Of a DNA stretch of 50,840 nucleotides, positions 1 to 50,840 are shown piece by piece (position 1 is the stretch's first letter; each line of letters starts with the position of its first letter). This DNA comes from Alcaligenaceae bacterium. GTDB lineage: Bacteria; Pseudomonadota; Gammaproteobacteria; Burkholderiales; Burkholderiaceae_B. The position numbers and the translations under genes were made by a program. The notes under the pieces were generated by a model. The model was not told the DNA's origin. It was given only the letters and a program-made list of their open reading frames with translations, and did no database searches. Where the stretch lies: assembly GCA_947378965.1 (NCBI GenBank), contig CANCMG010000020.1:1-50840 (forward strand), read 5' to 3'.

Positions 1-636
1 GAAAAAAATCGTTGACTGGGCTCATAAGTGCATTTCCAGAAAACTCCCAGAAAATAGTACTGGGAAGGTCATTATCTGGGAGTTATTATAACCCAATAAT
101 CAAAATTTAACCAATTAAATCAATTGGTTATGGATAAATCAGGTGCGACTACTTATTACATCGTCTTTGAACTAGGGCCCCTTCCCTCCACCGGCATTAC
201 CCGGCTTCGTCAGTACTACGGGCCCCTCCGCCATCCTAGGCCGCCAGGTCTGGCTGTCACCAGCCACCTGTTGGGGATTTCCTTCTTCCCCACGACCAAG
301 GACTTCCCATGTTGCGCGCGCTCTTCCTCTTTCATACATGCCGTCGCCAATACCCCGGTACAGCCACTAAAGATACTCTTTGCCCTTAACCTTTAGCAGT
401 ATCAGATTTCCCCGCATCGACTGGCAGGTCATCCTGTACATCACCCTTTTCGAGGCTTGCTCAGCGTTCACTCACATTACGGCCTGCATGCTCGCCAAGT
501 CACTTAATGACCCTCTACACCGAAGGCTTCAGCCATTTCGTTACCTCCATGACTGCTCCGATTACTTCCGGCTGGAGCAAATCGCGCCGGGTGGGGTTCG
601 CACCCACTGGAAAAGCGCCACCTTTTCATGGCGCAC
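1..636 (-). mobile_element. Group II intron, 5' portion (partial at window edge)
   Basis: Read on the minus strand, the element begins with GTGCGCC at 636-630, matching the group II intron 5' consensus (GUGYG). It continues for about 500 nt with the structured-RNA look of proteobacterial introns. Examples are the segment GGTGGGTGCGAACCCCACC near 610-592 and the G-rich stretch around 205-175 that usually precedes the intron-encoded protein in domain IV. The region has no convincing protein of its own; the short open frames on the plus strand are the usual spurious translations of the intron complement. An intron-encoded reverse transcriptase would have to start near 25 (ATG, minus strand; only MSPVNDFF visible) and lie outside the window. 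The 5' exon junction is about 55 bp downstream of the stop of the adjacent membrane-protein gene. I cannot tell whether the intron is intact. Confidence 0.72.
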
Positions 637-691
637 GTCGAACTCGGGAGAGCAAGCAGTCAGAAGGATTTTTTGACGTACCCCAATAACC

Positions 692-2284
692 TCAATTCGT
701 TGTTTTATTGCATATAGCGGTTTGATTCATCATATTCAACCATACGATACCGTCCGCGTCGAAGATCTTCTTGTAATTAGTCTGCCGTTCAAAAAAAGCA
801 TTCAGCTCGTTGTTGGAATCTTCAATCACCACCACATTCACTTGATGACTTAATAACTCTAAGTCATCTAAAAACCTAGAATTTAATTTGTTAGAACCAT
901 AATATACCGATCTAGGTAACCACTGAACTTTCGAATCAAAATCTAAATCAAAATGCCAAGGGTAATCCGCAGCAACAACTGCCTTCGTTGAACAGTTGCG
1001 TAAAAAATTAGCGATCGGCTTGTCACGTACACTTTTTGCACTTAGTTCAATCCCATTAAAATAGCTAGCAAAAACTCTTGATTTAAACTCCTTATAAAAT
1101 AAAAGTAACGAACACATAATGCCGATTAATAATATTACACTTATTACTTTATTTTTTAGAGCTGCCGCAAATAAAATCAATATAATAAAAGATGGTATAA
1201 AGATTATCGCTAAATATCTATTTTCTAGAGTAATGCCTGCAGCAAGATAGAAAATAAAAAACAGTAGCCCGCCAATGTATGTGTATACAATCAATAAGCC
1301 ACTTATAATAATATAAACATTGGCAGGTATTGCTAGGTCTAAACTGCAAAATCGGGCTTGGTGTCTTTTGATCAACATCACTAAAATACATAGTCCCCCT
1401 AAAAATACGCTCGCGCCAAGCACCTCATGTAACAAGGTGCCACCGTTATAATCCACTGATTGATCATTTGGCGCAAACCAACGACCAACATTTCCCAAAC
1501 CAACAAGCAATCGATCAATGCTTAAACCTTGAAACGCAAACCCAGCAGTCGTATTGGTATCTTGGAAACTACTACGATACTGAAACCATGGGTAGATTAG
1601 TGCTAACGGAAGTACCAGTTGCGCACTGATCACCATTAGTCTTGTCTTAATTGAAATTTGACGCGTGGTGCCAAATATTATTGCGTTAGCTATTGCAACT
1701 GCGAATCCTATATATCTGGTATAGATAATTAATATTGAAATAATTAAAATCATCACCACAAGATAACTAACGTTATTGTTGGCTACGGTGCGACTTAAGA
1801 TCTTTTGTAGTAAAAATAAATCTACTAACAACAAAAAAATGAAAAGCGGCTCACTCCAGGCATAGTAATGTACATACGTTATTGGCGCCTGTAAACATAA
1901 TAATATTGAAAAACATATAATGACTACAGGTCTTAGTAACTTGGCTTCTGTTAATATAATAAATATAATTATAAAATTTAATGAGTATAATAAACATTGT
2001 AAAATTCTAGCGCTATTTAAACTGTTTTCATTTAGAGTAATACCTATAACTCCAATTAGGGTTGGATATAGAGGCGGCCATTGAGACGTAAAATATACGA
2101 AGCCTTTTCCATCAATGAATCCAGATGCAGCCTTTAAATAGGCAACAGAGTCGGGGCTTAATCCCAATCCTTGAGGGGTCGTCGAATATAAAGAAAGGAA
2201 AATGGCTATGGCAATAAAAATAATTATTGTTGCGACAAAAGGTGAGGCCTTTTTGTATGTTAGCCCTATGTTTTGATTTACCAT
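692..2284 (-). CDS. Multi-pass membrane protein, GT-C-like glycosyltransferase
   Basis: The product is 530 residues and strongly hydrophobic, with about ten membrane segments. The first runs from about residue 16 to 34 and is followed by a periplasmic loop containing SPDSVAYL (about 43-50). An acidic residue in the first external loop is typical of GT-C glycosyltransferases, which use polyprenyl-phosphate-linked sugars. A short soluble tail follows the last helix (about 415-530). The gene is AT-rich with many runs of A/T, unlike most of the window, and lies next to the group II intron, which suggests a late arrival. Its ATG at 2284 overlaps the end of the upstream acyltransferase gene by 7 bp, so the two are probably co-translated. 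The family is inferred from architecture; the substrate is unknown. Confidence 0.6.
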   Translation of the reverse strand: MVNQNIGLTYKKASPFVATIIIFIAIAIFLSLYSTTPQGLGLSPDSVAYLKAASGFIDGKGFVYFTSQWPPLYPTLIGVIGITLNENSLNSARILQCLLYSLNFIIIFIILTEAKLLRPVVIICFSILLCLQAPITYVHYYAWSEPLFIFLLLVDLFLLQKILSRTVANNNVSYLVVMILIISILIIYTRYIGFAVAIANAIIFGTTRQISIKTRLMVISAQLVLPLALIYPWFQYRSSFQDTNTTAGFAFQGLSIDRLLVGLGNVGRWFAPNDQSVDYNGGTLLHEVLGASVFLGGLCILVMLIKRHQARFCSLDLAIPANVYIIISGLLIVYTYIGGLLFFIFYLAAGITLENRYLAIIFIPSFIILILFAAALKNKVISVILLIGIMCSLLLFYKEFKSRVFASYFNGIELSAKSVRDKPIANFLRNCSTKAVVAADYPWHFDLDFDSKVQWLPRSVYYGSNKLNSRFLDDLELLSHQVNVVVIEDSNNELNAFFERQTNYKKIFDADGIVWLNMMNQTAICNKTTN

Positions 2285-4263
2285 GTCTTTCCTGTTACTA
2301 AGTTTGCCAATAATTTCTCAGCTAAATACTTTGACGCAGCTTGAGTGAAATGTCCTAGATCCCATGTGGTTAAATTATATGCGTCGTCTTGCCCAATCTC
2401 GGTCAAACATCCTTTCAGATTACAAAATACTCCTATCGTATCCGCAAAAATAAGGGTATCCGATCGATTGAGCTCTCGGCCGAGTTTAATATTTATTGCC
2501 TGCACCGCAGTATCCACGCCTAACGTTGTTCGGTCGGGGCGGCTTTCCCATAAGTGTTTTAGAACTATCTTGGGCAGCAATTCAGTCCATCTTGGTGCTG
2601 GGCCCATAATAATTACTCGTTTAACTCCTATTTTTTGAAGCCGACGTGCCATATAATTGAGTTGACTTGAGTTGTGTCCTGTAGACTGCGCTAGAATCAC
2701 AACGTCCACTTGTTGAGAGCGAATGAGCTCCATCGCAAACCAATTAGAACGCACACAATAATTCGTTTCAGAATCTCGGTCGTAGTCCGTATTTGGATAA
2801 CAACCAGAGCTCGCCACCTGTAAAATTGACCAATCGCTGGGCAAGGTCTTGCTCAATCCGTAGTTCAACATTTGGGCATGCGAGTCTCCCCAAATTAATA
2901 CACTTTTATCTGTAGGATTTGCCTTAACGTAGCACGAGGGGCTTATGCTTGATTTAGGTATTTGTGTTGTTTCACCTGCATAGTACTTATCAACTTGATA
3001 AAAGTTGCAGTCGTGCCTAAATTTTTCTTCAAACAAACTTAAGGATCTAGTTTGCAGGTTCTTTAAATAATAGTCTTCGAACTGTTGACGTTCAGTTTTC
3101 ATACTCACGGTAGGTTTCAACGCTTGATGTGAGTAATAATACGACAGACTTGCTATCACTAACATACATGCAATCAGCAGCAAAGTTTTCTTACTGCTCG
3201 CTTTGGTTCGTCTAAATGGCTTCTCAACAAATTTATATGTTAGCCACGCTAGAATCAATGCAATGAAAATCAATATACATCTAAGCCACTCTGGAGGTGG
3301 CATACTTAACTCTAGGCGACTAAACACAAGGAGTGGCCAGTGCCAAAGGTATAGGGGGTAGCTGATTAAGCCAATCCACACACAAATTGATGACGACAAA
3401 AATCGTTTATTTAAAACTGCATCTGGACCCGCATTAATTATCAGCGCAGTACCCAATACGGGGATGAGCGCTGCCCAACCAGGAAAAGGCATTGACGGTT
3501 TCAAAAAAATAATCGCCATCGCGATCAAAATAATCCCTGTCAGCGCTTGCCAATTACCTGTTTTTTTTCTGCCAAGCGTTGAAACACACTGCACACTATG
3601 CACATTCTGACTTAAGCATGCGCCTACGCCAAACTCCCAAACTCTCGATAGAATAGAGAAGAATGAAGCAAATGGATCAACGTAACTTTCATACACAGAA
3701 AAGACAAACGACACAACGAAGATGCTAAGGGCCACAAGTTGAAAATTCACGCGTATTTTTTTTATATTCAGCGCTACAATCAAAAAAATTGGCCAAAAAA
3801 GATAAAATTGCTCTTCAATGCTAAGCGACCAAACATGCAACAACGGCTTAACATCAGCCGAGCTGTCAAAATAGCCGCCTAGGCCCCAGAAAAAGTAATT
3901 GGCAATGAAAATCGAACTTGCAGCGATAGATTGATTGATAGAAATAAATTCATCGTTCAGTTTTAAAAAAAATGTATAGGCTAAAACTGCGAGTAACACC
4001 AAGATCAGCGCAGGAAACAATCTTTGAACTCTTCGGCGATAGAAGTCGAACAGTTGAAACTCACTATTATTGATCTCTTTTATGATTTGACTTGAGATTA
4101 AATAGCCAGAAATCACGAAAAATATATCGACTCCGACAAAGCCCCCCTCGAAATATGCTGGAAAGGCGTGAAATCCGATTACCGATATGATGGCTATGGC
4201 TCTGAGTCCATCGATATCTGAGCGGTATGATCCTACTCCGGTGTCTGATTTTTGTTTGGTCAT
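2278..4263 (-). CDS. Acyltransferase-3 / SGNH fusion, sugar O-acyltransferase
   Basis: The N-terminal half is an acyltransferase-3 (OafA/YrhL) membrane domain. It opens with YRSDIDGLRAIAI and has the family's membrane-embedded His in VIGFHAFP (about 28-35), then FYRRRVQRLFPAL and WSLSIEEQFYLFWP. The C-terminal half is a periplasmic SGNH hydrolase-like domain with WGDSHAQML (about 458-466) as block I and DLGHFT (about 638) supplying the Asp/His pair. Such fusions move acyl groups, usually acetyl, across the membrane onto O-antigen or other glycans. I placed the start at ATG 4263; a TTG two codons upstream (4269) is less likely. The gene is AT-rich like its downstream partner. A second member of the same architecture lies at 28374-30233. 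Confidence 0.88.
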   Translation of the reverse strand: MTKQKSDTGVGSYRSDIDGLRAIAIISVIGFHAFPAYFEGGFVGVDIFFVISGYLISSQIIKEINNSEFQLFDFYRRRVQRLFPALILVLLAVLAYTFFLKLNDEFISINQSIAASSIFIANYFFWGLGGYFDSSADVKPLLHVWSLSIEEQFYLFWPIFLIVALNIKKIRVNFQLVALSIFVVSFVFSVYESYVDPFASFFSILSRVWEFGVGACLSQNVHSVQCVSTLGRKKTGNWQALTGIILIAMAIIFLKPSMPFPGWAALIPVLGTALIINAGPDAVLNKRFLSSSICVWIGLISYPLYLWHWPLLVFSRLELSMPPPEWLRCILIFIALILAWLTYKFVEKPFRRTKASSKKTLLLIACMLVIASLSYYYSHQALKPTVSMKTERQQFEDYYLKNLQTRSLSLFEEKFRHDCNFYQVDKYYAGETTQIPKSSISPSCYVKANPTDKSVLIWGDSHAQMLNYGLSKTLPSDWSILQVASSGCYPNTDYDRDSETNYCVRSNWFAMELIRSQQVDVVILAQSTGHNSSQLNYMARRLQKIGVKRVIIMGPAPRWTELLPKIVLKHLWESRPDRTTLGVDTAVQAINIKLGRELNRSDTLIFADTIGVFCNLKGCLTEIGQDDAYNLTTWDLGHFTQAASKYLAEKLLANLVTGKTW

Positions 4264-4632
4264 GATCAACGATTAAAAATTAATGCAACAGGCGTCTTCA
4301 ATTATCAGCTTGCCAACTCAGAGAGATACCCTTGGTAAAATACTATTTTTCTGAAACGCGCTTTCGGCTCTATCAAAGTTAAGGATTGCATAGAATTAAT
4401 TTACAGCCTCAATTAATTAACTGTCGGAGATATAGGCATCGTTAATGAAATCAACTGTATTTTGATAGTGGTATGCTTCAGTTGCTTCTGATCCTGACCC
4501 CTCGCCGTCTCTTGCGGCTAGCCTAATCAATCAGCAAAACGCGACGATGACACAAACCTGTTTTCAACTGGGTCGGCATCAGAAACTTCACGTTTTTTCA
4601 TTTCATGCTTTTCCATCTTGAGTGATTTCAAA
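4264..4632. other. Divergent intergenic region, nothing recognised
   Basis: About 370 bp separate the minus-strand acyltransferase from the plus-strand membrane protein, so promoters for both directions should lie here. The stretch is AT-rich on the left and more balanced on the right. I see no convincing -35/-10 pair, operator, RNA gene or open frame. The plus-strand start could be read as TTG at 4618, but ATG at 4633 with a GAGTGA-like ribosome binding site just upstream fits better. Confidence 0.4.
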
Positions 4633-6156
4633 ATGCCCTTGAGCATTTTACGCTACGCACTAATCTCCACAGTGTTGCTATTTGGCTTTAGTATTAGGGC
4701 GACTGATGGGGTAGCGTATGGTGATTTCTGGGAACACAGCGCTGTACTCCGGTCGCTTTTGACGGCCCCCAATACGCACTCGCACCCCTTATTTGCGACC
4801 TTCGCGGCTCACGCATTTCTGTCCCCTTATACCTTTGCCGTGGCTGGATTTGCGAAAGCCTTCCACGCCTCCAACATTGATGCGCTATTACTAACCGGTC
4901 TTTTTAATTTCCTACTTTTGGTCTTCGGTTTGCTTGGCTTCTGCAAGTTTGCTTCCAAGGAGGAGTCCTGGCTAGGTGCCAGCTATGCCCTTATATGTAT
5001 GCTGTTCCTTTGGGGATCAAATCCTTGGGGCTACAGCGGTTTTCTACATTATTCTCAAACTGCTGACGTACTACCCTATCCCTCGACCTTCGCACTCGGC
5101 ATAACCTTTGTTGGCCTCTGGCTGCAGCAACGCGCTTTGACCGACAATAAGATCCGGCTTACCTTAGTGGTTTATTTTTTTTATTGTCTTGTGTTGTTGA
5201 CGCATCCATTAACAGCTATCTTCTTTACTTGCGCCTTAATCGGGCAGTCGTGGTGTACGCCAGAAAAACAGCGTAATCGTGCTGTTTTGCTGACTATCCT
5301 TGGTCTAGTTGGGGCTCTATGCCTTGCCACGCAATGGCCCTATTTTTCAATAATCGACCTTTTTGCCGGCGCAGGTAGCGTCTATCACCCCGAAAACCGC
5401 AGCATGTACGTGGACGTGCTCTCCCGGATCTGGCCAACCCTAGTCGCGCTACCACTAATCGCTTGGGCGTTCAGAAATAAACGAGGCCAAGCTGTTTTGC
5501 TCACGATACTAATGCTCTGCGGCGTCTATGTTTACGGCGGTATTACAGAAAAATACTCGTTCGGCCGGGTCATTTCTATAATAATGATTTTGCTGCAAAT
5601 CTTAATCGGCGTCGGCGCGGCGCGGCTTGAGTTGAGAGCAACACGCAAGATAGCTGTGCTAAAAATTAGCATCCCACTAATATTGTTTACCACCTTAATC
5701 CATTTTTCATTACCCTGGTTAACATCAACAACCACACGTGCGCTTACAGTTTTCAACAGCGTCCGCCTTGGTCGGCCGATCTCCAATCAAATTTCCTACA
5801 AAGATTTATTATTTTTAAAAGACTATATCAGCGACGACTCTGTCGTGCTGTCTGACCTAGACACCAGTTGGATCGTACCTAGCATACGTGGGAAGGTGAT
5901 TGGGGCGTTGCACCCTCAAGCTTTTGTCCCTGATCAAAGACAACGTTTCGATGATGTCAATTTGTTTTTTACCAATACGACTTCAGATACTCAGCGACTA
6001 TGGCTTGCTGAAAAGTATCAGGCTCAATACCTATTACTAAATAAGGGTACGACCAAAAATTATGCTGAGCTAAAGCAGCTTTTTATCATTAAGCGCTTGG
6101 CGACAATCGTTTACGACAGCGAGCACTACGTGCTATTAAAGCTACCGCTACTGTAG
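4633..6156 (+). CDS. Multi-pass membrane protein, possible GT-C glycosyltransferase
   Basis: The product is about 507 residues with roughly ten hydrophobic segments. Near the N-terminus a segment (about 13-25) is followed by a loop with YGDFWEH, an acidic/aromatic motif of the sort used by GT-C enzymes in their first periplasmic loop. A soluble C-terminal part begins about residue 385. I could not assign it to a named family. The start at 4633 is preferred because GAGTGA lies about 9 nt upstream; TTG at 4618 is the longer alternative. It is convergent with the next gene, and the two stop regions overlap by 9 bp. By context it probably modifies or extends a surface glycan in the periplasm, but no motif fixes the substrate. 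Confidence 0.55.
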   Translation: MPLSILRYALISTVLLFGFSIRATDGVAYGDFWEHSAVLRSLLTAPNTHSHPLFATFAAHAFLSPYTFAVAGFAKAFHASNIDALLLTGLFNFLLLVFGLLGFCKFASKEESWLGASYALICMLFLWGSNPWGYSGFLHYSQTADVLPYPSTFALGITFVGLWLQQRALTDNKIRLTLVVYFFYCLVLLTHPLTAIFFTCALIGQSWCTPEKQRNRAVLLTILGLVGALCLATQWPYFSIIDLFAGAGSVYHPENRSMYVDVLSRIWPTLVALPLIAWAFRNKRGQAVLLTILMLCGVYVYGGITEKYSFGRVISIIMILLQILIGVGAARLELRATRKIAVLKISIPLILFTTLIHFSLPWLTSTTTRALTVFNSVRLGRPISNQISYKDLLFLKDYISDDSVVLSDLDTSWIVPSIRGKVIGALHPQAFVPDQRQRFDDVNLFFTNTTSDTQRLWLAEKYQAQYLLLNKGTTKNYAELKQLFIIKRLATIVYDSEHYVLLKLPLL

Positions 6157-7932
6157 TGAAAAAACATAGCGGCCGAGGCCTAGCTGCGTACCAAGCTTGC
6201 CAAAGCTGTACCAGTCGATGCGCAGTTCACTGTTAAACGCTGCGGCACAGGGTAGGGGTGCGTTCCAACATTGAGAGGTTGGCGGCGCTGTCAACACCGG
6301 CACATTTTGTTTGGTCAGTTGCTGTTGCAAAACAGTTTCTGGTATGGCGACCCAACCCTTCAAACTGGCCGACCTTAACCCCAGTTGTTTGATACACAGC
6401 AGAGCCAAGGCGAAACAAAACAGCATTCTGACAACAGGTTTAGAACAAATCGATGGTGCGTTAAAGCTTGCCTGTTCAGCGATATTTACGCGGGCCCAGA
6501 TCAAGCAGGACAACGCTAAATACAAGACTGGCATTACACCAATGAACCGGGGGTCAGGAGCCGTGACAAACCAAAAGACAAGGGCAGACAGCACAGGCAG
6601 GTAAAGTAAAAATAAGCTTTTATCGGCTGTGGGCTTTTGCTTGAACTGAACGGCATTACACACACCAAGCGCCGTGGCAAGCAGTGCCGGCAGCCAAACA
6701 CTTGGCGGCAAGGCACTCAGCCACGCATCAAGCCACTGCCAATTGCCAAGCACCAAAGCAGGATCAGTCACCCCGGGTGCCCGCGCCCAGCTATAAATGA
6801 GCTTGGTTTCAAAGCTTAAAACGTATGCTGGTATGGCCCAAAATAATTCAGACAGACCACCTAAACTTGCAGGCATCAGGGGGTAACCAGACAGCACATA
6901 ACCACTCGCAAAATAAAGCAAGAGTAAGAGCGCCGACAGCAGCATCACCCGATTATTCGCACCGAGTGGTAACCGATGCGTTTTGAAAGACACACACAAC
7001 ACAATCAAGCTACTGCACACAGCAAAAACGGCACTGCTCAATTTCATCATCGGTGCGACCACGCACAGCAACAGCGCCACACTGCCATACCCCTTGCTCA
7101 GCAAAATGGCGCTTTCCGTGCTCAAGCGAGAAACTCTGAGAAATCTGATCAGTATTAAAAATATCGCAACTTCTATGAAGGCCACCGCGGTATCTGGCAC
7201 AGGACTAGAAATAGTTGCCGCATAAGAGGCCAGTGCCAGCAAGAGAAATGAAACCACTGGCCACCGCACCCAACGCACTTCGCTTCGAGCAAACTCAAAG
7301 ACTGAGCCGAGGGTGAGTAAGAACAAAAACAGCCCGCCAGTCGCGTAGCCGTGGTTGTAATAAGGCGAAAAATTTAAAAGCGCCAGATATTCGAAATAGC
7401 TTTGATTCAGCCCGAGTCGCCAGTGCAAATTACCCAAGCCTGGTGTCAGTGGTTGTTCGTTTAGCCAACGAATTGTTTGAAAGTGGTACAGCCCTGAGTC
7501 AAAATTGTTTGGCTCGCCCATGGCCCTCAAGCAAATCAGAATCAGCCCAGCACCACACCAGACGAGCCACCAGTTACGCTTTTTCAATAAAGGCAACCGG
7601 GTAGAGCACCCGCCAAACCGGTGTGTTATGCACAAACCGACTAGGCCAATTGCCGCGGTCGCAGCGGTCACTCGCCAATCGATCGGCCATAAAAAATGGA
7701 TGGCTTTAAGCCAACCTAAAACGACAGCAAAACCGACCCAGAGTACGATTGCCTTGTCCTCGTGCGCTAAGTCAATTTTCAATACCTGCAGGGCAAGCTT
7801 ACCCCACCCCCAGAAAATCACTGTGGTCAAACATAGCGCCAACAATAAACCAGCTAAATCGGTGATGAACGTCTGCATCGCTTTGGCAAGGGTTAGAGCA
7901 ATCTCATTGAGACTTGACCGGATATAATGCAC
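6148..7932 (-). CDS. LIC_10190-like membrane protein, probable glycan-modifying enzyme
   Basis: The product is about 594 residues with around twelve membrane segments. A long first periplasmic loop contains NNFDSGLYHFQTIRWLNE followed by PGLGNLHWRLGLNQSYFEY (about 143-183). This acidic/aromatic loop matches my memory of the LIC_10190 family, large membrane proteins of surface-polysaccharide loci that resemble GT-C enzymes. No biochemical role is established that I can cite. The open frame begins with GTG at 7932; ATG at 7878 (MQTFITDL) lies just before the first membrane segment and is an equally good start. Neither has a clear ribosome binding site. Its 3' end overlaps the convergent gene by 9 bp. 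Confidence 0.6.
   Translation of the reverse strand: MHYIRSSLNEIALTLAKAMQTFITDLAGLLLALCLTTVIFWGWGKLALQVLKIDLAHEDKAIVLWVGFAVVLGWLKAIHFLWPIDWRVTAATAAIGLVGLCITHRFGGCSTRLPLLKKRNWWLVWCGAGLILICLRAMGEPNNFDSGLYHFQTIRWLNEQPLTPGLGNLHWRLGLNQSYFEYLALLNFSPYYNHGYATGGLFLFLLTLGSVFEFARSEVRWVRWPVVSFLLLALASYAATISSPVPDTAVAFIEVAIFLILIRFLRVSRLSTESAILLSKGYGSVALLLCVVAPMMKLSSAVFAVCSSLIVLCVSFKTHRLPLGANNRVMLLSALLLLLYFASGYVLSGYPLMPASLGGLSELFWAIPAYVLSFETKLIYSWARAPGVTDPALVLGNWQWLDAWLSALPPSVWLPALLATALGVCNAVQFKQKPTADKSLFLLYLPVLSALVFWFVTAPDPRFIGVMPVLYLALSCLIWARVNIAEQASFNAPSICSKPVVRMLFCFALALLCIKQLGLRSASLKGWVAIPETVLQQQLTKQNVPVLTAPPTSQCWNAPLPCAAAFNSELRIDWYSFGKLGTQLGLGRYVFSLQ
7923..7928 (+). promoter_or_regulatory. Possible -10 element for the TylF-type methyltransferase gene
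   Basis: TATAAT lies 54 bp upstream of the methyltransferase ATG (7983). The -35 position, around 7900-7905, is a poor match, so this is only a candidate. It overlaps the GTG codon at 7932 of the divergent membrane-protein gene, a mild argument for that gene's later ATG start. Confidence 0.3.
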
Positions 7933-7982
7933 GCATATTATGACGTCTAATTCACTTTAGCCTTTCTGCAAACAAGGTCGTT

Positions 7983-8648
7983 ATGCCAAATTTAGTGAAA
8001 GCGATCAAAGAAGCCGCAAAGTCTTTCGTTTTTAAATATACGACGCTGGCTGCCCCAAGCTATCGCTACAACATTGAGCCGATTCAACTCACCTGTTTGA
8101 TCAATGAAATCGAAAAATTCAAAACGGTAAAGGGTTGCATTGTCGAAATCGGTGTTGCCCGCGGCCTCACGACACTGTTTTTGGCTGAGCATATCAAGCG
8201 GCAAAGCCTTCAAAACACTACTACCTTGTACGCTATTGATACCTTTGATTCATTTACCAAAGCTGACCTCGATTACGAAGTTCGCGACCGTGGCAAATCT
8301 TTGACCGAACTCGAAGCCTTTGGCTACAACGACTACGATGTCTGGGCAAAGAATTTTGCAAATTTTTCATTTGTGAAACCGCTCAAGGCGGATTGCGCCA
8401 CCGTAGATTATCAGGCACTTGGACCCCTCAAGTTGGCATTCTTGGATGTTGACTTGTATCTACCGACCAAAAACACACTGCCAAAGTTATTTGACGCGTT
8501 AATTACCGGTGGTGCAATTGTTTGCGATGATGTGTTGAATAACAATGTCTATGACGGTGCTTTTCAAGCCTACACCGAGTTTTGCCGCGAGTACTCCTTG
8601 ACGCCTGAGATTATCGGCAACAAGTGCGGCATTATTCGTAAGCCTTAA
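7983..8648 (+). CDS. TylF/MycF-type O-methyltransferase
   Basis: The protein is 221 residues, a class I SAM-dependent methyltransferase of the macrocin O-methyltransferase (TylF) family. The SAM-binding loop is VEIGVARGLTTLFLAEH (about 54-70) and the acidic end of beta-2 is AIDTFDSF (84-91). The family's metal-binding acidic positions are visible as FLDVDLYLPT (153-162) and CDDVL (181-185). Members usually methylate a sugar hydroxyl. An AAGG sequence shortly before ATG 7983 could serve as ribosome binding site. The gene stands alone on the plus strand between two minus-strand groups. Its last 47 bp are the first unit of a degenerate tandem repeat that continues into the intergenic region, so the C-terminal end may have been remodelled. 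Confidence 0.85.
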   Translation: MPNLVKAIKEAAKSFVFKYTTLAAPSYRYNIEPIQLTCLINEIEKFKTVKGCIVEIGVARGLTTLFLAEHIKRQSLQNTTTLYAIDTFDSFTKADLDYEVRDRGKSLTELEAFGYNDYDVWAKNFANFSFVKPLKADCATVDYQALGPLKLAFLDVDLYLPTKNTLPKLFDALITGGAIVCDDVLNNNVYDGAFQAYTEFCREYSLTPEIIGNKCGIIRKP

Positions 8649-8786
8649 TGGCCGAGCGTATCTGTAACAAATACGCCAGTGTTCGTCGGCCTGAGTGATT
8701 CGACGTATCAGCAACAAGTCTGGCAGCAGTCGTCGGCCTTAGCACCCGAACGTTTCGGCAAAAAATGCAGTATCAGTCGTCAGCCT
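8599..8786 (+). repeat. Four-unit 47-bp degenerate tandem repeat over a gene 3' end
   Basis: Four units lie head to tail without a gap: 8599-8645, 8646-8692, 8693-8739 and 8740-8786. All are exactly 47 bp and each ends in CCT. Neighbouring units match at about 30 of 47 positions by hand count, best in the last 31 bp (a GGCAACAAG-like core, then CGTCGGCCT or similar). The first unit is the end of the methyltransferase gene. The others, read in shifting frames, give protein-like echoes of its C-terminus: GNKCGIIRKP, CNKYASVRRPE, SNKSGSSRRP and GKKCSISRQP; the first three end at a stop. The last unit runs into the stop codon of the convergent glycosyltransferase gene at 8785. Confidence 0.8.
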
Positions 8787-9552
8787 AAGCCGCCCAGAGT
8801 TTTCGCTTAATTTCACGTTTTAAGCGCAGAGAGTACTTCACAAAAAAATCTTGAAGCCCTCGTGGGCGGCCTTTGAACTCTTGAAACAAGATATCAAGGT
8901 CTTTAAAGTAACGCTCTTCTAAACGCCCCGAACCAGAGATCGAGCCTTCGTGCAACCGAAACGCGGCAAGCTCTTTTTTGATCACGGCATGTTGTACGCC
9001 TGCCGTCAAAAATCTCAAAAAAAGTTCGTAATCCCAACAGGTTGTGTTTTTAACGTTAAAGCCTTTTGTTTGCTTAAACAAATTGGCCGAAAAAAATGTT
9101 GACTGTTGAAACATCACAGCCGCCACTTGCAACATCGCTTCTGCTGTTAACACCGTGGGATACACGCGGCTAAGCTTGCCTGTGCCCCGATCAATCAGGC
9201 CGTGCCCCGTGACAAAAACTGAATCAATCTTTTTTTGGCGTTCACAAAAATCAGCAACACATTTCAAGGCCTCGGGCATTAAATAGTCGTCTGAATTAAT
9301 GAAACCGTAGATGTCACCGGTGGCTTTTGCAAAGCCACGATTCAGACCGTCAGCGGGCCCGGCATCGGGTTCAAACACTTTAATAATTTGTTCGCCATAC
9401 GACGCAATCAGTTCGCGACTACCGTCTGTGCTGCCCGGGTCAACGATGATGTACTCAAGCTCGACACCTTTTTGACTGAGGATTGAATCAATACAAGTTT
9501 TTAGATATTGCTTTTGATTAAAAGAGATGGTGACAATCGAAAATTTCATCAC
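8785..9552 (-). CDS. Family 2 glycosyltransferase
   Basis: This is a compact 255-residue GT-A enzyme. It opens with FSIVTISFNQKQYLKTCIDS, has the nucleotide-binding acidic motif VDPGSTDGS (about 37-45), and NSDDY (86-90) as the DXD-type metal site. CWDYELFLRF in the acceptor half fits the family. It is most like short WcaE/WbbB-type GT2 enzymes that add one sugar to a lipid-linked oligosaccharide. The frame can start at GTG 9552 or ATG 9549; both overlap the TGA of the preceding gene (GTGATGA), so translational coupling is likely. It is the last gene of the minus-strand operon that begins near 24527 and ends inside the 47-bp repeat. Confidence 0.88.
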   Translation of the reverse strand: MMKFSIVTISFNQKQYLKTCIDSILSQKGVELEYIIVDPGSTDGSRELIASYGEQIIKVFEPDAGPADGLNRGFAKATGDIYGFINSDDYLMPEALKCVADFCERQKKIDSVFVTGHGLIDRGTGKLSRVYPTVLTAEAMLQVAAVMFQQSTFFSANLFKQTKGFNVKNTTCWDYELFLRFLTAGVQHAVIKKELAAFRLHEGSISGSGRLEERYFKDLDILFQEFKGRPRGLQDFFVKYSLRLKREIKRKLWAA

Positions 9553-10697
9553 AACCCTTTTGCCTTTGTCTTCCGCTCAACCTCTGTAATAAATTGCCAC
9601 GTACTGGCAGCGCACCGTGCCCACGAATACTGAACAGCTAATTCTTTAGCGCGCTGCGAAAGTCGTTGGCGCAATGACGGGTCAACGATAAGATGCTCGA
9701 CTGCAGCGGCAATAGACTGATCACTTTCAGGATCAAAGTATTCGCCGGCATCTTGCAAGGTTTCAGGCAAACTACTTTTGTGCGAACTGGCAATTGGCAC
9801 ACCAACCGCCATCGCCTCGAGCAACGAAATCCCAAAGGTTTCACAACCCGAGGCAAAGATAAACAAGTCACTTTGGGCAATACGCTCAGGGATCTGAGCG
9901 TGCGGCAAAAACTCTTCAACCGTGACAAACTCACCAAGAGGATCCGAAATTTTTATTTGCTGTGCCAACATTTTTTTTGCGCGTGCGCCCCCCCCGCCCA
10001 CCAAGGACAGTGTCACGTGATAGCCTCGCTCACGCAGCATTTTGATGGCTCGCACCACTACCCACTGATATTTGTATTCATAAATTGGTGACACATACAA
10101 ACAGCGAATCGGACGCTCAGCTGTCATCGGCCATTGTGCATGGTGAGGTGTCTTCAAAAATACTTGATTCACCCCATGAGGGATACAAATTGTGTTTGCA
10201 ATCGGACCGGTGTGCCTCTGCACGCAGGTGGCAGCATGTTGGGTCAAAAAGATGTTGCCGTCTGCTGCTTTAAATGCCCGCTTTTGAACTTCAAAAATAA
10301 AATGTTGCCGCAAGCGTTCTCGACTTAAGCCAAATAACGCGACCATGCCTTTTTCGTAGGGCAGCATATTCTGATTAAGCACCACCATTGGCTTAAAGCG
10401 GCACAAAGTACTTGCATCTGCAGCAAACAAAATATCGCATTGAGCAGACTGTATTTCTTTTGTGAGCTCGACAGCCTGCCAATACAGTTGGCGCGCCAAC
10501 GACTGATCGGCTGAGACAGGTTGATGCTTGACTAACCACGACCTGGCAGGCAGTACGTCAAGTAAGGCCTGATACGCCCAGACGTGCACCTGCTGAATAC
10601 CATACTGTTTAACCTCAGCTTCACTTAAGATGCCAAGCAAGTGCGCAATGCCACCACCAGATTTCACACGCGACGCATCGACGGCAACATTGATCAT
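9549..10697 (-). CDS. Family 4 glycosyltransferase
   Basis: The 382-residue protein has a GT-B fold. The C-terminal donor-binding domain shows CLYVSPIYEYKYQWVVVRAI and the retaining-GT4 acidic motif CETFGISLLEAMAVGVPIA (about 285-303). This is the EX7E signature with its first Glu in the CETFG position. The N-terminus, MINVAVDASRVKSGGGIAHL, contains the glycine-rich donor loop. It probably transfers a sugar from a nucleotide sugar during repeat-unit assembly at the cytoplasmic membrane face. Its ATG overlaps the stop of the gene upstream by 4 bp (ATGA), as does its own stop with the next gene. Confidence 0.88.
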   Translation of the reverse strand: MINVAVDASRVKSGGGIAHLLGILSEAEVKQYGIQQVHVWAYQALLDVLPARSWLVKHQPVSADQSLARQLYWQAVELTKEIQSAQCDILFAADASTLCRFKPMVVLNQNMLPYEKGMVALFGLSRERLRQHFIFEVQKRAFKAADGNIFLTQHAATCVQRHTGPIANTICIPHGVNQVFLKTPHHAQWPMTAERPIRCLYVSPIYEYKYQWVVVRAIKMLRERGYHVTLSLVGGGGARAKKMLAQQIKISDPLGEFVTVEEFLPHAQIPERIAQSDLFIFASGCETFGISLLEAMAVGVPIASSHKSSLPETLQDAGEYFDPESDQSIAAAVEHLIVDPSLRQRLSQRAKELAVQYSWARCAASTWQFITEVERKTKAKGL

Positions 10698-11767
10698 TGG
10701 CGCGACACTTTCAGCTCAAGTGCAGACAACAAGCTGTTGGCTGCGATCTCTGGTGTTAAGACACTTGCCAAAGCACGGCTTTTTTTACCCATTGAAAGCA
10801 AGGTCGCTTTATCACGCGTAGCAAGCAGATGCATTTTTTCAGCCAAGTCGTTGGGGCAATTACGATGCGCAGTATAGCCATTTAAATTTTCAGCAAGAAA
10901 CTGCGCCTTAGCGCCAACGTTTTCAGAAAGTATGAGCGGCAAGCCTGCTGCCGCAAACTCGTGTACGACCACACCCCAGGGCTCAAAACGGCTAGGCAAG
11001 ATAAAAGCACCAGCCTGTCGTGCCCGTTGCACCAACATACTTTGCGACATGAACTCTTCAACTTCTATCGTTAAATCACTTGTTAACATGTCCCGTAAGG
11101 GACCATTGCCAATACAGCTCAGAGTCCATTTGCCGGCATATTTATTTTTATAGATTTTGTAGGCCTGCAGCAAAATATCCAAGCCTTTCATCTCAGCAAA
11201 GCGGCCCACATATAAAAACCGCTGTGGGTAAGCTTCGACTTTCTCGACTTCAAGGGCTTGCGCGGCCTGACTAAAGAGTTCGTAATGACCACTTAACAGA
11301 TTAGGAATAATCTCGTTCTGTTGAAAACCGATATGACCTGCGTAAGCCGCTTGAAGTGGCCCGGGCACAAGCGCATAAGAAAAGTAGCGACGTTTATATT
11401 GGTAGCGTATCAGCAAAGACCCCACCCGCTGGCGCAGGGAGCCAGTCCACTGACTGTCAAACCCGACCACGATGGGGACGCCGCACTTTTTTTGCTGCCC
11501 ACAGACGTGTAAATACGCCTGATCCATCCAACCAGATACATAAATCAAATCAGGTTTGATTTCGATCGCCAAGTCGTTCAACTGAGTGGTCGAAAACTTC
11601 GACCGCGCATAATAGCGAACGCCTTCGATCGGTTCAGGCACAAAAGGAGTGAGCTTATTTTGATCCCAGTGCACCACGTGTACCTCAGCCTGATGTTCAT
11701 GCACCAAGCTGGCAAAAATCGACAGGTTATAGCCCATCACTTCAGAGTACAAATACATTATTTTCAT
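10694..11767 (-). CDS. Family 4 glycosyltransferase
   Basis: The protein is 357 residues and GT-B. The Rossmann-like donor domain begins at FLYVGRFAEMKGLDILLQAY, and RFEPWGVVVHEFAAAGLPLI supplies the EX7E-type catalytic/donor motif, with Glu in RFEPWG and Glu in VHEFAA. The N-terminal acceptor domain is a little short and starts MKIMYLYSEVMGYNLSIF. Related enzymes act on lipid-linked O-antigen or capsule intermediates. The start codon follows the TAA of the upstream gene with no gap. The donor sugar cannot be read from the sequence. Confidence 0.86.
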   Translation of the reverse strand: MKIMYLYSEVMGYNLSIFASLVHEHQAEVHVVHWDQNKLTPFVPEPIEGVRYYARSKFSTTQLNDLAIEIKPDLIYVSGWMDQAYLHVCGQQKKCGVPIVVGFDSQWTGSLRQRVGSLLIRYQYKRRYFSYALVPGPLQAAYAGHIGFQQNEIIPNLLSGHYELFSQAAQALEVEKVEAYPQRFLYVGRFAEMKGLDILLQAYKIYKNKYAGKWTLSCIGNGPLRDMLTSDLTIEVEEFMSQSMLVQRARQAGAFILPSRFEPWGVVVHEFAAAGLPLILSENVGAKAQFLAENLNGYTAHRNCPNDLAEKMHLLATRDKATLLSMGKKSRALASVLTPEIAANSLLSALELKVSRQ

Positions 11768-13015
11768 TTAGCGTGTCACCCAGCCTCTACCATTTGGAGC
11801 GTCACGCACGGGTGAAGGACAAAGTGCACGGTAGACCTCTACAGTTTTTTTTGCACACTGGGCCCACGTGAAGTCAGCAACCCGTTGCCTGCCCAGGTCA
11901 ATCAATTCAGCTCTTCTATCTGCGTCAAACACTACCTTTTCAATCGCGCTCGAAAGCTGATCGAGATCAGTCGGGTCAAAGTACTCTGCGGCTGAGCCTA
12001 TGACTTCAGGCATTGAGCTTGTATTGCTGCTCACCACGGGGCAGGATTGTGCCATGGCTTCTAGGGGCGGTAGCCCAAACCCTTCATACAGTGAGGGATA
12101 CACAAATGCCGTTGCGTGACGATACGCGCGGCTTAGGCTGGCATCATCGCCCGAACGGTGCTGTACTTGGGTGCTACTGAAACCCAGCTCACGCATCAAC
12201 ACCTTCTCGGCATGGGTGAAAGCGCCGCCGCCGAAGGCAAGTACATCAAATTCTCGAAGCAACCGGTGCGACGACGCGACTGCACACAAAAATCCATTGA
12301 AATTTTTATAGCCGTCGCGTAAGCCGACGTATAGCAAATAAGGACGAGAGTGATCACTATTCTGTTTCAACGAGGGCGATTCATTAAAAACTTCACAGCC
12401 TAAATGCACAACGGATATTTTGTCTGGGGCAACACCAAACAAACGTATCAAGTCAACACGCGTTGCTTCAGAAATACAAATTACATGATCGGCGCGTTGA
12501 ATCGCCTGATATTTAACGGAGTCTTTTAACGAAAATTTAACTGGGTCTTTTAACGAAAATTTAACAGGGTCTTGTAGCAAAAATTTAACCGGGTCTGGTA
12601 GCGAAAACTTAACTGAGCCTTGTAGCAAAACACTATTGCTCGCAGAAAGCTCAGGCAATTCGCTAATCATGTCGAAAACTGTTAGCACAGTAGGATGCTT
12701 GCCACGCAATGCCGGACGTGCCGAAAAATACGTTTCGTGCACAAGCTCAGGGCACCAACGTTGCATCGCCCTAGCCGCCACTTGCGCGTTTGCACGCACC
12801 ATTAAATTAGCCGTTTTCGGCAAATAGTTTTTTACGCTATAGCCATGCACCAGTGATTTAGGCAACGCTGCCAGATAGCTGTTGCGATACAACGGTGCAA
12901 ACACCCCTACCGTTTCGTTGCGCAGAGCGAGCTCAGCTGCCAGGCGACAAAAGTAGCGCGAGATCCCTCCGGTACGCTGTAAGCAAAAGGCTTGAGAGTC
13001 AAAGGCAATGCGCAT
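11768..13015 (-). CDS. Family 4 glycosyltransferase with an internal 8-residue repeat
   Basis: The 415-residue GT-B protein opens with MRIAFDSQAFCLQRTGGISR, the typical glycine-rich donor loop of mannosyltransferase-like GT4 enzymes. It carries YPSLYEGFGLPPLEAMAQSC, the EX7E motif, in the second domain. It should use a nucleotide sugar, possibly GDP-mannose or GDP-rhamnose, but this is not provable here. Between the acceptor-domain strand TVLTVFDMISELPEL (109-123) and RADHVICISEAT (174-185), family members normally have a short connecting segment. Here that segment contains five tandem 8-residue units (130-169, SLKDPVKF-like). The enzyme looks otherwise intact. It lies 8 bp after the HlpA-like gene and abuts the next GT4 gene. 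Confidence 0.87.
   Translation of the reverse strand: MRIAFDSQAFCLQRTGGISRYFCRLAAELALRNETVGVFAPLYRNSYLAALPKSLVHGYSVKNYLPKTANLMVRANAQVAARAMQRWCPELVHETYFSARPALRGKHPTVLTVFDMISELPELSASNSVLLQGSVKFSLPDPVKFLLQDPVKFSLKDPVKFSLKDSVKYQAIQRADHVICISEATRVDLIRLFGVAPDKISVVHLGCEVFNESPSLKQNSDHSRPYLLYVGLRDGYKNFNGFLCAVASSHRLLREFDVLAFGGGAFTHAEKVLMRELGFSSTQVQHRSGDDASLSRAYRHATAFVYPSLYEGFGLPPLEAMAQSCPVVSSNTSSMPEVIGSAAEYFDPTDLDQLSSAIEKVVFDADRRAELIDLGRQRVADFTWAQCAKKTVEVYRALCPSPVRDAPNGRGWVTR
12511..12630 (-). repeat. Five-unit 24-bp in-frame tandem repeat inside a GT4 gene
   Basis: Five contiguous 24-bp units occupy 12630 down to 12511 in reading direction. They encode LLQGSVKF, SLPDPVKF, LLQDPVKF, SLKDPVKF and SLKDSVKY. 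The period is a multiple of three, so gain or loss of a unit keeps the enzyme in frame. The last two units are the most alike and the first the most diverged, as expected from successive slippage events. The repeat sits in a connector of the acceptor domain and gives a Lys/Asp/Pro-rich extension of about 40 residues. Confidence 0.92.
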
Positions 13016-13023
13016 GCGATCGT

Positions 13024-13938
13024 CTAAGGTAAATACCGTTTCAAGCGACGGACTTGTCGTTTGATAAAAGTCGGTGCAATCTGTTCTTGCGAAATAAAAA
13101 GATCGCCCGCGGTATCGGCCAATACAAATACCGGATGTTTTAACGGAAACTCAAGCGGCTCGGTTGGCATATTGGCATGAATGCCAACGACATGCGTGTG
13201 CGTCGCCTCTGGGCCAAAGCCGATATTCGAAATCAAGTTCACCTTGGGCACGACTTGAAGCATGCCATGCACGAGAGCAGTGAATGTCCAAGAGCAATCC
13301 CAGGTATCAAGTTTGCCGTCATATACGAGTTGAAAAGACTGACGCCAATACTCTTGTTCACCTTCGCGCTCAAAAGCACGTTTTAGCCAGCCTTCTTGTT
13401 CAAACGCAGGCCACAACGCAATGTCGCGATCATACAATTGCCATGCACGGCGCCAGGTGGCCCATCCCCAGATATGGGTATATTTTGAAAAGTAATAACT
13501 CGCCTCGCCTCGTGTGTGACCAAATTGAAGATTACCGCCAGACACCATTCCTACACGATTGTGGTGCCGGTAGCGCTCAAGCATCTCTTCACAAAACTGA
13601 AAAAAACTAGCCTCGGGCAAACAATCATCTTCCAGAATGATCGCCTCTTCAACCTGTGTAAAGACCCAATCAATACCACTCGCGATGCGTTTTTTACAAC
13701 CCATGTTTTTGTCTGCGTAGTGCGTAAGCACTTCACAATCCCAATCAACCTGGTCAATGATTGCGCGCGTTTGTGCGCATAACTCGGCCTCGCCTGGACG
13801 ATCGTTTCGAGGCCCATCCGCCACGACCAAGAGTTTTGGCGGGCGTGCCTTCGCAATCTCAGCAAATACCCGCTGCGTCGTATGCGGACGATTAAATATC
13901 AAGAAAGCAACCGGTGTATTTAACTGCCAGTTTTTCAT
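13024..13938 (-). CDS. GT-A-type glycosyltransferase-like protein (HlpA-like), copy 1
   Basis: The protein is 304 residues. It has a nucleotide-sugar-transferase-like N-terminus (PVAFLIFNRPHTTQRVF), then VADGPRNDRP (39-48), the acidic DXD-like motif ILEDDCLP (101-108), and the family hallmark [13 protein letters not shown] (154-166). Near the C-terminus NLISNIGFGPEATHT is also conserved. I recognise the family usually annotated 'hemolytic protein HlpA-like' or family A glycosyltransferase. The name is historical; the motifs and context argue for a sugar transferase. Two paralogues are in this window, at 19628-20590 and 30251-31201. It sits 7 bp after the upstream gene within the operon. Confidence 0.78.
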   Translation of the reverse strand: MKNWQLNTPVAFLIFNRPHTTQRVFAEIAKARPPKLLVVADGPRNDRPGEAELCAQTRAIIDQVDWDCEVLTHYADKNMGCKKRIASGIDWVFTQVEEAIILEDDCLPEASFFQFCEEMLERYRHHNRVGMVSGGNLQFGHTRGEASYYFSKYTHIWGWATWRRAWQLYDRDIALWPAFEQEGWLKRAFEREGEQEYWRQSFQLVYDGKLDTWDCSWTFTALVHGMLQVVPKVNLISNIGFGPEATHTHVVGIHANMPTEPLEFPLKHPVFVLADTAGDLFISQEQIAPTFIKRQVRRLKRYLP

Positions 13939-13945
13939 GTGCTGA

Positions 13946-15190
13946 TTACCCTTTTGTGCTCAGGCAGTGGTCGATCAGATGAACCAGTTTGGCTTGCACG
14001 ACTGCTAAGCTAAAGTCATCACGATACAGGCGAAAGTTTTCTTGCAGATTCGGGATTTGTTCAAGGGCGGGCAACCCGTTCACGATATCTTGAGCCATGT
14101 CAGGGTTGACGCACAAGCCAATTTTATAGCGCTGTACCCGTTCACCCATGACGCCCTGAGTACTGACTAAAATTGGTTTTTCAAAATGAGCCGCTTTAGA
14201 CAGCATGTTGCTGCTTCGGTTGAAGTCTCGGTACACCGCAAAAATAACGCTACTGTGCGAGATAATTTCATTGAAAATACCCTCGTCTTCAAGATAGCCA
14301 TCGTGCACAAACAAATTCGCTAAGGGTTGCGTCGCTAGCCTTTGTAACGATTTTTCGTCGTCTTCAGTGAGGTTATTTCGATTGATTCGTCCCACTTGGA
14401 CAAAACACCATTGCTCACGATCACTCGCAGCAATGGCTTGATGCCAACGCGTCAAATTTTTTTGCTTACCGATTGAACCGCCCATAAAAACAATTTTCCT
14501 GCCTTGAGAAAAAGCTAAAATTTGTTGGAGCAAGGCGCTTGGCGTTTTAGGCAAACGGGTGTCTGTAATGTCGGGCAAATACTCAAAATATTTTTCGGTA
14601 AACTTTGCCTGATACGCATCACGCCAAGTCTCATCTAAAAAAAAAGTCCCACGATACCAAGACAGCCCGTAGTAGCCTTCTGAGCAACCACTCTGGGGTG
14701 TAATACAAACCCCCGCCAACGGGACGTCGGTTTTTAAACGAAAGTGCTGCCATTGTTCTGGCGCTGGGTCATACGCGTCCATATACATATTCAACACGAG
14801 ACCGATTTTTTTAGGATAGCGTACCAGTAAAGCATTCAGTTGCAGGCCTAAAATAAATGGCTCAAGGTGTGTCACACGACGCTTAGGCCGGCCTAACAAC
14901 CCATCCAGGCTTTTGGTCAAATAGTGAGCCAGGCGACGCGTCAACTTTTGAAGCAGGCCGACCGGCGCAGCACCTAATACGATCACCTCTTGACCAAAGG
15001 CCTCAGCTTTGGTCTGCTCACCGTCGCGAAGTTTTTTTCGGATTGCAACCGGATCACTCGTTAAAGCAATAATTTTAAAGCCCGCTTGAGCGAGCATCTT
15101 GATAAACAAAACATGCCACGAGTCAAGATGACCTTCATTTGAGATCGGGTTATGCAGCACGATATATTTTTCTGAGCGGCTCGGGCTCAT
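13946..15190 (-). CDS. Putative GT-B-like glycosyltransferase, unassigned family, copy B
   Basis: The product has 414 residues, no signal peptide and no membrane segments. It has alternating hydrophobic strands in a two-domain pattern like GT-B enzymes. The N-terminal part has HNPISNEGHLDSWH and LNMYMDAYDP. The second half starts with GRKIVFMGGSIGKQKNL, resembling the donor-domain opening strand of glycosyltransferases, and later has VYRDFNRSSNMLSKAAHFEKPI in the place where GT-B enzymes bind the donor. The canonical EX7E signature is absent. It is clearly paralogous to the product of 16446-17678, with the same motifs in the same order. Function as a glycosyltransferase is inferred from layout and operon context. 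Its ATG overlaps the upstream stop (ATGA). Confidence 0.62.
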   Translation of the reverse strand: MSPSRSEKYIVLHNPISNEGHLDSWHVLFIKMLAQAGFKIIALTSDPVAIRKKLRDGEQTKAEAFGQEVIVLGAAPVGLLQKLTRRLAHYLTKSLDGLLGRPKRRVTHLEPFILGLQLNALLVRYPKKIGLVLNMYMDAYDPAPEQWQHFRLKTDVPLAGVCITPQSGCSEGYYGLSWYRGTFFLDETWRDAYQAKFTEKYFEYLPDITDTRLPKTPSALLQQILAFSQGRKIVFMGGSIGKQKNLTRWHQAIAASDREQWCFVQVGRINRNNLTEDDEKSLQRLATQPLANLFVHDGYLEDEGIFNEIISHSSVIFAVYRDFNRSSNMLSKAAHFEKPILVSTQGVMGERVQRYKIGLCVNPDMAQDIVNGLPALEQIPNLQENFRLYRDDFSLAVVQAKLVHLIDHCLSTKG

Positions 15191-16449
15191 CGCGTGAGCA
15201 CCGCTTGATAGAGGGCCGCGTACTGAGTTGCGATCAGCCCGGGATGGTAACGCTCGGCTGCGGCCTTGCGAGCAGCCAAACCAAGCGCTGCAAGACGCCT
15301 TTGCTCAGACAACAACCAAGTCATGCCTTGGGCAAGATCCTCAGTATCAAAGGCGGGTGCCAACCAACCTGTTTTTTGATGTTCAACAATATCTGGCAAA
15401 CCGCCGATATTAAACGCAGCCACGGGGGTACCACACGCGTGAGCCTCAACCGCAGTATTCGGCAAATTATCTTGCCGCGACGGCACGACCATTAAGTCTG
15501 CTGCCGAATAAATCGTGGCCATCACAAGATCATCATGCACTGGGCCCAGCCAATGCACCTGACATGGCCAGGATTGTGCGGTGGCGTCTGCGGGACGATA
15601 TTGACCGAAGATCAATAGTTCAACCTTTTGCCCAAGGGTAGCAACCACCCGAGGCATTGCCGCGCGTAGCAGGTCTTCGCCTTTTAAGTGTGTCATTCCG
15701 CCAGCAGAGCCAAACAATACGTAGGTCTTATGCTGCGCGAGCCCTAAGACGTCTCGCGCCCACGCTTGCTCACGTGGCTTCCATACCTGATCTGTATCAA
15801 GCGGATTCGGAATCACGTGCACAGGCGTGTCACGAAACAATACGCTTTCATTGACGCACCGCGCCATCCAGCGGCTCGGTGTCACAACAGAAAAACGTTG
15901 GGCAGCCCAAGCCTCTCGCTTCGCCAGCCAAGTCTCTCGGTTGAGATCGGGGCCCGCTTCACCGTCAGGGCGATTATCAACAAGATAGCCTTGCCTAAAT
16001 CTTGAGTCGCGGTCGTCTGGCGCAACATGCTCGCCCCCACAAAAGGCCCACATGTCGTGCAACGTCCATACCAGAGGTTTTTTGAGGCGCCCAATATCAT
16101 TGACTGATAAGAACTTAGCGATCCAGTGCAGATTTAAAATGTCTGCGTCAGATTGATTGAGTTCGTCAACGATCCCGGCGCTCACCTGACCAAACGAGTG
16201 CAAAATCTGATTATCTGTACGCCACTTGCGCTGACGATGTTCACGCCAAAGTCGTTGTAACCTTGCCTTGATTTTTTGCTCAAAGGTCCGAGGTGCCTGC
16301 CCGGCAACTACTCGAATATTTGCAGTCTTGTGCTCAAGTACCCGCATCGTGCTGTGTACTTGAGTCTCGGCAAAAGACTGATGCAGGCGATAAGCCGCGC
16401 GCGAGGCCCCCCCGCTAAAGTCATCGGTCGATAGTTGCATGACTTTCAT
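15187..16449 (-). CDS. WcaC-like family 4 glycosyltransferase
   Basis: The protein has about 420 residues. It opens with KVMQLSTDDFSGGASRAAYR, a glycine-rich loop typical of WcaC-type enzymes of colanic acid loci. It also has LNLHWIAKFLSVNDI, WTLHDMWAFCGGEH and, in the C-terminal domain, NLPNTAVEAHACGTPVAAF with the donor-binding Glu. WcaC-like enzymes add a sugar to the growing lipid-linked repeat unit. I chose ATG at 16449 because it forms an ATGA overlap with the TGA of the preceding gene; the frame extends three codons further to a GTG at 16458. Its stop overlaps the start of the next gene in the same way. It lies between the two unassigned GT-B-like paralogues. Confidence 0.87.
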   Translation of the reverse strand: MKVMQLSTDDFSGGASRAAYRLHQSFAETQVHSTMRVLEHKTANIRVVAGQAPRTFEQKIKARLQRLWREHRQRKWRTDNQILHSFGQVSAGIVDELNQSDADILNLHWIAKFLSVNDIGRLKKPLVWTLHDMWAFCGGEHVAPDDRDSRFRQGYLVDNRPDGEAGPDLNRETWLAKREAWAAQRFSVVTPSRWMARCVNESVLFRDTPVHVIPNPLDTDQVWKPREQAWARDVLGLAQHKTYVLFGSAGGMTHLKGEDLLRAAMPRVVATLGQKVELLIFGQYRPADATAQSWPCQVHWLGPVHDDLVMATIYSAADLMVVPSRQDNLPNTAVEAHACGTPVAAFNIGGLPDIVEHQKTGWLAPAFDTEDLAQGMTWLLSEQRRLAALGLAARKAAAERYHPGLIATQYAALYQAVLTR

Positions 16450-17678
16450 GGCTGGCACGCATCAATCAATTGAAAGAAACTATTTTTAAAAGCGACCGTA
16501 CTAAAGTCTGAACGATAGGCTTGAAAGCACTCTAGGTTACTAGGTCGCTCAACTAAGGTCTGTAGTGCCTCGAGTGCTGCAAAGGCATCATCCTCAGGGA
16601 TCGCGATACCAATTTGATAGGCGCGCACGCGTTCACCCATCAGATGTTCTTGAGCGACAACGATTGGTTTATTGAAAGCCGCGGCTTTACCGAGCATATT
16701 GCTACTGATTTTAAAATCTCGATAAACAGCGTAAATGATGTCGGCAACGGCAATCGCACCATTGAAGTCGCGCTCATCGGGCAGATACCCGATATGGCGG
16801 TACAGGTTCTCGGGTGGCGCCAAATCGATTGCCTGACAAGCGTCACGATCTTCTTGAGTCAGATCATCGGTTAACACTTCGCCAATTTGTACAAAAAACC
16901 ATTTGCCTGCGTCTGCTTGTTGAATCAGCGCATACCAGCATGCAAGGTTTTTATTTTTGCCGATGGTGCCGCCCATAAAAACAATCTTGCGACCTTGCGC
17001 CCGAGTCAAAATGGCTTGTGCGATGTGACTCGTGTGGTTACCGATCAACACATCTGTCATATCTGGCAGATAGCCGATCGCGAGTTGAGGCAACTGCTCT
17101 TGATACGCTGCGACGAGCTTTTCATCCAATAAAGCCATCCCTCGCAGGTTTGGCGTTTTGTAATAGCCTTCTAACGGCAGGCTCTGGGGGATAAAGCGCA
17201 GCCCAGCCCAAGGAATGCCGCACAGCTGGCTAAAAGCCTGCCAACGCTTCTCGTCGGTTCGATAGAGATCCATGTACATATTAAACATGAAGTCGGGTCG
17301 CGTTGAAACGCCTTTTAACGCGGACTGGAGGCGTTGAGCGAACTCGCGAGGCTCGAGATAGTTATTTTCTGGATCGTGCTTTGACGCCTCGGGATTCGGC
17401 GCTTGTGAGAAGCGTGCCAACCCCGCGAGGCGGTGATAGATTCGCTGCCAAACCGCCGGTTTAACGTTCAACCAAGGTAGCAAGGATAGCCGGGAATGCT
17501 CAGTGGCCACCCCTAATAACCTCAGGCGCCTGAGTAACTCGGCGGGCTCAGGGGTCAACGCCAAAACGGTCTCGCCCCGCTCTAATAAAAACGACACAAC
17601 TAGCGCGTTCCAGGAGTCTAGATGCCCGTGGCCCGCGAGCGGGTTATAGATCAAAATCGTGCGGCCGCGAGCCGTCAT
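16446..17678 (-). CDS. Putative GT-B-like glycosyltransferase, unassigned family, copy A
   Basis: The product is about 410 residues, soluble, and paralogous to the product of 13946-15190. Shared motifs in order are YNPLAGHGHLDSWNAL, FNMYMDLYR, IPQSLPLEGYY, GYLPDMTD, GRKIVFMGGTIGKNKNL, YAVYRDFKISSNMLGKAA and HLMGERVRAYQIGI. These suggest a two-domain GT-B arrangement, but no standard family signature is visible. The open frame continues upstream to 17702, but ATG 17678 is the likely start because it makes an ATGA overlap with the asparagine-synthase stop. With its paralogue it brackets a WcaC-like glycosyltransferase, so the three may act in consecutive steps. Confidence 0.62.
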   Translation of the reverse strand: MTARGRTILIYNPLAGHGHLDSWNALVVSFLLERGETVLALTPEPAELLRRLRLLGVATEHSRLSLLPWLNVKPAVWQRIYHRLAGLARFSQAPNPEASKHDPENNYLEPREFAQRLQSALKGVSTRPDFMFNMYMDLYRTDEKRWQAFSQLCGIPWAGLRFIPQSLPLEGYYKTPNLRGMALLDEKLVAAYQEQLPQLAIGYLPDMTDVLIGNHTSHIAQAILTRAQGRKIVFMGGTIGKNKNLACWYALIQQADAGKWFFVQIGEVLTDDLTQEDRDACQAIDLAPPENLYRHIGYLPDERDFNGAIAVADIIYAVYRDFKISSNMLGKAAAFNKPIVVAQEHLMGERVRAYQIGIAIPEDDAFAALEALQTLVERPSNLECFQAYRSDFSTVAFKNSFFQLIDACQP

Positions 17679-19609
17679 ACTGCCACGACCTTCTGGTACC
17701 ACATCTCAAGCAAAATCAACTTATACGTAAAATACTTGTAATGCCAGCCCTGTTCATGAAAACGCGTACACGTGAAATCAATGGTCGAGGCTGCCAAAAC
17801 ACCCTCTTTCACCAATTGCCCATCGCGCAAAATATCAACATACTTCGCCACCACGCCTGAGAGCCACACTCGCACCGGCGGTTGAAAGCCCGCCTTGGGT
17901 CGGGCCAACACCTCGTCGGGCACAACACCTTTAAGCGCTTGGCGTAACCAGGCTTTTTGCCCAAGCTGATGGTCGGGCGTTTTCAGCCTCAGCGCCATCA
18001 CCAGCTCGATGAGGCGTGCATCTAAAAAAGGCATACGCGTTTCAACGCCAACGCCCATACTGACGCGGTCACCTAAAGACAGGCAGTTTGACACAAGCCA
18101 AGTCTCAAAGAGCATGCGTATCGCGGCCGCTGGGATCTGTGCATACGAGCGGCTACCGAGGTCGGTCGGTTGATACAGCGTACGATGCGTCGCCGCACCC
18201 ATGGCGGGCCCATACACTTGCTGCTTGACGTGAAACGCATCCCGAAAATCATACGCCAACATATAAAAAAGAGGCTGGTTTTCTGCATTATCCGGGTCAG
18301 CAAGCTGTTGCAGTGTTAACGCCCACCCTCTGATTGTTGAATGCGCGTGCGGGTAACTTGCGACTTTTAGCAAAAAGTCTTGGGCGACAGCCGAAGAGGC
18401 CCACTTCGCTAAAACATTGACGGAAGGATGTTTTTGCGAAAACTCAGCAAGTTCGACCGATTTTTTGACCCACTGATAGCCCCAAAAAACCTCATCACCC
18501 CCAATGCCTGACAGCAACACTTTAATACCCTGATCTGCGGCTGCTTTAGGCACTGAATAATGTCCGAAGGCAGCTGGGTCTGCAATCGGTTCGTCCATGA
18601 TCCGCACCAGTTCAGGAAAAAAATCAACAAAACTATTTACCGGCAACTCGACTTCGTGAACAATCATGCCCAGCGACTCGGCTAAGGTTCGCGCCTGTTG
18701 CCGCTCATCGTACGCGGGGCGCCCGGGATAGCCTACGCAAAAGGCATGCATGGGTTCGGGGTAATGTTTTTGAGCAAGCACCGCTATTGCCCCCGAGTCA
18801 ATACCGCCCGATAAGGCAATACCCACTGGCACATCAGAACGCAGGCTAATTTTGACCGCGTCTTCAAGGCTCTCGCGAATCGCACCTAAAGGATCAGCAG
18901 GCAGAGGGTCTTGCGCCGCTGAAGAGTTTGAAGTTTCAACACACCAATATTGTTGCGGCCGGGCTGACCAATCCTCTACAGACAAGAGCATCGTATGACC
19001 CGCTGCCAATTTATGCACACCTTGTAAAAGTGTGTGCGGCTCTGGCACGTATTGATAATGCAAATACTGATCAACTGCTACGACGTTGAGCGCTGGCCGC
19101 TCAGTTAACAAAGGGGCGAGTGCTTTGAGTTCAGAGGCAAACGTTAAGCGTTCAGAATCAAGGTGGTAAAACAGCGGCTTTTCACCACAGCGGTCTCTGG
19201 CTAAAAAAACTGTTTTGCCAACCTGATCCCAGATCACAAAAGCGAACATCCCCAAAAAGCGCTTGACACACGAGGGGCCCCAGACTTTGTAGGCGGCCAG
19301 CAATACCTCTGTGTCAGAATGGCCAGTAAACACTTCACCTAATGACAGTAATTCTTGCTTGAGCTCTAGGTAGTTATAGATTTCACCGTTAAAGGTCACC
19401 ACATAACGTCCGCTCGCTTCAAGCATCGGCTGGTGGCCTGCTTCACTTAAATCAAGAATTGAGAGCCGCACATGACCGAGCCGCGCGTGCGAATCGGTAA
19501 AGACGCCCGAGCCATCTGGCCCCCGATGGCCCAGACGCGCTAACGCCTGCGCAGGCAAAGCCAAAAGCGCTTGGGGCTTCTTATCAATAATGCCCAATAT
19601 GCCGCACAT
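17675..19609 (-). CDS. asnB: Asparagine synthase (glutamine-hydrolysing) homologue
   Basis: The 644-residue protein has the N-terminal nucleophile glutaminase domain: catalytic Cys2 in MCGILGI, then RLGHRGPDGSG (25-35) and FNGEIYNY (73-80). The C-terminal synthetase domain has the PP-loop motif ALSGGIDSG (265-273). In primary metabolism this makes asparagine. Copies inside O-antigen or capsule loci often amidate a sugar carboxylate (uronic acid) or an attached amino acid, which is the more likely role here given the surrounding transferases and ugd. The motifs I checked are intact. It is co-transcribed and overlaps the next gene by 4 bp. Confidence 0.9.
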   Translation of the reverse strand: MCGILGIIDKKPQALLALPAQALARLGHRGPDGSGVFTDSHARLGHVRLSILDLSEAGHQPMLEASGRYVVTFNGEIYNYLELKQELLSLGEVFTGHSDTEVLLAAYKVWGPSCVKRFLGMFAFVIWDQVGKTVFLARDRCGEKPLFYHLDSERLTFASELKALAPLLTERPALNVVAVDQYLHYQYVPEPHTLLQGVHKLAAGHTMLLSVEDWSARPQQYWCVETSNSSAAQDPLPADPLGAIRESLEDAVKISLRSDVPVGIALSGGIDSGAIAVLAQKHYPEPMHAFCVGYPGRPAYDERQQARTLAESLGMIVHEVELPVNSFVDFFPELVRIMDEPIADPAAFGHYSVPKAAADQGIKVLLSGIGGDEVFWGYQWVKKSVELAEFSQKHPSVNVLAKWASSAVAQDFLLKVASYPHAHSTIRGWALTLQQLADPDNAENQPLFYMLAYDFRDAFHVKQQVYGPAMGAATHRTLYQPTDLGSRSYAQIPAAAIRMLFETWLVSNCLSLGDRVSMGVGVETRMPFLDARLIELVMALRLKTPDHQLGQKAWLRQALKGVVPDEVLARPKAGFQPPVRVWLSGVVAKYVDILRDGQLVKEGVLAASTIDFTCTRFHEQGWHYKYFTYKLILLEMWYQKVVAV

Positions 19610-19627
19610 GGTTAGTCTCGAGTCACG

Positions 19628-20590
19628 CTAAAGTTTTGATTTGGATGGCATCAGCTTTTTGAGCAACCACGCAGGACCACGTAGTAGGCGCTGATACTGT
19701 CTTGTCAGGCGATTCGCTAACCGTTTGGGATGCTCGCGCCCACCAAAGTTACGATTAAACACAAACTGGTCGGCCTTTTTGTTTTGAACAATTTGCGTTG
19801 GATGCGTGAAGACACCTAAGTGTTCTGTCGGTAAGCCCGCTTCGTCTCCACCCGCTAGGGTATGTGTCGCCTCAGGCCCAAAGCCAATATTACTCACCAA
19901 GTTGACATTTGGTGTGGCCGTCAGCCCGCCATGGTACCAAACACAAGCTGTCCATTGATAATCCCAAGTATCGATCTCACCGCGCTTGACGCGATCGAAG
20001 GTCGCTGTCCACACCTCGCGCTCGATACTGTCCGGCAACTGTTGCCGCCACGAAGACTGCTTTTGCCATTCGGGCCAAAACGGTATGTCTACCCGGTAGT
20101 GCTTCCAGGCTCGACGCCAGGTCGCCCAACCCCAGCAATGATTGTATTTAGAAAAATAGTACGAGGCATCGCCGTGTTTTTTACCCTCTTGAAAATTATT
20201 CCCGGTGATGACCCACACACGTTCATCATTGGCGTAACGCACTAATAAATCATCGCAAAAACTAAAGAAATCAGCATTGGGTACGCAATCATCCTCAAGC
20301 ACAACGGCGGCTTCAACTTGACTAAATACCCAATCAAGGCCAGAACTCACACGCAACTTGCAACCCATGTTTTTTGTCGCGTAATTGCGCTGAACCTCGC
20401 AAGGCCAATCGATATTTTGTACGATCGTGCGAACCTCTTCGCACCGTTGCGCATCAGTCGGATGACCTTCGCGGGGGCCATCCGCAATGATAAATAATTT
20501 AGCAGGTCTTTGCGCGCGAATGATTTCAAATGTTTCGCGCGTATGACGTGGTCGATTAAATATGATGTAGGCGATAGGAAAGCTTGACAT
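19628..20590 (-). CDS. GT-A-type glycosyltransferase-like protein (HlpA-like), copy 2
   Basis: The 320-residue product has the same family motifs as the copy at 13024-13938. These are [16 protein letters not shown] at the N-terminus, IADGPREGHP, the acidic [22 protein letters not shown], and NLVSNIGFGPEATHT near the C-terminus. The C-terminal tail is basic and longer than in copy 1 (RLANRLTRQYQRLLRGPAW), which may associate with the membrane. It starts 7 bp downstream of the flippase gene's stop and precedes the asparagine synthase gene by 18 bp. Likely a sugar transferase in lipid-linked repeat-unit assembly; acceptor and donor are unknown. Confidence 0.78.
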   Translation of the reverse strand: MSSFPIAYIIFNRPRHTRETFEIIRAQRPAKLFIIADGPREGHPTDAQRCEEVRTIVQNIDWPCEVQRNYATKNMGCKLRVSSGLDWVFSQVEAAVVLEDDCVPNADFFSFCDDLLVRYANDERVWVITGNNFQEGKKHGDASYYFSKYNHCWGWATWRRAWKHYRVDIPFWPEWQKQSSWRQQLPDSIEREVWTATFDRVKRGEIDTWDYQWTACVWYHGGLTATPNVNLVSNIGFGPEATHTLAGGDEAGLPTEHLGVFTHPTQIVQNKKADQFVFNRNFGGREHPKRLANRLTRQYQRLLRGPAWLLKKLMPSKSKL

Positions 20591-20597
20591 CGCTGTG

Positions 20598-22427
20598 TCA
20601 GACCCTCGAGTGAACGTCTTTGTAATTAATCTGCCCAGCTAGTTTTTTAAAGGCCTCAGAGTCTTGCATCAATTGATCATACGAACCATCCGCCACCACT
20701 TGTCCCGCCTCGAGCATCACAATTCGATCACAAGCCTGAACCGTACGCAAACGGTGCGCGATCAAAATCATAGTACGGTCAGCACTAAGACTTTGCACGG
20801 CCTGCATCACGGCATCTTCTGTCATACCGTCTAGCGCACTCGTGGCTTCGTCAAACACCAACACATCAGGGTTATGGTACAAGGCACGCGCGATACCCAA
20901 ACGCTGTCGCTGCCCCCCCGAAAGCTTGACGCCTCGCTCGCCGACTATCGTGTCGTACCGCTGAGGCAATTGCTCGATAAATTCTTCTGCCTGTGCCATT
21001 TGGGCGGCGCGTTCAACAGCAGCGTGATCAACTTGCTCGGGTGAAATACCTAACGCAATATTTTGGGTCACCGAAGCATTTGTCAAAAAGACATGCTGTG
21101 GCACGTACCCGACTCGATTGCGCCAGGCACGCTCGTTTGCCAGAGTCAGTGCAACACCGTCTACGGCAATCTCTCCACTGGTGGGAGGGTATAAACCTAA
21201 CAAAATATCCGCTAGCGTCGTCTTGCCAGACCCAGTTCGGCCGACCAACCCAACGCTTTGGTTTTGCTGAATAGTGAGCGAGATATTGGCGAGTGCGGAT
21301 CGATTCGCTTCTGGATACCGAAAAGATAAGTTGCTCAGTCGAATTTCATTATTAAAGGCCATCAACGTCGTAGATACGGATACGTCGCTGACCGGATTGG
21401 CATGTACCGTAGCCAAATCTGCCTCGAGTGAAGCTACGGCGTGTGTGTGATATTTGATGGTGATCGCAGCAGCAAAAAGTTGCTGGAATGTCGGTGCTAA
21501 GCGATTGCCAGCTAAGGCATAGAGCGCCAGTGAGGGCATTGCAGCGGTTGCCTCTCCCTTGAGCACTAGCACCAAGGTGATCGCGACAATACCAGCGTAT
21601 GCAAAAACTTCGATCACATATCTGGGTAAGGCGGTCGCTAATGTATTAGATGCTGAAGTGCGTGTCACGACTCCCAAGGCCTCTTTGTAGAGCTGCGCTG
21701 AGGTGCCTTCACGGCCCAACACACGCAGTTCTTTTACTCCAGCAAGACCTTCAATACTGGTGCGGGCCAAAGTTGTATTTGACTCAACCATCTTTTCGCC
21801 TAAGCGTGACTGCCGCACACGAATTAGTCTATAAACAAACAAATAGCCACCACCAAGTACCAACACCGCCCCAAGCGCTACAAGTGGATCGACAAACACG
21901 ATTAAGGCAGTCAAAATGACTAAGGTAAATAATCGGGCGACTACATTTAACAGCGAAGTCAAAAAGCCACTCAAAGCAGAGTCTACGTCTCCGCTAATTA
22001 CCCGTATCAACGAGGGCGCATCGCGTTGAATGTGAAAAGAGTAAGGTAACTGCATATAGCCTTCAAATAAGCGAGAGGCTAGTTCGCGCTTGACCGCATT
22101 CGTATAACGCGTTTGCGCCCAGAGATTTAAGGCCGACATGGCATTACCAAGCGCTAACACTACGATTGTTAGAATGCCTGCAGCGATAATTTCAGCTTGC
22201 GGCGTTGTAATAGCGACAGACTTGAGAAGGTCTTTGGCCCACGCATATTGAGAAATAATGCTTGGATCCATTACGATTGCCATAAAGGGCAAAATCGAAG
22301 CCACACTTGCGGTTTCGAATACAGCACTCAGTAAACTGATTAAAACAACATAAGGTAAACGCTTGCGATTTTGCGCCGGCAATATGTTGTATAAGCGTCG
22401 GAATGGCTCAAGTATACCTTTGATCAT
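20598..22427 (-). CDS. ABC transporter, PglK/MsbA-like lipid-linked oligosaccharide flippase
   Basis: The 609-residue half-transporter has six membrane segments in the first about 330 residues and a C-terminal ATPase. Walker A is GRTGSGKTT (396-404), the signature KLSGGQRQR (501-509) and Walker [13 protein letters not shown] (522-533). The N-terminus ([25 protein letters not shown]) resembles PglK/WlaB, the Campylobacter flippase that moves undecaprenyl-linked heptasaccharide across the inner membrane in place of a Wzx. It sits between GDP-fucose synthase and the glycosyltransferases and is the only flippase-like gene of this operon; no Wzx is seen in the window. The start overlaps the fcl stop by 4 bp. 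An export role other than glycan flipping is possible but less likely here. Confidence 0.85.
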
Positions 22428-23407
22428 GTCCGCGTAGTATGCTCTGCGTTTTGCGTTAAAAAGTCTTGGTACGCCAAAGTTAAGCCAACTCGCAGCTCGG
22501 TTTTGGGCGTCCAGCCAAGTGCTTCCAAACGAGAACTATCCATTAGTTTTCTTGGTGCGCCATCGGGTTTGGACGTATCAAACACAATTTCTCCAGAGTA
22601 CCCTTGTACCGAACGTATCGTCTGCGCGAGTTCAGCAATTGTCGTGTCACTGCCCGAGCCAACATTGATGTGGCTTTGCATTGGACTAGTATGTTGTTTG
22701 TAGGTTGCGACAGGTAAATTCATGACATACACACTCGCAGCTGCCATATCGTCGACATAAAGAAACTCTCGGTAGGGCTTACCAGAACCCCAAATTGTCA
22801 CTGACGCCTGACCTGCTAGTTTCGCTTCGTGAAATCTGCGTATCAGCGCGGGGATGACGTGTGAGTTTTCTGGATGGTAGTTATCACCAGGCCCATAAAG
22901 ATTTGTCGGCATCACACTGCGGTAATCGACTTGATATTGTCGGTTGTAACTTTCACAGATCTTGATACCCGCAATTTTAGCCACAGCATAGGGTTCATTG
23001 GTAGGCTCAAGCGCACCGGTTAAGAGCACTTCTTCCGACATTGGCTGCGGGGCATGCTTTGGATAAATGCAACTACTGCCCAAGAAGAGCAGCTTTTTTA
23101 CTCCATTTCTGTAAGCAGCGTCGATAACGTTGGCTTGAACCATGAGGTTATCGTAGATGAACTCTGCAGGATATGTGTTATTGGCATGAATGCCACCGAC
23201 TCGCGCTGCTGCCAAGTAGACTTGATCCGGCTTTTCTTTATCAAAAAACTTGCGTACTGCCTGTTGGTCTGTCAGGTCGAGTTCGCGATGCGTACGACCA
23301 ATGATTTGACTGGGTGCGGTGCCATCGGCAAGTAGCTTTCGAACGATAGCAGAGCCAACCATCCCTCGATGGCCAGCTACATAGATTTTGGGTGCTGGCT
23401 GAATCAT
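22424..23407 (-). CDS. fcl: GDP-L-fucose synthase
   Basis: The 327-residue short-chain dehydrogenase has the NADP-binding motif GHRGMVGS (12-19), the catalytic SSCIYP (111-116) and the YXXXK pair Tyr140/Lys144. [17 protein letters not shown] and [20 protein letters not shown] are highly characteristic of Fcl (WcaG). It epimerises and reduces GDP-4-keto-6-deoxymannose, made by the Gmd encoded at 48830, to GDP-L-fucose. The fucosyltransferase-like gene at 26536 is a plausible user. An AAGGA ribosome binding site lies 8 nt before ATG 23407, and the gene is 19 bp after the initiating transferase gene, so it is in the same operon. Confidence 0.95.
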
Positions 23408-23426
23408 CCAGTACGTCCTTTTTAAT

Positions 23427-24527
23427 TCACAGTTTTAGACTTTTGACTAGTCGAAGTTTGGGAATCGTCCACGAAAAATGAACTAACCTTGCATAAATTA
23501 GTGCATACAGATAAGCACTGACAAAAAAAGCGACGATCAATGCTGGTGTCTGATTGAAAAAAATGACCGCCAAGGCTGAGGGCACAAGCGAGTAGACAAG
23601 TATAAGCGGTAACACCCACGCGTTTTGTATCACTGGGGGCGCATTGGAAAACCATTTGCGAGAGACTCGCGCCCATAAGAGGCTATGCAAATGGAGGCGA
23701 TCGGGCTCACCTAACTTTAAAGCGCGAGCGCGACGACGCGCCATCGAAAACAACACTTCGATAATCGGGTAACCGCAGGCAAGTAGCGGCCCCCAGGGCG
23801 ATAGTCCTGGGTTGCGCATCGCAATCATCACGGCCGTCCAGCCGAGCACGAAACCCAGAAGATAGGCACCACCATCACCCAAGAATAACTTACCCCGAGG
23901 ATAATTTAACAGCATGAAACCAAGAATAGCGGCCATGAATATGAAACATAGCTTAGCCATTTCGACGTCACCCACCCGAAAAGCAATGAATCCCAAGGTA
24001 CTCAGGCAAAGGATACTGACACCGCTTGCCAGCCCATTCAGGCCGTCAATAATATTCACCGCATTAGCGACCCCAGCCACTGCAAAACCAGTGAAAATTA
24101 CTGAAATTGGTGTGATCGCAAGCACAGTATCCACCACCGGGATGCCAACTCTTGTCAGACTGACCCCGGTCAACCACCAGGCAAGAACTCCGCTCAAAAA
24201 AGTAGCAATCAGTCGTTCTCCGGCTCGATCGCGTTTGGTCAGATCTTCAAGCGTCCCGGCAAAGAGCGCGGGAAGGGCCGCCAAGAGCATCGCGGATAAG
24301 TGAGTAGCCACCAAGGGGGGAGTAAAGATCCAACTAATCGCTAAGCCGATAAAAATCGCAAGGCCCCCAACCCGGGGAGTTGGCTCTTGATGGATTTTTT
24401 GAATGCCCGCATTCGAATCTAGAGTGTGTTGCCCGTGCAAACCCTTGGTCAAAACGATCGTCAAACAAATGACAAACGTCACCAAACCGCCTGTCAAGAG
24501 CGCCAAATGAGGAACCGCGAAATCCAA
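23427..24527 (-). CDS. WecA/WbpL-type undecaprenyl-phosphate sugar-1-phosphate transferase
   Basis: The product is about 366 residues with some ten membrane segments and belongs to the MraY/WecA family. Diagnostic motifs are [16 protein letters not shown], the acidic [12 protein letters not shown] (about 154-165), [13 protein letters not shown] and the cytoplasmic HLHSLL. It would transfer a HexNAc-1-phosphate (GlcNAc, QuiNAc or FucNAc) to undecaprenyl phosphate and so start repeat-unit synthesis. It is the first gene of a minus-strand operon of about 13 genes. The frame is open up to an ATG at 24629, but those 34 residues are hydrophilic and unlike the family. TTG at 24527 is preceded by AGGGG at the right distance and gives the usual WbpL-like N-terminus. 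Confidence 0.9.
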
Positions 24528-24534
24528 GTTTGTA

Positions 24535-24539
24535 CCCCT
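24535..24539 (-). promoter_or_regulatory. Ribosome binding site deciding the TTG start of the initiating transferase
   Basis: AGGGG (minus strand) lies 7 nt upstream of TTG 24527. No comparable site precedes the upstream ATG at 24629, so the shorter protein is preferred. Confidence 0.6.
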
Positions 24540-24753
24540 GCCTGATGACCATCTAAGTGGTGATGCGCCAACCTGATATCGGTACTGACGGATATAATCG
24601 ATGAAACAATCTGCGACGCCGCATGGCACATTGAGCTTTAAGTGCTTTTTTCAACATTCAACCGCAGCTCAGTTAGCCTAGAACTTTACCACGCCCAAAC
24701 GCGACTTTTGGCGCATACCTGCGTTCAGTCCGAACAATACACTCGGCGGCTTT

Positions 24754-25560
24754 ATGCTTAAAACAGTTAAAAAACTTATCCACCAATTGCTTTTAAAACG
24801 GCATCGCAGAATTGTAGACACTACAAGTGCCTCTCAATTACACGAATTTTTTAGTATGGTGCGGCCTGTGGCGACAGGACTACCACTCATACGCCTTGGC
24901 GGCAGCGGCGACGGAGGCTATTTAGTACCAGATGACCTTGACGGCATCGGCGCCTGTTTTTCGCCCGGCGTCTCAATACTTTCAGATTTCGAACTCAATC
25001 TCGCAGAGCGTGGCATACCATGCTTCCTGACCGACTATTCGGTCGAAAAAGCACCCCAAGAACATCCGTTGATTCATTTTGAAAAAAAATTTCTGGGCTT
25101 GGACGACAACGATGTCTTTTCAAGACTAAACACCTGGATGTCTAGACACGCACCAAGCGGGACAGACTTTGTACTACAAATGGATATCGAAGGAGCAGAG
25201 TACGACGTACTGTTCGACTTACCTGAGGACACTCTAAAAAAATACAGAATTTTAGTGATTGAGTTTCATCACCTAGATCGCTTGATCTCATCCGAAGGCT
25301 TTCATCTAATCAATTTAATATTTAAAAAACTTGATAAGGCATTTAAGGTTGTTCATATTCATCCTAACAACTGCGCCCCAGCCTACGTTTATCAAGAGTT
25401 TGAGATCCCCCCGATCATGGAATTTACCTTTTTACGCCGCGATCGGATCAATTCAGCAACAGCTGCCTCGGTGTTTCCACATCCCTTAGATAAACAAAAT
25501 ATACCCACACTACCAGACGTGCATCTACCTCAATGCTGGCAAAAAAATTCTGGCGCTTGA
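24754..25560 (+). CDS. FkbM-family methyltransferase-like protein
   Basis: The 268-residue protein contains GGSGDGGYLVPDDL (about 49-62) and a class I methyltransferase region with FVLQMDIEGAEYDVLFDLPE, the post-loop acidic motif conserved in FkbM-type enzymes. ILVIEFHHLDRL follows, as in that family. It probably O-methylates a sugar or a related group; the SAM-binding glycine loop is less canonical (GACFSPGVSILSDFE). It starts a plus-strand series and faces the wecA-type operon across a short intergenic region that should hold divergent promoters. It is directly followed by the DUF6492-like gene, either overlapping by 28 bp or separated by 2 bp. Confidence 0.72.
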   Translation: MLKTVKKLIHQLLLKRHRRIVDTTSASQLHEFFSMVRPVATGLPLIRLGGSGDGGYLVPDDLDGIGACFSPGVSILSDFELNLAERGIPCFLTDYSVEKAPQEHPLIHFEKKFLGLDDNDVFSRLNTWMSRHAPSGTDFVLQMDIEGAEYDVLFDLPEDTLKKYRILVIEFHHLDRLISSEGFHLINLIFKKLDKAFKVVHIHPNNCAPAYVYQEFEIPPIMEFTFLRRDRINSATAASVFPHPLDKQNIPTLPDVHLPQCWQKNSGA

Positions 25561-25562
25561 CC

Positions 25563-26501
25563 ATGAAGCGTGCGTTGCCGCAAGTTCGAAGAAAACAATT
25601 ATTTTTTTCGGTCACGCTCGAAGCGAACATACCAACGCTCAAAATATCAATACCTTTAATTAATCGCTATTACAACAACCCAAAATTTGTAGTCATTTGC
25701 CCAGCGTCCTCCCTTAATAGATTTATCAATACATTTCACACATTTTCAAACGTTACGATCGTTAGTGAAGCGTCACTAATTAGCCTCAGCCAATTTACTA
25801 AAATCGCAACTGAATCTGCAAAACGACTCGGCATTGCCGACATAAAAACCGACCGCCTAGGCTGGTACTACCAACAAGCGTTAAAACTTAGCTTTTTATT
25901 ATCTTTGGGGGAGACCGACTGCAATGCCGTCATGTGGGACGCAGACACGATCCCTTTGACTAGAATCCGATTTTTCGATGCGGCGGGCAACTATTCCTTT
26001 CAATATGGATCCCTGAGTGAGTTCAACCAACCTTATTTCGACACCCTGAAAAATGTTTTGCCGGGCTTACCTACACGCTTTCTTGCTTGCACTATCCAGT
26101 TTTTTTCTTGCACCAGGCTCGAACAAGAGGCTTTAATCGCTCGCCTAGGCCAGTTGCACCCGCGCCCAGTCAATCAACCCTGGGCACTCTGGATCTCAGA
26201 AATTATGATCGATGCAGTACTAAAAACGCATCGCGCTTTCTCAGGATCATTATTTAGTGAACAAGAACTGGTCGGGCTGTCCAATATGCTTACCCATCCT
26301 ACAAGGCAAGTACCTTTAAAACACCTACGATGGGGAATCGAAGGACGTTTAAGCAACGCTCAATTGCTGCTCGCGCGTATGATGGGCTTTGTGCACTTAA
26401 CCTACGAAAATCCCAATGCTATTCTTAGTCAATCACAGGGCTGGAAAAGTTTAGTGCAGTTAATGCATAAAGAATTACGACACTTTTACCGGTCTCGTTA
26501 G
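25563..26501 (+). CDS. DUF6492-like putative glycosyltransferase
   Basis: The product is 312 residues from ATG 25563; an in-frame ATG at 25533 would overlap the previous gene by 28 bp, and neither start has a clear ribosome binding site. The central part reads GWYYQQALKLSFL, then AVMWDADTIPLTRI, a DXD motif in the context seen in DUF6492 and other GT-A-like proteins that hold a nucleotide sugar through a metal ion. The N-terminus (LFFSVTLEANIPTLKISIPLI) has the strand/helix layout of such folds. I assign it as a probable sugar transferase from motif and location. No membrane segment or signal peptide is seen. Confidence 0.6.
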   Translation: MKRALPQVRRKQLFFSVTLEANIPTLKISIPLINRYYNNPKFVVICPASSLNRFINTFHTFSNVTIVSEASLISLSQFTKIATESAKRLGIADIKTDRLGWYYQQALKLSFLLSLGETDCNAVMWDADTIPLTRIRFFDAAGNYSFQYGSLSEFNQPYFDTLKNVLPGLPTRFLACTIQFFSCTRLEQEALIARLGQLHPRPVNQPWALWISEIMIDAVLKTHRAFSGSLFSEQELVGLSNMLTHPTRQVPLKHLRWGIEGRLSNAQLLLARMMGFVHLTYENPNAILSQSQGWKSLVQLMHKELRHFYRSR

Positions 26502-26535
26502 ATCAGAATGTCTTAGCTAGCTTTAGGTAAAGAAA

Positions 26536-28218
26536 ATGTCGGCATTAATCATCAAAATAGAAGGCGGCTTAGGCAATCAATTGCTGCAATACTTGTTTGG
26601 ACAATCTTTATCGCGCCTGCATAACAAAGAGGTTTTTTTTGATATTTCTGAGTACGTAGAGGGTCGAGGCATCAGACGTTTTGCTCTAACCGAGTTAGGG
26701 CTACCCGGAAAATTTATTAGTTGCAAAAAAAACCTTTCGAGTGACTGCAAACTAATTCATTTACGAAAGATAAAGTCGCACGGGCAAGCGTTAGCGCTGT
26801 CAGATTGGTTTATCCTGCGAAAAAAAATTGCACTACTCGTTGAGCGTGAATCGGGGACCTTACAGGATTTCACGTCGACACCCTCTGCTTATTTTTCAGG
26901 CTACTGGGTCTCGTTCAATTACTGGTACCGCCCCCGCGAACTGGTAGCGTGGGTAAACGATTACCTAGATCGCACCGCTACCGCACGAGCGATAGCCGGC
27001 GGCGCTCTTTTACCTCATGCCAACGAAGGCTGTGCGATACACGTTAGAAGGGGAGATTATTTAAACCCAGAACACTTAGCTTGGCACGGGGTCTGCTCTG
27101 TTGAGTATTTCAATGCATCAATTAGCGCATCTAGATCAACGAACCATTTGTTTTTTTCTGACGATGCGTCTTTCATTGATAGTGAATTTTCGGACATCCC
27201 AGGCTATGTCAATGCCAGCCATCTCATTGGAAATGAGATTGATGAGTTTCTAATTCTGAGAAACTATCGAACAATGGTTATCTCAAATTCGACCTATAGT
27301 TATCTTGCAGCCCTTTTCTCATCCCTTAGGTTTGCGGATGCCCTGATCCTGACACCCTATCCTTGGTATCTCTGGGGCAATAGTCAACCACCATTGCTAC
27401 CAACGTGGCAAAGGCATAATGCCATGACTGGCGTCAACGAAGAGGTTGATCTTGCTGCAGCCAACCAACTCACGGTGAATGTACTACTTTACGGTTTTTC
27501 TGACGCGATAGAGCTCACGGAAACACTAAAAATGCTGGGCGCTCAGACCAGACGCCCGAATCAAATTACGTTGCAACCAAGAACATGCGCTCAAGAAGCG
27601 CTAATAATGGACGACTTTATTCGCCAAGAGTTTGGCGTAACGCCACTCTACTTACAAGCAGCAAATCATAACGAGTTTTTGTGTCGGGCGATTCAGAACT
27701 GCAGTGCTGACTTTATTATATTTTTGAACCCCGCGATTTGGTGGCACAAAGAAAAATTGGCGATTGAACTCAGACTCGCTGCAGAAATGCAGGCGGATAT
27801 TGTTGTTTCACGCGTTGGTTTTTCTTCGGAAGACGAGGACGATATTTCTTTACTTAATATCGATACATCAGTGAGAAATACGAGCACACTTGCGTGCCGA
27901 ACCGTGATTAGCCTTTTATCAGGCTTAGGTTCGGCGCTGATTAAATCGCGTGCGTGTCATGATCTAGCTCCCACAGATACAATATATGAACTGGCTCTTT
28001 CAACGAAGAAATTCGTCGTGCAAGACAAAATGCTAGCGCGTTATGACAAAGCTAAAATGACCGTGAGTCGACTTACGCAACGACTAGAAAATTTAAAAGC
28101 TGTTTTGCTACGACTGCAAACCGACGAGCGCGCGTCAGACGAACTTCAGCTCGCTGTTCAAGCGCTTATTGCTGATCTCAAAAACCTTGTCACAAAATCG
28201 GGCGGATACAATCTTTAA
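26536..28218 (+). CDS. Alpha-1,2-fucosyltransferase (GT11) fused to a GT2-like domain
   Basis: The protein is 560 residues. Residues 1 to about 295 are GT11: GGLGNQLLQY (10-19), the GDP-fucose-binding CAIHVRRGDYL (166-176) and ISNSTYSYLAAL (249-260). GT11 enzymes are usually about 290 residues, so the remaining 260 residues are an extra domain. That part reads like a family 2 glycosyltransferase (NVLLYGFSDAIELTETLKML; FIIFLNPAIWWHKEKLAIEL). The position normally occupied by the metal-binding D-X-D/D-D is FLNPAIWW, so catalytic activity is doubtful. A helical C-terminus follows (about 500-555). GDP-L-fucose for the first domain would come from fcl and gmd in this window. An AGGT ribosome binding site precedes ATG. 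Confidence 0.82.
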   Translation: MSALIIKIEGGLGNQLLQYLFGQSLSRLHNKEVFFDISEYVEGRGIRRFALTELGLPGKFISCKKNLSSDCKLIHLRKIKSHGQALALSDWFILRKKIALLVERESGTLQDFTSTPSAYFSGYWVSFNYWYRPRELVAWVNDYLDRTATARAIAGGALLPHANEGCAIHVRRGDYLNPEHLAWHGVCSVEYFNASISASRSTNHLFFSDDASFIDSEFSDIPGYVNASHLIGNEIDEFLILRNYRTMVISNSTYSYLAALFSSLRFADALILTPYPWYLWGNSQPPLLPTWQRHNAMTGVNEEVDLAAANQLTVNVLLYGFSDAIELTETLKMLGAQTRRPNQITLQPRTCAQEALIMDDFIRQEFGVTPLYLQAANHNEFLCRAIQNCSADFIIFLNPAIWWHKEKLAIELRLAAEMQADIVVSRVGFSSEDEDDISLLNIDTSVRNTSTLACRTVISLLSGLGSALIKSRACHDLAPTDTIYELALSTKKFVVQDKMLARYDKAKMTVSRLTQRLENLKAVLLRLQTDERASDELQLAVQALIADLKNLVTKSGGYNL

Positions 28219-28225
28219 GCTGTTT

Positions 28226-28295
28226 GTCGATTGAGAGTTGTCGCGAGTACCATTTATTTTGTCGACCGAGAGTTGTCGCAAGTACCATTTAATAA
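28226..28295 (+). repeat. Two-unit 35-bp tandem repeat after the fucosyltransferase gene
   Basis: Two copies begin at 28226 and 28261 (period 35). Over the first 31 bp they differ at three positions (for example GTCGATTGAG and GTCGACCGAG) and share AGAGTTGTCGC and AGTACCATTTA. The repeat begins 7 bp after the fucosyltransferase stop. A further short repeat, a CATC-TTCAAATTA and CATC-CTCAAATTA pair, lies at 28340-28371 just before the next start codon. Confidence 0.85.
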
Positions 28296-28373
28296 AATGT
28301 TGGTTTATTTCCCACACCGATAGATCCCGTAGACAGTTACATCTTCAAATTAATTTGCATCCTCAAATTATCC

Positions 28374-30233
28374 ATGGCACTTTGCGTTAGTAAACCCACC
28401 TACCGCGCCGACATCGACGGCCTTCGTGGCGTCGCGATCTTGCTCGTCGTGGGCTTTCACGCCTTTCCTGCGGCGTTCCCTAGTGGGTTTATCGGCGTCG
28501 ATGTCTTTTTCGTCGTGTCAGGCTTCTTAATCACTCAAATCATCACCAAGGCACTTAGCTCTAACTCTTTTAGCTTTGTTGCTTTTTATCGTCGTCGCAT
28601 TAATCGGATTTTTCCGGCGCTTTTAGTGGTTTTACTCAGCCTAATCGTCGCGGGCTGGCTATTCATGATCCCGGATGATTTCGCCAAACTGGGTAAGCAT
28701 ACCTTTGGTGGTGCGATTTTTTTATCGAACTTGGTTTCGTTAAGTGAATTTGGCTATTTTGATGTTGCTTCAGAGCTCAAACCACTTTTGCATCTTTGGT
28801 CGTTAGGTATTGAAGAGCAGTTCTATCTGATTTGGCCGATCGCGCTTTGGCTGGGGTACCGGGCAGGCCTAAGCGTAGGCCTCTTGATGTGCGGGTTGTT
28901 ACTTGCATCGTTTACCGTCAATATCTACCGTTCGTCTTATGACCTGTCTCTGGCGTTCTTTGCCTTACAAACCCGCGCCTGGGAACTTTTATTTGGCGCG
29001 CTAATCGGCTACCTTGTTCAGCACCCAATTAGCCCACGCCTCAAACTAAAAGGCCACGCGCTAGCGCACTGTGGCTTAATTTTATTAGGGGCTAGTGTTC
29101 TGCTCATTCACGCACGCACCCCTTACCCGAGCGGTTGGGCGCTATTACCTGTCATTGGCACTGGCCTGCTCATCGCAACCGGAGAGCATTCGCCCTTTAA
29201 CAAAAATATACTCGCACACCGCTGGCTTGTCGCGATTGGCCTGATCAGCTACCCCTTATATTTATGGCACTGGGTATTACTGTCCTTTGTAGCCATTGTG
29301 GCCGAGGGGGCCACCTCACTTGAGCTTCGGCTAGGTTTGATTGGGCTATCCGTCGCGCTAGCCTGGGCAACTTATCGATTGGTTGAATCGCCAATTCGTC
29401 GTTTGCACAATACAAACACGACTGCAGTCGCGCTAGCGCTGCTCATGATCTGCCTGGCAGCCACAGGTTTATCGATCTATAAACGACAAGGTTTCGTCGG
29501 GCAGACGCCACAGCCCCAACTCATTAGCGAAACAGCCCAACAAGACTGTTTAATCCCTTTTAACAATAAACAGCTGTGTATCTTTGGTAACCCTTCGGCG
29601 AGCCAAGTCATTCTGATTGTGGGCGATAGCCATGCGCAACATCTGACCACTGCAATGAATCAAGCATTTGGGGCTCAATACAAAATCATTTTTTCCTACT
29701 GGCCGTCGTGTTTTTTTGGCTTTAACGAAGCATTTAACGATAATCCCTCAACATGCCTGCCGTTTATTGAACTGGTGAAAGCCCTGCAGGGCACCAAGCT
29801 AGCGGCGGTAATTCGCAGTCAGTTATGGCATGGCTACCCGGCCCTGGCCAAGGATCAAAAGCTTGAACAAGCGCTAAAAGATGCCGCTCAGGCTTTCGAC
29901 CTGAAGCCAGAAAAGATTATTATCGTTGGCGCAGCACCCAGTGTTGACATAAAGTGCGCCAAAAGACAGTACTACTTTGGTCACACTAACAACTCAAAAC
30001 AATGCATGGATCAGGCAGAGAGCAGGTTACAAACTGAGCGCTTCGCGGCGATCGCACAGCACATGACTCTACCCAAAAATGTATATTTTGTGCATCCGAG
30101 CCAAAAACTATGCACGGCCACGGGCTGCAAGGTCATCGAAAACAATACAATCTATTACAGTGACATAAACCACCTCACTCAGGCGGGTGCAATGCTGATC
30201 ATGCCCGATATCGCCAATATTCTGGCTCAGTAG
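28374..30233 (+). CDS. Acyltransferase-3 / SGNH fusion, sugar O-acyltransferase
   Basis: The 619-residue protein has an N-terminal acyltransferase-3 membrane domain with YRADIDGLRGVAI, the conserved His of VVGFHAFP (25-32), FYRRRINRIFPAL and WSLGIEEQFYLIWP. A periplasmic SGNH domain follows, with block I VGDSHAQHL (416-424) and the C-terminal Asp/His pair in SDINHLT (about 599-605). It should transfer an acyl group to a surface glycan. The order and motifs match the AT-rich gene at 2278-4263, so the locus has two O-acyltransferases that may modify different sugars. It heads the plus-strand group that continues with an HlpA-like transferase, rmlA, rmlC and the ligase. Confidence 0.9.
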   Translation: MALCVSKPTYRADIDGLRGVAILLVVGFHAFPAAFPSGFIGVDVFFVVSGFLITQIITKALSSNSFSFVAFYRRRINRIFPALLVVLLSLIVAGWLFMIPDDFAKLGKHTFGGAIFLSNLVSLSEFGYFDVASELKPLLHLWSLGIEEQFYLIWPIALWLGYRAGLSVGLLMCGLLLASFTVNIYRSSYDLSLAFFALQTRAWELLFGALIGYLVQHPISPRLKLKGHALAHCGLILLGASVLLIHARTPYPSGWALLPVIGTGLLIATGEHSPFNKNILAHRWLVAIGLISYPLYLWHWVLLSFVAIVAEGATSLELRLGLIGLSVALAWATYRLVESPIRRLHNTNTTAVALALLMICLAATGLSIYKRQGFVGQTPQPQLISETAQQDCLIPFNNKQLCIFGNPSASQVILIVGDSHAQHLTTAMNQAFGAQYKIIFSYWPSCFFGFNEAFNDNPSTCLPFIELVKALQGTKLAAVIRSQLWHGYPALAKDQKLEQALKDAAQAFDLKPEKIIIVGAAPSVDIKCAKRQYYFGHTNNSKQCMDQAESRLQTERFAAIAQHMTLPKNVYFVHPSQKLCTATGCKVIENNTIYYSDINHLTQAGAMLIMPDIANILAQ

Positions 30234-30250
30234 GCCTAACCGGTTCGCTT

Positions 30251-31201
30251 ATGGTCAATACCCCAATCGCCTACATCATCTTTAATCGCCCACGCTACAC
30301 ACGGCAGACCTTTGCCGCGATACGCGCGGCACAACCAAAAGAGCTTTTTTTGTTGGCCGATGGGCCACGAGCGACTCATCCTGACGATATAAGGCTTTGC
30401 GCTGAGGTACAAGAAATCGTCTCCAGGGTCGACTGGCCTTGCGTGGTACATCGAAACTTTTCAACCACAAATCTTGGTTTGAAAGGGCGTGTCTCCTCAG
30501 GGTTAAATTGGGTCTTCGAACAGGTTGAACGCGCAATCATCCTTGAAGATGATTGCCTGCCACACCCCGACTTCTTTAATTTTTGTGATGAACTGCTTGA
30601 ACGCTATGCGCACGATGACAGGGTCTGGGTGATCACCGGTGACAATCACCAGCAAGGCAAACGGCGGGGTGAGGCCTCATATTTCTTTTCGCACTACAGC
30701 GATTGTTGGGGCTGGGCGACTTGGCGCCGTGCCTGGAGTCATTACCAAGGCGATATCGCTTTTTGGCCCGAGTGGCACGCCAGCGAGCAATGGAAAAATA
30801 TGGGGTTAGATTCTGTTGAGGCCAAGTTCTGGACTGATATTTTTTCTCGTGTTTATAGCAATAGCATCAGTTCCTCTTGGTTTTATCCTTGGTTGGGGTC
30901 GATCTGGCATGGCGGTGGGCTCACCGTAACGGCAAACGTCAATTTAGTCAGTAATATCGGCATCGGTCCAGATGCTACTCACACGATTGCGTTAACCGAG
31001 CAACCTGGCGCCGCTGTTTCAGCCCTTGGTGCTTTAGTACATCCTGCCAAGGTTGCAATCAATCGCAATGCAGACCTGTGTACCTTTAACTATCGCCATG
31101 GCGGCTTGAGGCTTAGGTTTCCGTACACACTACTGCCTTTACCTCGCAGATGGGCAGGGGCGCTTTATCGGTATGTTCGCTCTAAACTGAAATCAAACTA
31201 A
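30251..31201 (+). CDS. GT-A-type glycosyltransferase-like protein (HlpA-like), copy 3
   Basis: The 316-residue protein is a third member of the family seen at 13024-13938 and 19628-20590. It shows [53 protein letters not shown] and [15 protein letters not shown]. It is closer to copy 2 than to copy 1, by shared residues around the N-terminus and the VWVITGDN segment. It follows the acyltransferase stop by 17 bp on the plus strand and precedes rmlA. A sugar-transferase role is inferred from the acidic EDD motif and context. Confidence 0.78.
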
Positions 31202-31262
31202 GCGTCGGGCTTTATTTGAATGGCATAATCACACCCACTCTTTAGAAGGCATGGCCTCAATA

Positions 31263-32135
31263 ATGATCAAACGTAAAGGGATTATCTTAGCCGGCGGTTC
31301 GGGCACACGCCTGTACCCGGCCACACAAGTCGTATCAAAGCAGCTCTTGCCTGTTTACGATAAGCCGATGATTTTTTACCCTTTATCGACCTTAATGTTG
31401 GCGGGGATACGCGACGTTTTGGTGATTTCAACACCGGCCGACACCCCTCGCTTTTCTGAATTATTGCGTGATGGCGCGCAATGGGGCATGAATATTCAAT
31501 ACGCTGTGCAGCCAAGCCCCGATGGCTTAGCGCAAGCCTTCATCATCGGCAAAGACTTTGTCGCAAACGACCATAGCAGCTTGATTTTGGGCGATAACAT
31601 TTTTTATGGGCACGAGTTAGGCAAACAACTCAAAAAGGCGAACGAGCGCGAACACGACGCGACGGTCTTTGCTTATCACGTACCTGATCCCGAGCGTTAT
31701 GGCGTGGTCGAATTTAATACCTCTGGGCGAGCGTTAAGCATCGAAGAAAAACCCCTTGCTCCAAAAAGCAATTACGCCGTGACCGGCCTGTATTTTTATG
31801 ACCCCGATGTCTGTCACATCGCATCAAACATCAAGCCAAGTGCGCGTGGCGAGCTTGAAATCACCGATGTCAATAAACATTACCTGGCAGCCGATCGCCT
31901 GAACGTTGAAATCATGGGGCGTGGTTACGCCTGGCTTGATACGGGGACGCATGATAGTTTGCTAGAGGCTTCGAGCTTTATCGCGACCTTGCAAAAACGC
32001 CAGGGTTTGCAAGTCTCTTGCCCCGAAGAAATCGCCTACGGAAATAAATGGATCAGTGCTGAACAACTGGCCCGCCTTGCTGCGCCGTTAGCCAAGACGA
32101 ATTATGGTCGTTATCTGCTTAATCTGATTAAATAA
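31263..32135 (+). CDS. rmlA: Glucose-1-phosphate thymidylyltransferase
   Basis: The product is 290 residues from ATG 31263, the usual length; an in-frame ATG at 31251 would add four residues. It begins with the nucleotidyltransferase loop [17 protein letters not shown], has [12 protein letters not shown], the metal-binding Asp in [10 protein letters not shown], and YGVVEF and EEKP later. It makes dTDP-glucose from dTTP and glucose-1-phosphate, the first step of dTDP-L-rhamnose and other dTDP-6-deoxysugars. rmlC follows after 33 bp, but rmlB and rmlD are not in the window, so the pathway must be completed elsewhere. Confidence 0.95.
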
Positions 32136-32168
32136 ACAATGCTATGAGCGCTCTGCGAGAATCTTGAC

Positions 32169-32738
32169 ATGCCTTTTACGACCCATCAAACGAGGTTAAC
32201 CGGGGTCTTGCTTTTAGAGCCTAAGGTCTTCAGCGACGAACGAGGTTTTTTTTACGAAAGTTTTAATCAGCGCGAATTGACTCAGGCTCTTGGTACCCCT
32301 GTCACGTTCGTGCAAGACAACCACAGCCAGAGCAAAAAGAATGTGCTCCGAGGCCTGCATTACCAGATTAAACAAACACAAGGCAAGCTTGTCCGGGTGA
32401 CTCGGGGCGAAGTATTCGATGTGTGTGTCAATCTGCAAACCGGTCACCCTCAGTTTGGGCAGTGGGCAGGCTTTCATTTAAACGCCGAAAATAAGCAACA
32501 TCTCTGGATCCCGCCCGGCTTTGCGCATGGGTTTTTGATACTCTCTGACGTGGCAGAGTTTATGTATAAAACAACCGACTATTACTCTCCTGAACACGAA
32601 CGCAGTTTGCTCTGGAACGACCCCTCTATTGGCATTGAATGGCCGCTTACAGGGCAACCTATTCTTGCTCAAAAAGATGTAAAGGCGTCTCTCTTAGCCC
32701 ACGCCGAGGTTTTTAATTTAACTTGCAGTAGATGCTGA
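32169..32738 (+). CDS. rmlC: dTDP-4-dehydrorhamnose 3,5-epimerase
   Basis: The 189-residue cupin has GVLLLEPKVFSDERGFFYESF, the catalytic-His region QDNHSQSKKNVLRGLHYQ, and IPPGFAHGFLILSDVAEF, all typical of RmlC. It epimerises dTDP-4-keto-6-deoxyglucose at C3 and C5. Other cupin epimerases of this fold exist (for example in dTDP-6-deoxytalose routes), but the motif set is that of RmlC. Its stop overlaps the ATG of the ligase gene by 7 bp, so the three genes rmlA-rmlC-ligase are one transcriptional unit. Confidence 0.94.
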   Translation: MPFTTHQTRLTGVLLLEPKVFSDERGFFYESFNQRELTQALGTPVTFVQDNHSQSKKNVLRGLHYQIKQTQGKLVRVTRGEVFDVCVNLQTGHPQFGQWAGFHLNAENKQHLWIPPGFAHGFLILSDVAEFMYKTTDYYSPEHERSLLWNDPSIGIEWPLTGQPILAQKDVKASLLAHAEVFNLTCSRC

Positions 32739-34810
32739 CATTTAGGGGGTTTTCTAACGTCGGCCTGGCAATGTGTATCCTTGCCGCTGGCTTATTGGCG
32801 TGTAACCAGTTTGGGGCACTGAACGCGTTAACGCCCTACTACCGCGTCAATACGCCAGCATTATGTCTGCTGTTTGGCTTTGCAACGGCCTGCTGGAGTA
32901 TGCGGCTAGCGATCGCAGGCTGCGTCTTTGCTCTGCCGCTGCTCCCAACGTTTGGCTGGCAATTTCAGCAGTACACAGGATACGGGCGTATACAAGACGC
33001 TGCCGGTTCTGGGCTCGACTTGGTCGCCGGCGTCTTGTTGGGGTTGCTTGTCAACAGCCTGTGGCGAAAGCAAGCGATACGCACTCGAGTGGCGTTGCCC
33101 TGGCCTGCGGGTGTCGTAATGCTAATGTTGACGATATCCGTTGCTGTCGCCATCGCTCGCAACCTGCACCAGTCTGACTCGCCCTTTACGTTGCATGCTC
33201 TGCTCTACAACCTGCTGCACCTGCGAACACTGGGCTGGCATGACGACTATCGCCCGCTGCTTGACTGGGTGGCCTACAGTATGGCCTTTTTATTGTTAGC
33301 ACTCTTTGTACCCGCCTTAAAAGCCCTGCCCAATCGTAATGATGTCATTTTTTTGCCGCTGATCGCGAGCCTCATGATCGCAGCCTTTGTGGGTTGGCGG
33401 CAATCGATCTATGGTGCAGGGCTGAGCCCGTTGCAATTGAACTTTAGGCTCGATCAATTTGGCTACATGGCCTTGGGCTTTCAACCCGACTTACACGCCT
33501 TTGGCGCGCAAATGTTGCTGGGCGTCATCGGCTTAATCGGGTATTTGTATGCCAAAAAAGACCTACGGCTGCGTGTGTTATTGCTTGGCCTGGTGCTACC
33601 GTTGTCTGGCTTCCTGCTGTTTTTGAGCAAATCAAAGGCGACCTTTGTGGTGGCCCTTTTGGGTTTGCTAATCGTCTTGGTGCTTTGGATGTTTCGCCAC
33701 GCGAAGCATTTTAAGCCGGTAGTACTCGGCCTGTTGTTTTGCAGCCTCACGCTGCTTTTAAGTGTGGTGGTTTTTACAGACGCTTGGACGACGTTACTCA
33801 GTTTGCTTTTGCGCAAATTTAACTTGCCAGATTTATACACCTTAAATTTTAAACTCTCTTACCGGCCTGAAGTGTATCTGGCCGGGTTACGAATGTTTAG
33901 CTTATATCCCTTTGCAGGACTGGGGCAAAGTGAGTTTTACCGCCAGTCGGCCAATTATGATTTAACCCAGTCACAGTTTTTAAGTTACGAGCAGAATGGC
34001 GAGAATGCACATAATTATTTTTTGCAAACGCTTGTTGAAAATGGTGTGCTGGGGTTTGCGGCCTTTACTTTGCTGCTGCTCTATCCGGTCATTCGAGCCA
34101 CAAATAAACGCGCCTTGCTTCCTGGATTAATAGCCTTAGCCTCAGTCTTTGGTGGAAATTTGTTTTCGCACTCAATGCTCGTGCGCGAAAACCTTCTGCT
34201 CGCGACCTGCTTTTTAGCACTCCTCTACGCTTGGGTTGCGGCTGAAACAAGAACAACAGCACAAAACAAGCCACTGACCTCTGCAATCGACCGACGACGG
34301 TCTAGTCTGACTTTACCTCTGCCGCGTACTTGGATGACTCAGCCCAAGGTACTCACTGCCTGCGTGGGGGTGGCTATGCTTTTGATCGCAAGAGAAACGT
34401 ACCAGTCCTTTACAGGCAGGCCTTTTAACGCTGATATTCAATGCGTACAAGTGCGTAAACTTGAGCGAGATGGCTGGACTTCGGGTCGCCATGTATGGGA
34501 TGTGCCCGTTGGTGCACAGGGTATGGTCTTGAGCCTTGCCACGACTCAACCCGATGTTGCCAAACGCCCGTTGCCCGTTAGCTTGACCATCACGGTTGAC
34601 CAACGTTTGTTACGCGCCAAAGACTTTACGTTAACAAAGACCGGGCCTCAACGTTTAGAGATTGATTTGCCTGACGGCGTGCTAGCCACACCGGATGACT
34701 ATCAAGTTGAGTTGAAGTTAGAGCGGTGTTTTGTGCCAAGAAACTTTGGCATGAACGGGGACGGTCGACGACTTGGGCTCAGGGTCGAGTCGGTGGACTG
34801 GCGTTACTGA
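32732..34810 (+). CDS. O-antigen ligase/polymerase family membrane protein with extra C-terminal domain
   Basis: The 692-residue protein has about eleven membrane segments. The signatures of the WaaL/Wzy (O-antigen ligase) family are present: FLSKSKATFVVAL (about 297-309) and, in the long periplasmic loop, YEQNGENAHNYFLQTLVENG with the conserved His (about 418-434). It would either join polymerised chains to lipid A-core or polymerise repeat units. It is longer than most family members. After the last helix (about 555) there is a soluble beta-rich tail of about 135 residues (from SFTGRPFNADIQCVQV) facing the periplasm, which I do not recognise. Its end overlaps the convergent small membrane-protein gene by 7 bp. 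Confidence 0.85.
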   Translation: MLTFRGFSNVGLAMCILAAGLLACNQFGALNALTPYYRVNTPALCLLFGFATACWSMRLAIAGCVFALPLLPTFGWQFQQYTGYGRIQDAAGSGLDLVAGVLLGLLVNSLWRKQAIRTRVALPWPAGVVMLMLTISVAVAIARNLHQSDSPFTLHALLYNLLHLRTLGWHDDYRPLLDWVAYSMAFLLLALFVPALKALPNRNDVIFLPLIASLMIAAFVGWRQSIYGAGLSPLQLNFRLDQFGYMALGFQPDLHAFGAQMLLGVIGLIGYLYAKKDLRLRVLLLGLVLPLSGFLLFLSKSKATFVVALLGLLIVLVLWMFRHAKHFKPVVLGLLFCSLTLLLSVVVFTDAWTTLLSLLLRKFNLPDLYTLNFKLSYRPEVYLAGLRMFSLYPFAGLGQSEFYRQSANYDLTQSQFLSYEQNGENAHNYFLQTLVENGVLGFAAFTLLLLYPVIRATNKRALLPGLIALASVFGGNLFSHSMLVRENLLLATCFLALLYAWVAAETRTTAQNKPLTSAIDRRRSSLTLPLPRTWMTQPKVLTACVGVAMLLIARETYQSFTGRPFNADIQCVQVRKLERDGWTSGRHVWDVPVGAQGMVLSLATTQPDVAKRPLPVSLTITVDQRLLRAKDFTLTKTGPQRLEIDLPDGVLATPDDYQVELKLERCFVPRNFGMNGDGRRLGLRVESVDWRY

Positions 34811-35400
34811 CACTGATAGTCGCTTCGCTCCACACTATTTCTAAACGGATCGGTCAGCTCATCTGAATACTGACCCATCAGCAGGCGCTGCTTAGGTAAA
34901 AAGTGTGCCCGAAAATAGCGGCTACCGCTGGCAATCGTTTGACCCCACTCCGTGAGCTTGACGCAACCCTCTTTAATTTCGATCGTGCCAGATTGTTGTT
35001 GTTCGGTTAAGCGTACATCCACTAAACGATGCTCTTTGACATACTCTTGAGTAAATACTTGATCAAACGCGTCTTGCCTGATGCCGCCGCCGCGTTGTTG
35101 CAGTTTTTCTAAGATATAAAAAGAGAGCGAGCGGTCGATTACGGTGGGTACTGAAATCGCAAACGAATACCCTAACAGCAACCATATGCAGCAAAGCTGC
35201 AAAGTTTCAAAACGCGTAAACACCTTAAACCAGCGAATCGTTGCAATCAAAAACGTAGCCAAAAACGTGGCGATGACCGCGTCTAAGATGGCGCTATAAA
35301 AGACGACATTCACAGGGATGTAACGCACGTGCAGTACATAAATGCCGAGCAATAACAGGGCGTATACAGCGGTCGCGAGCAGTAGTTTTAAATATTTCAT
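34804..35400 (-). CDS. Small membrane protein of unknown function, coupled to gtrA
   Basis: The 198-residue product has about four hydrophobic segments in the first 110 residues (KLLLATAVYALLLLGIYVLHV, YSAILDAVIATFLATFLIATI, LCCIWLLLGYSFAISV) and a soluble tail of about 90 residues ending in DYQC. I do not recognise a family. The start is ATG 35400 because it overlaps the stop of a 13-codon reading frame as ATGA, and because the frame further upstream simply runs through gtrA in another phase. It is the last gene of the ugd-uxs-gtrB-gtrA series and could partner GtrA, but nothing in the sequence proves it. Convergent with the ligase gene. Confidence 0.55.
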   Translation of the reverse strand: MKYLKLLLATAVYALLLLGIYVLHVRYIPVNVVFYSAILDAVIATFLATFLIATIRWFKVFTRFETLQLCCIWLLLGYSFAISVPTVIDRSLSFYILEKLQQRGGGIRQDAFDQVFTQEYVKEHRLVDVRLTEQQQSGTIEIKEGCVKLTEWGQTIASGSRYFRAHFLPKQRLLMGQYSDELTDPFRNSVERSDYQCQ

Positions 35401-35438
35401 ACTACGGCAGTCGCGAACAATCGTTTTAAATGTTTCAT
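35363..35438 (-). repeat. 38-bp duplication of a gene start, with ATGA coupling in both copies
   Basis: On the minus strand, 35438-35401 and 35400-35363 are two similar 38-bp units (beginning ATGAAACATTTAAAACGATT and ATGAAATATTTAAAACTACT). The first unit starts inside the gtrA stop (ATGA) and reads MKHLKRLFATAVV then TGA. The second starts inside that TGA (ATGA) and is the start of the real membrane-protein gene, MKYLKLLLATAVY. The period is not a multiple of three, yet both junctions keep the overlapping stop-start. Confidence 0.88.
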
Positions 35439-35851
35439 ACCTTAAAGACCATACGCTTATTGCCCCAGTAACTGCACAACACCTGCAAGCCTGTCGCGAG
35501 CACAAAACCGACGATGTAGTTGAGGTGATAGTGGTCGGCCCACACGTACATCAAAGCGCCGTGCAGTAAAGCGATCGCTGCATACAAAAAAATAAATCGA
35601 TACACCTGTTTAAACAAGGGTTCGACCGAACCTCGAAAAACGAAATGGCGGCTACCTAAAAACGAAGCGGCTATGCCAAAGACGGCCGCCACTAAATTAG
35701 AGATGCCGGCTGAGCTCCAGCCCAAAACCTTTAAATTGAAAGTCAACACCACAAAGTGCACGGCCGTAGCGGCCAAGCCATTGAGCAGGTAGCGGACTGA
35801 CTGCTGCGCCAGCAAGGCTTCGGCTTTACCGCGTACCCTACTAGTTAGCAT
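35435..35851 (-). CDS. GtrA-like membrane protein
   Basis: The 138-residue protein has four predicted membrane helices with the GtrA-family pattern: RYLLNGLAATAVHFVVL, VAAVFGIAASFLGSRHFVF, FIFLYAAIALLHGALMYVW and a last helix ending in SYWGNKRMVF. GtrA proteins are thought to flip undecaprenyl-phosphate-linked glucose or a related sugar to the periplasm for side-chain glycosylation of O-antigen or cell-wall polymers. It follows the GtrB-like gene with an 11-bp overlap, the usual pairing. Its TGA overlaps a downstream ATG. Confidence 0.85.
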   Translation of the reverse strand: MLTSRVRGKAEALLAQQSVRYLLNGLAATAVHFVVLTFNLKVLGWSSAGISNLVAAVFGIAASFLGSRHFVFRGSVEPLFKQVYRFIFLYAAIALLHGALMYVWADHYHLNYIVGFVLATGLQVLCSYWGNKRMVFKV

Positions 35852-36785
35852 GCTTCACAGCGTCGATATAAGCGCGATAATCAATTTGATTAGGCGCCCC
35901 CGCACGCACCACACCCGTTAACATCAACGTCATCAGGGTCAGTGCGCCGGTCTGTAAAAACACCAACAATAAAATCCCCAAAGCCACTGAAAACCAACCT
36001 GGTGTCGCAAAGCCGGCAAGCTTTAACGCAATCGCTGCTGCACTGGCAGCTACGGTAAACAAGGCCACAAACGCGCAGATAATTCCCACGCGCACCAACA
36101 CATCTTCGGCAAACACCATCAAGGCTCTAAAACCATGCAAGGCCAATCCAACAAAATTCATTTTGCTTTTACCCGCAAAGCGCGGGCCACGATCAATCGG
36201 CTGAGTTTGCACGCGCAACTTTGAGGTCAGCACGCAGGCCGCGACATGCATCCACAGCTCTTGCATGGCAGCCAAACGCTTAAGTGCCGCCGGCTTTAAC
36301 GCCATAAAATTACCAAAGCTAATTTTGCGACCAGTTAAAAACTGAAACAGGGCTTTGTAGACTAGGTAAAACGCTTTAAATCTTAGGGTTTCAACACGGC
36401 TTTTACGTTGCGCCACCACCACGTCAACCTTGGGTGAGCGCATCGGTTCAACCAGCTCCCGGATCGACTGCGGGGTATCTTCGCCATCTGAATCCATCAC
36501 AATCGTGCAGGGCATCTCGGGCAAGTGCTCGGCCACATAGTTCAGACCGATCGCAATTGCGCGTTGGTGACCAACGTTGCGCTTAAGCGTAATCACGACG
36601 CCTTTAAGGCCCGCGTTTTGCAAGGCTTCAAGCTGCACGGGTTGGTTAATCGAGCCATCATCCACGGCCACAACATACGCGCGGGTCCCGTACTCAGCGA
36701 ACAGCTCTCTGAACAAGCGGGTTGAGGCCTCTTGATCTTCATAAATGGGCATCACCACGGCAAAATTTGCGTCTGTAGGATTCAT
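35841..36785 (-). CDS. GtrB-like polyprenyl-phosphate glycosyltransferase (GT2)
   Basis: The product is about 314 residues with an N-terminal GT2 catalytic domain. FAVVMPIYEDQEAS starts it, VVAVDDGSIN holds the nucleotide-binding Asp, and VMDSDGEDTPQSI the DXD motif. Two C-terminal membrane helices follow (GIICAFVALFTVAASAAAIAL and VALGILLLVFLQTGALTLMTLM). This is the layout of GtrB/YfdH, which load a sugar onto undecaprenyl phosphate. I chose ATG 36785; the frame remains open to a TTG at 36842, but the extra residues are basic and unlike the family. Together with GtrA it could supply the GT-C-like membrane enzymes of this locus with a lipid-linked sugar. Confidence 0.87.
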   Translation of the reverse strand: MNPTDANFAVVMPIYEDQEASTRLFRELFAEYGTRAYVVAVDDGSINQPVQLEALQNAGLKGVVITLKRNVGHQRAIAIGLNYVAEHLPEMPCTIVMDSDGEDTPQSIRELVEPMRSPKVDVVVAQRKSRVETLRFKAFYLVYKALFQFLTGRKISFGNFMALKPAALKRLAAMQELWMHVAACVLTSKLRVQTQPIDRGPRFAGKSKMNFVGLALHGFRALMVFAEDVLVRVGIICAFVALFTVAASAAAIALKLAGFATPGWFSVALGILLLVFLQTGALTLMTLMLTGVVRAGAPNQIDYRAYIDAVKHAN

Positions 36786-36924
36786 GATTGACTTCGTTGT
36801 CGCCAAGGTGAGTACGTGCTTGCTGCGTTGACGCTGTCGCAAAAGCGTGTCGCGGCCAGTATTATCGCTACCGTTTTGCCTGATAACTGAGTGGCAAGGC
36901 TGCTAAGCATGACACCCTTTGAGG

Positions 36925-37881
36925 TCATGCCGCAAGCGCCTTCTTAAAATAAGCAATGGTGCGCTCAAGCCCTTGCTCGAGCGCGACGGTGGGCTCCCAA
37001 TCTAAATACTGCCTCGCTTGACTGATATCAGGGCGACGCTGTTTGGGATCATCTTGCGGCAAAGGCAGATGAATCAGTTTGCTTGTTGAGCCCGTCAGGC
37101 GCAAAACTTTTTCAGCAAGCTCAAGCATCGTGAACTCGCCGGGATTACCCAAGTTGATCGGGCCCACAACGCTGTCTGGCGAATTCATGAGCCGAATAAA
37201 GCCTTCAACAAGATCATCGGCATAGCAAAAACTACGGGTCTGTGTCCCATCACCGTAAATGGTTAAATCTTCACCACGCAAGGCCTGCACAATAAAGTTG
37301 CTCACCACGCGGCCATCGTCTGCCGCCATGCGAGGGCCATAAGTATTGAAGATGCGTACCACTTTGATCTGCAGGCTGTAAGCGCGTTGATAATCAAACC
37401 ATAAGGTTTCAGCGGCGCGCTTGCCTTCGTCGTAACAACTACGAATCCCGATCGGATTGACATTGCCCCAATACTCTTCAGGCTGAGGGTGCACAGACGG
37501 ATCACCATACACTTCAGACGTTGACGCCTGAAACACCTTGGCGCCCGTGCTGCGCGCCAGCTCGAGCATGTTGAGCGCACCCAGCACCGAAGTTTTCATG
37601 GTGTGGATGGGGTTGTATTGATAATGCACGGGCGAGGCTGGGCAGGCGAGGTTATAGATTTCGTCGAGGCCTGAAGCGCCTAGTGCTTGCAATGATATCG
37701 GATCGACTACATCGTGCTGCACAAACGTAAAGTTTGGCTTGGCGGCTAGGCCAGCAATATTTTTTAGGCTGCCCGTAAACAGACTATCGAGCGCTGTCAC
37801 CTGATGGCCCTGGGCGATCAGACGATCGCAAAGATGTGATCCTAAGAAACCTGCGCCACCTGTGACTAGAATTTTTTTCAT
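36925..37881 (-). CDS. uxs: UDP-glucuronate decarboxylase (UDP-xylose synthase)
   Basis: The 318-residue short-chain dehydrogenase has GGAGFLGSH (8-16), [28 protein letters not shown] and the signature YDEGKRAAE with Tyr150 and Lys154. These are the hallmarks of UXS, which converts UDP-glucuronic acid to UDP-xylose. The upstream gene ugd makes the UDP-glucuronic acid, so a UDP-xylose route is complete. The stop codon lies in one arm of a 7-bp inverted repeat (GCATGAC, 36907-36913, and GTCATGC, 36924-36930), but no T-run follows, so I do not call a terminator. Confidence 0.93.
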
Positions 37882-37976
37882 ATGAAGTGCATCAAGCTCT
37901 ACGTGTAAATTGCATCAAACGATCAGTAAGGGTTCAAGCTGCCTGCTCAGCCTTTGGATACTATCTGCTTGTCAGA

Positions 37977-39329
37977 TCAAGCGCGTCCAACACCTGCATA
38001 ATAAAAACCAAGTGCTTTTAAAGCCGCCGGATCAATATGATTGCGGCCATCAAAAAACAGTGCGGTCTTCAAAGTTGCCTTCAGCGCTTTGAAATCAATC
38101 TTTTTGTACTCGGCCCACTCGGTCACCAGCACAACCGCGTCAGCGGCATTGGCAGCTACAAGCGGATCGTTTTCAAGGACGAGCTTACCGTTGCGCAACA
38201 AATCCGCAAACACCTGCTCAGCAACCTCACGTGCGACCGGGTCGTGCGCCGCAACAGTCGCGCCCGCATTGCAAAGTGCACGAATCAAATCAATCGACGA
38301 AGCTTCGCGCATATCGTCCGTGTCGGGTTTAAACGCCAACCCCCACACGCAAATTTTACGACCTTCTAAGTCTTTACCCATCTTGGTAACAAGTTGCTCA
38401 AACAGATATTGTTTTTGCTTTTTGTTACGCGCCTCAACCCCGTTGAGCACAATCGGATCAACACCCACGCTTTGAGCGATGCGCACCAAGGCCTGTACGT
38501 CTTTCGGAAAACACGACCCGCCATAACCGCAGCCCGGCCGTAAAAACGCTGGGCCGATGCGTGAGTCTGACCCCATCCCAGCGCGCACGTCTTCGACGTT
38601 GATGCCAAAGCGGTCGCACACGTTGGCAATTTCGTTCATGAACGAGATACGCGTAGCCAGCATCGCGTTTGAGGCATACTTAATCAGTTCGGCTTCTTTG
38701 ACACCTACGGTTAATAATTGACTGTCGTTTTTAACGTAAGGCTTGTAAAGCGTCACCAGTTGCGCCTTGGTGGTCTCGCTTTCGGTGCCGATCACGATGC
38801 GGTCTGGGTTAAAGAAGTCGTCGATCGCGGCGCCTTCTTTTAAAAATTCGGGGTTACTGGCAACATCAAAATCAATAAAGCACTTGCGCTGAAACAGTTG
38901 CCAGGCGATTTCGCCTTTCACTAAGTCGGCGGTACCCACGGGCACGGTTGATTTATTAATGACGATCGCCGGGCCCACTAGCGTTTGGCCGATTTCTTTT
39001 GCGGCCGCCAAGACATAGCGTAAGTCAGCTGAGCCATCTTCGCCTTGCGGCGTGCCCACGGCGATAAAAATCAAGTTTGCGTGTGTGCTGTCGCTGCCAA
39101 GCTTGGTCAAACCATTTTTGATGCTGTCTGAAAACTTTAAATTGCCACTGGCAATCGAGCCATCAACCACTTCTTTGAGGCCCGGCTCGTAGATCGGAAT
39201 AATGCCTTTTTCAAGGCGAGCGATTTTGCTGGGGTCGGTGTCGACGCACACAACCGTGTTGTCTTTGCTCGACAGGCAGGCTGCGGTCACCAGGCCAACG
39301 TAACCAGCGCCAACGACTAGGATTTTCAT
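37977..39329 (-). CDS. ugd: UDP-glucose 6-dehydrogenase
   Basis: The protein is 450 residues from ATG 39329. It starts with the NAD-binding motif MKILVVGAGYVGLVTAACL, has VAVGTPQGEDGSADL, NPEFLKEGAAIDDF and the catalytic Cys in GYGGSCFPKDV, then CVWGLAFKPDTDDMREA. This is a complete UDP-glucose dehydrogenase making UDP-glucuronic acid, here the precursor for Uxs. The reading frame extends 36 codons upstream to 39437, but those residues arise from a degenerate repeat and do not resemble the family. Confidence 0.95.
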   Translation of the reverse strand: MKILVVGAGYVGLVTAACLSSKDNTVVCVDTDPSKIARLEKGIIPIYEPGLKEVVDGSIASGNLKFSDSIKNGLTKLGSDSTHANLIFIAVGTPQGEDGSADLRYVLAAAKEIGQTLVGPAIVINKSTVPVGTADLVKGEIAWQLFQRKCFIDFDVASNPEFLKEGAAIDDFFNPDRIVIGTESETTKAQLVTLYKPYVKNDSQLLTVGVKEAELIKYASNAMLATRISFMNEIANVCDRFGINVEDVRAGMGSDSRIGPAFLRPGCGYGGSCFPKDVQALVRIAQSVGVDPIVLNGVEARNKKQKQYLFEQLVTKMGKDLEGRKICVWGLAFKPDTDDMREASSIDLIRALCNAGATVAAHDPVAREVAEQVFADLLRNGKLVLENDPLVAANAADAVVLVTEWAEYKKIDFKALKATLKTALFFDGRNHIDPAALKALGFYYAGVGRA

Positions 39330-39365
39330 AAACCGACTCTCAAGAAACAACTTAATGTAAAGTTT

Positions 39366-39515
39366 TAAGATACTGCGGTAACCCTTCAGACACTGACGCT
39401 TAAGCGGCAGCATGGCAGGATCATGACTGACCTTCAATAAAAAAGAACACTATCCCTTAGGTCAGCAGGACAGAATCATGACTGACTTTCAAGAAAAAAG
39501 AGCAATACCCTTAGT
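39366..39515. repeat. About 55-bp degenerate tandem repeat between ugd and the double GT4 gene
   Basis: TCATGACTGACCTTCAATAA (39421) and TCATGACTGACTTTCAAGAA (39476) start two similar units. Both continue with an AAAAAGA tract and CCCTTAG, giving about 80% identity over some 45 bp with one small gap. A weaker third copy seems to lie upstream, with AAGATACTGCGGTAACCCTT at 39367. The repeat fills most of the non-coding gap between the downstream end of the glycosyltransferase gene and the ugd start. Confidence 0.75.
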
Positions 39516-42176
39516 TTAGGCAATTTTCGTGGCATTTTTGTTCAAAATCACCCTCGAAAGCAGCTGTTGAGTGCATTGCGCCCAGCTTTGCCGTTCAATT
39601 TCGCTTGAATCAGGTGTTTTTTGCTGTTGCGATAGCACCAACCAGCGTTGGATGACCGTGGCTAGGGCGGCGCCATCGTCGCCGGAAAAATACAAAGCAT
39701 GCTCTTGGGCCACTTCGCGAAATACTGGGATATCGCGGGCAATGATTGGCAAGCCGTGACGCGCGGCCTCGATCAGAGGTAAGCCAAAACCTTCGGCCTC
39801 ACTCGCGGCGATCAGACAGTTGGCCGTGGCATAGATTTTTTCGAGATACTCATCGCTGGCTGATTGCACCCAAAATAGTTGACTGCCAAGCTGGGGGTGG
39901 CTGCTTAAACGAGTGGTGAGCGCCTCGGTTAACCAGCCTGGCTTGCCGACGATGATCAGGTTGGCTGCAACCTGTTGCGCCCAAAGTTGCTCAAAAGCAT
40001 CCAATATTTGGCCATGGCGCTTGCGGGGCTCGAGCGTCCCCACGGCTAAAAAACTCGGGCTTGCTGCAAACTGCTGCAAAAGTTGTGTGACATGTTCAGG
40101 CAAGCCTGTCGAGGGTAGCGAGTTTTCAATATCGGCCCCCAAATGAAACCAGTCGATGTTTAGGGTTTCAGAAGCCTCGGGGTGATGATGGCTGACCCAG
40201 GTGCGCAATTCTTGCGCAACCGCTTGTGAAATACATATGGCACCGTGCTGTTGCGACACGATACGCAACCAATTGCCGTATTTTTCTACAAGCTCGGGGG
40301 TAAAGGTGTCTTTCAGCAACAAGGGCAACAGGTCGTACACCACAAAACACACTCGGGCACCAGCGCGGCGGGCCTGCGCAAAAAAATGCTCGTGGTCTTG
40401 ATCGATGTTGAAATGCAGGTCAAGGCCTAGAAAGATATCGCCCTGCCGCGGGCTGATATGGGCGTCTGCATTTGAGGCTGCCGTATCACTGTCACTGTCA
40501 CTGCCACTGCCACTGCCACTACTACTGCTACTGCCACTGCCACTGCCACCAAACATCTTCTGCGTAAATGCCACCGCAGTCTTATAGCCAAGAGGCTGGG
40601 CGGCGTATACCAGTTCTACCCTATAGCCCGGGTCAGTCTCTAACAACAAATGCTGAATCACACTGCGCACCACCCGTTGGATGCCTGACTTTGCATCATT
40701 GGCATGCAACTCGGTGATATCCACAAATAATCTGGGGCGCAGGTCTTGTGGCGGTAAAAGGGCAGCGACTAGCGCGGCGGTTTCTTTAAGTTCAACCACA
40801 GGGCGTTGAGGCGTTTGCTCAAGCCGTGCAATGCGGGCGGTGATCTCGGCTACGAGGGCCTCTGTGGTGGCCCGCACTGCGGTCAACGATTTAGCGGACG
40901 ACGCCATCGCGGACTGCGTCCCGAACCCGTGCGCTGATTTCGTGTGCGCCCCCAGCACACCCGCTTGCTCTAGCCGCATCAACGCGTCAAGCGCCTCGCG
41001 TGCCGTCTGATCCCACGAAAAAGTACCCACTTGCTGACGCCCGTGTGCCACAAGTCGAGCACGGTAGGCTTGATCGGTCAACACCTGGGTTATTTTTTGC
41101 GCAATGCTGTTGACCGAAAACGGATCAAACAAGGCCTCGGGTAAACCAATGACTTCAGGCACGCTTGAATAATTTGACCCAATCGTGGGCGCCCCACAAG
41201 CCATCGCCTCAAGCGCTGTCAAACCAAAGCCTTCACAGTAGGTTGGCAACACATAGGCTGTACACAAGCCATACAAGGCACATAATTCTTCGTCAGTGAT
41301 ACGCTGTGTCACGATGACTTCAGCAGCACTTAACCCTGCCTGCACGATGACCTGGCGGATGTGCGCTAAGCGCGGCGCATTTAAACCGCCTGCTAGCACC
41401 AGCTGGTGCGAGTGTTTAATTTCGTCTGGCTGTGCTGCGTAAGCGGCAACCAAGCGGTCAACATTTTTTCGTGGATCAAAGGCCCCTGTGTATAACAGAA
41501 ACGAACGCGTGATACCGAACTTTTGCCTGAGCGCTTCACTGGACTCAGGCGTCAGGGTGACTGGCCGTATGTCTTCACCCAGTGCAGCAGAAATGTTTTG
41601 AATGCGGTCTGCTGGTATACCCAGCTTTTCGATGCCGTCACGACGCGACGACTCAGAAATTGCAAACCAAAAGTCAGCTGATCTTAATTGCCATAGGCGC
41701 TCGTAGTACCACGCTTGCATACTTGGGTCAGCAAGATATTCGCTCTTGTACATCAGTGGTATCAAATCATAAAGCATTGCTACGGTATAGACCTGTGCAA
41801 TCTTGCCCACACTGACGACAGTGCTGTCGGCAGGACTATCCAGCAGACTGCTCAGAATCAAGACATCTGGCTCTAAGGTCGATATATACGCTTCACGCAA
41901 TAATTCTGAGACGTCTTTACGCCACGTGTTTTGCTTGTGACCAAGTTCAGTCGGCCCCAAACCCGACCATACGCAAACTCTGCACTGCTCACGCTCTTTA
42001 CCCAACCCATTCTGAACCTCAGTCAAGGACTCAGGAAACAGATCGCTCAGCAGTACGACAACTTCATGCTGACCTTTGTTGCGAATCAACGCTTTGACAA
42101 AAGCCAAGGCGTAACGTCCAATGCCACGATAGCGACTTTCGTTTTGAACCGCCTGCAGGTCGACCACTATTTTCAT
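39516..42176 (-). CDS. Double family 4 glycosyltransferase (two GT-B modules)
   Basis: The product is 886 residues from ATG 42176. The first module (about 1-405) has RYRGIGRYALAF and YCEGFGLTALEAMACGAP (about 313-330) with the EX7E motif. After a linker with an acidic/helical stretch (about 405-480), the second module has FVDITELHANDAKSGIQRV, FLAVGTLEPRKRHGQIL and ASEAEGFGLPLIEAARHGLP. The second module is closely similar to the separate GT4 at 47231-48616, so a paralogous gene was probably fused. Two active sites in one chain would suit a polymerising or alternating transferase, as in ABC-exported rhamnans. A Ser-Gly/Ser-Asp tract (about 543-565) interrupts the second module. A GTG at 42182 is the longer start. 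3 bp separate it from the methyltransferase stop. Confidence 0.85.
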   Translation of the reverse strand: MKIVVDLQAVQNESRYRGIGRYALAFVKALIRNKGQHEVVVLLSDLFPESLTEVQNGLGKEREQCRVCVWSGLGPTELGHKQNTWRKDVSELLREAYISTLEPDVLILSSLLDSPADSTVVSVGKIAQVYTVAMLYDLIPLMYKSEYLADPSMQAWYYERLWQLRSADFWFAISESSRRDGIEKLGIPADRIQNISAALGEDIRPVTLTPESSEALRQKFGITRSFLLYTGAFDPRKNVDRLVAAYAAQPDEIKHSHQLVLAGGLNAPRLAHIRQVIVQAGLSAAEVIVTQRITDEELCALYGLCTAYVLPTYCEGFGLTALEAMACGAPTIGSNYSSVPEVIGLPEALFDPFSVNSIAQKITQVLTDQAYRARLVAHGRQQVGTFSWDQTAREALDALMRLEQAGVLGAHTKSAHGFGTQSAMASSAKSLTAVRATTEALVAEITARIARLEQTPQRPVVELKETAALVAALLPPQDLRPRLFVDITELHANDAKSGIQRVVRSVIQHLLLETDPGYRVELVYAAQPLGYKTAVAFTQKMFGGSGSGSSSSSGSGSGSDSDSDTAASNADAHISPRQGDIFLGLDLHFNIDQDHEHFFAQARRAGARVCFVVYDLLPLLLKDTFTPELVEKYGNWLRIVSQQHGAICISQAVAQELRTWVSHHHPEASETLNIDWFHLGADIENSLPSTGLPEHVTQLLQQFAASPSFLAVGTLEPRKRHGQILDAFEQLWAQQVAANLIIVGKPGWLTEALTTRLSSHPQLGSQLFWVQSASDEYLEKIYATANCLIAASEAEGFGLPLIEAARHGLPIIARDIPVFREVAQEHALYFSGDDGAALATVIQRWLVLSQQQKTPDSSEIERQSWAQCTQQLLSRVILNKNATKIA
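40482..40550 (-). repeat. Ser-Gly/Ser-Asp microsatellite in the double GT4 gene
   Basis: In the coding direction this is a run of GGCAGT/GACAGT-like 6-bp units with some 3-bp units, giving a GGSGSGSSSSSG tract that turns into SGSDSDSD (about 22 residues). It is placed in the acceptor half of the second GT-B module between YAAQPLGYKTAV and GDIFLGLDLHF. The paralogue at 47231-48616 has a short non-repetitive loop there. In-frame length variation is likely. Confidence 0.9.
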
Positions 42177-42184
42177 CGCCACGC

Positions 42185-43474
42185 CTATTTATTTTGTTCG
42201 GTCGCTTGACGTAACCGTGCGTAAATAGCTTGCGCCTCGGGGCTTAACGTTTCGATACGCTGACGCGTTTGATACGCCAGTGCTATCGTGGCGAGGTCGG
42301 GTGCGGCCTGTTTCACCAATAAAGCATGATGCTGTTCAGTCAGTAATGACTGGCGCTGCGCGACCACTCGGGCTTGTTGATGACTGATCTTCTCTAGAAA
42401 GTGCTGAGCGCGCGCTGCACCGTGACGGCCAGTCACCAAGGACAGAAGCTTGCGTACAAATAGTCGATTCGTTTTTTCTCCAAAAGCAACGATGCGAGCA
42501 CCCACACCGTCTGCTTGAATTTGCTCAAGCTGCTGCTCAAGCCATCGGATCGGGCGCGTCGCACGCCAAACAAACGATGCATGGATCGCCGCGATGGCCT
42601 CTTCGGCACGGGCCGCAGCGGCAGCGACCTCTTGCAGCCGACGCTCGTGCTGTTGGTCAAACCGCGTCGTTAACGTGTCTAACGACAGGCCATACTCTTG
42701 GTCAAAAGCGCTAATCACGGGCGGCGCCACCATGCCCCGCGTGGTTTTTTGGGCGATGACTGCATAGAGTGGGCTCACCTCTTGCAACACGTTTAGCAAT
42801 GAAATTGGTCGCGGCTCAGCTCGATTAAACTGTTCATGCAGGGGGATCGCTTTGCTTAGAGCAAAGCCTGCGTACTGAGGGACAAACTCTAGCAGTGCAC
42901 GGGGTATTAAAGCGCGACGCCTCGGATCTAAAAAAGCGATGCTCGCACTCGCGGTAATATTTTCGGGATTCACCGCTTGCAAGAGCAACAGACCACCAGG
43001 CTTTAGCACCCGCAACGACTCTTGCACCACTTGCCTTAACGTCTCAAACGGCAAGGTTTCTGCCAACCCGAAGCCAGAAATGAGTGCCTGGCTTTGCGCC
43101 GCGCAGGCTTGAAGTGCAGTCAACGCCGGCATTTTTTTTACAGCCAGGCCAAGCTCCTGACAATAGGCGACAGCGGCTGAGTCGTCATCCACGCCCCCAA
43201 CGCTGAAGCCACATTCGTTTAAAGTTTCAAGCCACTCGCCATGACCGCAGCTCAAATCAAGAACGCTCGCGTTAGGGTAGGGCCTCAGTAACGGCAATAC
43301 AAAAGGAAGATAACAAAACAAGCGAAGCTTTCGCTCAACCCGCGAACCGTGGATTTTGTCTTGCCAGGCAAGTGAAAAACGATCTGATTCATTAGTCTGT
43401 TTTTCGTGCGGCTCTGTGTCGACATTCAGCCCAGCACTCGCACTGGACGCATCCGCTAACGGCTTGTCAGTCAC
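42185..43474 (-). CDS. Class I methyltransferase with a helical C-terminal region, possible chain-terminating cap
   Basis: The 429-residue protein has SAM-binding VLDLSCGHGEWLETL (71-85), then the acidic GVDDDSA (94-100), and VLKPGGLLLLQAVNPEN in the usual place for post-motif strands. Residues about 250-429 are mostly helical and heptad-like (RFDQQHERRLQEVAAAAARA), suggesting a coiled coil. It sits directly after wzt, whose product has a carbohydrate-binding tail. In the WbdD system of E. coli O9a a methyltransferase plus kinase with a coiled coil caps the growing chain and lets Wzt recognise it. This protein has no kinase domain that I can see, so a methyl-only cap is the likely variant. 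GTG 43474 is the chosen start. Confidence 0.75.
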   Translation of the reverse strand: MTDKPLADASSASAGLNVDTEPHEKQTNESDRFSLAWQDKIHGSRVERKLRLFCYLPFVLPLLRPYPNASVLDLSCGHGEWLETLNECGFSVGGVDDDSAAVAYCQELGLAVKKMPALTALQACAAQSQALISGFGLAETLPFETLRQVVQESLRVLKPGGLLLLQAVNPENITASASIAFLDPRRRALIPRALLEFVPQYAGFALSKAIPLHEQFNRAEPRPISLLNVLQEVSPLYAVIAQKTTRGMVAPPVISAFDQEYGLSLDTLTTRFDQQHERRLQEVAAAAARAEEAIAAIHASFVWRATRPIRWLEQQLEQIQADGVGARIVAFGEKTNRLFVRKLLSLVTGRHGAARAQHFLEKISHQQARVVAQRQSLLTEQHHALLVKQAAPDLATIALAYQTRQRIETLSPEAQAIYARLRQATEQNK

Positions 43475-44690
43475 GCTGCACCTCTATACTAGAGGGCAAC
43501 CAAGTCAATCCCACAAAATGATCTTTACCGACGTTCACGACGTTAAAGACGATGGCTCGATCGCGCCACTCGTAATTTTTTTCAAGATGGCTCTCAGAAT
43601 CGTGTAACGCGAACGACATCGAATAAGAGCCTACACCAAAGTTCGCTGGAAACCGCAACACATAACGTACCGTATGCCCAACGTTCAAGGCTGTGATCAC
43701 CTGCTTAGTGTGAAAAGTATTGGTGCCAAATATGGGCTGGCCCAGTCGGTCTTTAATCTGATAGCCAAACACCAGTTCAGGCAAATCAGCAAAGGCTTCG
43801 ATCTCAACCTTTACCTGTAGGAGCTGCCCCACCTTCACGACCTCAACGGGTTTGCCGTCTTCGTCGCACAGGGTCGCTTGCACAACGCGTGCCTCGCCTG
43901 TACCCGAGATCGTCTGCACGTTACCATCGACACCTAACACCTGCTGCACGTTGGCGGGATCGCGCTCGGCGATCATCGCGTTGTAATAATCCATGACAGT
44001 TTCAGGGCTGCCTTGCATGGCGATCGAGCCTGCACTGAGCAAAATGGCGCGATCGCAAATGCCCTGTACCGCCCCCTTGTCGTGCGACACAATCAACAGC
44101 GTGGTACCTAGCTGGTTATACGCACGAATCCGGTCAAAACTTTTATGCTGAAAATAATTATCACCAACTGATAAGGCCTCATCCACAATCAAAATATCTG
44201 GACGCCGTGCCGTGGCTACGCTAAACGCCAAGCGCATTTGCATACCACTTGAATACACGCGCACCGGTTGATCGATGTAGTCACCGATCTCGGCAAAGGC
44301 TTCGATTTCGGGCATCAAGCTACGCATGTCGTCAGCACTTAAGCCAAGCAGTTGCCCTGCCATCAGGGCGTTTTGGCGGCCGGTAAAGTCTGGATGAAAC
44401 CCCATACCAAGCTCAAGCAGAGCCGCAATACGCCCGCTGACTTCAACCGAACCCGTGGTAGGTTCAGTCGTGCCCGTAATCATTTTGAGCAAGGTGCTTT
44501 TGCCAGCACCGTTCATACCGATGATGCCGATGGCTTCACCCGGCTTGACTTCAAAGTTGAGATTTTGCAATACCCACTTTTGCGCGTGGCGGGGCGGGCT
44601 AAACGGCATCAGCCATTCGGCTAACCGTGCGCTGCGGGTAGGATATTGTTTATAGGCTTTGCCTAAGCCGCGTACGCTGATCGCACCCAT
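43467..44690 (-). CDS. wzt: Polysaccharide ABC exporter ATPase with carbohydrate-binding tail
   Basis: The 407-residue protein has an ABC ATPase domain with Walker A GMNGAGKST (58-66), signature SSGMQMR (147-153) and Walker B ILIVDEA (166-172). The GRIAALLELGMGFHPDFTGR segment is typical of Wzt/KpsT. After about residue 260 there is a beta-rich C-terminal domain (VQATLCDEDGKPVEVV ... VVNVGKDHFVGL), the Wzt domain that recognises the finished, often capped polysaccharide before export. It starts with a one-base overlap to wzm (TAATG). Length and domain order are those of the long Wzt of O9a/O12/A-band type rather than the short KpsT type. Confidence 0.93.
   Translation of the reverse strand: MGAISVRGLGKAYKQYPTRSARLAEWLMPFSPPRHAQKWVLQNLNFEVKPGEAIGIIGMNGAGKSTLLKMITGTTEPTTGSVEVSGRIAALLELGMGFHPDFTGRQNALMAGQLLGLSADDMRSLMPEIEAFAEIGDYIDQPVRVYSSGMQMRLAFSVATARRPDILIVDEALSVGDNYFQHKSFDRIRAYNQLGTTLLIVSHDKGAVQGICDRAILLSAGSIAMQGSPETVMDYYNAMIAERDPANVQQVLGVDGNVQTISGTGEARVVQATLCDEDGKPVEVVKVGQLLQVKVEIEAFADLPELVFGYQIKDRLGQPIFGTNTFHTKQVITALNVGHTVRYVLRFPANFGVGSYSMSFALHDSESHLEKNYEWRDRAIVFNVVNVGKDHFVGLTWLPSSIEVQRD
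43480..43485 (-). promoter_or_regulatory. Ribosome binding site supporting the GTG start of the methyltransferase
   Basis: AGAGGT on the minus strand ends 5 nt before GTG 43474, inside the 3' end of wzt. No ATG in the same frame gives a better N-terminus, so the GTG start and the 8-bp overlap with wzt are preferred. Confidence 0.55.
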
Positions 44691-45481
44691 TAGAGCTCGT
44701 CAACCATTTCACCGGCATACTTGCGAAACAAATGCGCGCCAGAGATACAAAACAACACCGCGATCACGGTAATCGGCCATAACGAAAACCAATCAGGCCA
44801 TTGCCCATTAACTAAAATCTGCTGATAGGCGGCCATCAGATGCGTCATTGGATTATGGCTTAACACTTGCTGAAAAAACGACGGCAAAATATTGAGCGGA
44901 TACACGATCGGGGTTGCCCAAAATAAAAACTGCAACACAATCGCAGATAACTGACCTACATCGCGAAAAAACACATTTAATACACCGAGTGTCAGGCCCA
45001 GGCCCGCCGACAACAACAACTGTATCGCCAACACAGGGATCAATGCCACAAAGACCTTGCCGGGAAATGCGCCTGTGACCAACATAAAAATTGTAAATAG
45101 CGCAAAGATAATTAAAAAATTGACTAAGGCGTTTGTCAGCGCAATGATGGGCAAACACATGCGCGGAAAGTTAATCTTTTTAAGCAGATTGGCGTTTTCA
45201 ATAAAAACGTTTTGCCCGCGAGTGACTGCCTCATTAAAAAACGACCAGGTCAGTACGCCTGCACACAGATAGATGCTGTAGGCGAATTCGCTTTCAACGC
45301 CGGGCAGTTTGCTGCGCATAATCTGCGAGAACACCACGGTATACACGATGATCATGACGAGCGGACGAATCACTGTCCACGCCGCACCAAGCAACGAGTT
45401 TTTATAGTTGGCCTGAAACTCGCGTTGCACACTGCCTAAGATAAAGCCGCGATAACCCCAAAAGGTTTGAAGGACTCTCAT
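44690..45481 (-). CDS. wzm: Polysaccharide ABC exporter permease
   Basis: The product is about 263 residues and has six membrane helices, as usual for Wzm. It shows REFQANYKNSLLGAAWTVIRPL near the N-terminus, then LVMIIVYTVVFSQIM and YLCAGVLTWSFFNEAV. It forms with Wzt an inner-membrane exporter for polymerised, undecaprenyl-linked polysaccharide. The frame can be read from a GTG at 45493, but ATG 45481 (MRVLQTFWGYRGF) starts in line with family members. It lies between manC and wzt with short spacing, in one operon. Confidence 0.93.
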   Translation of the reverse strand: MRVLQTFWGYRGFILGSVQREFQANYKNSLLGAAWTVIRPLVMIIVYTVVFSQIMRSKLPGVESEFAYSIYLCAGVLTWSFFNEAVTRGQNVFIENANLLKKINFPRMCLPIIALTNALVNFLIIFALFTIFMLVTGAFPGKVFVALIPVLAIQLLLSAGLGLTLGVLNVFFRDVGQLSAIVLQFLFWATPIVYPLNILPSFFQQVLSHNPMTHLMAAYQQILVNGQWPDWFSLWPITVIAVLFCISGAHLFRKYAGEMVDEL

Positions 45482-45509
45482 CAAGCGATGCACCGGCTAA
45501 GCCTCAGCT

Positions 45510-46925
45510 TCACGCGCGACCGTAGTGGTCTTCAAAGCGCACGATATCGTCTTCACCCAGATAATTGCCACTTTGCACTTCGATCAATACTAGATCGATT
45601 TTGCCTGGGTTTTCAAGGCGATGCTTATGCCCCGCAGGGATAAAGGTAGATTCGTTAGTGGCGATCAACAGATCTTGCGAGCCATTGACAACCTTGGCCA
45701 TGCCATCCACCACAATCCAGTGCTCGCTACGGTGATGATGCATCTGCAACGATAACGACGCACCGGGTTTAACCACGATGCGTTTCATTTTGAACCCAGA
45801 GCCTTCTTCGAGCACCGTATAGGTACCCCAGGGGCGATGCACTGTGCGGTGTAGTTTATAGGCTTCGTGCCCAATCTTTTTAAGTTGACCCGCGATTTGT
45901 TTGACGTCTTGCGAGTGCTCTTTGTGAGCGACGAGCAAGGCATCAGGCGTATCAATGATGATGAGGTTGTCGACACCCACCGCCGCAATTAAACGGCCGG
46001 AAGCTTGAATAAACGTGTTGCTCACCTCATGCAAATAGGTTTCGCCCTCAAGACTGTTACCGTTTGCGTCCTGCTCGATCAGGTCACCCAGCGCGTTCCA
46101 CGAGCCGATATCGCTCCAGCCGATGTTGCACGCAACGATGGCCGCGTGGGTGGTTTTTTCCATTAAAGCGTAGTCAATTGAAATGCTATCGGCTTTTTTA
46201 AAGGTGGCCGCATCGAGATCTATTTGGTACTGACCGGCGCCTTCAACCCGGCGCGAAACTTGCAAGCTTTTTTCAACAGCGTCGAGCACCGCTGGGGCGT
46301 AACGTTTCAATTCTGTCATGGCGGTTTCTGCTGTCATGCAGAACATGCCAGAGTTCCAGAGATATTTACCGCTAGCTACATACTCTTGCGCGGTTTTAAG
46401 GTCTGGTTTTTCGACAAATCGTTTGACGACATGACCTTCAGACTCGATGTAGCCATAACCTGTTTCAGGGCCTTCGGGCTGGATGCCAAAGGTAGTCACT
46501 TTGCCGGTTTCAGCCAGTTTGACTGCTGTTTGTACGGCCTCAGTAAACGCAGGTACATCGGCGATCAGGTGATCTGCAGTTAAAAATAACATCACCGCCG
46601 TGGGGCCGTAACTTTGATGAATCGTGAGGGCGGCGGCGGCAATTGCAGGCGCGGTGTTACGGCCTTCGGATTCAAGGATGAAGCCTAATGGCATCGGTAT
46701 TTCACCGGTTTCGCGGTATTCGTCTGCTGTTTTAAAAAACAGATCGCGGTTGGTCACGGTGAGGACTTCAACGACGTTTGGCAAGCCTTTTGCCCGCAAA
46801 AATGACTTTTGTAACAGGCTCTGGCCATCGGCCAAACGAATAAATGGCTTGGGGTGTTGCTCGCGCGAAACTGGCCACAAACGCGTACCGGCACCACCAG
46901 ACAGAATCACAGGGATTAATTGCAT
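45510..46925 (-). CDS. manC: Mannose-1-phosphate guanylyltransferase / mannose-6-phosphate isomerase
   Basis: The 471-residue bifunctional protein has an N-terminal nucleotidyltransferase domain (VILSGGAGTRLWPVSREQHPKPF, 7-29) and a C-terminal cupin isomerase domain (RPWGTYTVLEEG, then LSLQMHHHRSEHWIVVDGMAKV). It makes GDP-mannose, the substrate of Gmd encoded at 48830, and so feeds both the GDP-L-fucose and the GDP-D-rhamnose branches in this window. No phosphomannomutase gene (manB) is seen here. It is the first gene of the manC-wzm-wzt operon, with a possible promoter just upstream. Confidence 0.95.
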   Translation of the reverse strand: MQLIPVILSGGAGTRLWPVSREQHPKPFIRLADGQSLLQKSFLRAKGLPNVVEVLTVTNRDLFFKTADEYRETGEIPMPLGFILESEGRNTAPAIAAAALTIHQSYGPTAVMLFLTADHLIADVPAFTEAVQTAVKLAETGKVTTFGIQPEGPETGYGYIESEGHVVKRFVEKPDLKTAQEYVASGKYLWNSGMFCMTAETAMTELKRYAPAVLDAVEKSLQVSRRVEGAGQYQIDLDAATFKKADSISIDYALMEKTTHAAIVACNIGWSDIGSWNALGDLIEQDANGNSLEGETYLHEVSNTFIQASGRLIAAVGVDNLIIIDTPDALLVAHKEHSQDVKQIAGQLKKIGHEAYKLHRTVHRPWGTYTVLEEGSGFKMKRIVVKPGASLSLQMHHHRSEHWIVVDGMAKVVNGSQDLLIATNESTFIPAGHKHRLENPGKIDLVLIEVQSGNYLGEDDIVRFEDHYGRA

Positions 46926-46953
46926 GCTTGACCGTCAGAATTAAGTTTTAGAC

Positions 46954-46962
46954 ATTATCGCA
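46954..46962 (-). promoter_or_regulatory. Possible extended -10 promoter for the manC operon
   Basis: TGCGATAAT on the minus strand matches an extended -10 (TGN-TATAAT-like). It would give a start about 20 nt before the manC ATG (46925). The -35 region is poor, which is common with extended -10 elements. Not tested. Confidence 0.35.
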
Positions 46963-47059
46963 TTCTGGAGGCTGAAAAACCGGCTTCAGACTTTTGAAGC
47001 ACAGCTAACTGTACGACCGCCCCCAAACATTCGCACGAAAGTGTGCGACGAGTGGCGTT

Positions 47060-47240
47060 GATTGTTGCGCGAAATTGCCTCGCTACTGAAGGACTGTAGC
47101 TTGGTTTTTACCTAAAATTGCCTTGCTGTTGAAGTACTGTAGATTGGTTTTGCGCGAAATTACCTTGCTGCTGAGGGACTGTAGATTGGTTTTGCAGGAA
47201 ATTGCCGTGCTGCTGAGGGACTGTAGACTATTACTGCACA
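47060..47240. repeat. About four-unit 42-bp degenerate tandem repeat between manC and a GT4 gene
   Basis: Units start at 47072, 47115, 47157 and 47199 (periods 43, 42, 42), each opening AAATTRCC and containing CTGTAG near the middle and TTGGTTTT in the second half. The middle units are the closest. A partial unit precedes 47072. The last one overlaps the stop codon and last codons of the GT4 gene at 47231. Non-coding in the manC direction; an open frame through it is simply the translation of the repeat. The rest of the 300-bp gap contains a small hairpin (TCGCAC at 47031 with GTGCGA at 47043) and the possible manC promoter. Confidence 0.85.
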
Positions 47241-48616
47241 ACAAACGACTCTTTGAGTTGTTCGACACTTTGTTGCCAGGTGTTGTAACCTATACCACTG
47301 CTCAAGGGGTGCTGCCCAGTTTGATACAACGCCAGCCAGGTTTTAATGCTGTCGGCCACGTTTTGCACCTCGGTGAGCGCTGGGTGCTGAAGAGCGAACT
47401 GAGGCGTGCCCTGCAAGGCCAGAGGCACCTGGCCCCCAAAATAAAAGGCCCCATCACCTGCGACTTCTCTAAACACCGGTATATCGCGCAAGATAACTGG
47501 TATGCCGTGTTGGGCCGACTCGATGATCGGCAAGCCAAAACCTTCCCCTTCACTCGCGGCAATCAAGCAGGTGCTGGCCGCGTAAATTTTTTCGAGATAC
47601 TCGTCGGTAATGCCTTTCAGCCAAAACAGCTTTTTATCGAGCTCTGGATGCCGGTGGATCATGTCAGCCACGTCGCTGATGTTCCAGCCGACTTTGCCGA
47701 CAATCAGCAAGTTAATGTCTTGGTGCTCTTGCCACAACAGAGTGAAGGCCTCAAGAATTTGTCGGTAGCCCTTGCGTGGCTCTAAGGTGCCAACCATCAA
47801 AAAGGTAGGTCGTTGACTAAACGTGCGCAGGGTCTGCTCGGCCTCTGCCGGCAAGCCTTTTGAGGGGGACGAATTGTTTAAATCTGCCCCAAGATGGAAG
47901 TACGTGGTTTTAAAGGTGTCGCTAACACTGATTGAGTTGGTGCGAAGCCAGTCTTGGTAGTCGTCGGCCACCGCTTTAGAAATACAAATCGCGCCGTCAA
48001 ACTTAACCAGCGTGCGCAACCACCTTGCATGAAAATCTTTGCTAGAACTGGGAAAATATCCAGGGAATTGCACTGGCAGCAGGTCATACACCACAAAATA
48101 AACCTTGACCCCAGCCGCGCGGATTTTCGACAGGTAATTTTGCTCTTTAAGCGTAGTCACGCAAGCAAAATCTAGCCCTAAAAATATATCGCCTGGGCTG
48201 ACCTCTATGGCGCGTAATTCGGTCGAGCGACTTAAGGTCAGGCGGCCCTGAGCGTCTTGTGTCATCAGAGCCGCTTTATACCCAACGTGGCGGTCGCCGT
48301 AAACGGCTTGAATCTCGTAGCCGGTCGGTGCATGACTCAACAATTGAAGCAAAATGCTGCGAGTTACCCGCTGAATACCTGTTTTTAGGTCTTCTAGCAC
48401 CAAAAACGATACATCAACAAACAGCAGCTTAGGGGTTGCTTGCGCCCGTAACTGAACGACACGAGGCTTAACAAGATACCAGTCAAACAAGCGCACTTGG
48501 GTTTGACGCACAAACGGTTCAAAACTCGGAAAGGTCGCGATTAGCGCTTGAAAAGCTTTTTTGAGTGGCCCAGTTGTCAGCAGATCGTATAAATATTTAA
48601 TAAAAGACTTGATCAT
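47231..48616 (-). CDS. Family 4 glycosyltransferase, paralogue of the double GT4
   Basis: The 461-residue GT-B protein has FVDVSFLVLEDLKTGIQRVTR at the start of the conserved region (about 66), FLMVGTLEPRKGYRQIL for the donor domain and ASEGEGFGLPIIESAQHGIP for the EX7E motif. It is clearly similar to the second half of the 886-residue double glycosyltransferase at 39516. The first about 60 residues (MIKSFIKYLYDLLTTGPLKKA...) are extra and partly amphipathic, perhaps membrane-associated. It lies in front of manC in the same orientation, with the 42-bp repeat between. Probable role: transfer of D-rhamnose or another sugar on the ABC-exported chain; unproven. Confidence 0.86.
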   Translation of the reverse strand: MIKSFIKYLYDLLTTGPLKKAFQALIATFPSFEPFVRQTQVRLFDWYLVKPRVVQLRAQATPKLLFVDVSFLVLEDLKTGIQRVTRSILLQLLSHAPTGYEIQAVYGDRHVGYKAALMTQDAQGRLTLSRSTELRAIEVSPGDIFLGLDFACVTTLKEQNYLSKIRAAGVKVYFVVYDLLPVQFPGYFPSSSKDFHARWLRTLVKFDGAICISKAVADDYQDWLRTNSISVSDTFKTTYFHLGADLNNSSPSKGLPAEAEQTLRTFSQRPTFLMVGTLEPRKGYRQILEAFTLLWQEHQDINLLIVGKVGWNISDVADMIHRHPELDKKLFWLKGITDEYLEKIYAASTCLIAASEGEGFGLPIIESAQHGIPVILRDIPVFREVAGDGAFYFGGQVPLALQGTPQFALQHPALTEVQNVADSIKTWLALYQTGQHPLSSGIGYNTWQQSVEQLKESFVVQ

Positions 48617-48792
48617 ATTGTGTGGACTGAAAGTACTTTAAGCAAACCGCAATGGTCTACTAAGGGCCAACGCAGGCAACGAGTCGACAGCACGCATGGG
48701 CAACTAAACGATTACAGGCGCCAGTTAGATGTTGCGGACCGCCCCAACCCTAGCCGAGCACAAACGCCAACGACGCTCAAAGGCTGCAGAAG

Positions 48793-48798
48793 TATAAT
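48793..48798 (+). promoter_or_regulatory. Possible -10 element for gmd-rmd
   Basis: TATAAT on the plus strand lies 32 bp upstream of the gmd GTG (48830). No good -35 is seen 17 bp upstream. The region between the divergent GT4 and gmd genes (48617-48829) holds nothing else I can recognise. Confidence 0.35.
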
Positions 48799-48817
48799 AA
48801 CGCCTTTGAACGGCTAA

Positions 48818-49882
<1,065 letters not shown>

Positions 49883-49902
49883 ATGACCGTTAAGCAGCTC
49901 GG

Positions 49903-50826
49903 ATGAACGCAAGCCATCACCAACGCGTACTCGTCACTGGGCTGCAAGGGTTTACCGGCCTGCATTTGGCCGCCGAACTTGAAGCGCATGGCTACGAGGT
50001 CTGGGGCCTAGGCGACGTTGACCCAACTCGCCCCCGCTCGGTTAAAGCCAATTTGTTAGATCTTGAGTCATTACGCGCGGCAGTATTGGCGGCCCAACCC
50101 CAATATGTTGTGCATTTGGCAGGCGTGGCCTTTGTGGGCCATGGTCAGCCCAAGGCGTTTTATGACGTCAATCTGGTGGGTACCCGTAACTTACTTGAGG
50201 CCCTTGACCCCCTTTCTGCGCAATTAAAGTGCGTGTTGTTGGCCAGTAGCGCCAATGTGTACGGCAACTTGCAAGGTGGCTTGCTGAGCGAAGCCATCCC
50301 GGTCAACCCGGCAAACGACTACGCGGTGAGCAAGCTGGCAATGGAATACATGGCAAAGCTGTGGCTGCCCAGGGTACCGGTGGTAATGGCGCGCCCTTTT
50401 AATTACACCGGCATTGGTCAGTCAGAAAGCTTTTTGATCCCTAAAATCGTATCGCATTTTGTGCGCAAGCAGCCAACGCTTGACCTAGGCAATATGGATG
50501 TGTGGCGAGAATTTAACGATGTACGTGATGTGGTGAAAGCCTACCGTATGTTGCTTGAGGCGGCACCGATTGGGCAAATTGTGAACGTCTGTTCAAGCAA
50601 CTTGGTGTCTCTTAAAGAGGCGCTAGCGCTGGCGACTGAGCTGACGGGGCATTCGCTACAGGCGCGCGTCAACCCGCTGTTTGTGCGCGCTAACGAGGTG
50701 CTGAAGCTGGGTGGCGACACAACGCTTTTGAAAACCTTTGTGCCTGACTGGCAACCTAAACGGCTACGTGAGACGTTGGCGTGGATGATTGAGGCGGCGC
50801 AGTCGTTTCCTCCCACTCAGCCATGA
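49903..50826 (+). CDS. rmd: GDP-6-deoxy-D-mannose reductase (GDP-D-rhamnose synthesis)
   Basis: The 307-residue protein has an NAD(P)-binding GLQGFTGLHL (13-22), VVHLAGVAFVGHGQPKAF, LLASSANVYGN and Tyr/Lys in NDYAVSKLAMEY. RPFNYTGIGQSESFLIPKI is typical of Rmd and separates it from Fcl. It reduces GDP-4-keto-6-deoxymannose at C4 to GDP-D-rhamnose, the precursor of D-rhamnans such as the P. aeruginosa common antigen. It follows gmd by 20 bp and its stop TGA overlaps the ATG of the next gene. Alternatives such as a GDP-talose-forming reductase cannot be excluded from sequence alone. Confidence 0.85.
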   Translation: MNASHHQRVLVTGLQGFTGLHLAAELEAHGYEVWGLGDVDPTRPRSVKANLLDLESLRAAVLAAQPQYVVHLAGVAFVGHGQPKAFYDVNLVGTRNLLEALDPLSAQLKCVLLASSANVYGNLQGGLLSEAIPVNPANDYAVSKLAMEYMAKLWLPRVPVVMARPFNYTGIGQSESFLIPKIVSHFVRKQPTLDLGNMDVWREFNDVRDVVKAYRMLLEAAPIGQIVNVCSSNLVSLKEALALATELTGHSLQARVNPLFVRANEVLKLGGDTTLLKTFVPDWQPKRLRETLAWMIEAAQSFPPTQP

Positions 50827-50840
50827 TGCGCGTGGGGTTC
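50823..50840 (+). CDS. Start of a further gene (cut by the window edge)
   Basis: ATG 50823 overlaps the rmd stop as ATGA; only MMRVGF can be read. The opening resembles family 4 glycosyltransferases (often MRVGF or MRIAF) and the overlap type is the same as elsewhere in the locus. Too short to assign. Confidence 0.45.

Follow-up and report, generated by a model that had tools for sequence, protein, structure and literature searches.

Why should one polysaccharide locus carry short tandem repeats at so many of its gene boundaries: as a device for varying surface glycans, or as the local view of a habit of the whole chromosome? The 50.8-kb stretch of DNA examined here (the window) is contig C20 of the 4.5-Mb genome of a Sheuella-like Alcaligenaceae bacterium (G000, 96.5% complete). 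Sheuella is the subject of a published paper (PMC10535154), and the literature matches listed for this group include no report of a comparable repeat load.

We read 796 kb of the genome, i.e., the window and 745 kb elsewhere, and defined a strong array as one with a TRF score of at least 100 and a period of at least 10; the TRF list for the window extends down to a score of 30. Group density tests comprised G000, five near relatives, and six congeners; samples of at most 20 kb each (G001, G002, G003, G008, G016, G017, G022, G024, G041, and G045) were excluded from them, as were G006 (33 kb), G011 (3 kb), and G013 (5 kb), and G009 and one G024 piece contained no readable bases. Anchoring on trxB misplaced the pattern in several of 30 rows, and only the rows for G000, G010, and G019 were used.

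Tandem Arrays of the Polysaccharide Locus

All seven repeats described in an earlier note on this locus are real, being recovered by TRF together with a lag scan; the lag scan over the window marked seven places, which are the same seven arrays, and gave no match in two shuffles. Their position mostly at gene boundaries is likewise confirmed, since five of the seven overlap a stop codon or come very close to one. The first, a degenerate 47-bp array of ~4.3 copies on the plus strand (8591..8802), is absent from the TRF list; the lag scan places it at 8591-8790, four of its copies share 57 to 68% mutual identity, and its score was reached in none of 1,000 mononucleotide shuffles of the region. 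Copy 1 lies among the final codons of a gene for a TylF-like methyltransferase (7983-8648, Pfam), and copy 2 runs across the stop at 8648. A 35-bp array of 2.0 copies (28223..28291, plus strand, TRF score 117) begins 5 bp past the stop (28218) of a gene with a Pfam match to Glyco_transf_11 (26536-28218), and junction scans of its ends reveal no homology beyond ~1 bp.

The remaining arrays are on the minus strand. The 38-bp array of 2.0 copies (35365..35440, TRF score 110) represents the doubled first codons of a gene starting near 35400 and overlaps the end of a GtrA-like gene (35435-35851); alignment shows that the site is exactly 38 bp shorter in G041, G010, G043, and G007, all four of the relatives that match it. 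Between a group-1 glycosyltransferase gene (39516-42182), from which it is separated by 2 bp, and the gene at 37977-39437 lies a 55-bp array (39408..39514, TRF score 156), of which G041 has one copy, in a match 53 bp shorter; this array had been described as having two to three copies, and TRF gives 2.0. The 42-bp array of 3.9 copies (47065..47227, TRF score 212) begins 4 bp past the stop of another group-1 glycosyltransferase gene (47231-48616), and the spacer containing it measures 245 bp in the window vs. 57 bp in G007; the array was sought in G013 and was not found there. The other two arrays are in frame inside genes: 5.0 copies of a 24-bp unit (12511..12630, TRF score 142) within a group-1 glycosyltransferase gene (11768-13015), as assigned by Pfam and translation, and 10.5 copies of a 6-bp unit (40487..40549, TRF score 91), translated as an SG/SD linker within the glycosyltransferase gene 39516-42182. 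Among short-unit arrays this is the only one in the window with a score of at least 50, and alignment with three relatives shows a different linker in them.

Array Density in the Genome and Its Relatives

The repeats are not peculiar to the polysaccharide locus. They had been read as a possible local mechanism for varying glycans, a reading to be abandoned if similar repeats were equally dense elsewhere. Within the power of the test, they are: there are five strong arrays in the window vs. 39 in the other 745 kb (ratio 1.9, p=0.20), giving 44 with periods of 12 to 111 bp in the 796 kb, and some arrays are near housekeeping genes: rppH and, at distances of up to ~110 bp, trxB, minC, or genes for fumarate hydratase. 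The similar repeats found elsewhere apparently reflect tandem copying of short DNA segments, which survived where they did little harm.

Head-to-tail copies are above chance, as dinucleotide shuffles totaling 2.39 Mb yielded no strong array. Eight strong arrays were found in 1.37 Mb of named Burkholderiales (80 loci) and one in 400 kb of the six congeners, while the five near relatives, whose stretches were chosen partly for synteny with array-rich pieces, have half the strong-array density of G000 (ratio 2.1, p=0.025). One clade of Sheuella-like Alcaligenaceae carries an elevated array load. When the threshold is lowered to a score of at least 50, the gap between this genome and named Burkholderiales nearly closes (9.7 vs. 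7.1 per 100 kb). Perhaps a second, thinly sampled group also has a raised load: G001, G003, and G008, which group in the tree, contain two strong arrays in 35 kb, and these count against a single-clade story.

Units, Ends, and Position

The view that a process recurs here, rather than one element, is borne out by the units, which are unrelated. Among 77 arrays from 39 genome pieces, only two had an off-site match, these being two parts of a single array divided by a piece boundary, and none of the 76 distinct arrays has a unit that recurs elsewhere in the 796 kb. Adjacent copies have a median identity of 0.86 (44 arrays with a period of at least 15, a score of at least 60, and at most 1% indels), although fully identical pairs occur.

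To describe the ends of recent duplications, we used a strict two-copy filter (period of at least 15, identity of at least 90%, 1.9 to 2.4 TRF copies; the 111-bp pair L019:17982 falls outside it), under which six of seven arrays show no more than 1 bp of additional homology. Lenient scoring, applied to arrays with a period of at least 15 and no indels, gave at most 1 bp of excess in 11 of 17 two-copy arrays and 4 to 15 bp in the other six. A comparison at a TRF score of at least 40 and a period of at least 12 found pair ends with at most 1 bp of homology in 16/23 cases here and in 36/48 in other Burkholderiales; near-blunt ends are as common there, and thus do not single out an unusual process in this genome.

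Position relative to genes was judged with a simple gene caller that truncated some gene starts. Inside genes, 14 of 15 arrays have a period divisible by three, vs. 24 of the 62 outside (Fisher p=1e-4). Outside genes, the 3' end of a gene is at most 10 bp away for 28 of 62 arrays, vs. 7.6 expected under a placement model that holds the unit midpoint within its spacer (none of 2,000 placements reaches 28), while 5' gene ends account for 10 of 62 (8.4 expected). Divergent spacers hold 7 of the 58 arrays with both neighbors, the expectation being 18.2 of 62. The 3' bias exceeds what promoter avoidance obviously predicts.

Orthologous Sites in Related Genomes

Copy number differs between species at the same sites. 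We compared 16 arrays (C2 plus one C4 piece), excluding any less than 355 bp from a piece edge, and for 14 of them one or more relatives provided an aligned site. At four of these 14 sites, TRF finds in a relative an array whose period is either equal to within 1 bp or doubled; at the other 10 it shows none, although it lists a different period at two of them (L012:2377 in G007 and L051:13852 in G004), and alignments suggest degenerate copies in G004 at L011:15854 and L012:11652, so that absence of the array in relatives is not certain. Lengths are equal in 3 of 44 site-by-relative comparisons. Of the 41 unequal ones, 19, at 8 of the 14 sites, differ by a whole number of units, to within 1 bp (4.2 expected), and 22 do not. 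Relatives often carry fewer whole units than this genome, as at L011:15066 (39 bp), where five relatives are shorter by 39, 39, 78, 117, and 118 bp.

Repair Genes

Repair genes were searched in 32 genomes of the genus, including G000. The MutS domain is present in 29 of the 32 and intact in G000, and loss of MutS was rejected as a cause. RecJ matched in 26 genomes, 22 of them over the cut-off; it is present in G000, G004, and G007 and was not found in G010, G018, G019, and G043 (82 to 93% complete), a distribution that does not track the arrays. SbcD, found in 0/32, cannot explain differences inside the genus. Y-family polymerases (30/32) were likewise rejected, as was DnaE2, which is over the cut-off in 17/32 and does not track the arrays.

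Origin and Persistence of the Arrays

We propose that short tandem duplications are probably frequent in this genome, change in copy number, decay by point mutation, and are filtered by selection. The lineage would gain and keep short tandem duplications, with periods of ~12 to 111 bp, chromosome-wide. Each array would be seeded when a local segment is duplicated once beside itself, probably by a near-blunt event given the 0 to 1 bp of end homology in most recent pairs; its copy number would sometimes shift by whole units, through slippage or recombination, and its copies would diverge through ordinary point mutation. Selection would then set where arrays are seen: a duplication over or just past a stop codon would leave both genes working, frame-keeping duplications would persist within genes, and divergent spacers, which bear promoters, would be avoided. 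Of this account, the data show directly that arrays extend past the locus, that units are unrelated, that species differ by whole units, that a frame filter acts within genes, and that 3' ends are favored. Most arrays are likely selectively neutral.

A possible, though less probable, account is that the duplication rate is ordinary and that spacer DNA is purged less, so that duplications last longer. Array-free spacers have a median length of 87 bp here and 88 bp in the near relatives vs. 48.5 bp in the six congeners, most copies are well diverged, and recent pair ends resemble those of other Burkholderiales. On the other hand, the near relatives match this genome in spacer length but have half its array density, and spacers are just as long (median 96 bp) in 16 named loci of less than 60% GC, yet named loci are poor in strong arrays. 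The features calling for an explanation would be the elevated load and the preference for 3' ends, rather than near-blunt ends alone. We also considered, as a speculative proposal that we regard as unlikely, that this freshwater Alcaligenaceae lineage has a raised rate of Ku-free short tandem duplication with almost no end homology that favors gene 3' ends, which would point to a route tied to termination of transcription or translation, or to replication or repair having been altered in this lineage.

That unit number serves as a glycan switch or evolvability device, altering the expression or activity of glycan genes, now appears very improbable. Seven arrays do lie within one polysaccharide locus, the point estimate of density is 1.9 times that of the rest of the genome, and two arrays alter protein stretches in frame; however, the excess is not significant, and arrays near housekeeping genes argue against concentration in surface genes. 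Typical phase-variable tracts, with near-identical, fast-slipping short units, are unlike stop-codon-adjacent arrays with copies as diverged as these. Mutagenic copying by a diversity-generating retroelement or a translesion polymerase, such that copies are divergent at birth, would suit the degenerate copies and the presence of a DnaE2-like gene. We consider it highly doubtful, as 522 copy differences lack adenine bias, identical pairs exist, G005 and G014 exceed the DnaE2 cut-off with no strong arrays in 180 kb, and G010 (82% complete) and G019 have three and one strong arrays with no DnaE2 match over the cut-off. Ku-dependent end joining of staggered breaks, the other source that had been envisaged, could yield near-blunt recent pairs and is scarcely credible here, because Ku was found in 0/32 genus genomes, of which 18 have a completeness of 90% or more and a contamination of 5% or less (a Bacillus subtilis positive control matched), and such ends are equally common in other Burkholderiales. 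Finally, a mobile or regulatory repeat family of the REP or MIRU type, the latter suggested by the stop-codon-adjacent position of the arrays, merits almost no credence, as the same unit is found at no second site in the 796 kb and relatives are single-copy at 35365 and 39408.

What looked like a glycan-specific device thus becomes, on the duplication, copy-number change, and decay reading, a lineage-wide mutational habit that is datable and comparable, since sister species retain fewer copies at corresponding sites. Should the load stem from faster birth, the origin of bacterial minisatellites could be studied through it in an organism where no Ku was found.

Comparison with Known Repeat Systems

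With bacterial VNTRs and minisatellites, these arrays share head-to-tail copies above chance and whole-unit differences between related genomes, here between species. The course from a single ancestral copy to a tandem pair and then to whole-unit growth resembles minisatellite birth by slipped mispairing; that model, however, expects seed ends to carry several bp of direct repeat, unlike six of the seven strict two-copy arrays here. A genome-wide VNTR survey of Burkholderia pseudomallei (PMC1853098) describes arrays that are mostly intergenic (74.7% and 68.2% on the two chromosomes), with most units of 6 to 9 bp; 36.3% of them have at least a partial duplicate elsewhere in that genome. Ours are similarly mostly intergenic, mostly multiples of three when in genes, and spread genome-wide, and differ in their longer strong-array periods, degenerate copies, and nonrecurring units (0/76), although the search criteria differ (PMC1853098). 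Archaeal Borg tandem repeats, as reported (PMC9879509), occupy 0.29 to 1.02% of bases, counted as perfect copies, and are adenine-rich, often with flanking partial repeats; the arrays here have degenerate copies, 26% A, and, in recent two-copy arrays, mostly no flanking partial repeats. The two also share several features (PMC9879509): the load is comparable (here 1.12% of bases for the window and 0.96% for the remainder, under laxer criteria), and both show independent origin, presence in one relative and absence in another, and occurrence in genes and spacers.

Tandem Arrays in the Window and Through the Genome

The window arrays have units of 47 bp (at 8591), 24 bp (12511), 35 bp (28223), 38 bp (35365), 55 bp (39408) and 42 bp (47065), with an SG/SD run at 40487. 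An earlier note had described at least six unrelated tandem repeats and, with them, the SG/SD run, spread over 39 kb and lying for the most part at gene ends; it had placed them in a polysaccharide setting. All seven were recovered. The 47-bp array, whose copies are just 57–68% alike, is absent from the TRF list and was recovered by a lag scan, with a score matched by none of 1,000 shuffles of the region. Five of the seven reach a stop codon or come within a few base pairs of one, and the remaining two lie in frame within glycosyltransferase genes. Nine of ten window proteins scanned have Pfam matches, including glycosyltransferase, methyltransferase and GtrA families; the polysaccharide setting is therefore correct. 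At window positions 1–5000 the G+C content is 0.375–0.42, versus 0.49 across the window, perhaps reflecting recent acquisition. The product of 45510–46925, which we take to be mannose-1-phosphate guanylyltransferase-like, has a 94% identical counterpart encoded by a second gene (G000:C23:25362-26771, piece L044).

The genome (4.5 Mb, 189 contigs, with the window making up all of contig C20) is likely a metagenome assembly, judged from its fragmentation, and in such assemblies perfect long arrays may be collapsed. Its TrxB matches that of Sheuella amnicola NBD-18 at 90% and that of a Burkholderiaceae MAG at 91%. By contig position, S. amnicola corresponds to congener G023. Sheuella is a genus of Alcaligenaceae and is described as a member of the freshwater GKS98 cluster (PMC10535154). 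We read 796 kb, comprising the window and parts of contigs C1–C10 picked by length. After merging, 77 TRF arrays with a period of at least 10 reach a score of at least 50 and 44 reach at least 100 (strong arrays); dinucleotide shuffles of the genome's own sequence (2.39 Mb) gave four and none, respectively. Five strong arrays fall in the window and 39 in the other 745 kb (ratio 1.9, p = 0.20), and ten proteins with a 3′ end no more than ~110 bp from an array were identified, including thioredoxin reductase, MinC, RNA pyrophosphohydrolase, L-arabinonate dehydratase and fumarate hydratase. Thus, within the power of this test, repeat density does not differ significantly between the window and the rest of the genome, and arrays also lie near housekeeping genes, which by the earlier note's own standard argues against the local mechanism that it had proposed. 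One further array, at L016:6203-6474, has AAAAAAGCC-like units of ~15–45 bp and perhaps encodes a putative lysine- and alanine-rich protein.

Copy-Number Change and Age

We compared 16 arrays, from contig C2 and a single piece of C4, with their sites in five near relatives; at least one relative gave an aligned site for 14. At four of these 14 sites TRF lists an array in a relative with either the same period, to within 1 bp, or twice that period; at the other 10 it lists none of that kind in the relatives, although two of them have a different period listed and, at two more of the 10, alignments suggest degenerate copies in the relative G004. Lengths were equal in 3 of 44 site-by-relative comparisons. 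Among the 41 unequal ones, 19 differed by whole units (within 1 bp; 4.2 expected), at 8 of the 14 sites, and 22 by other lengths. Two ladders stand out: 39, 39, 78, 117 and 118 bp for a 39-bp array, and 40, 80, 80 and 120 bp for a 40-bp array. In the window, four congeners (G041, G010, G043 and G007) are each shorter by exactly 38 bp across the 38-bp pair; across the 55-bp pair, G041 is shorter by 53 bp and single-copy; and the spacer holding the 42-bp array measures 245 bp here versus 57 bp in G007, this array being absent from G013. These shorter or single-copy matching stretches reveal that the arrays are local duplications of pre-existing sequence. For the 47-, 24- and 35-bp arrays the search gave no close orthologous stretch, matches in that half of the window reaching at most ~77% identity. 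Compared between species, the arrays work like bacterial minisatellites and, by the features tested, are a set of them.

Adjacent copies have a median identity of 86% (44 arrays with period of at least 15, score of at least 60 and indels of at most 1%), and this genome differs from the five near relatives by 15–19% in alignable non-coding DNA and by 30–39% at third codon positions. Transitions make up 0.47 of copy differences versus 0.53–0.57 between species, with no adenine bias among 522 copy differences. Most of the degeneracy could be explained by ordinary mutation accumulated since roughly when the species split.

Array Load Across Relatives

Array load is raised in one clade, which includes this genome. 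In the trxB tree the genome groups with G018, G004, G010, G019 and G007, adjoining G006, G024, G041 and G009, all in one clade with support 1.00. In this genome strong arrays occur at 5.5 per 100 kb, versus 0.58 in named Burkholderiales (8 in 1.37 Mb, 80 loci; ratio 9.5, p = 1.5e-12), and are 22 times denser than in six further congeners (one in 400 kb; p = 5e-7). Five near relatives contain 12 over 450 kb, or 2.7 per 100 kb; this sample was drawn in part from stretches syntenic with array-rich pieces, and its density may run high. With the cut lowered to a score of at least 50, the density here is only slightly above that of named Burkholderiales (9.7 versus 7.1 per 100 kb), although named loci below 57% GC (n = 8, 136 kb) hold no arrays at that score. 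Elsewhere in the tree, G001, G003 and G008 (L109, L111, L117) have two strong arrays in just 35 kb, which counts against a single origin and hints at another array-rich lineage. A serious rival to faster birth as the source of the raised load is longer persistence of arrays once formed.

Position Relative to Genes

Periods are divisible by three in 14 of 15 arrays within genes versus 24 of 62 outside. By simple gene calls in 39 pieces of the genome (window, L002–L019, L049–L068), 28 of the 62 outside arrays are no more than 10 bp from a 3′ gene end (7.6 expected) and 10 are that close to a 5′ end (8.4 expected). Divergent spacers hold 7 of the 58 arrays with both neighbors known, versus 18.2 of 62 expected; between same-direction genes, 25 of 40 are nearer the 3′ end and 15 nearer the 5′ end, alone not significant. 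A duplication across a stop codon would leave the upstream gene intact and the downstream promoter unaffected, and since array-free spacers have a median of just 87 bp, the harmless zone adjoins the stop codon. We think that such a filter by harm explains the gene-end pattern. The 3′ excess is nevertheless large, more than promoter avoidance obviously predicts, and a mechanism tied to gene ends is a less probable alternative source of the bias.

Ends of the Duplications and Candidate Genes

Slipped mispairing in its classical form, with direct repeats as partners, is expected to leave several base pairs of homology. Strict two-copy arrays of this genome (period of at least 15, identity of at least 90%, TRF copy number 1.9–2.4) carry no more than 1 bp of extra homology in six of seven cases and 7 bp in one; lenient scoring puts 11 of 17 two-copy arrays at no more than 1 bp and the other six at 4–15 bp. 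Across all strict rows, at most 1 bp is seen in 16/23 here, 13/18 in near relatives and likewise 36/48 in named Burkholderiales (many with periods of 12–15 bp, perhaps by chance), giving no sign that a near-blunt route is special to this lineage. We infer that a near-blunt duplication would serve as the seed, the pair then being altered by slippage or recombination.

This genome has both MutS and RecJ. Ku was found in none of 32 genomes of the genus, nor was SbcD, for which the control matched in 13 of 14 well-known genomes. DnaE2 was rejected as the cause, as its occurrence does not follow the arrays across the 32 genomes. A DnaE2-like gene is seemingly split across contigs here (G000:C92:16868-17089 and G000:C165:4-3000), and near it on C92 lies a weak Y-family polymerase match, which we presume may be ImuB.

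Comparison with Known Systems

In Burkholderia pseudomallei, arrays are many and mostly intergenic, with triplet periods within genes, as here; its units are mostly 6–9 bp and about one-third recur elsewhere (PMC1853098), whereas those of our genome show no recurrence in 796 kb. Borg elements resemble this genome in array load and in the independent birth of their arrays, but their copies are perfect and adenine-rich and are flanked by partial repeats (PMC9879509).
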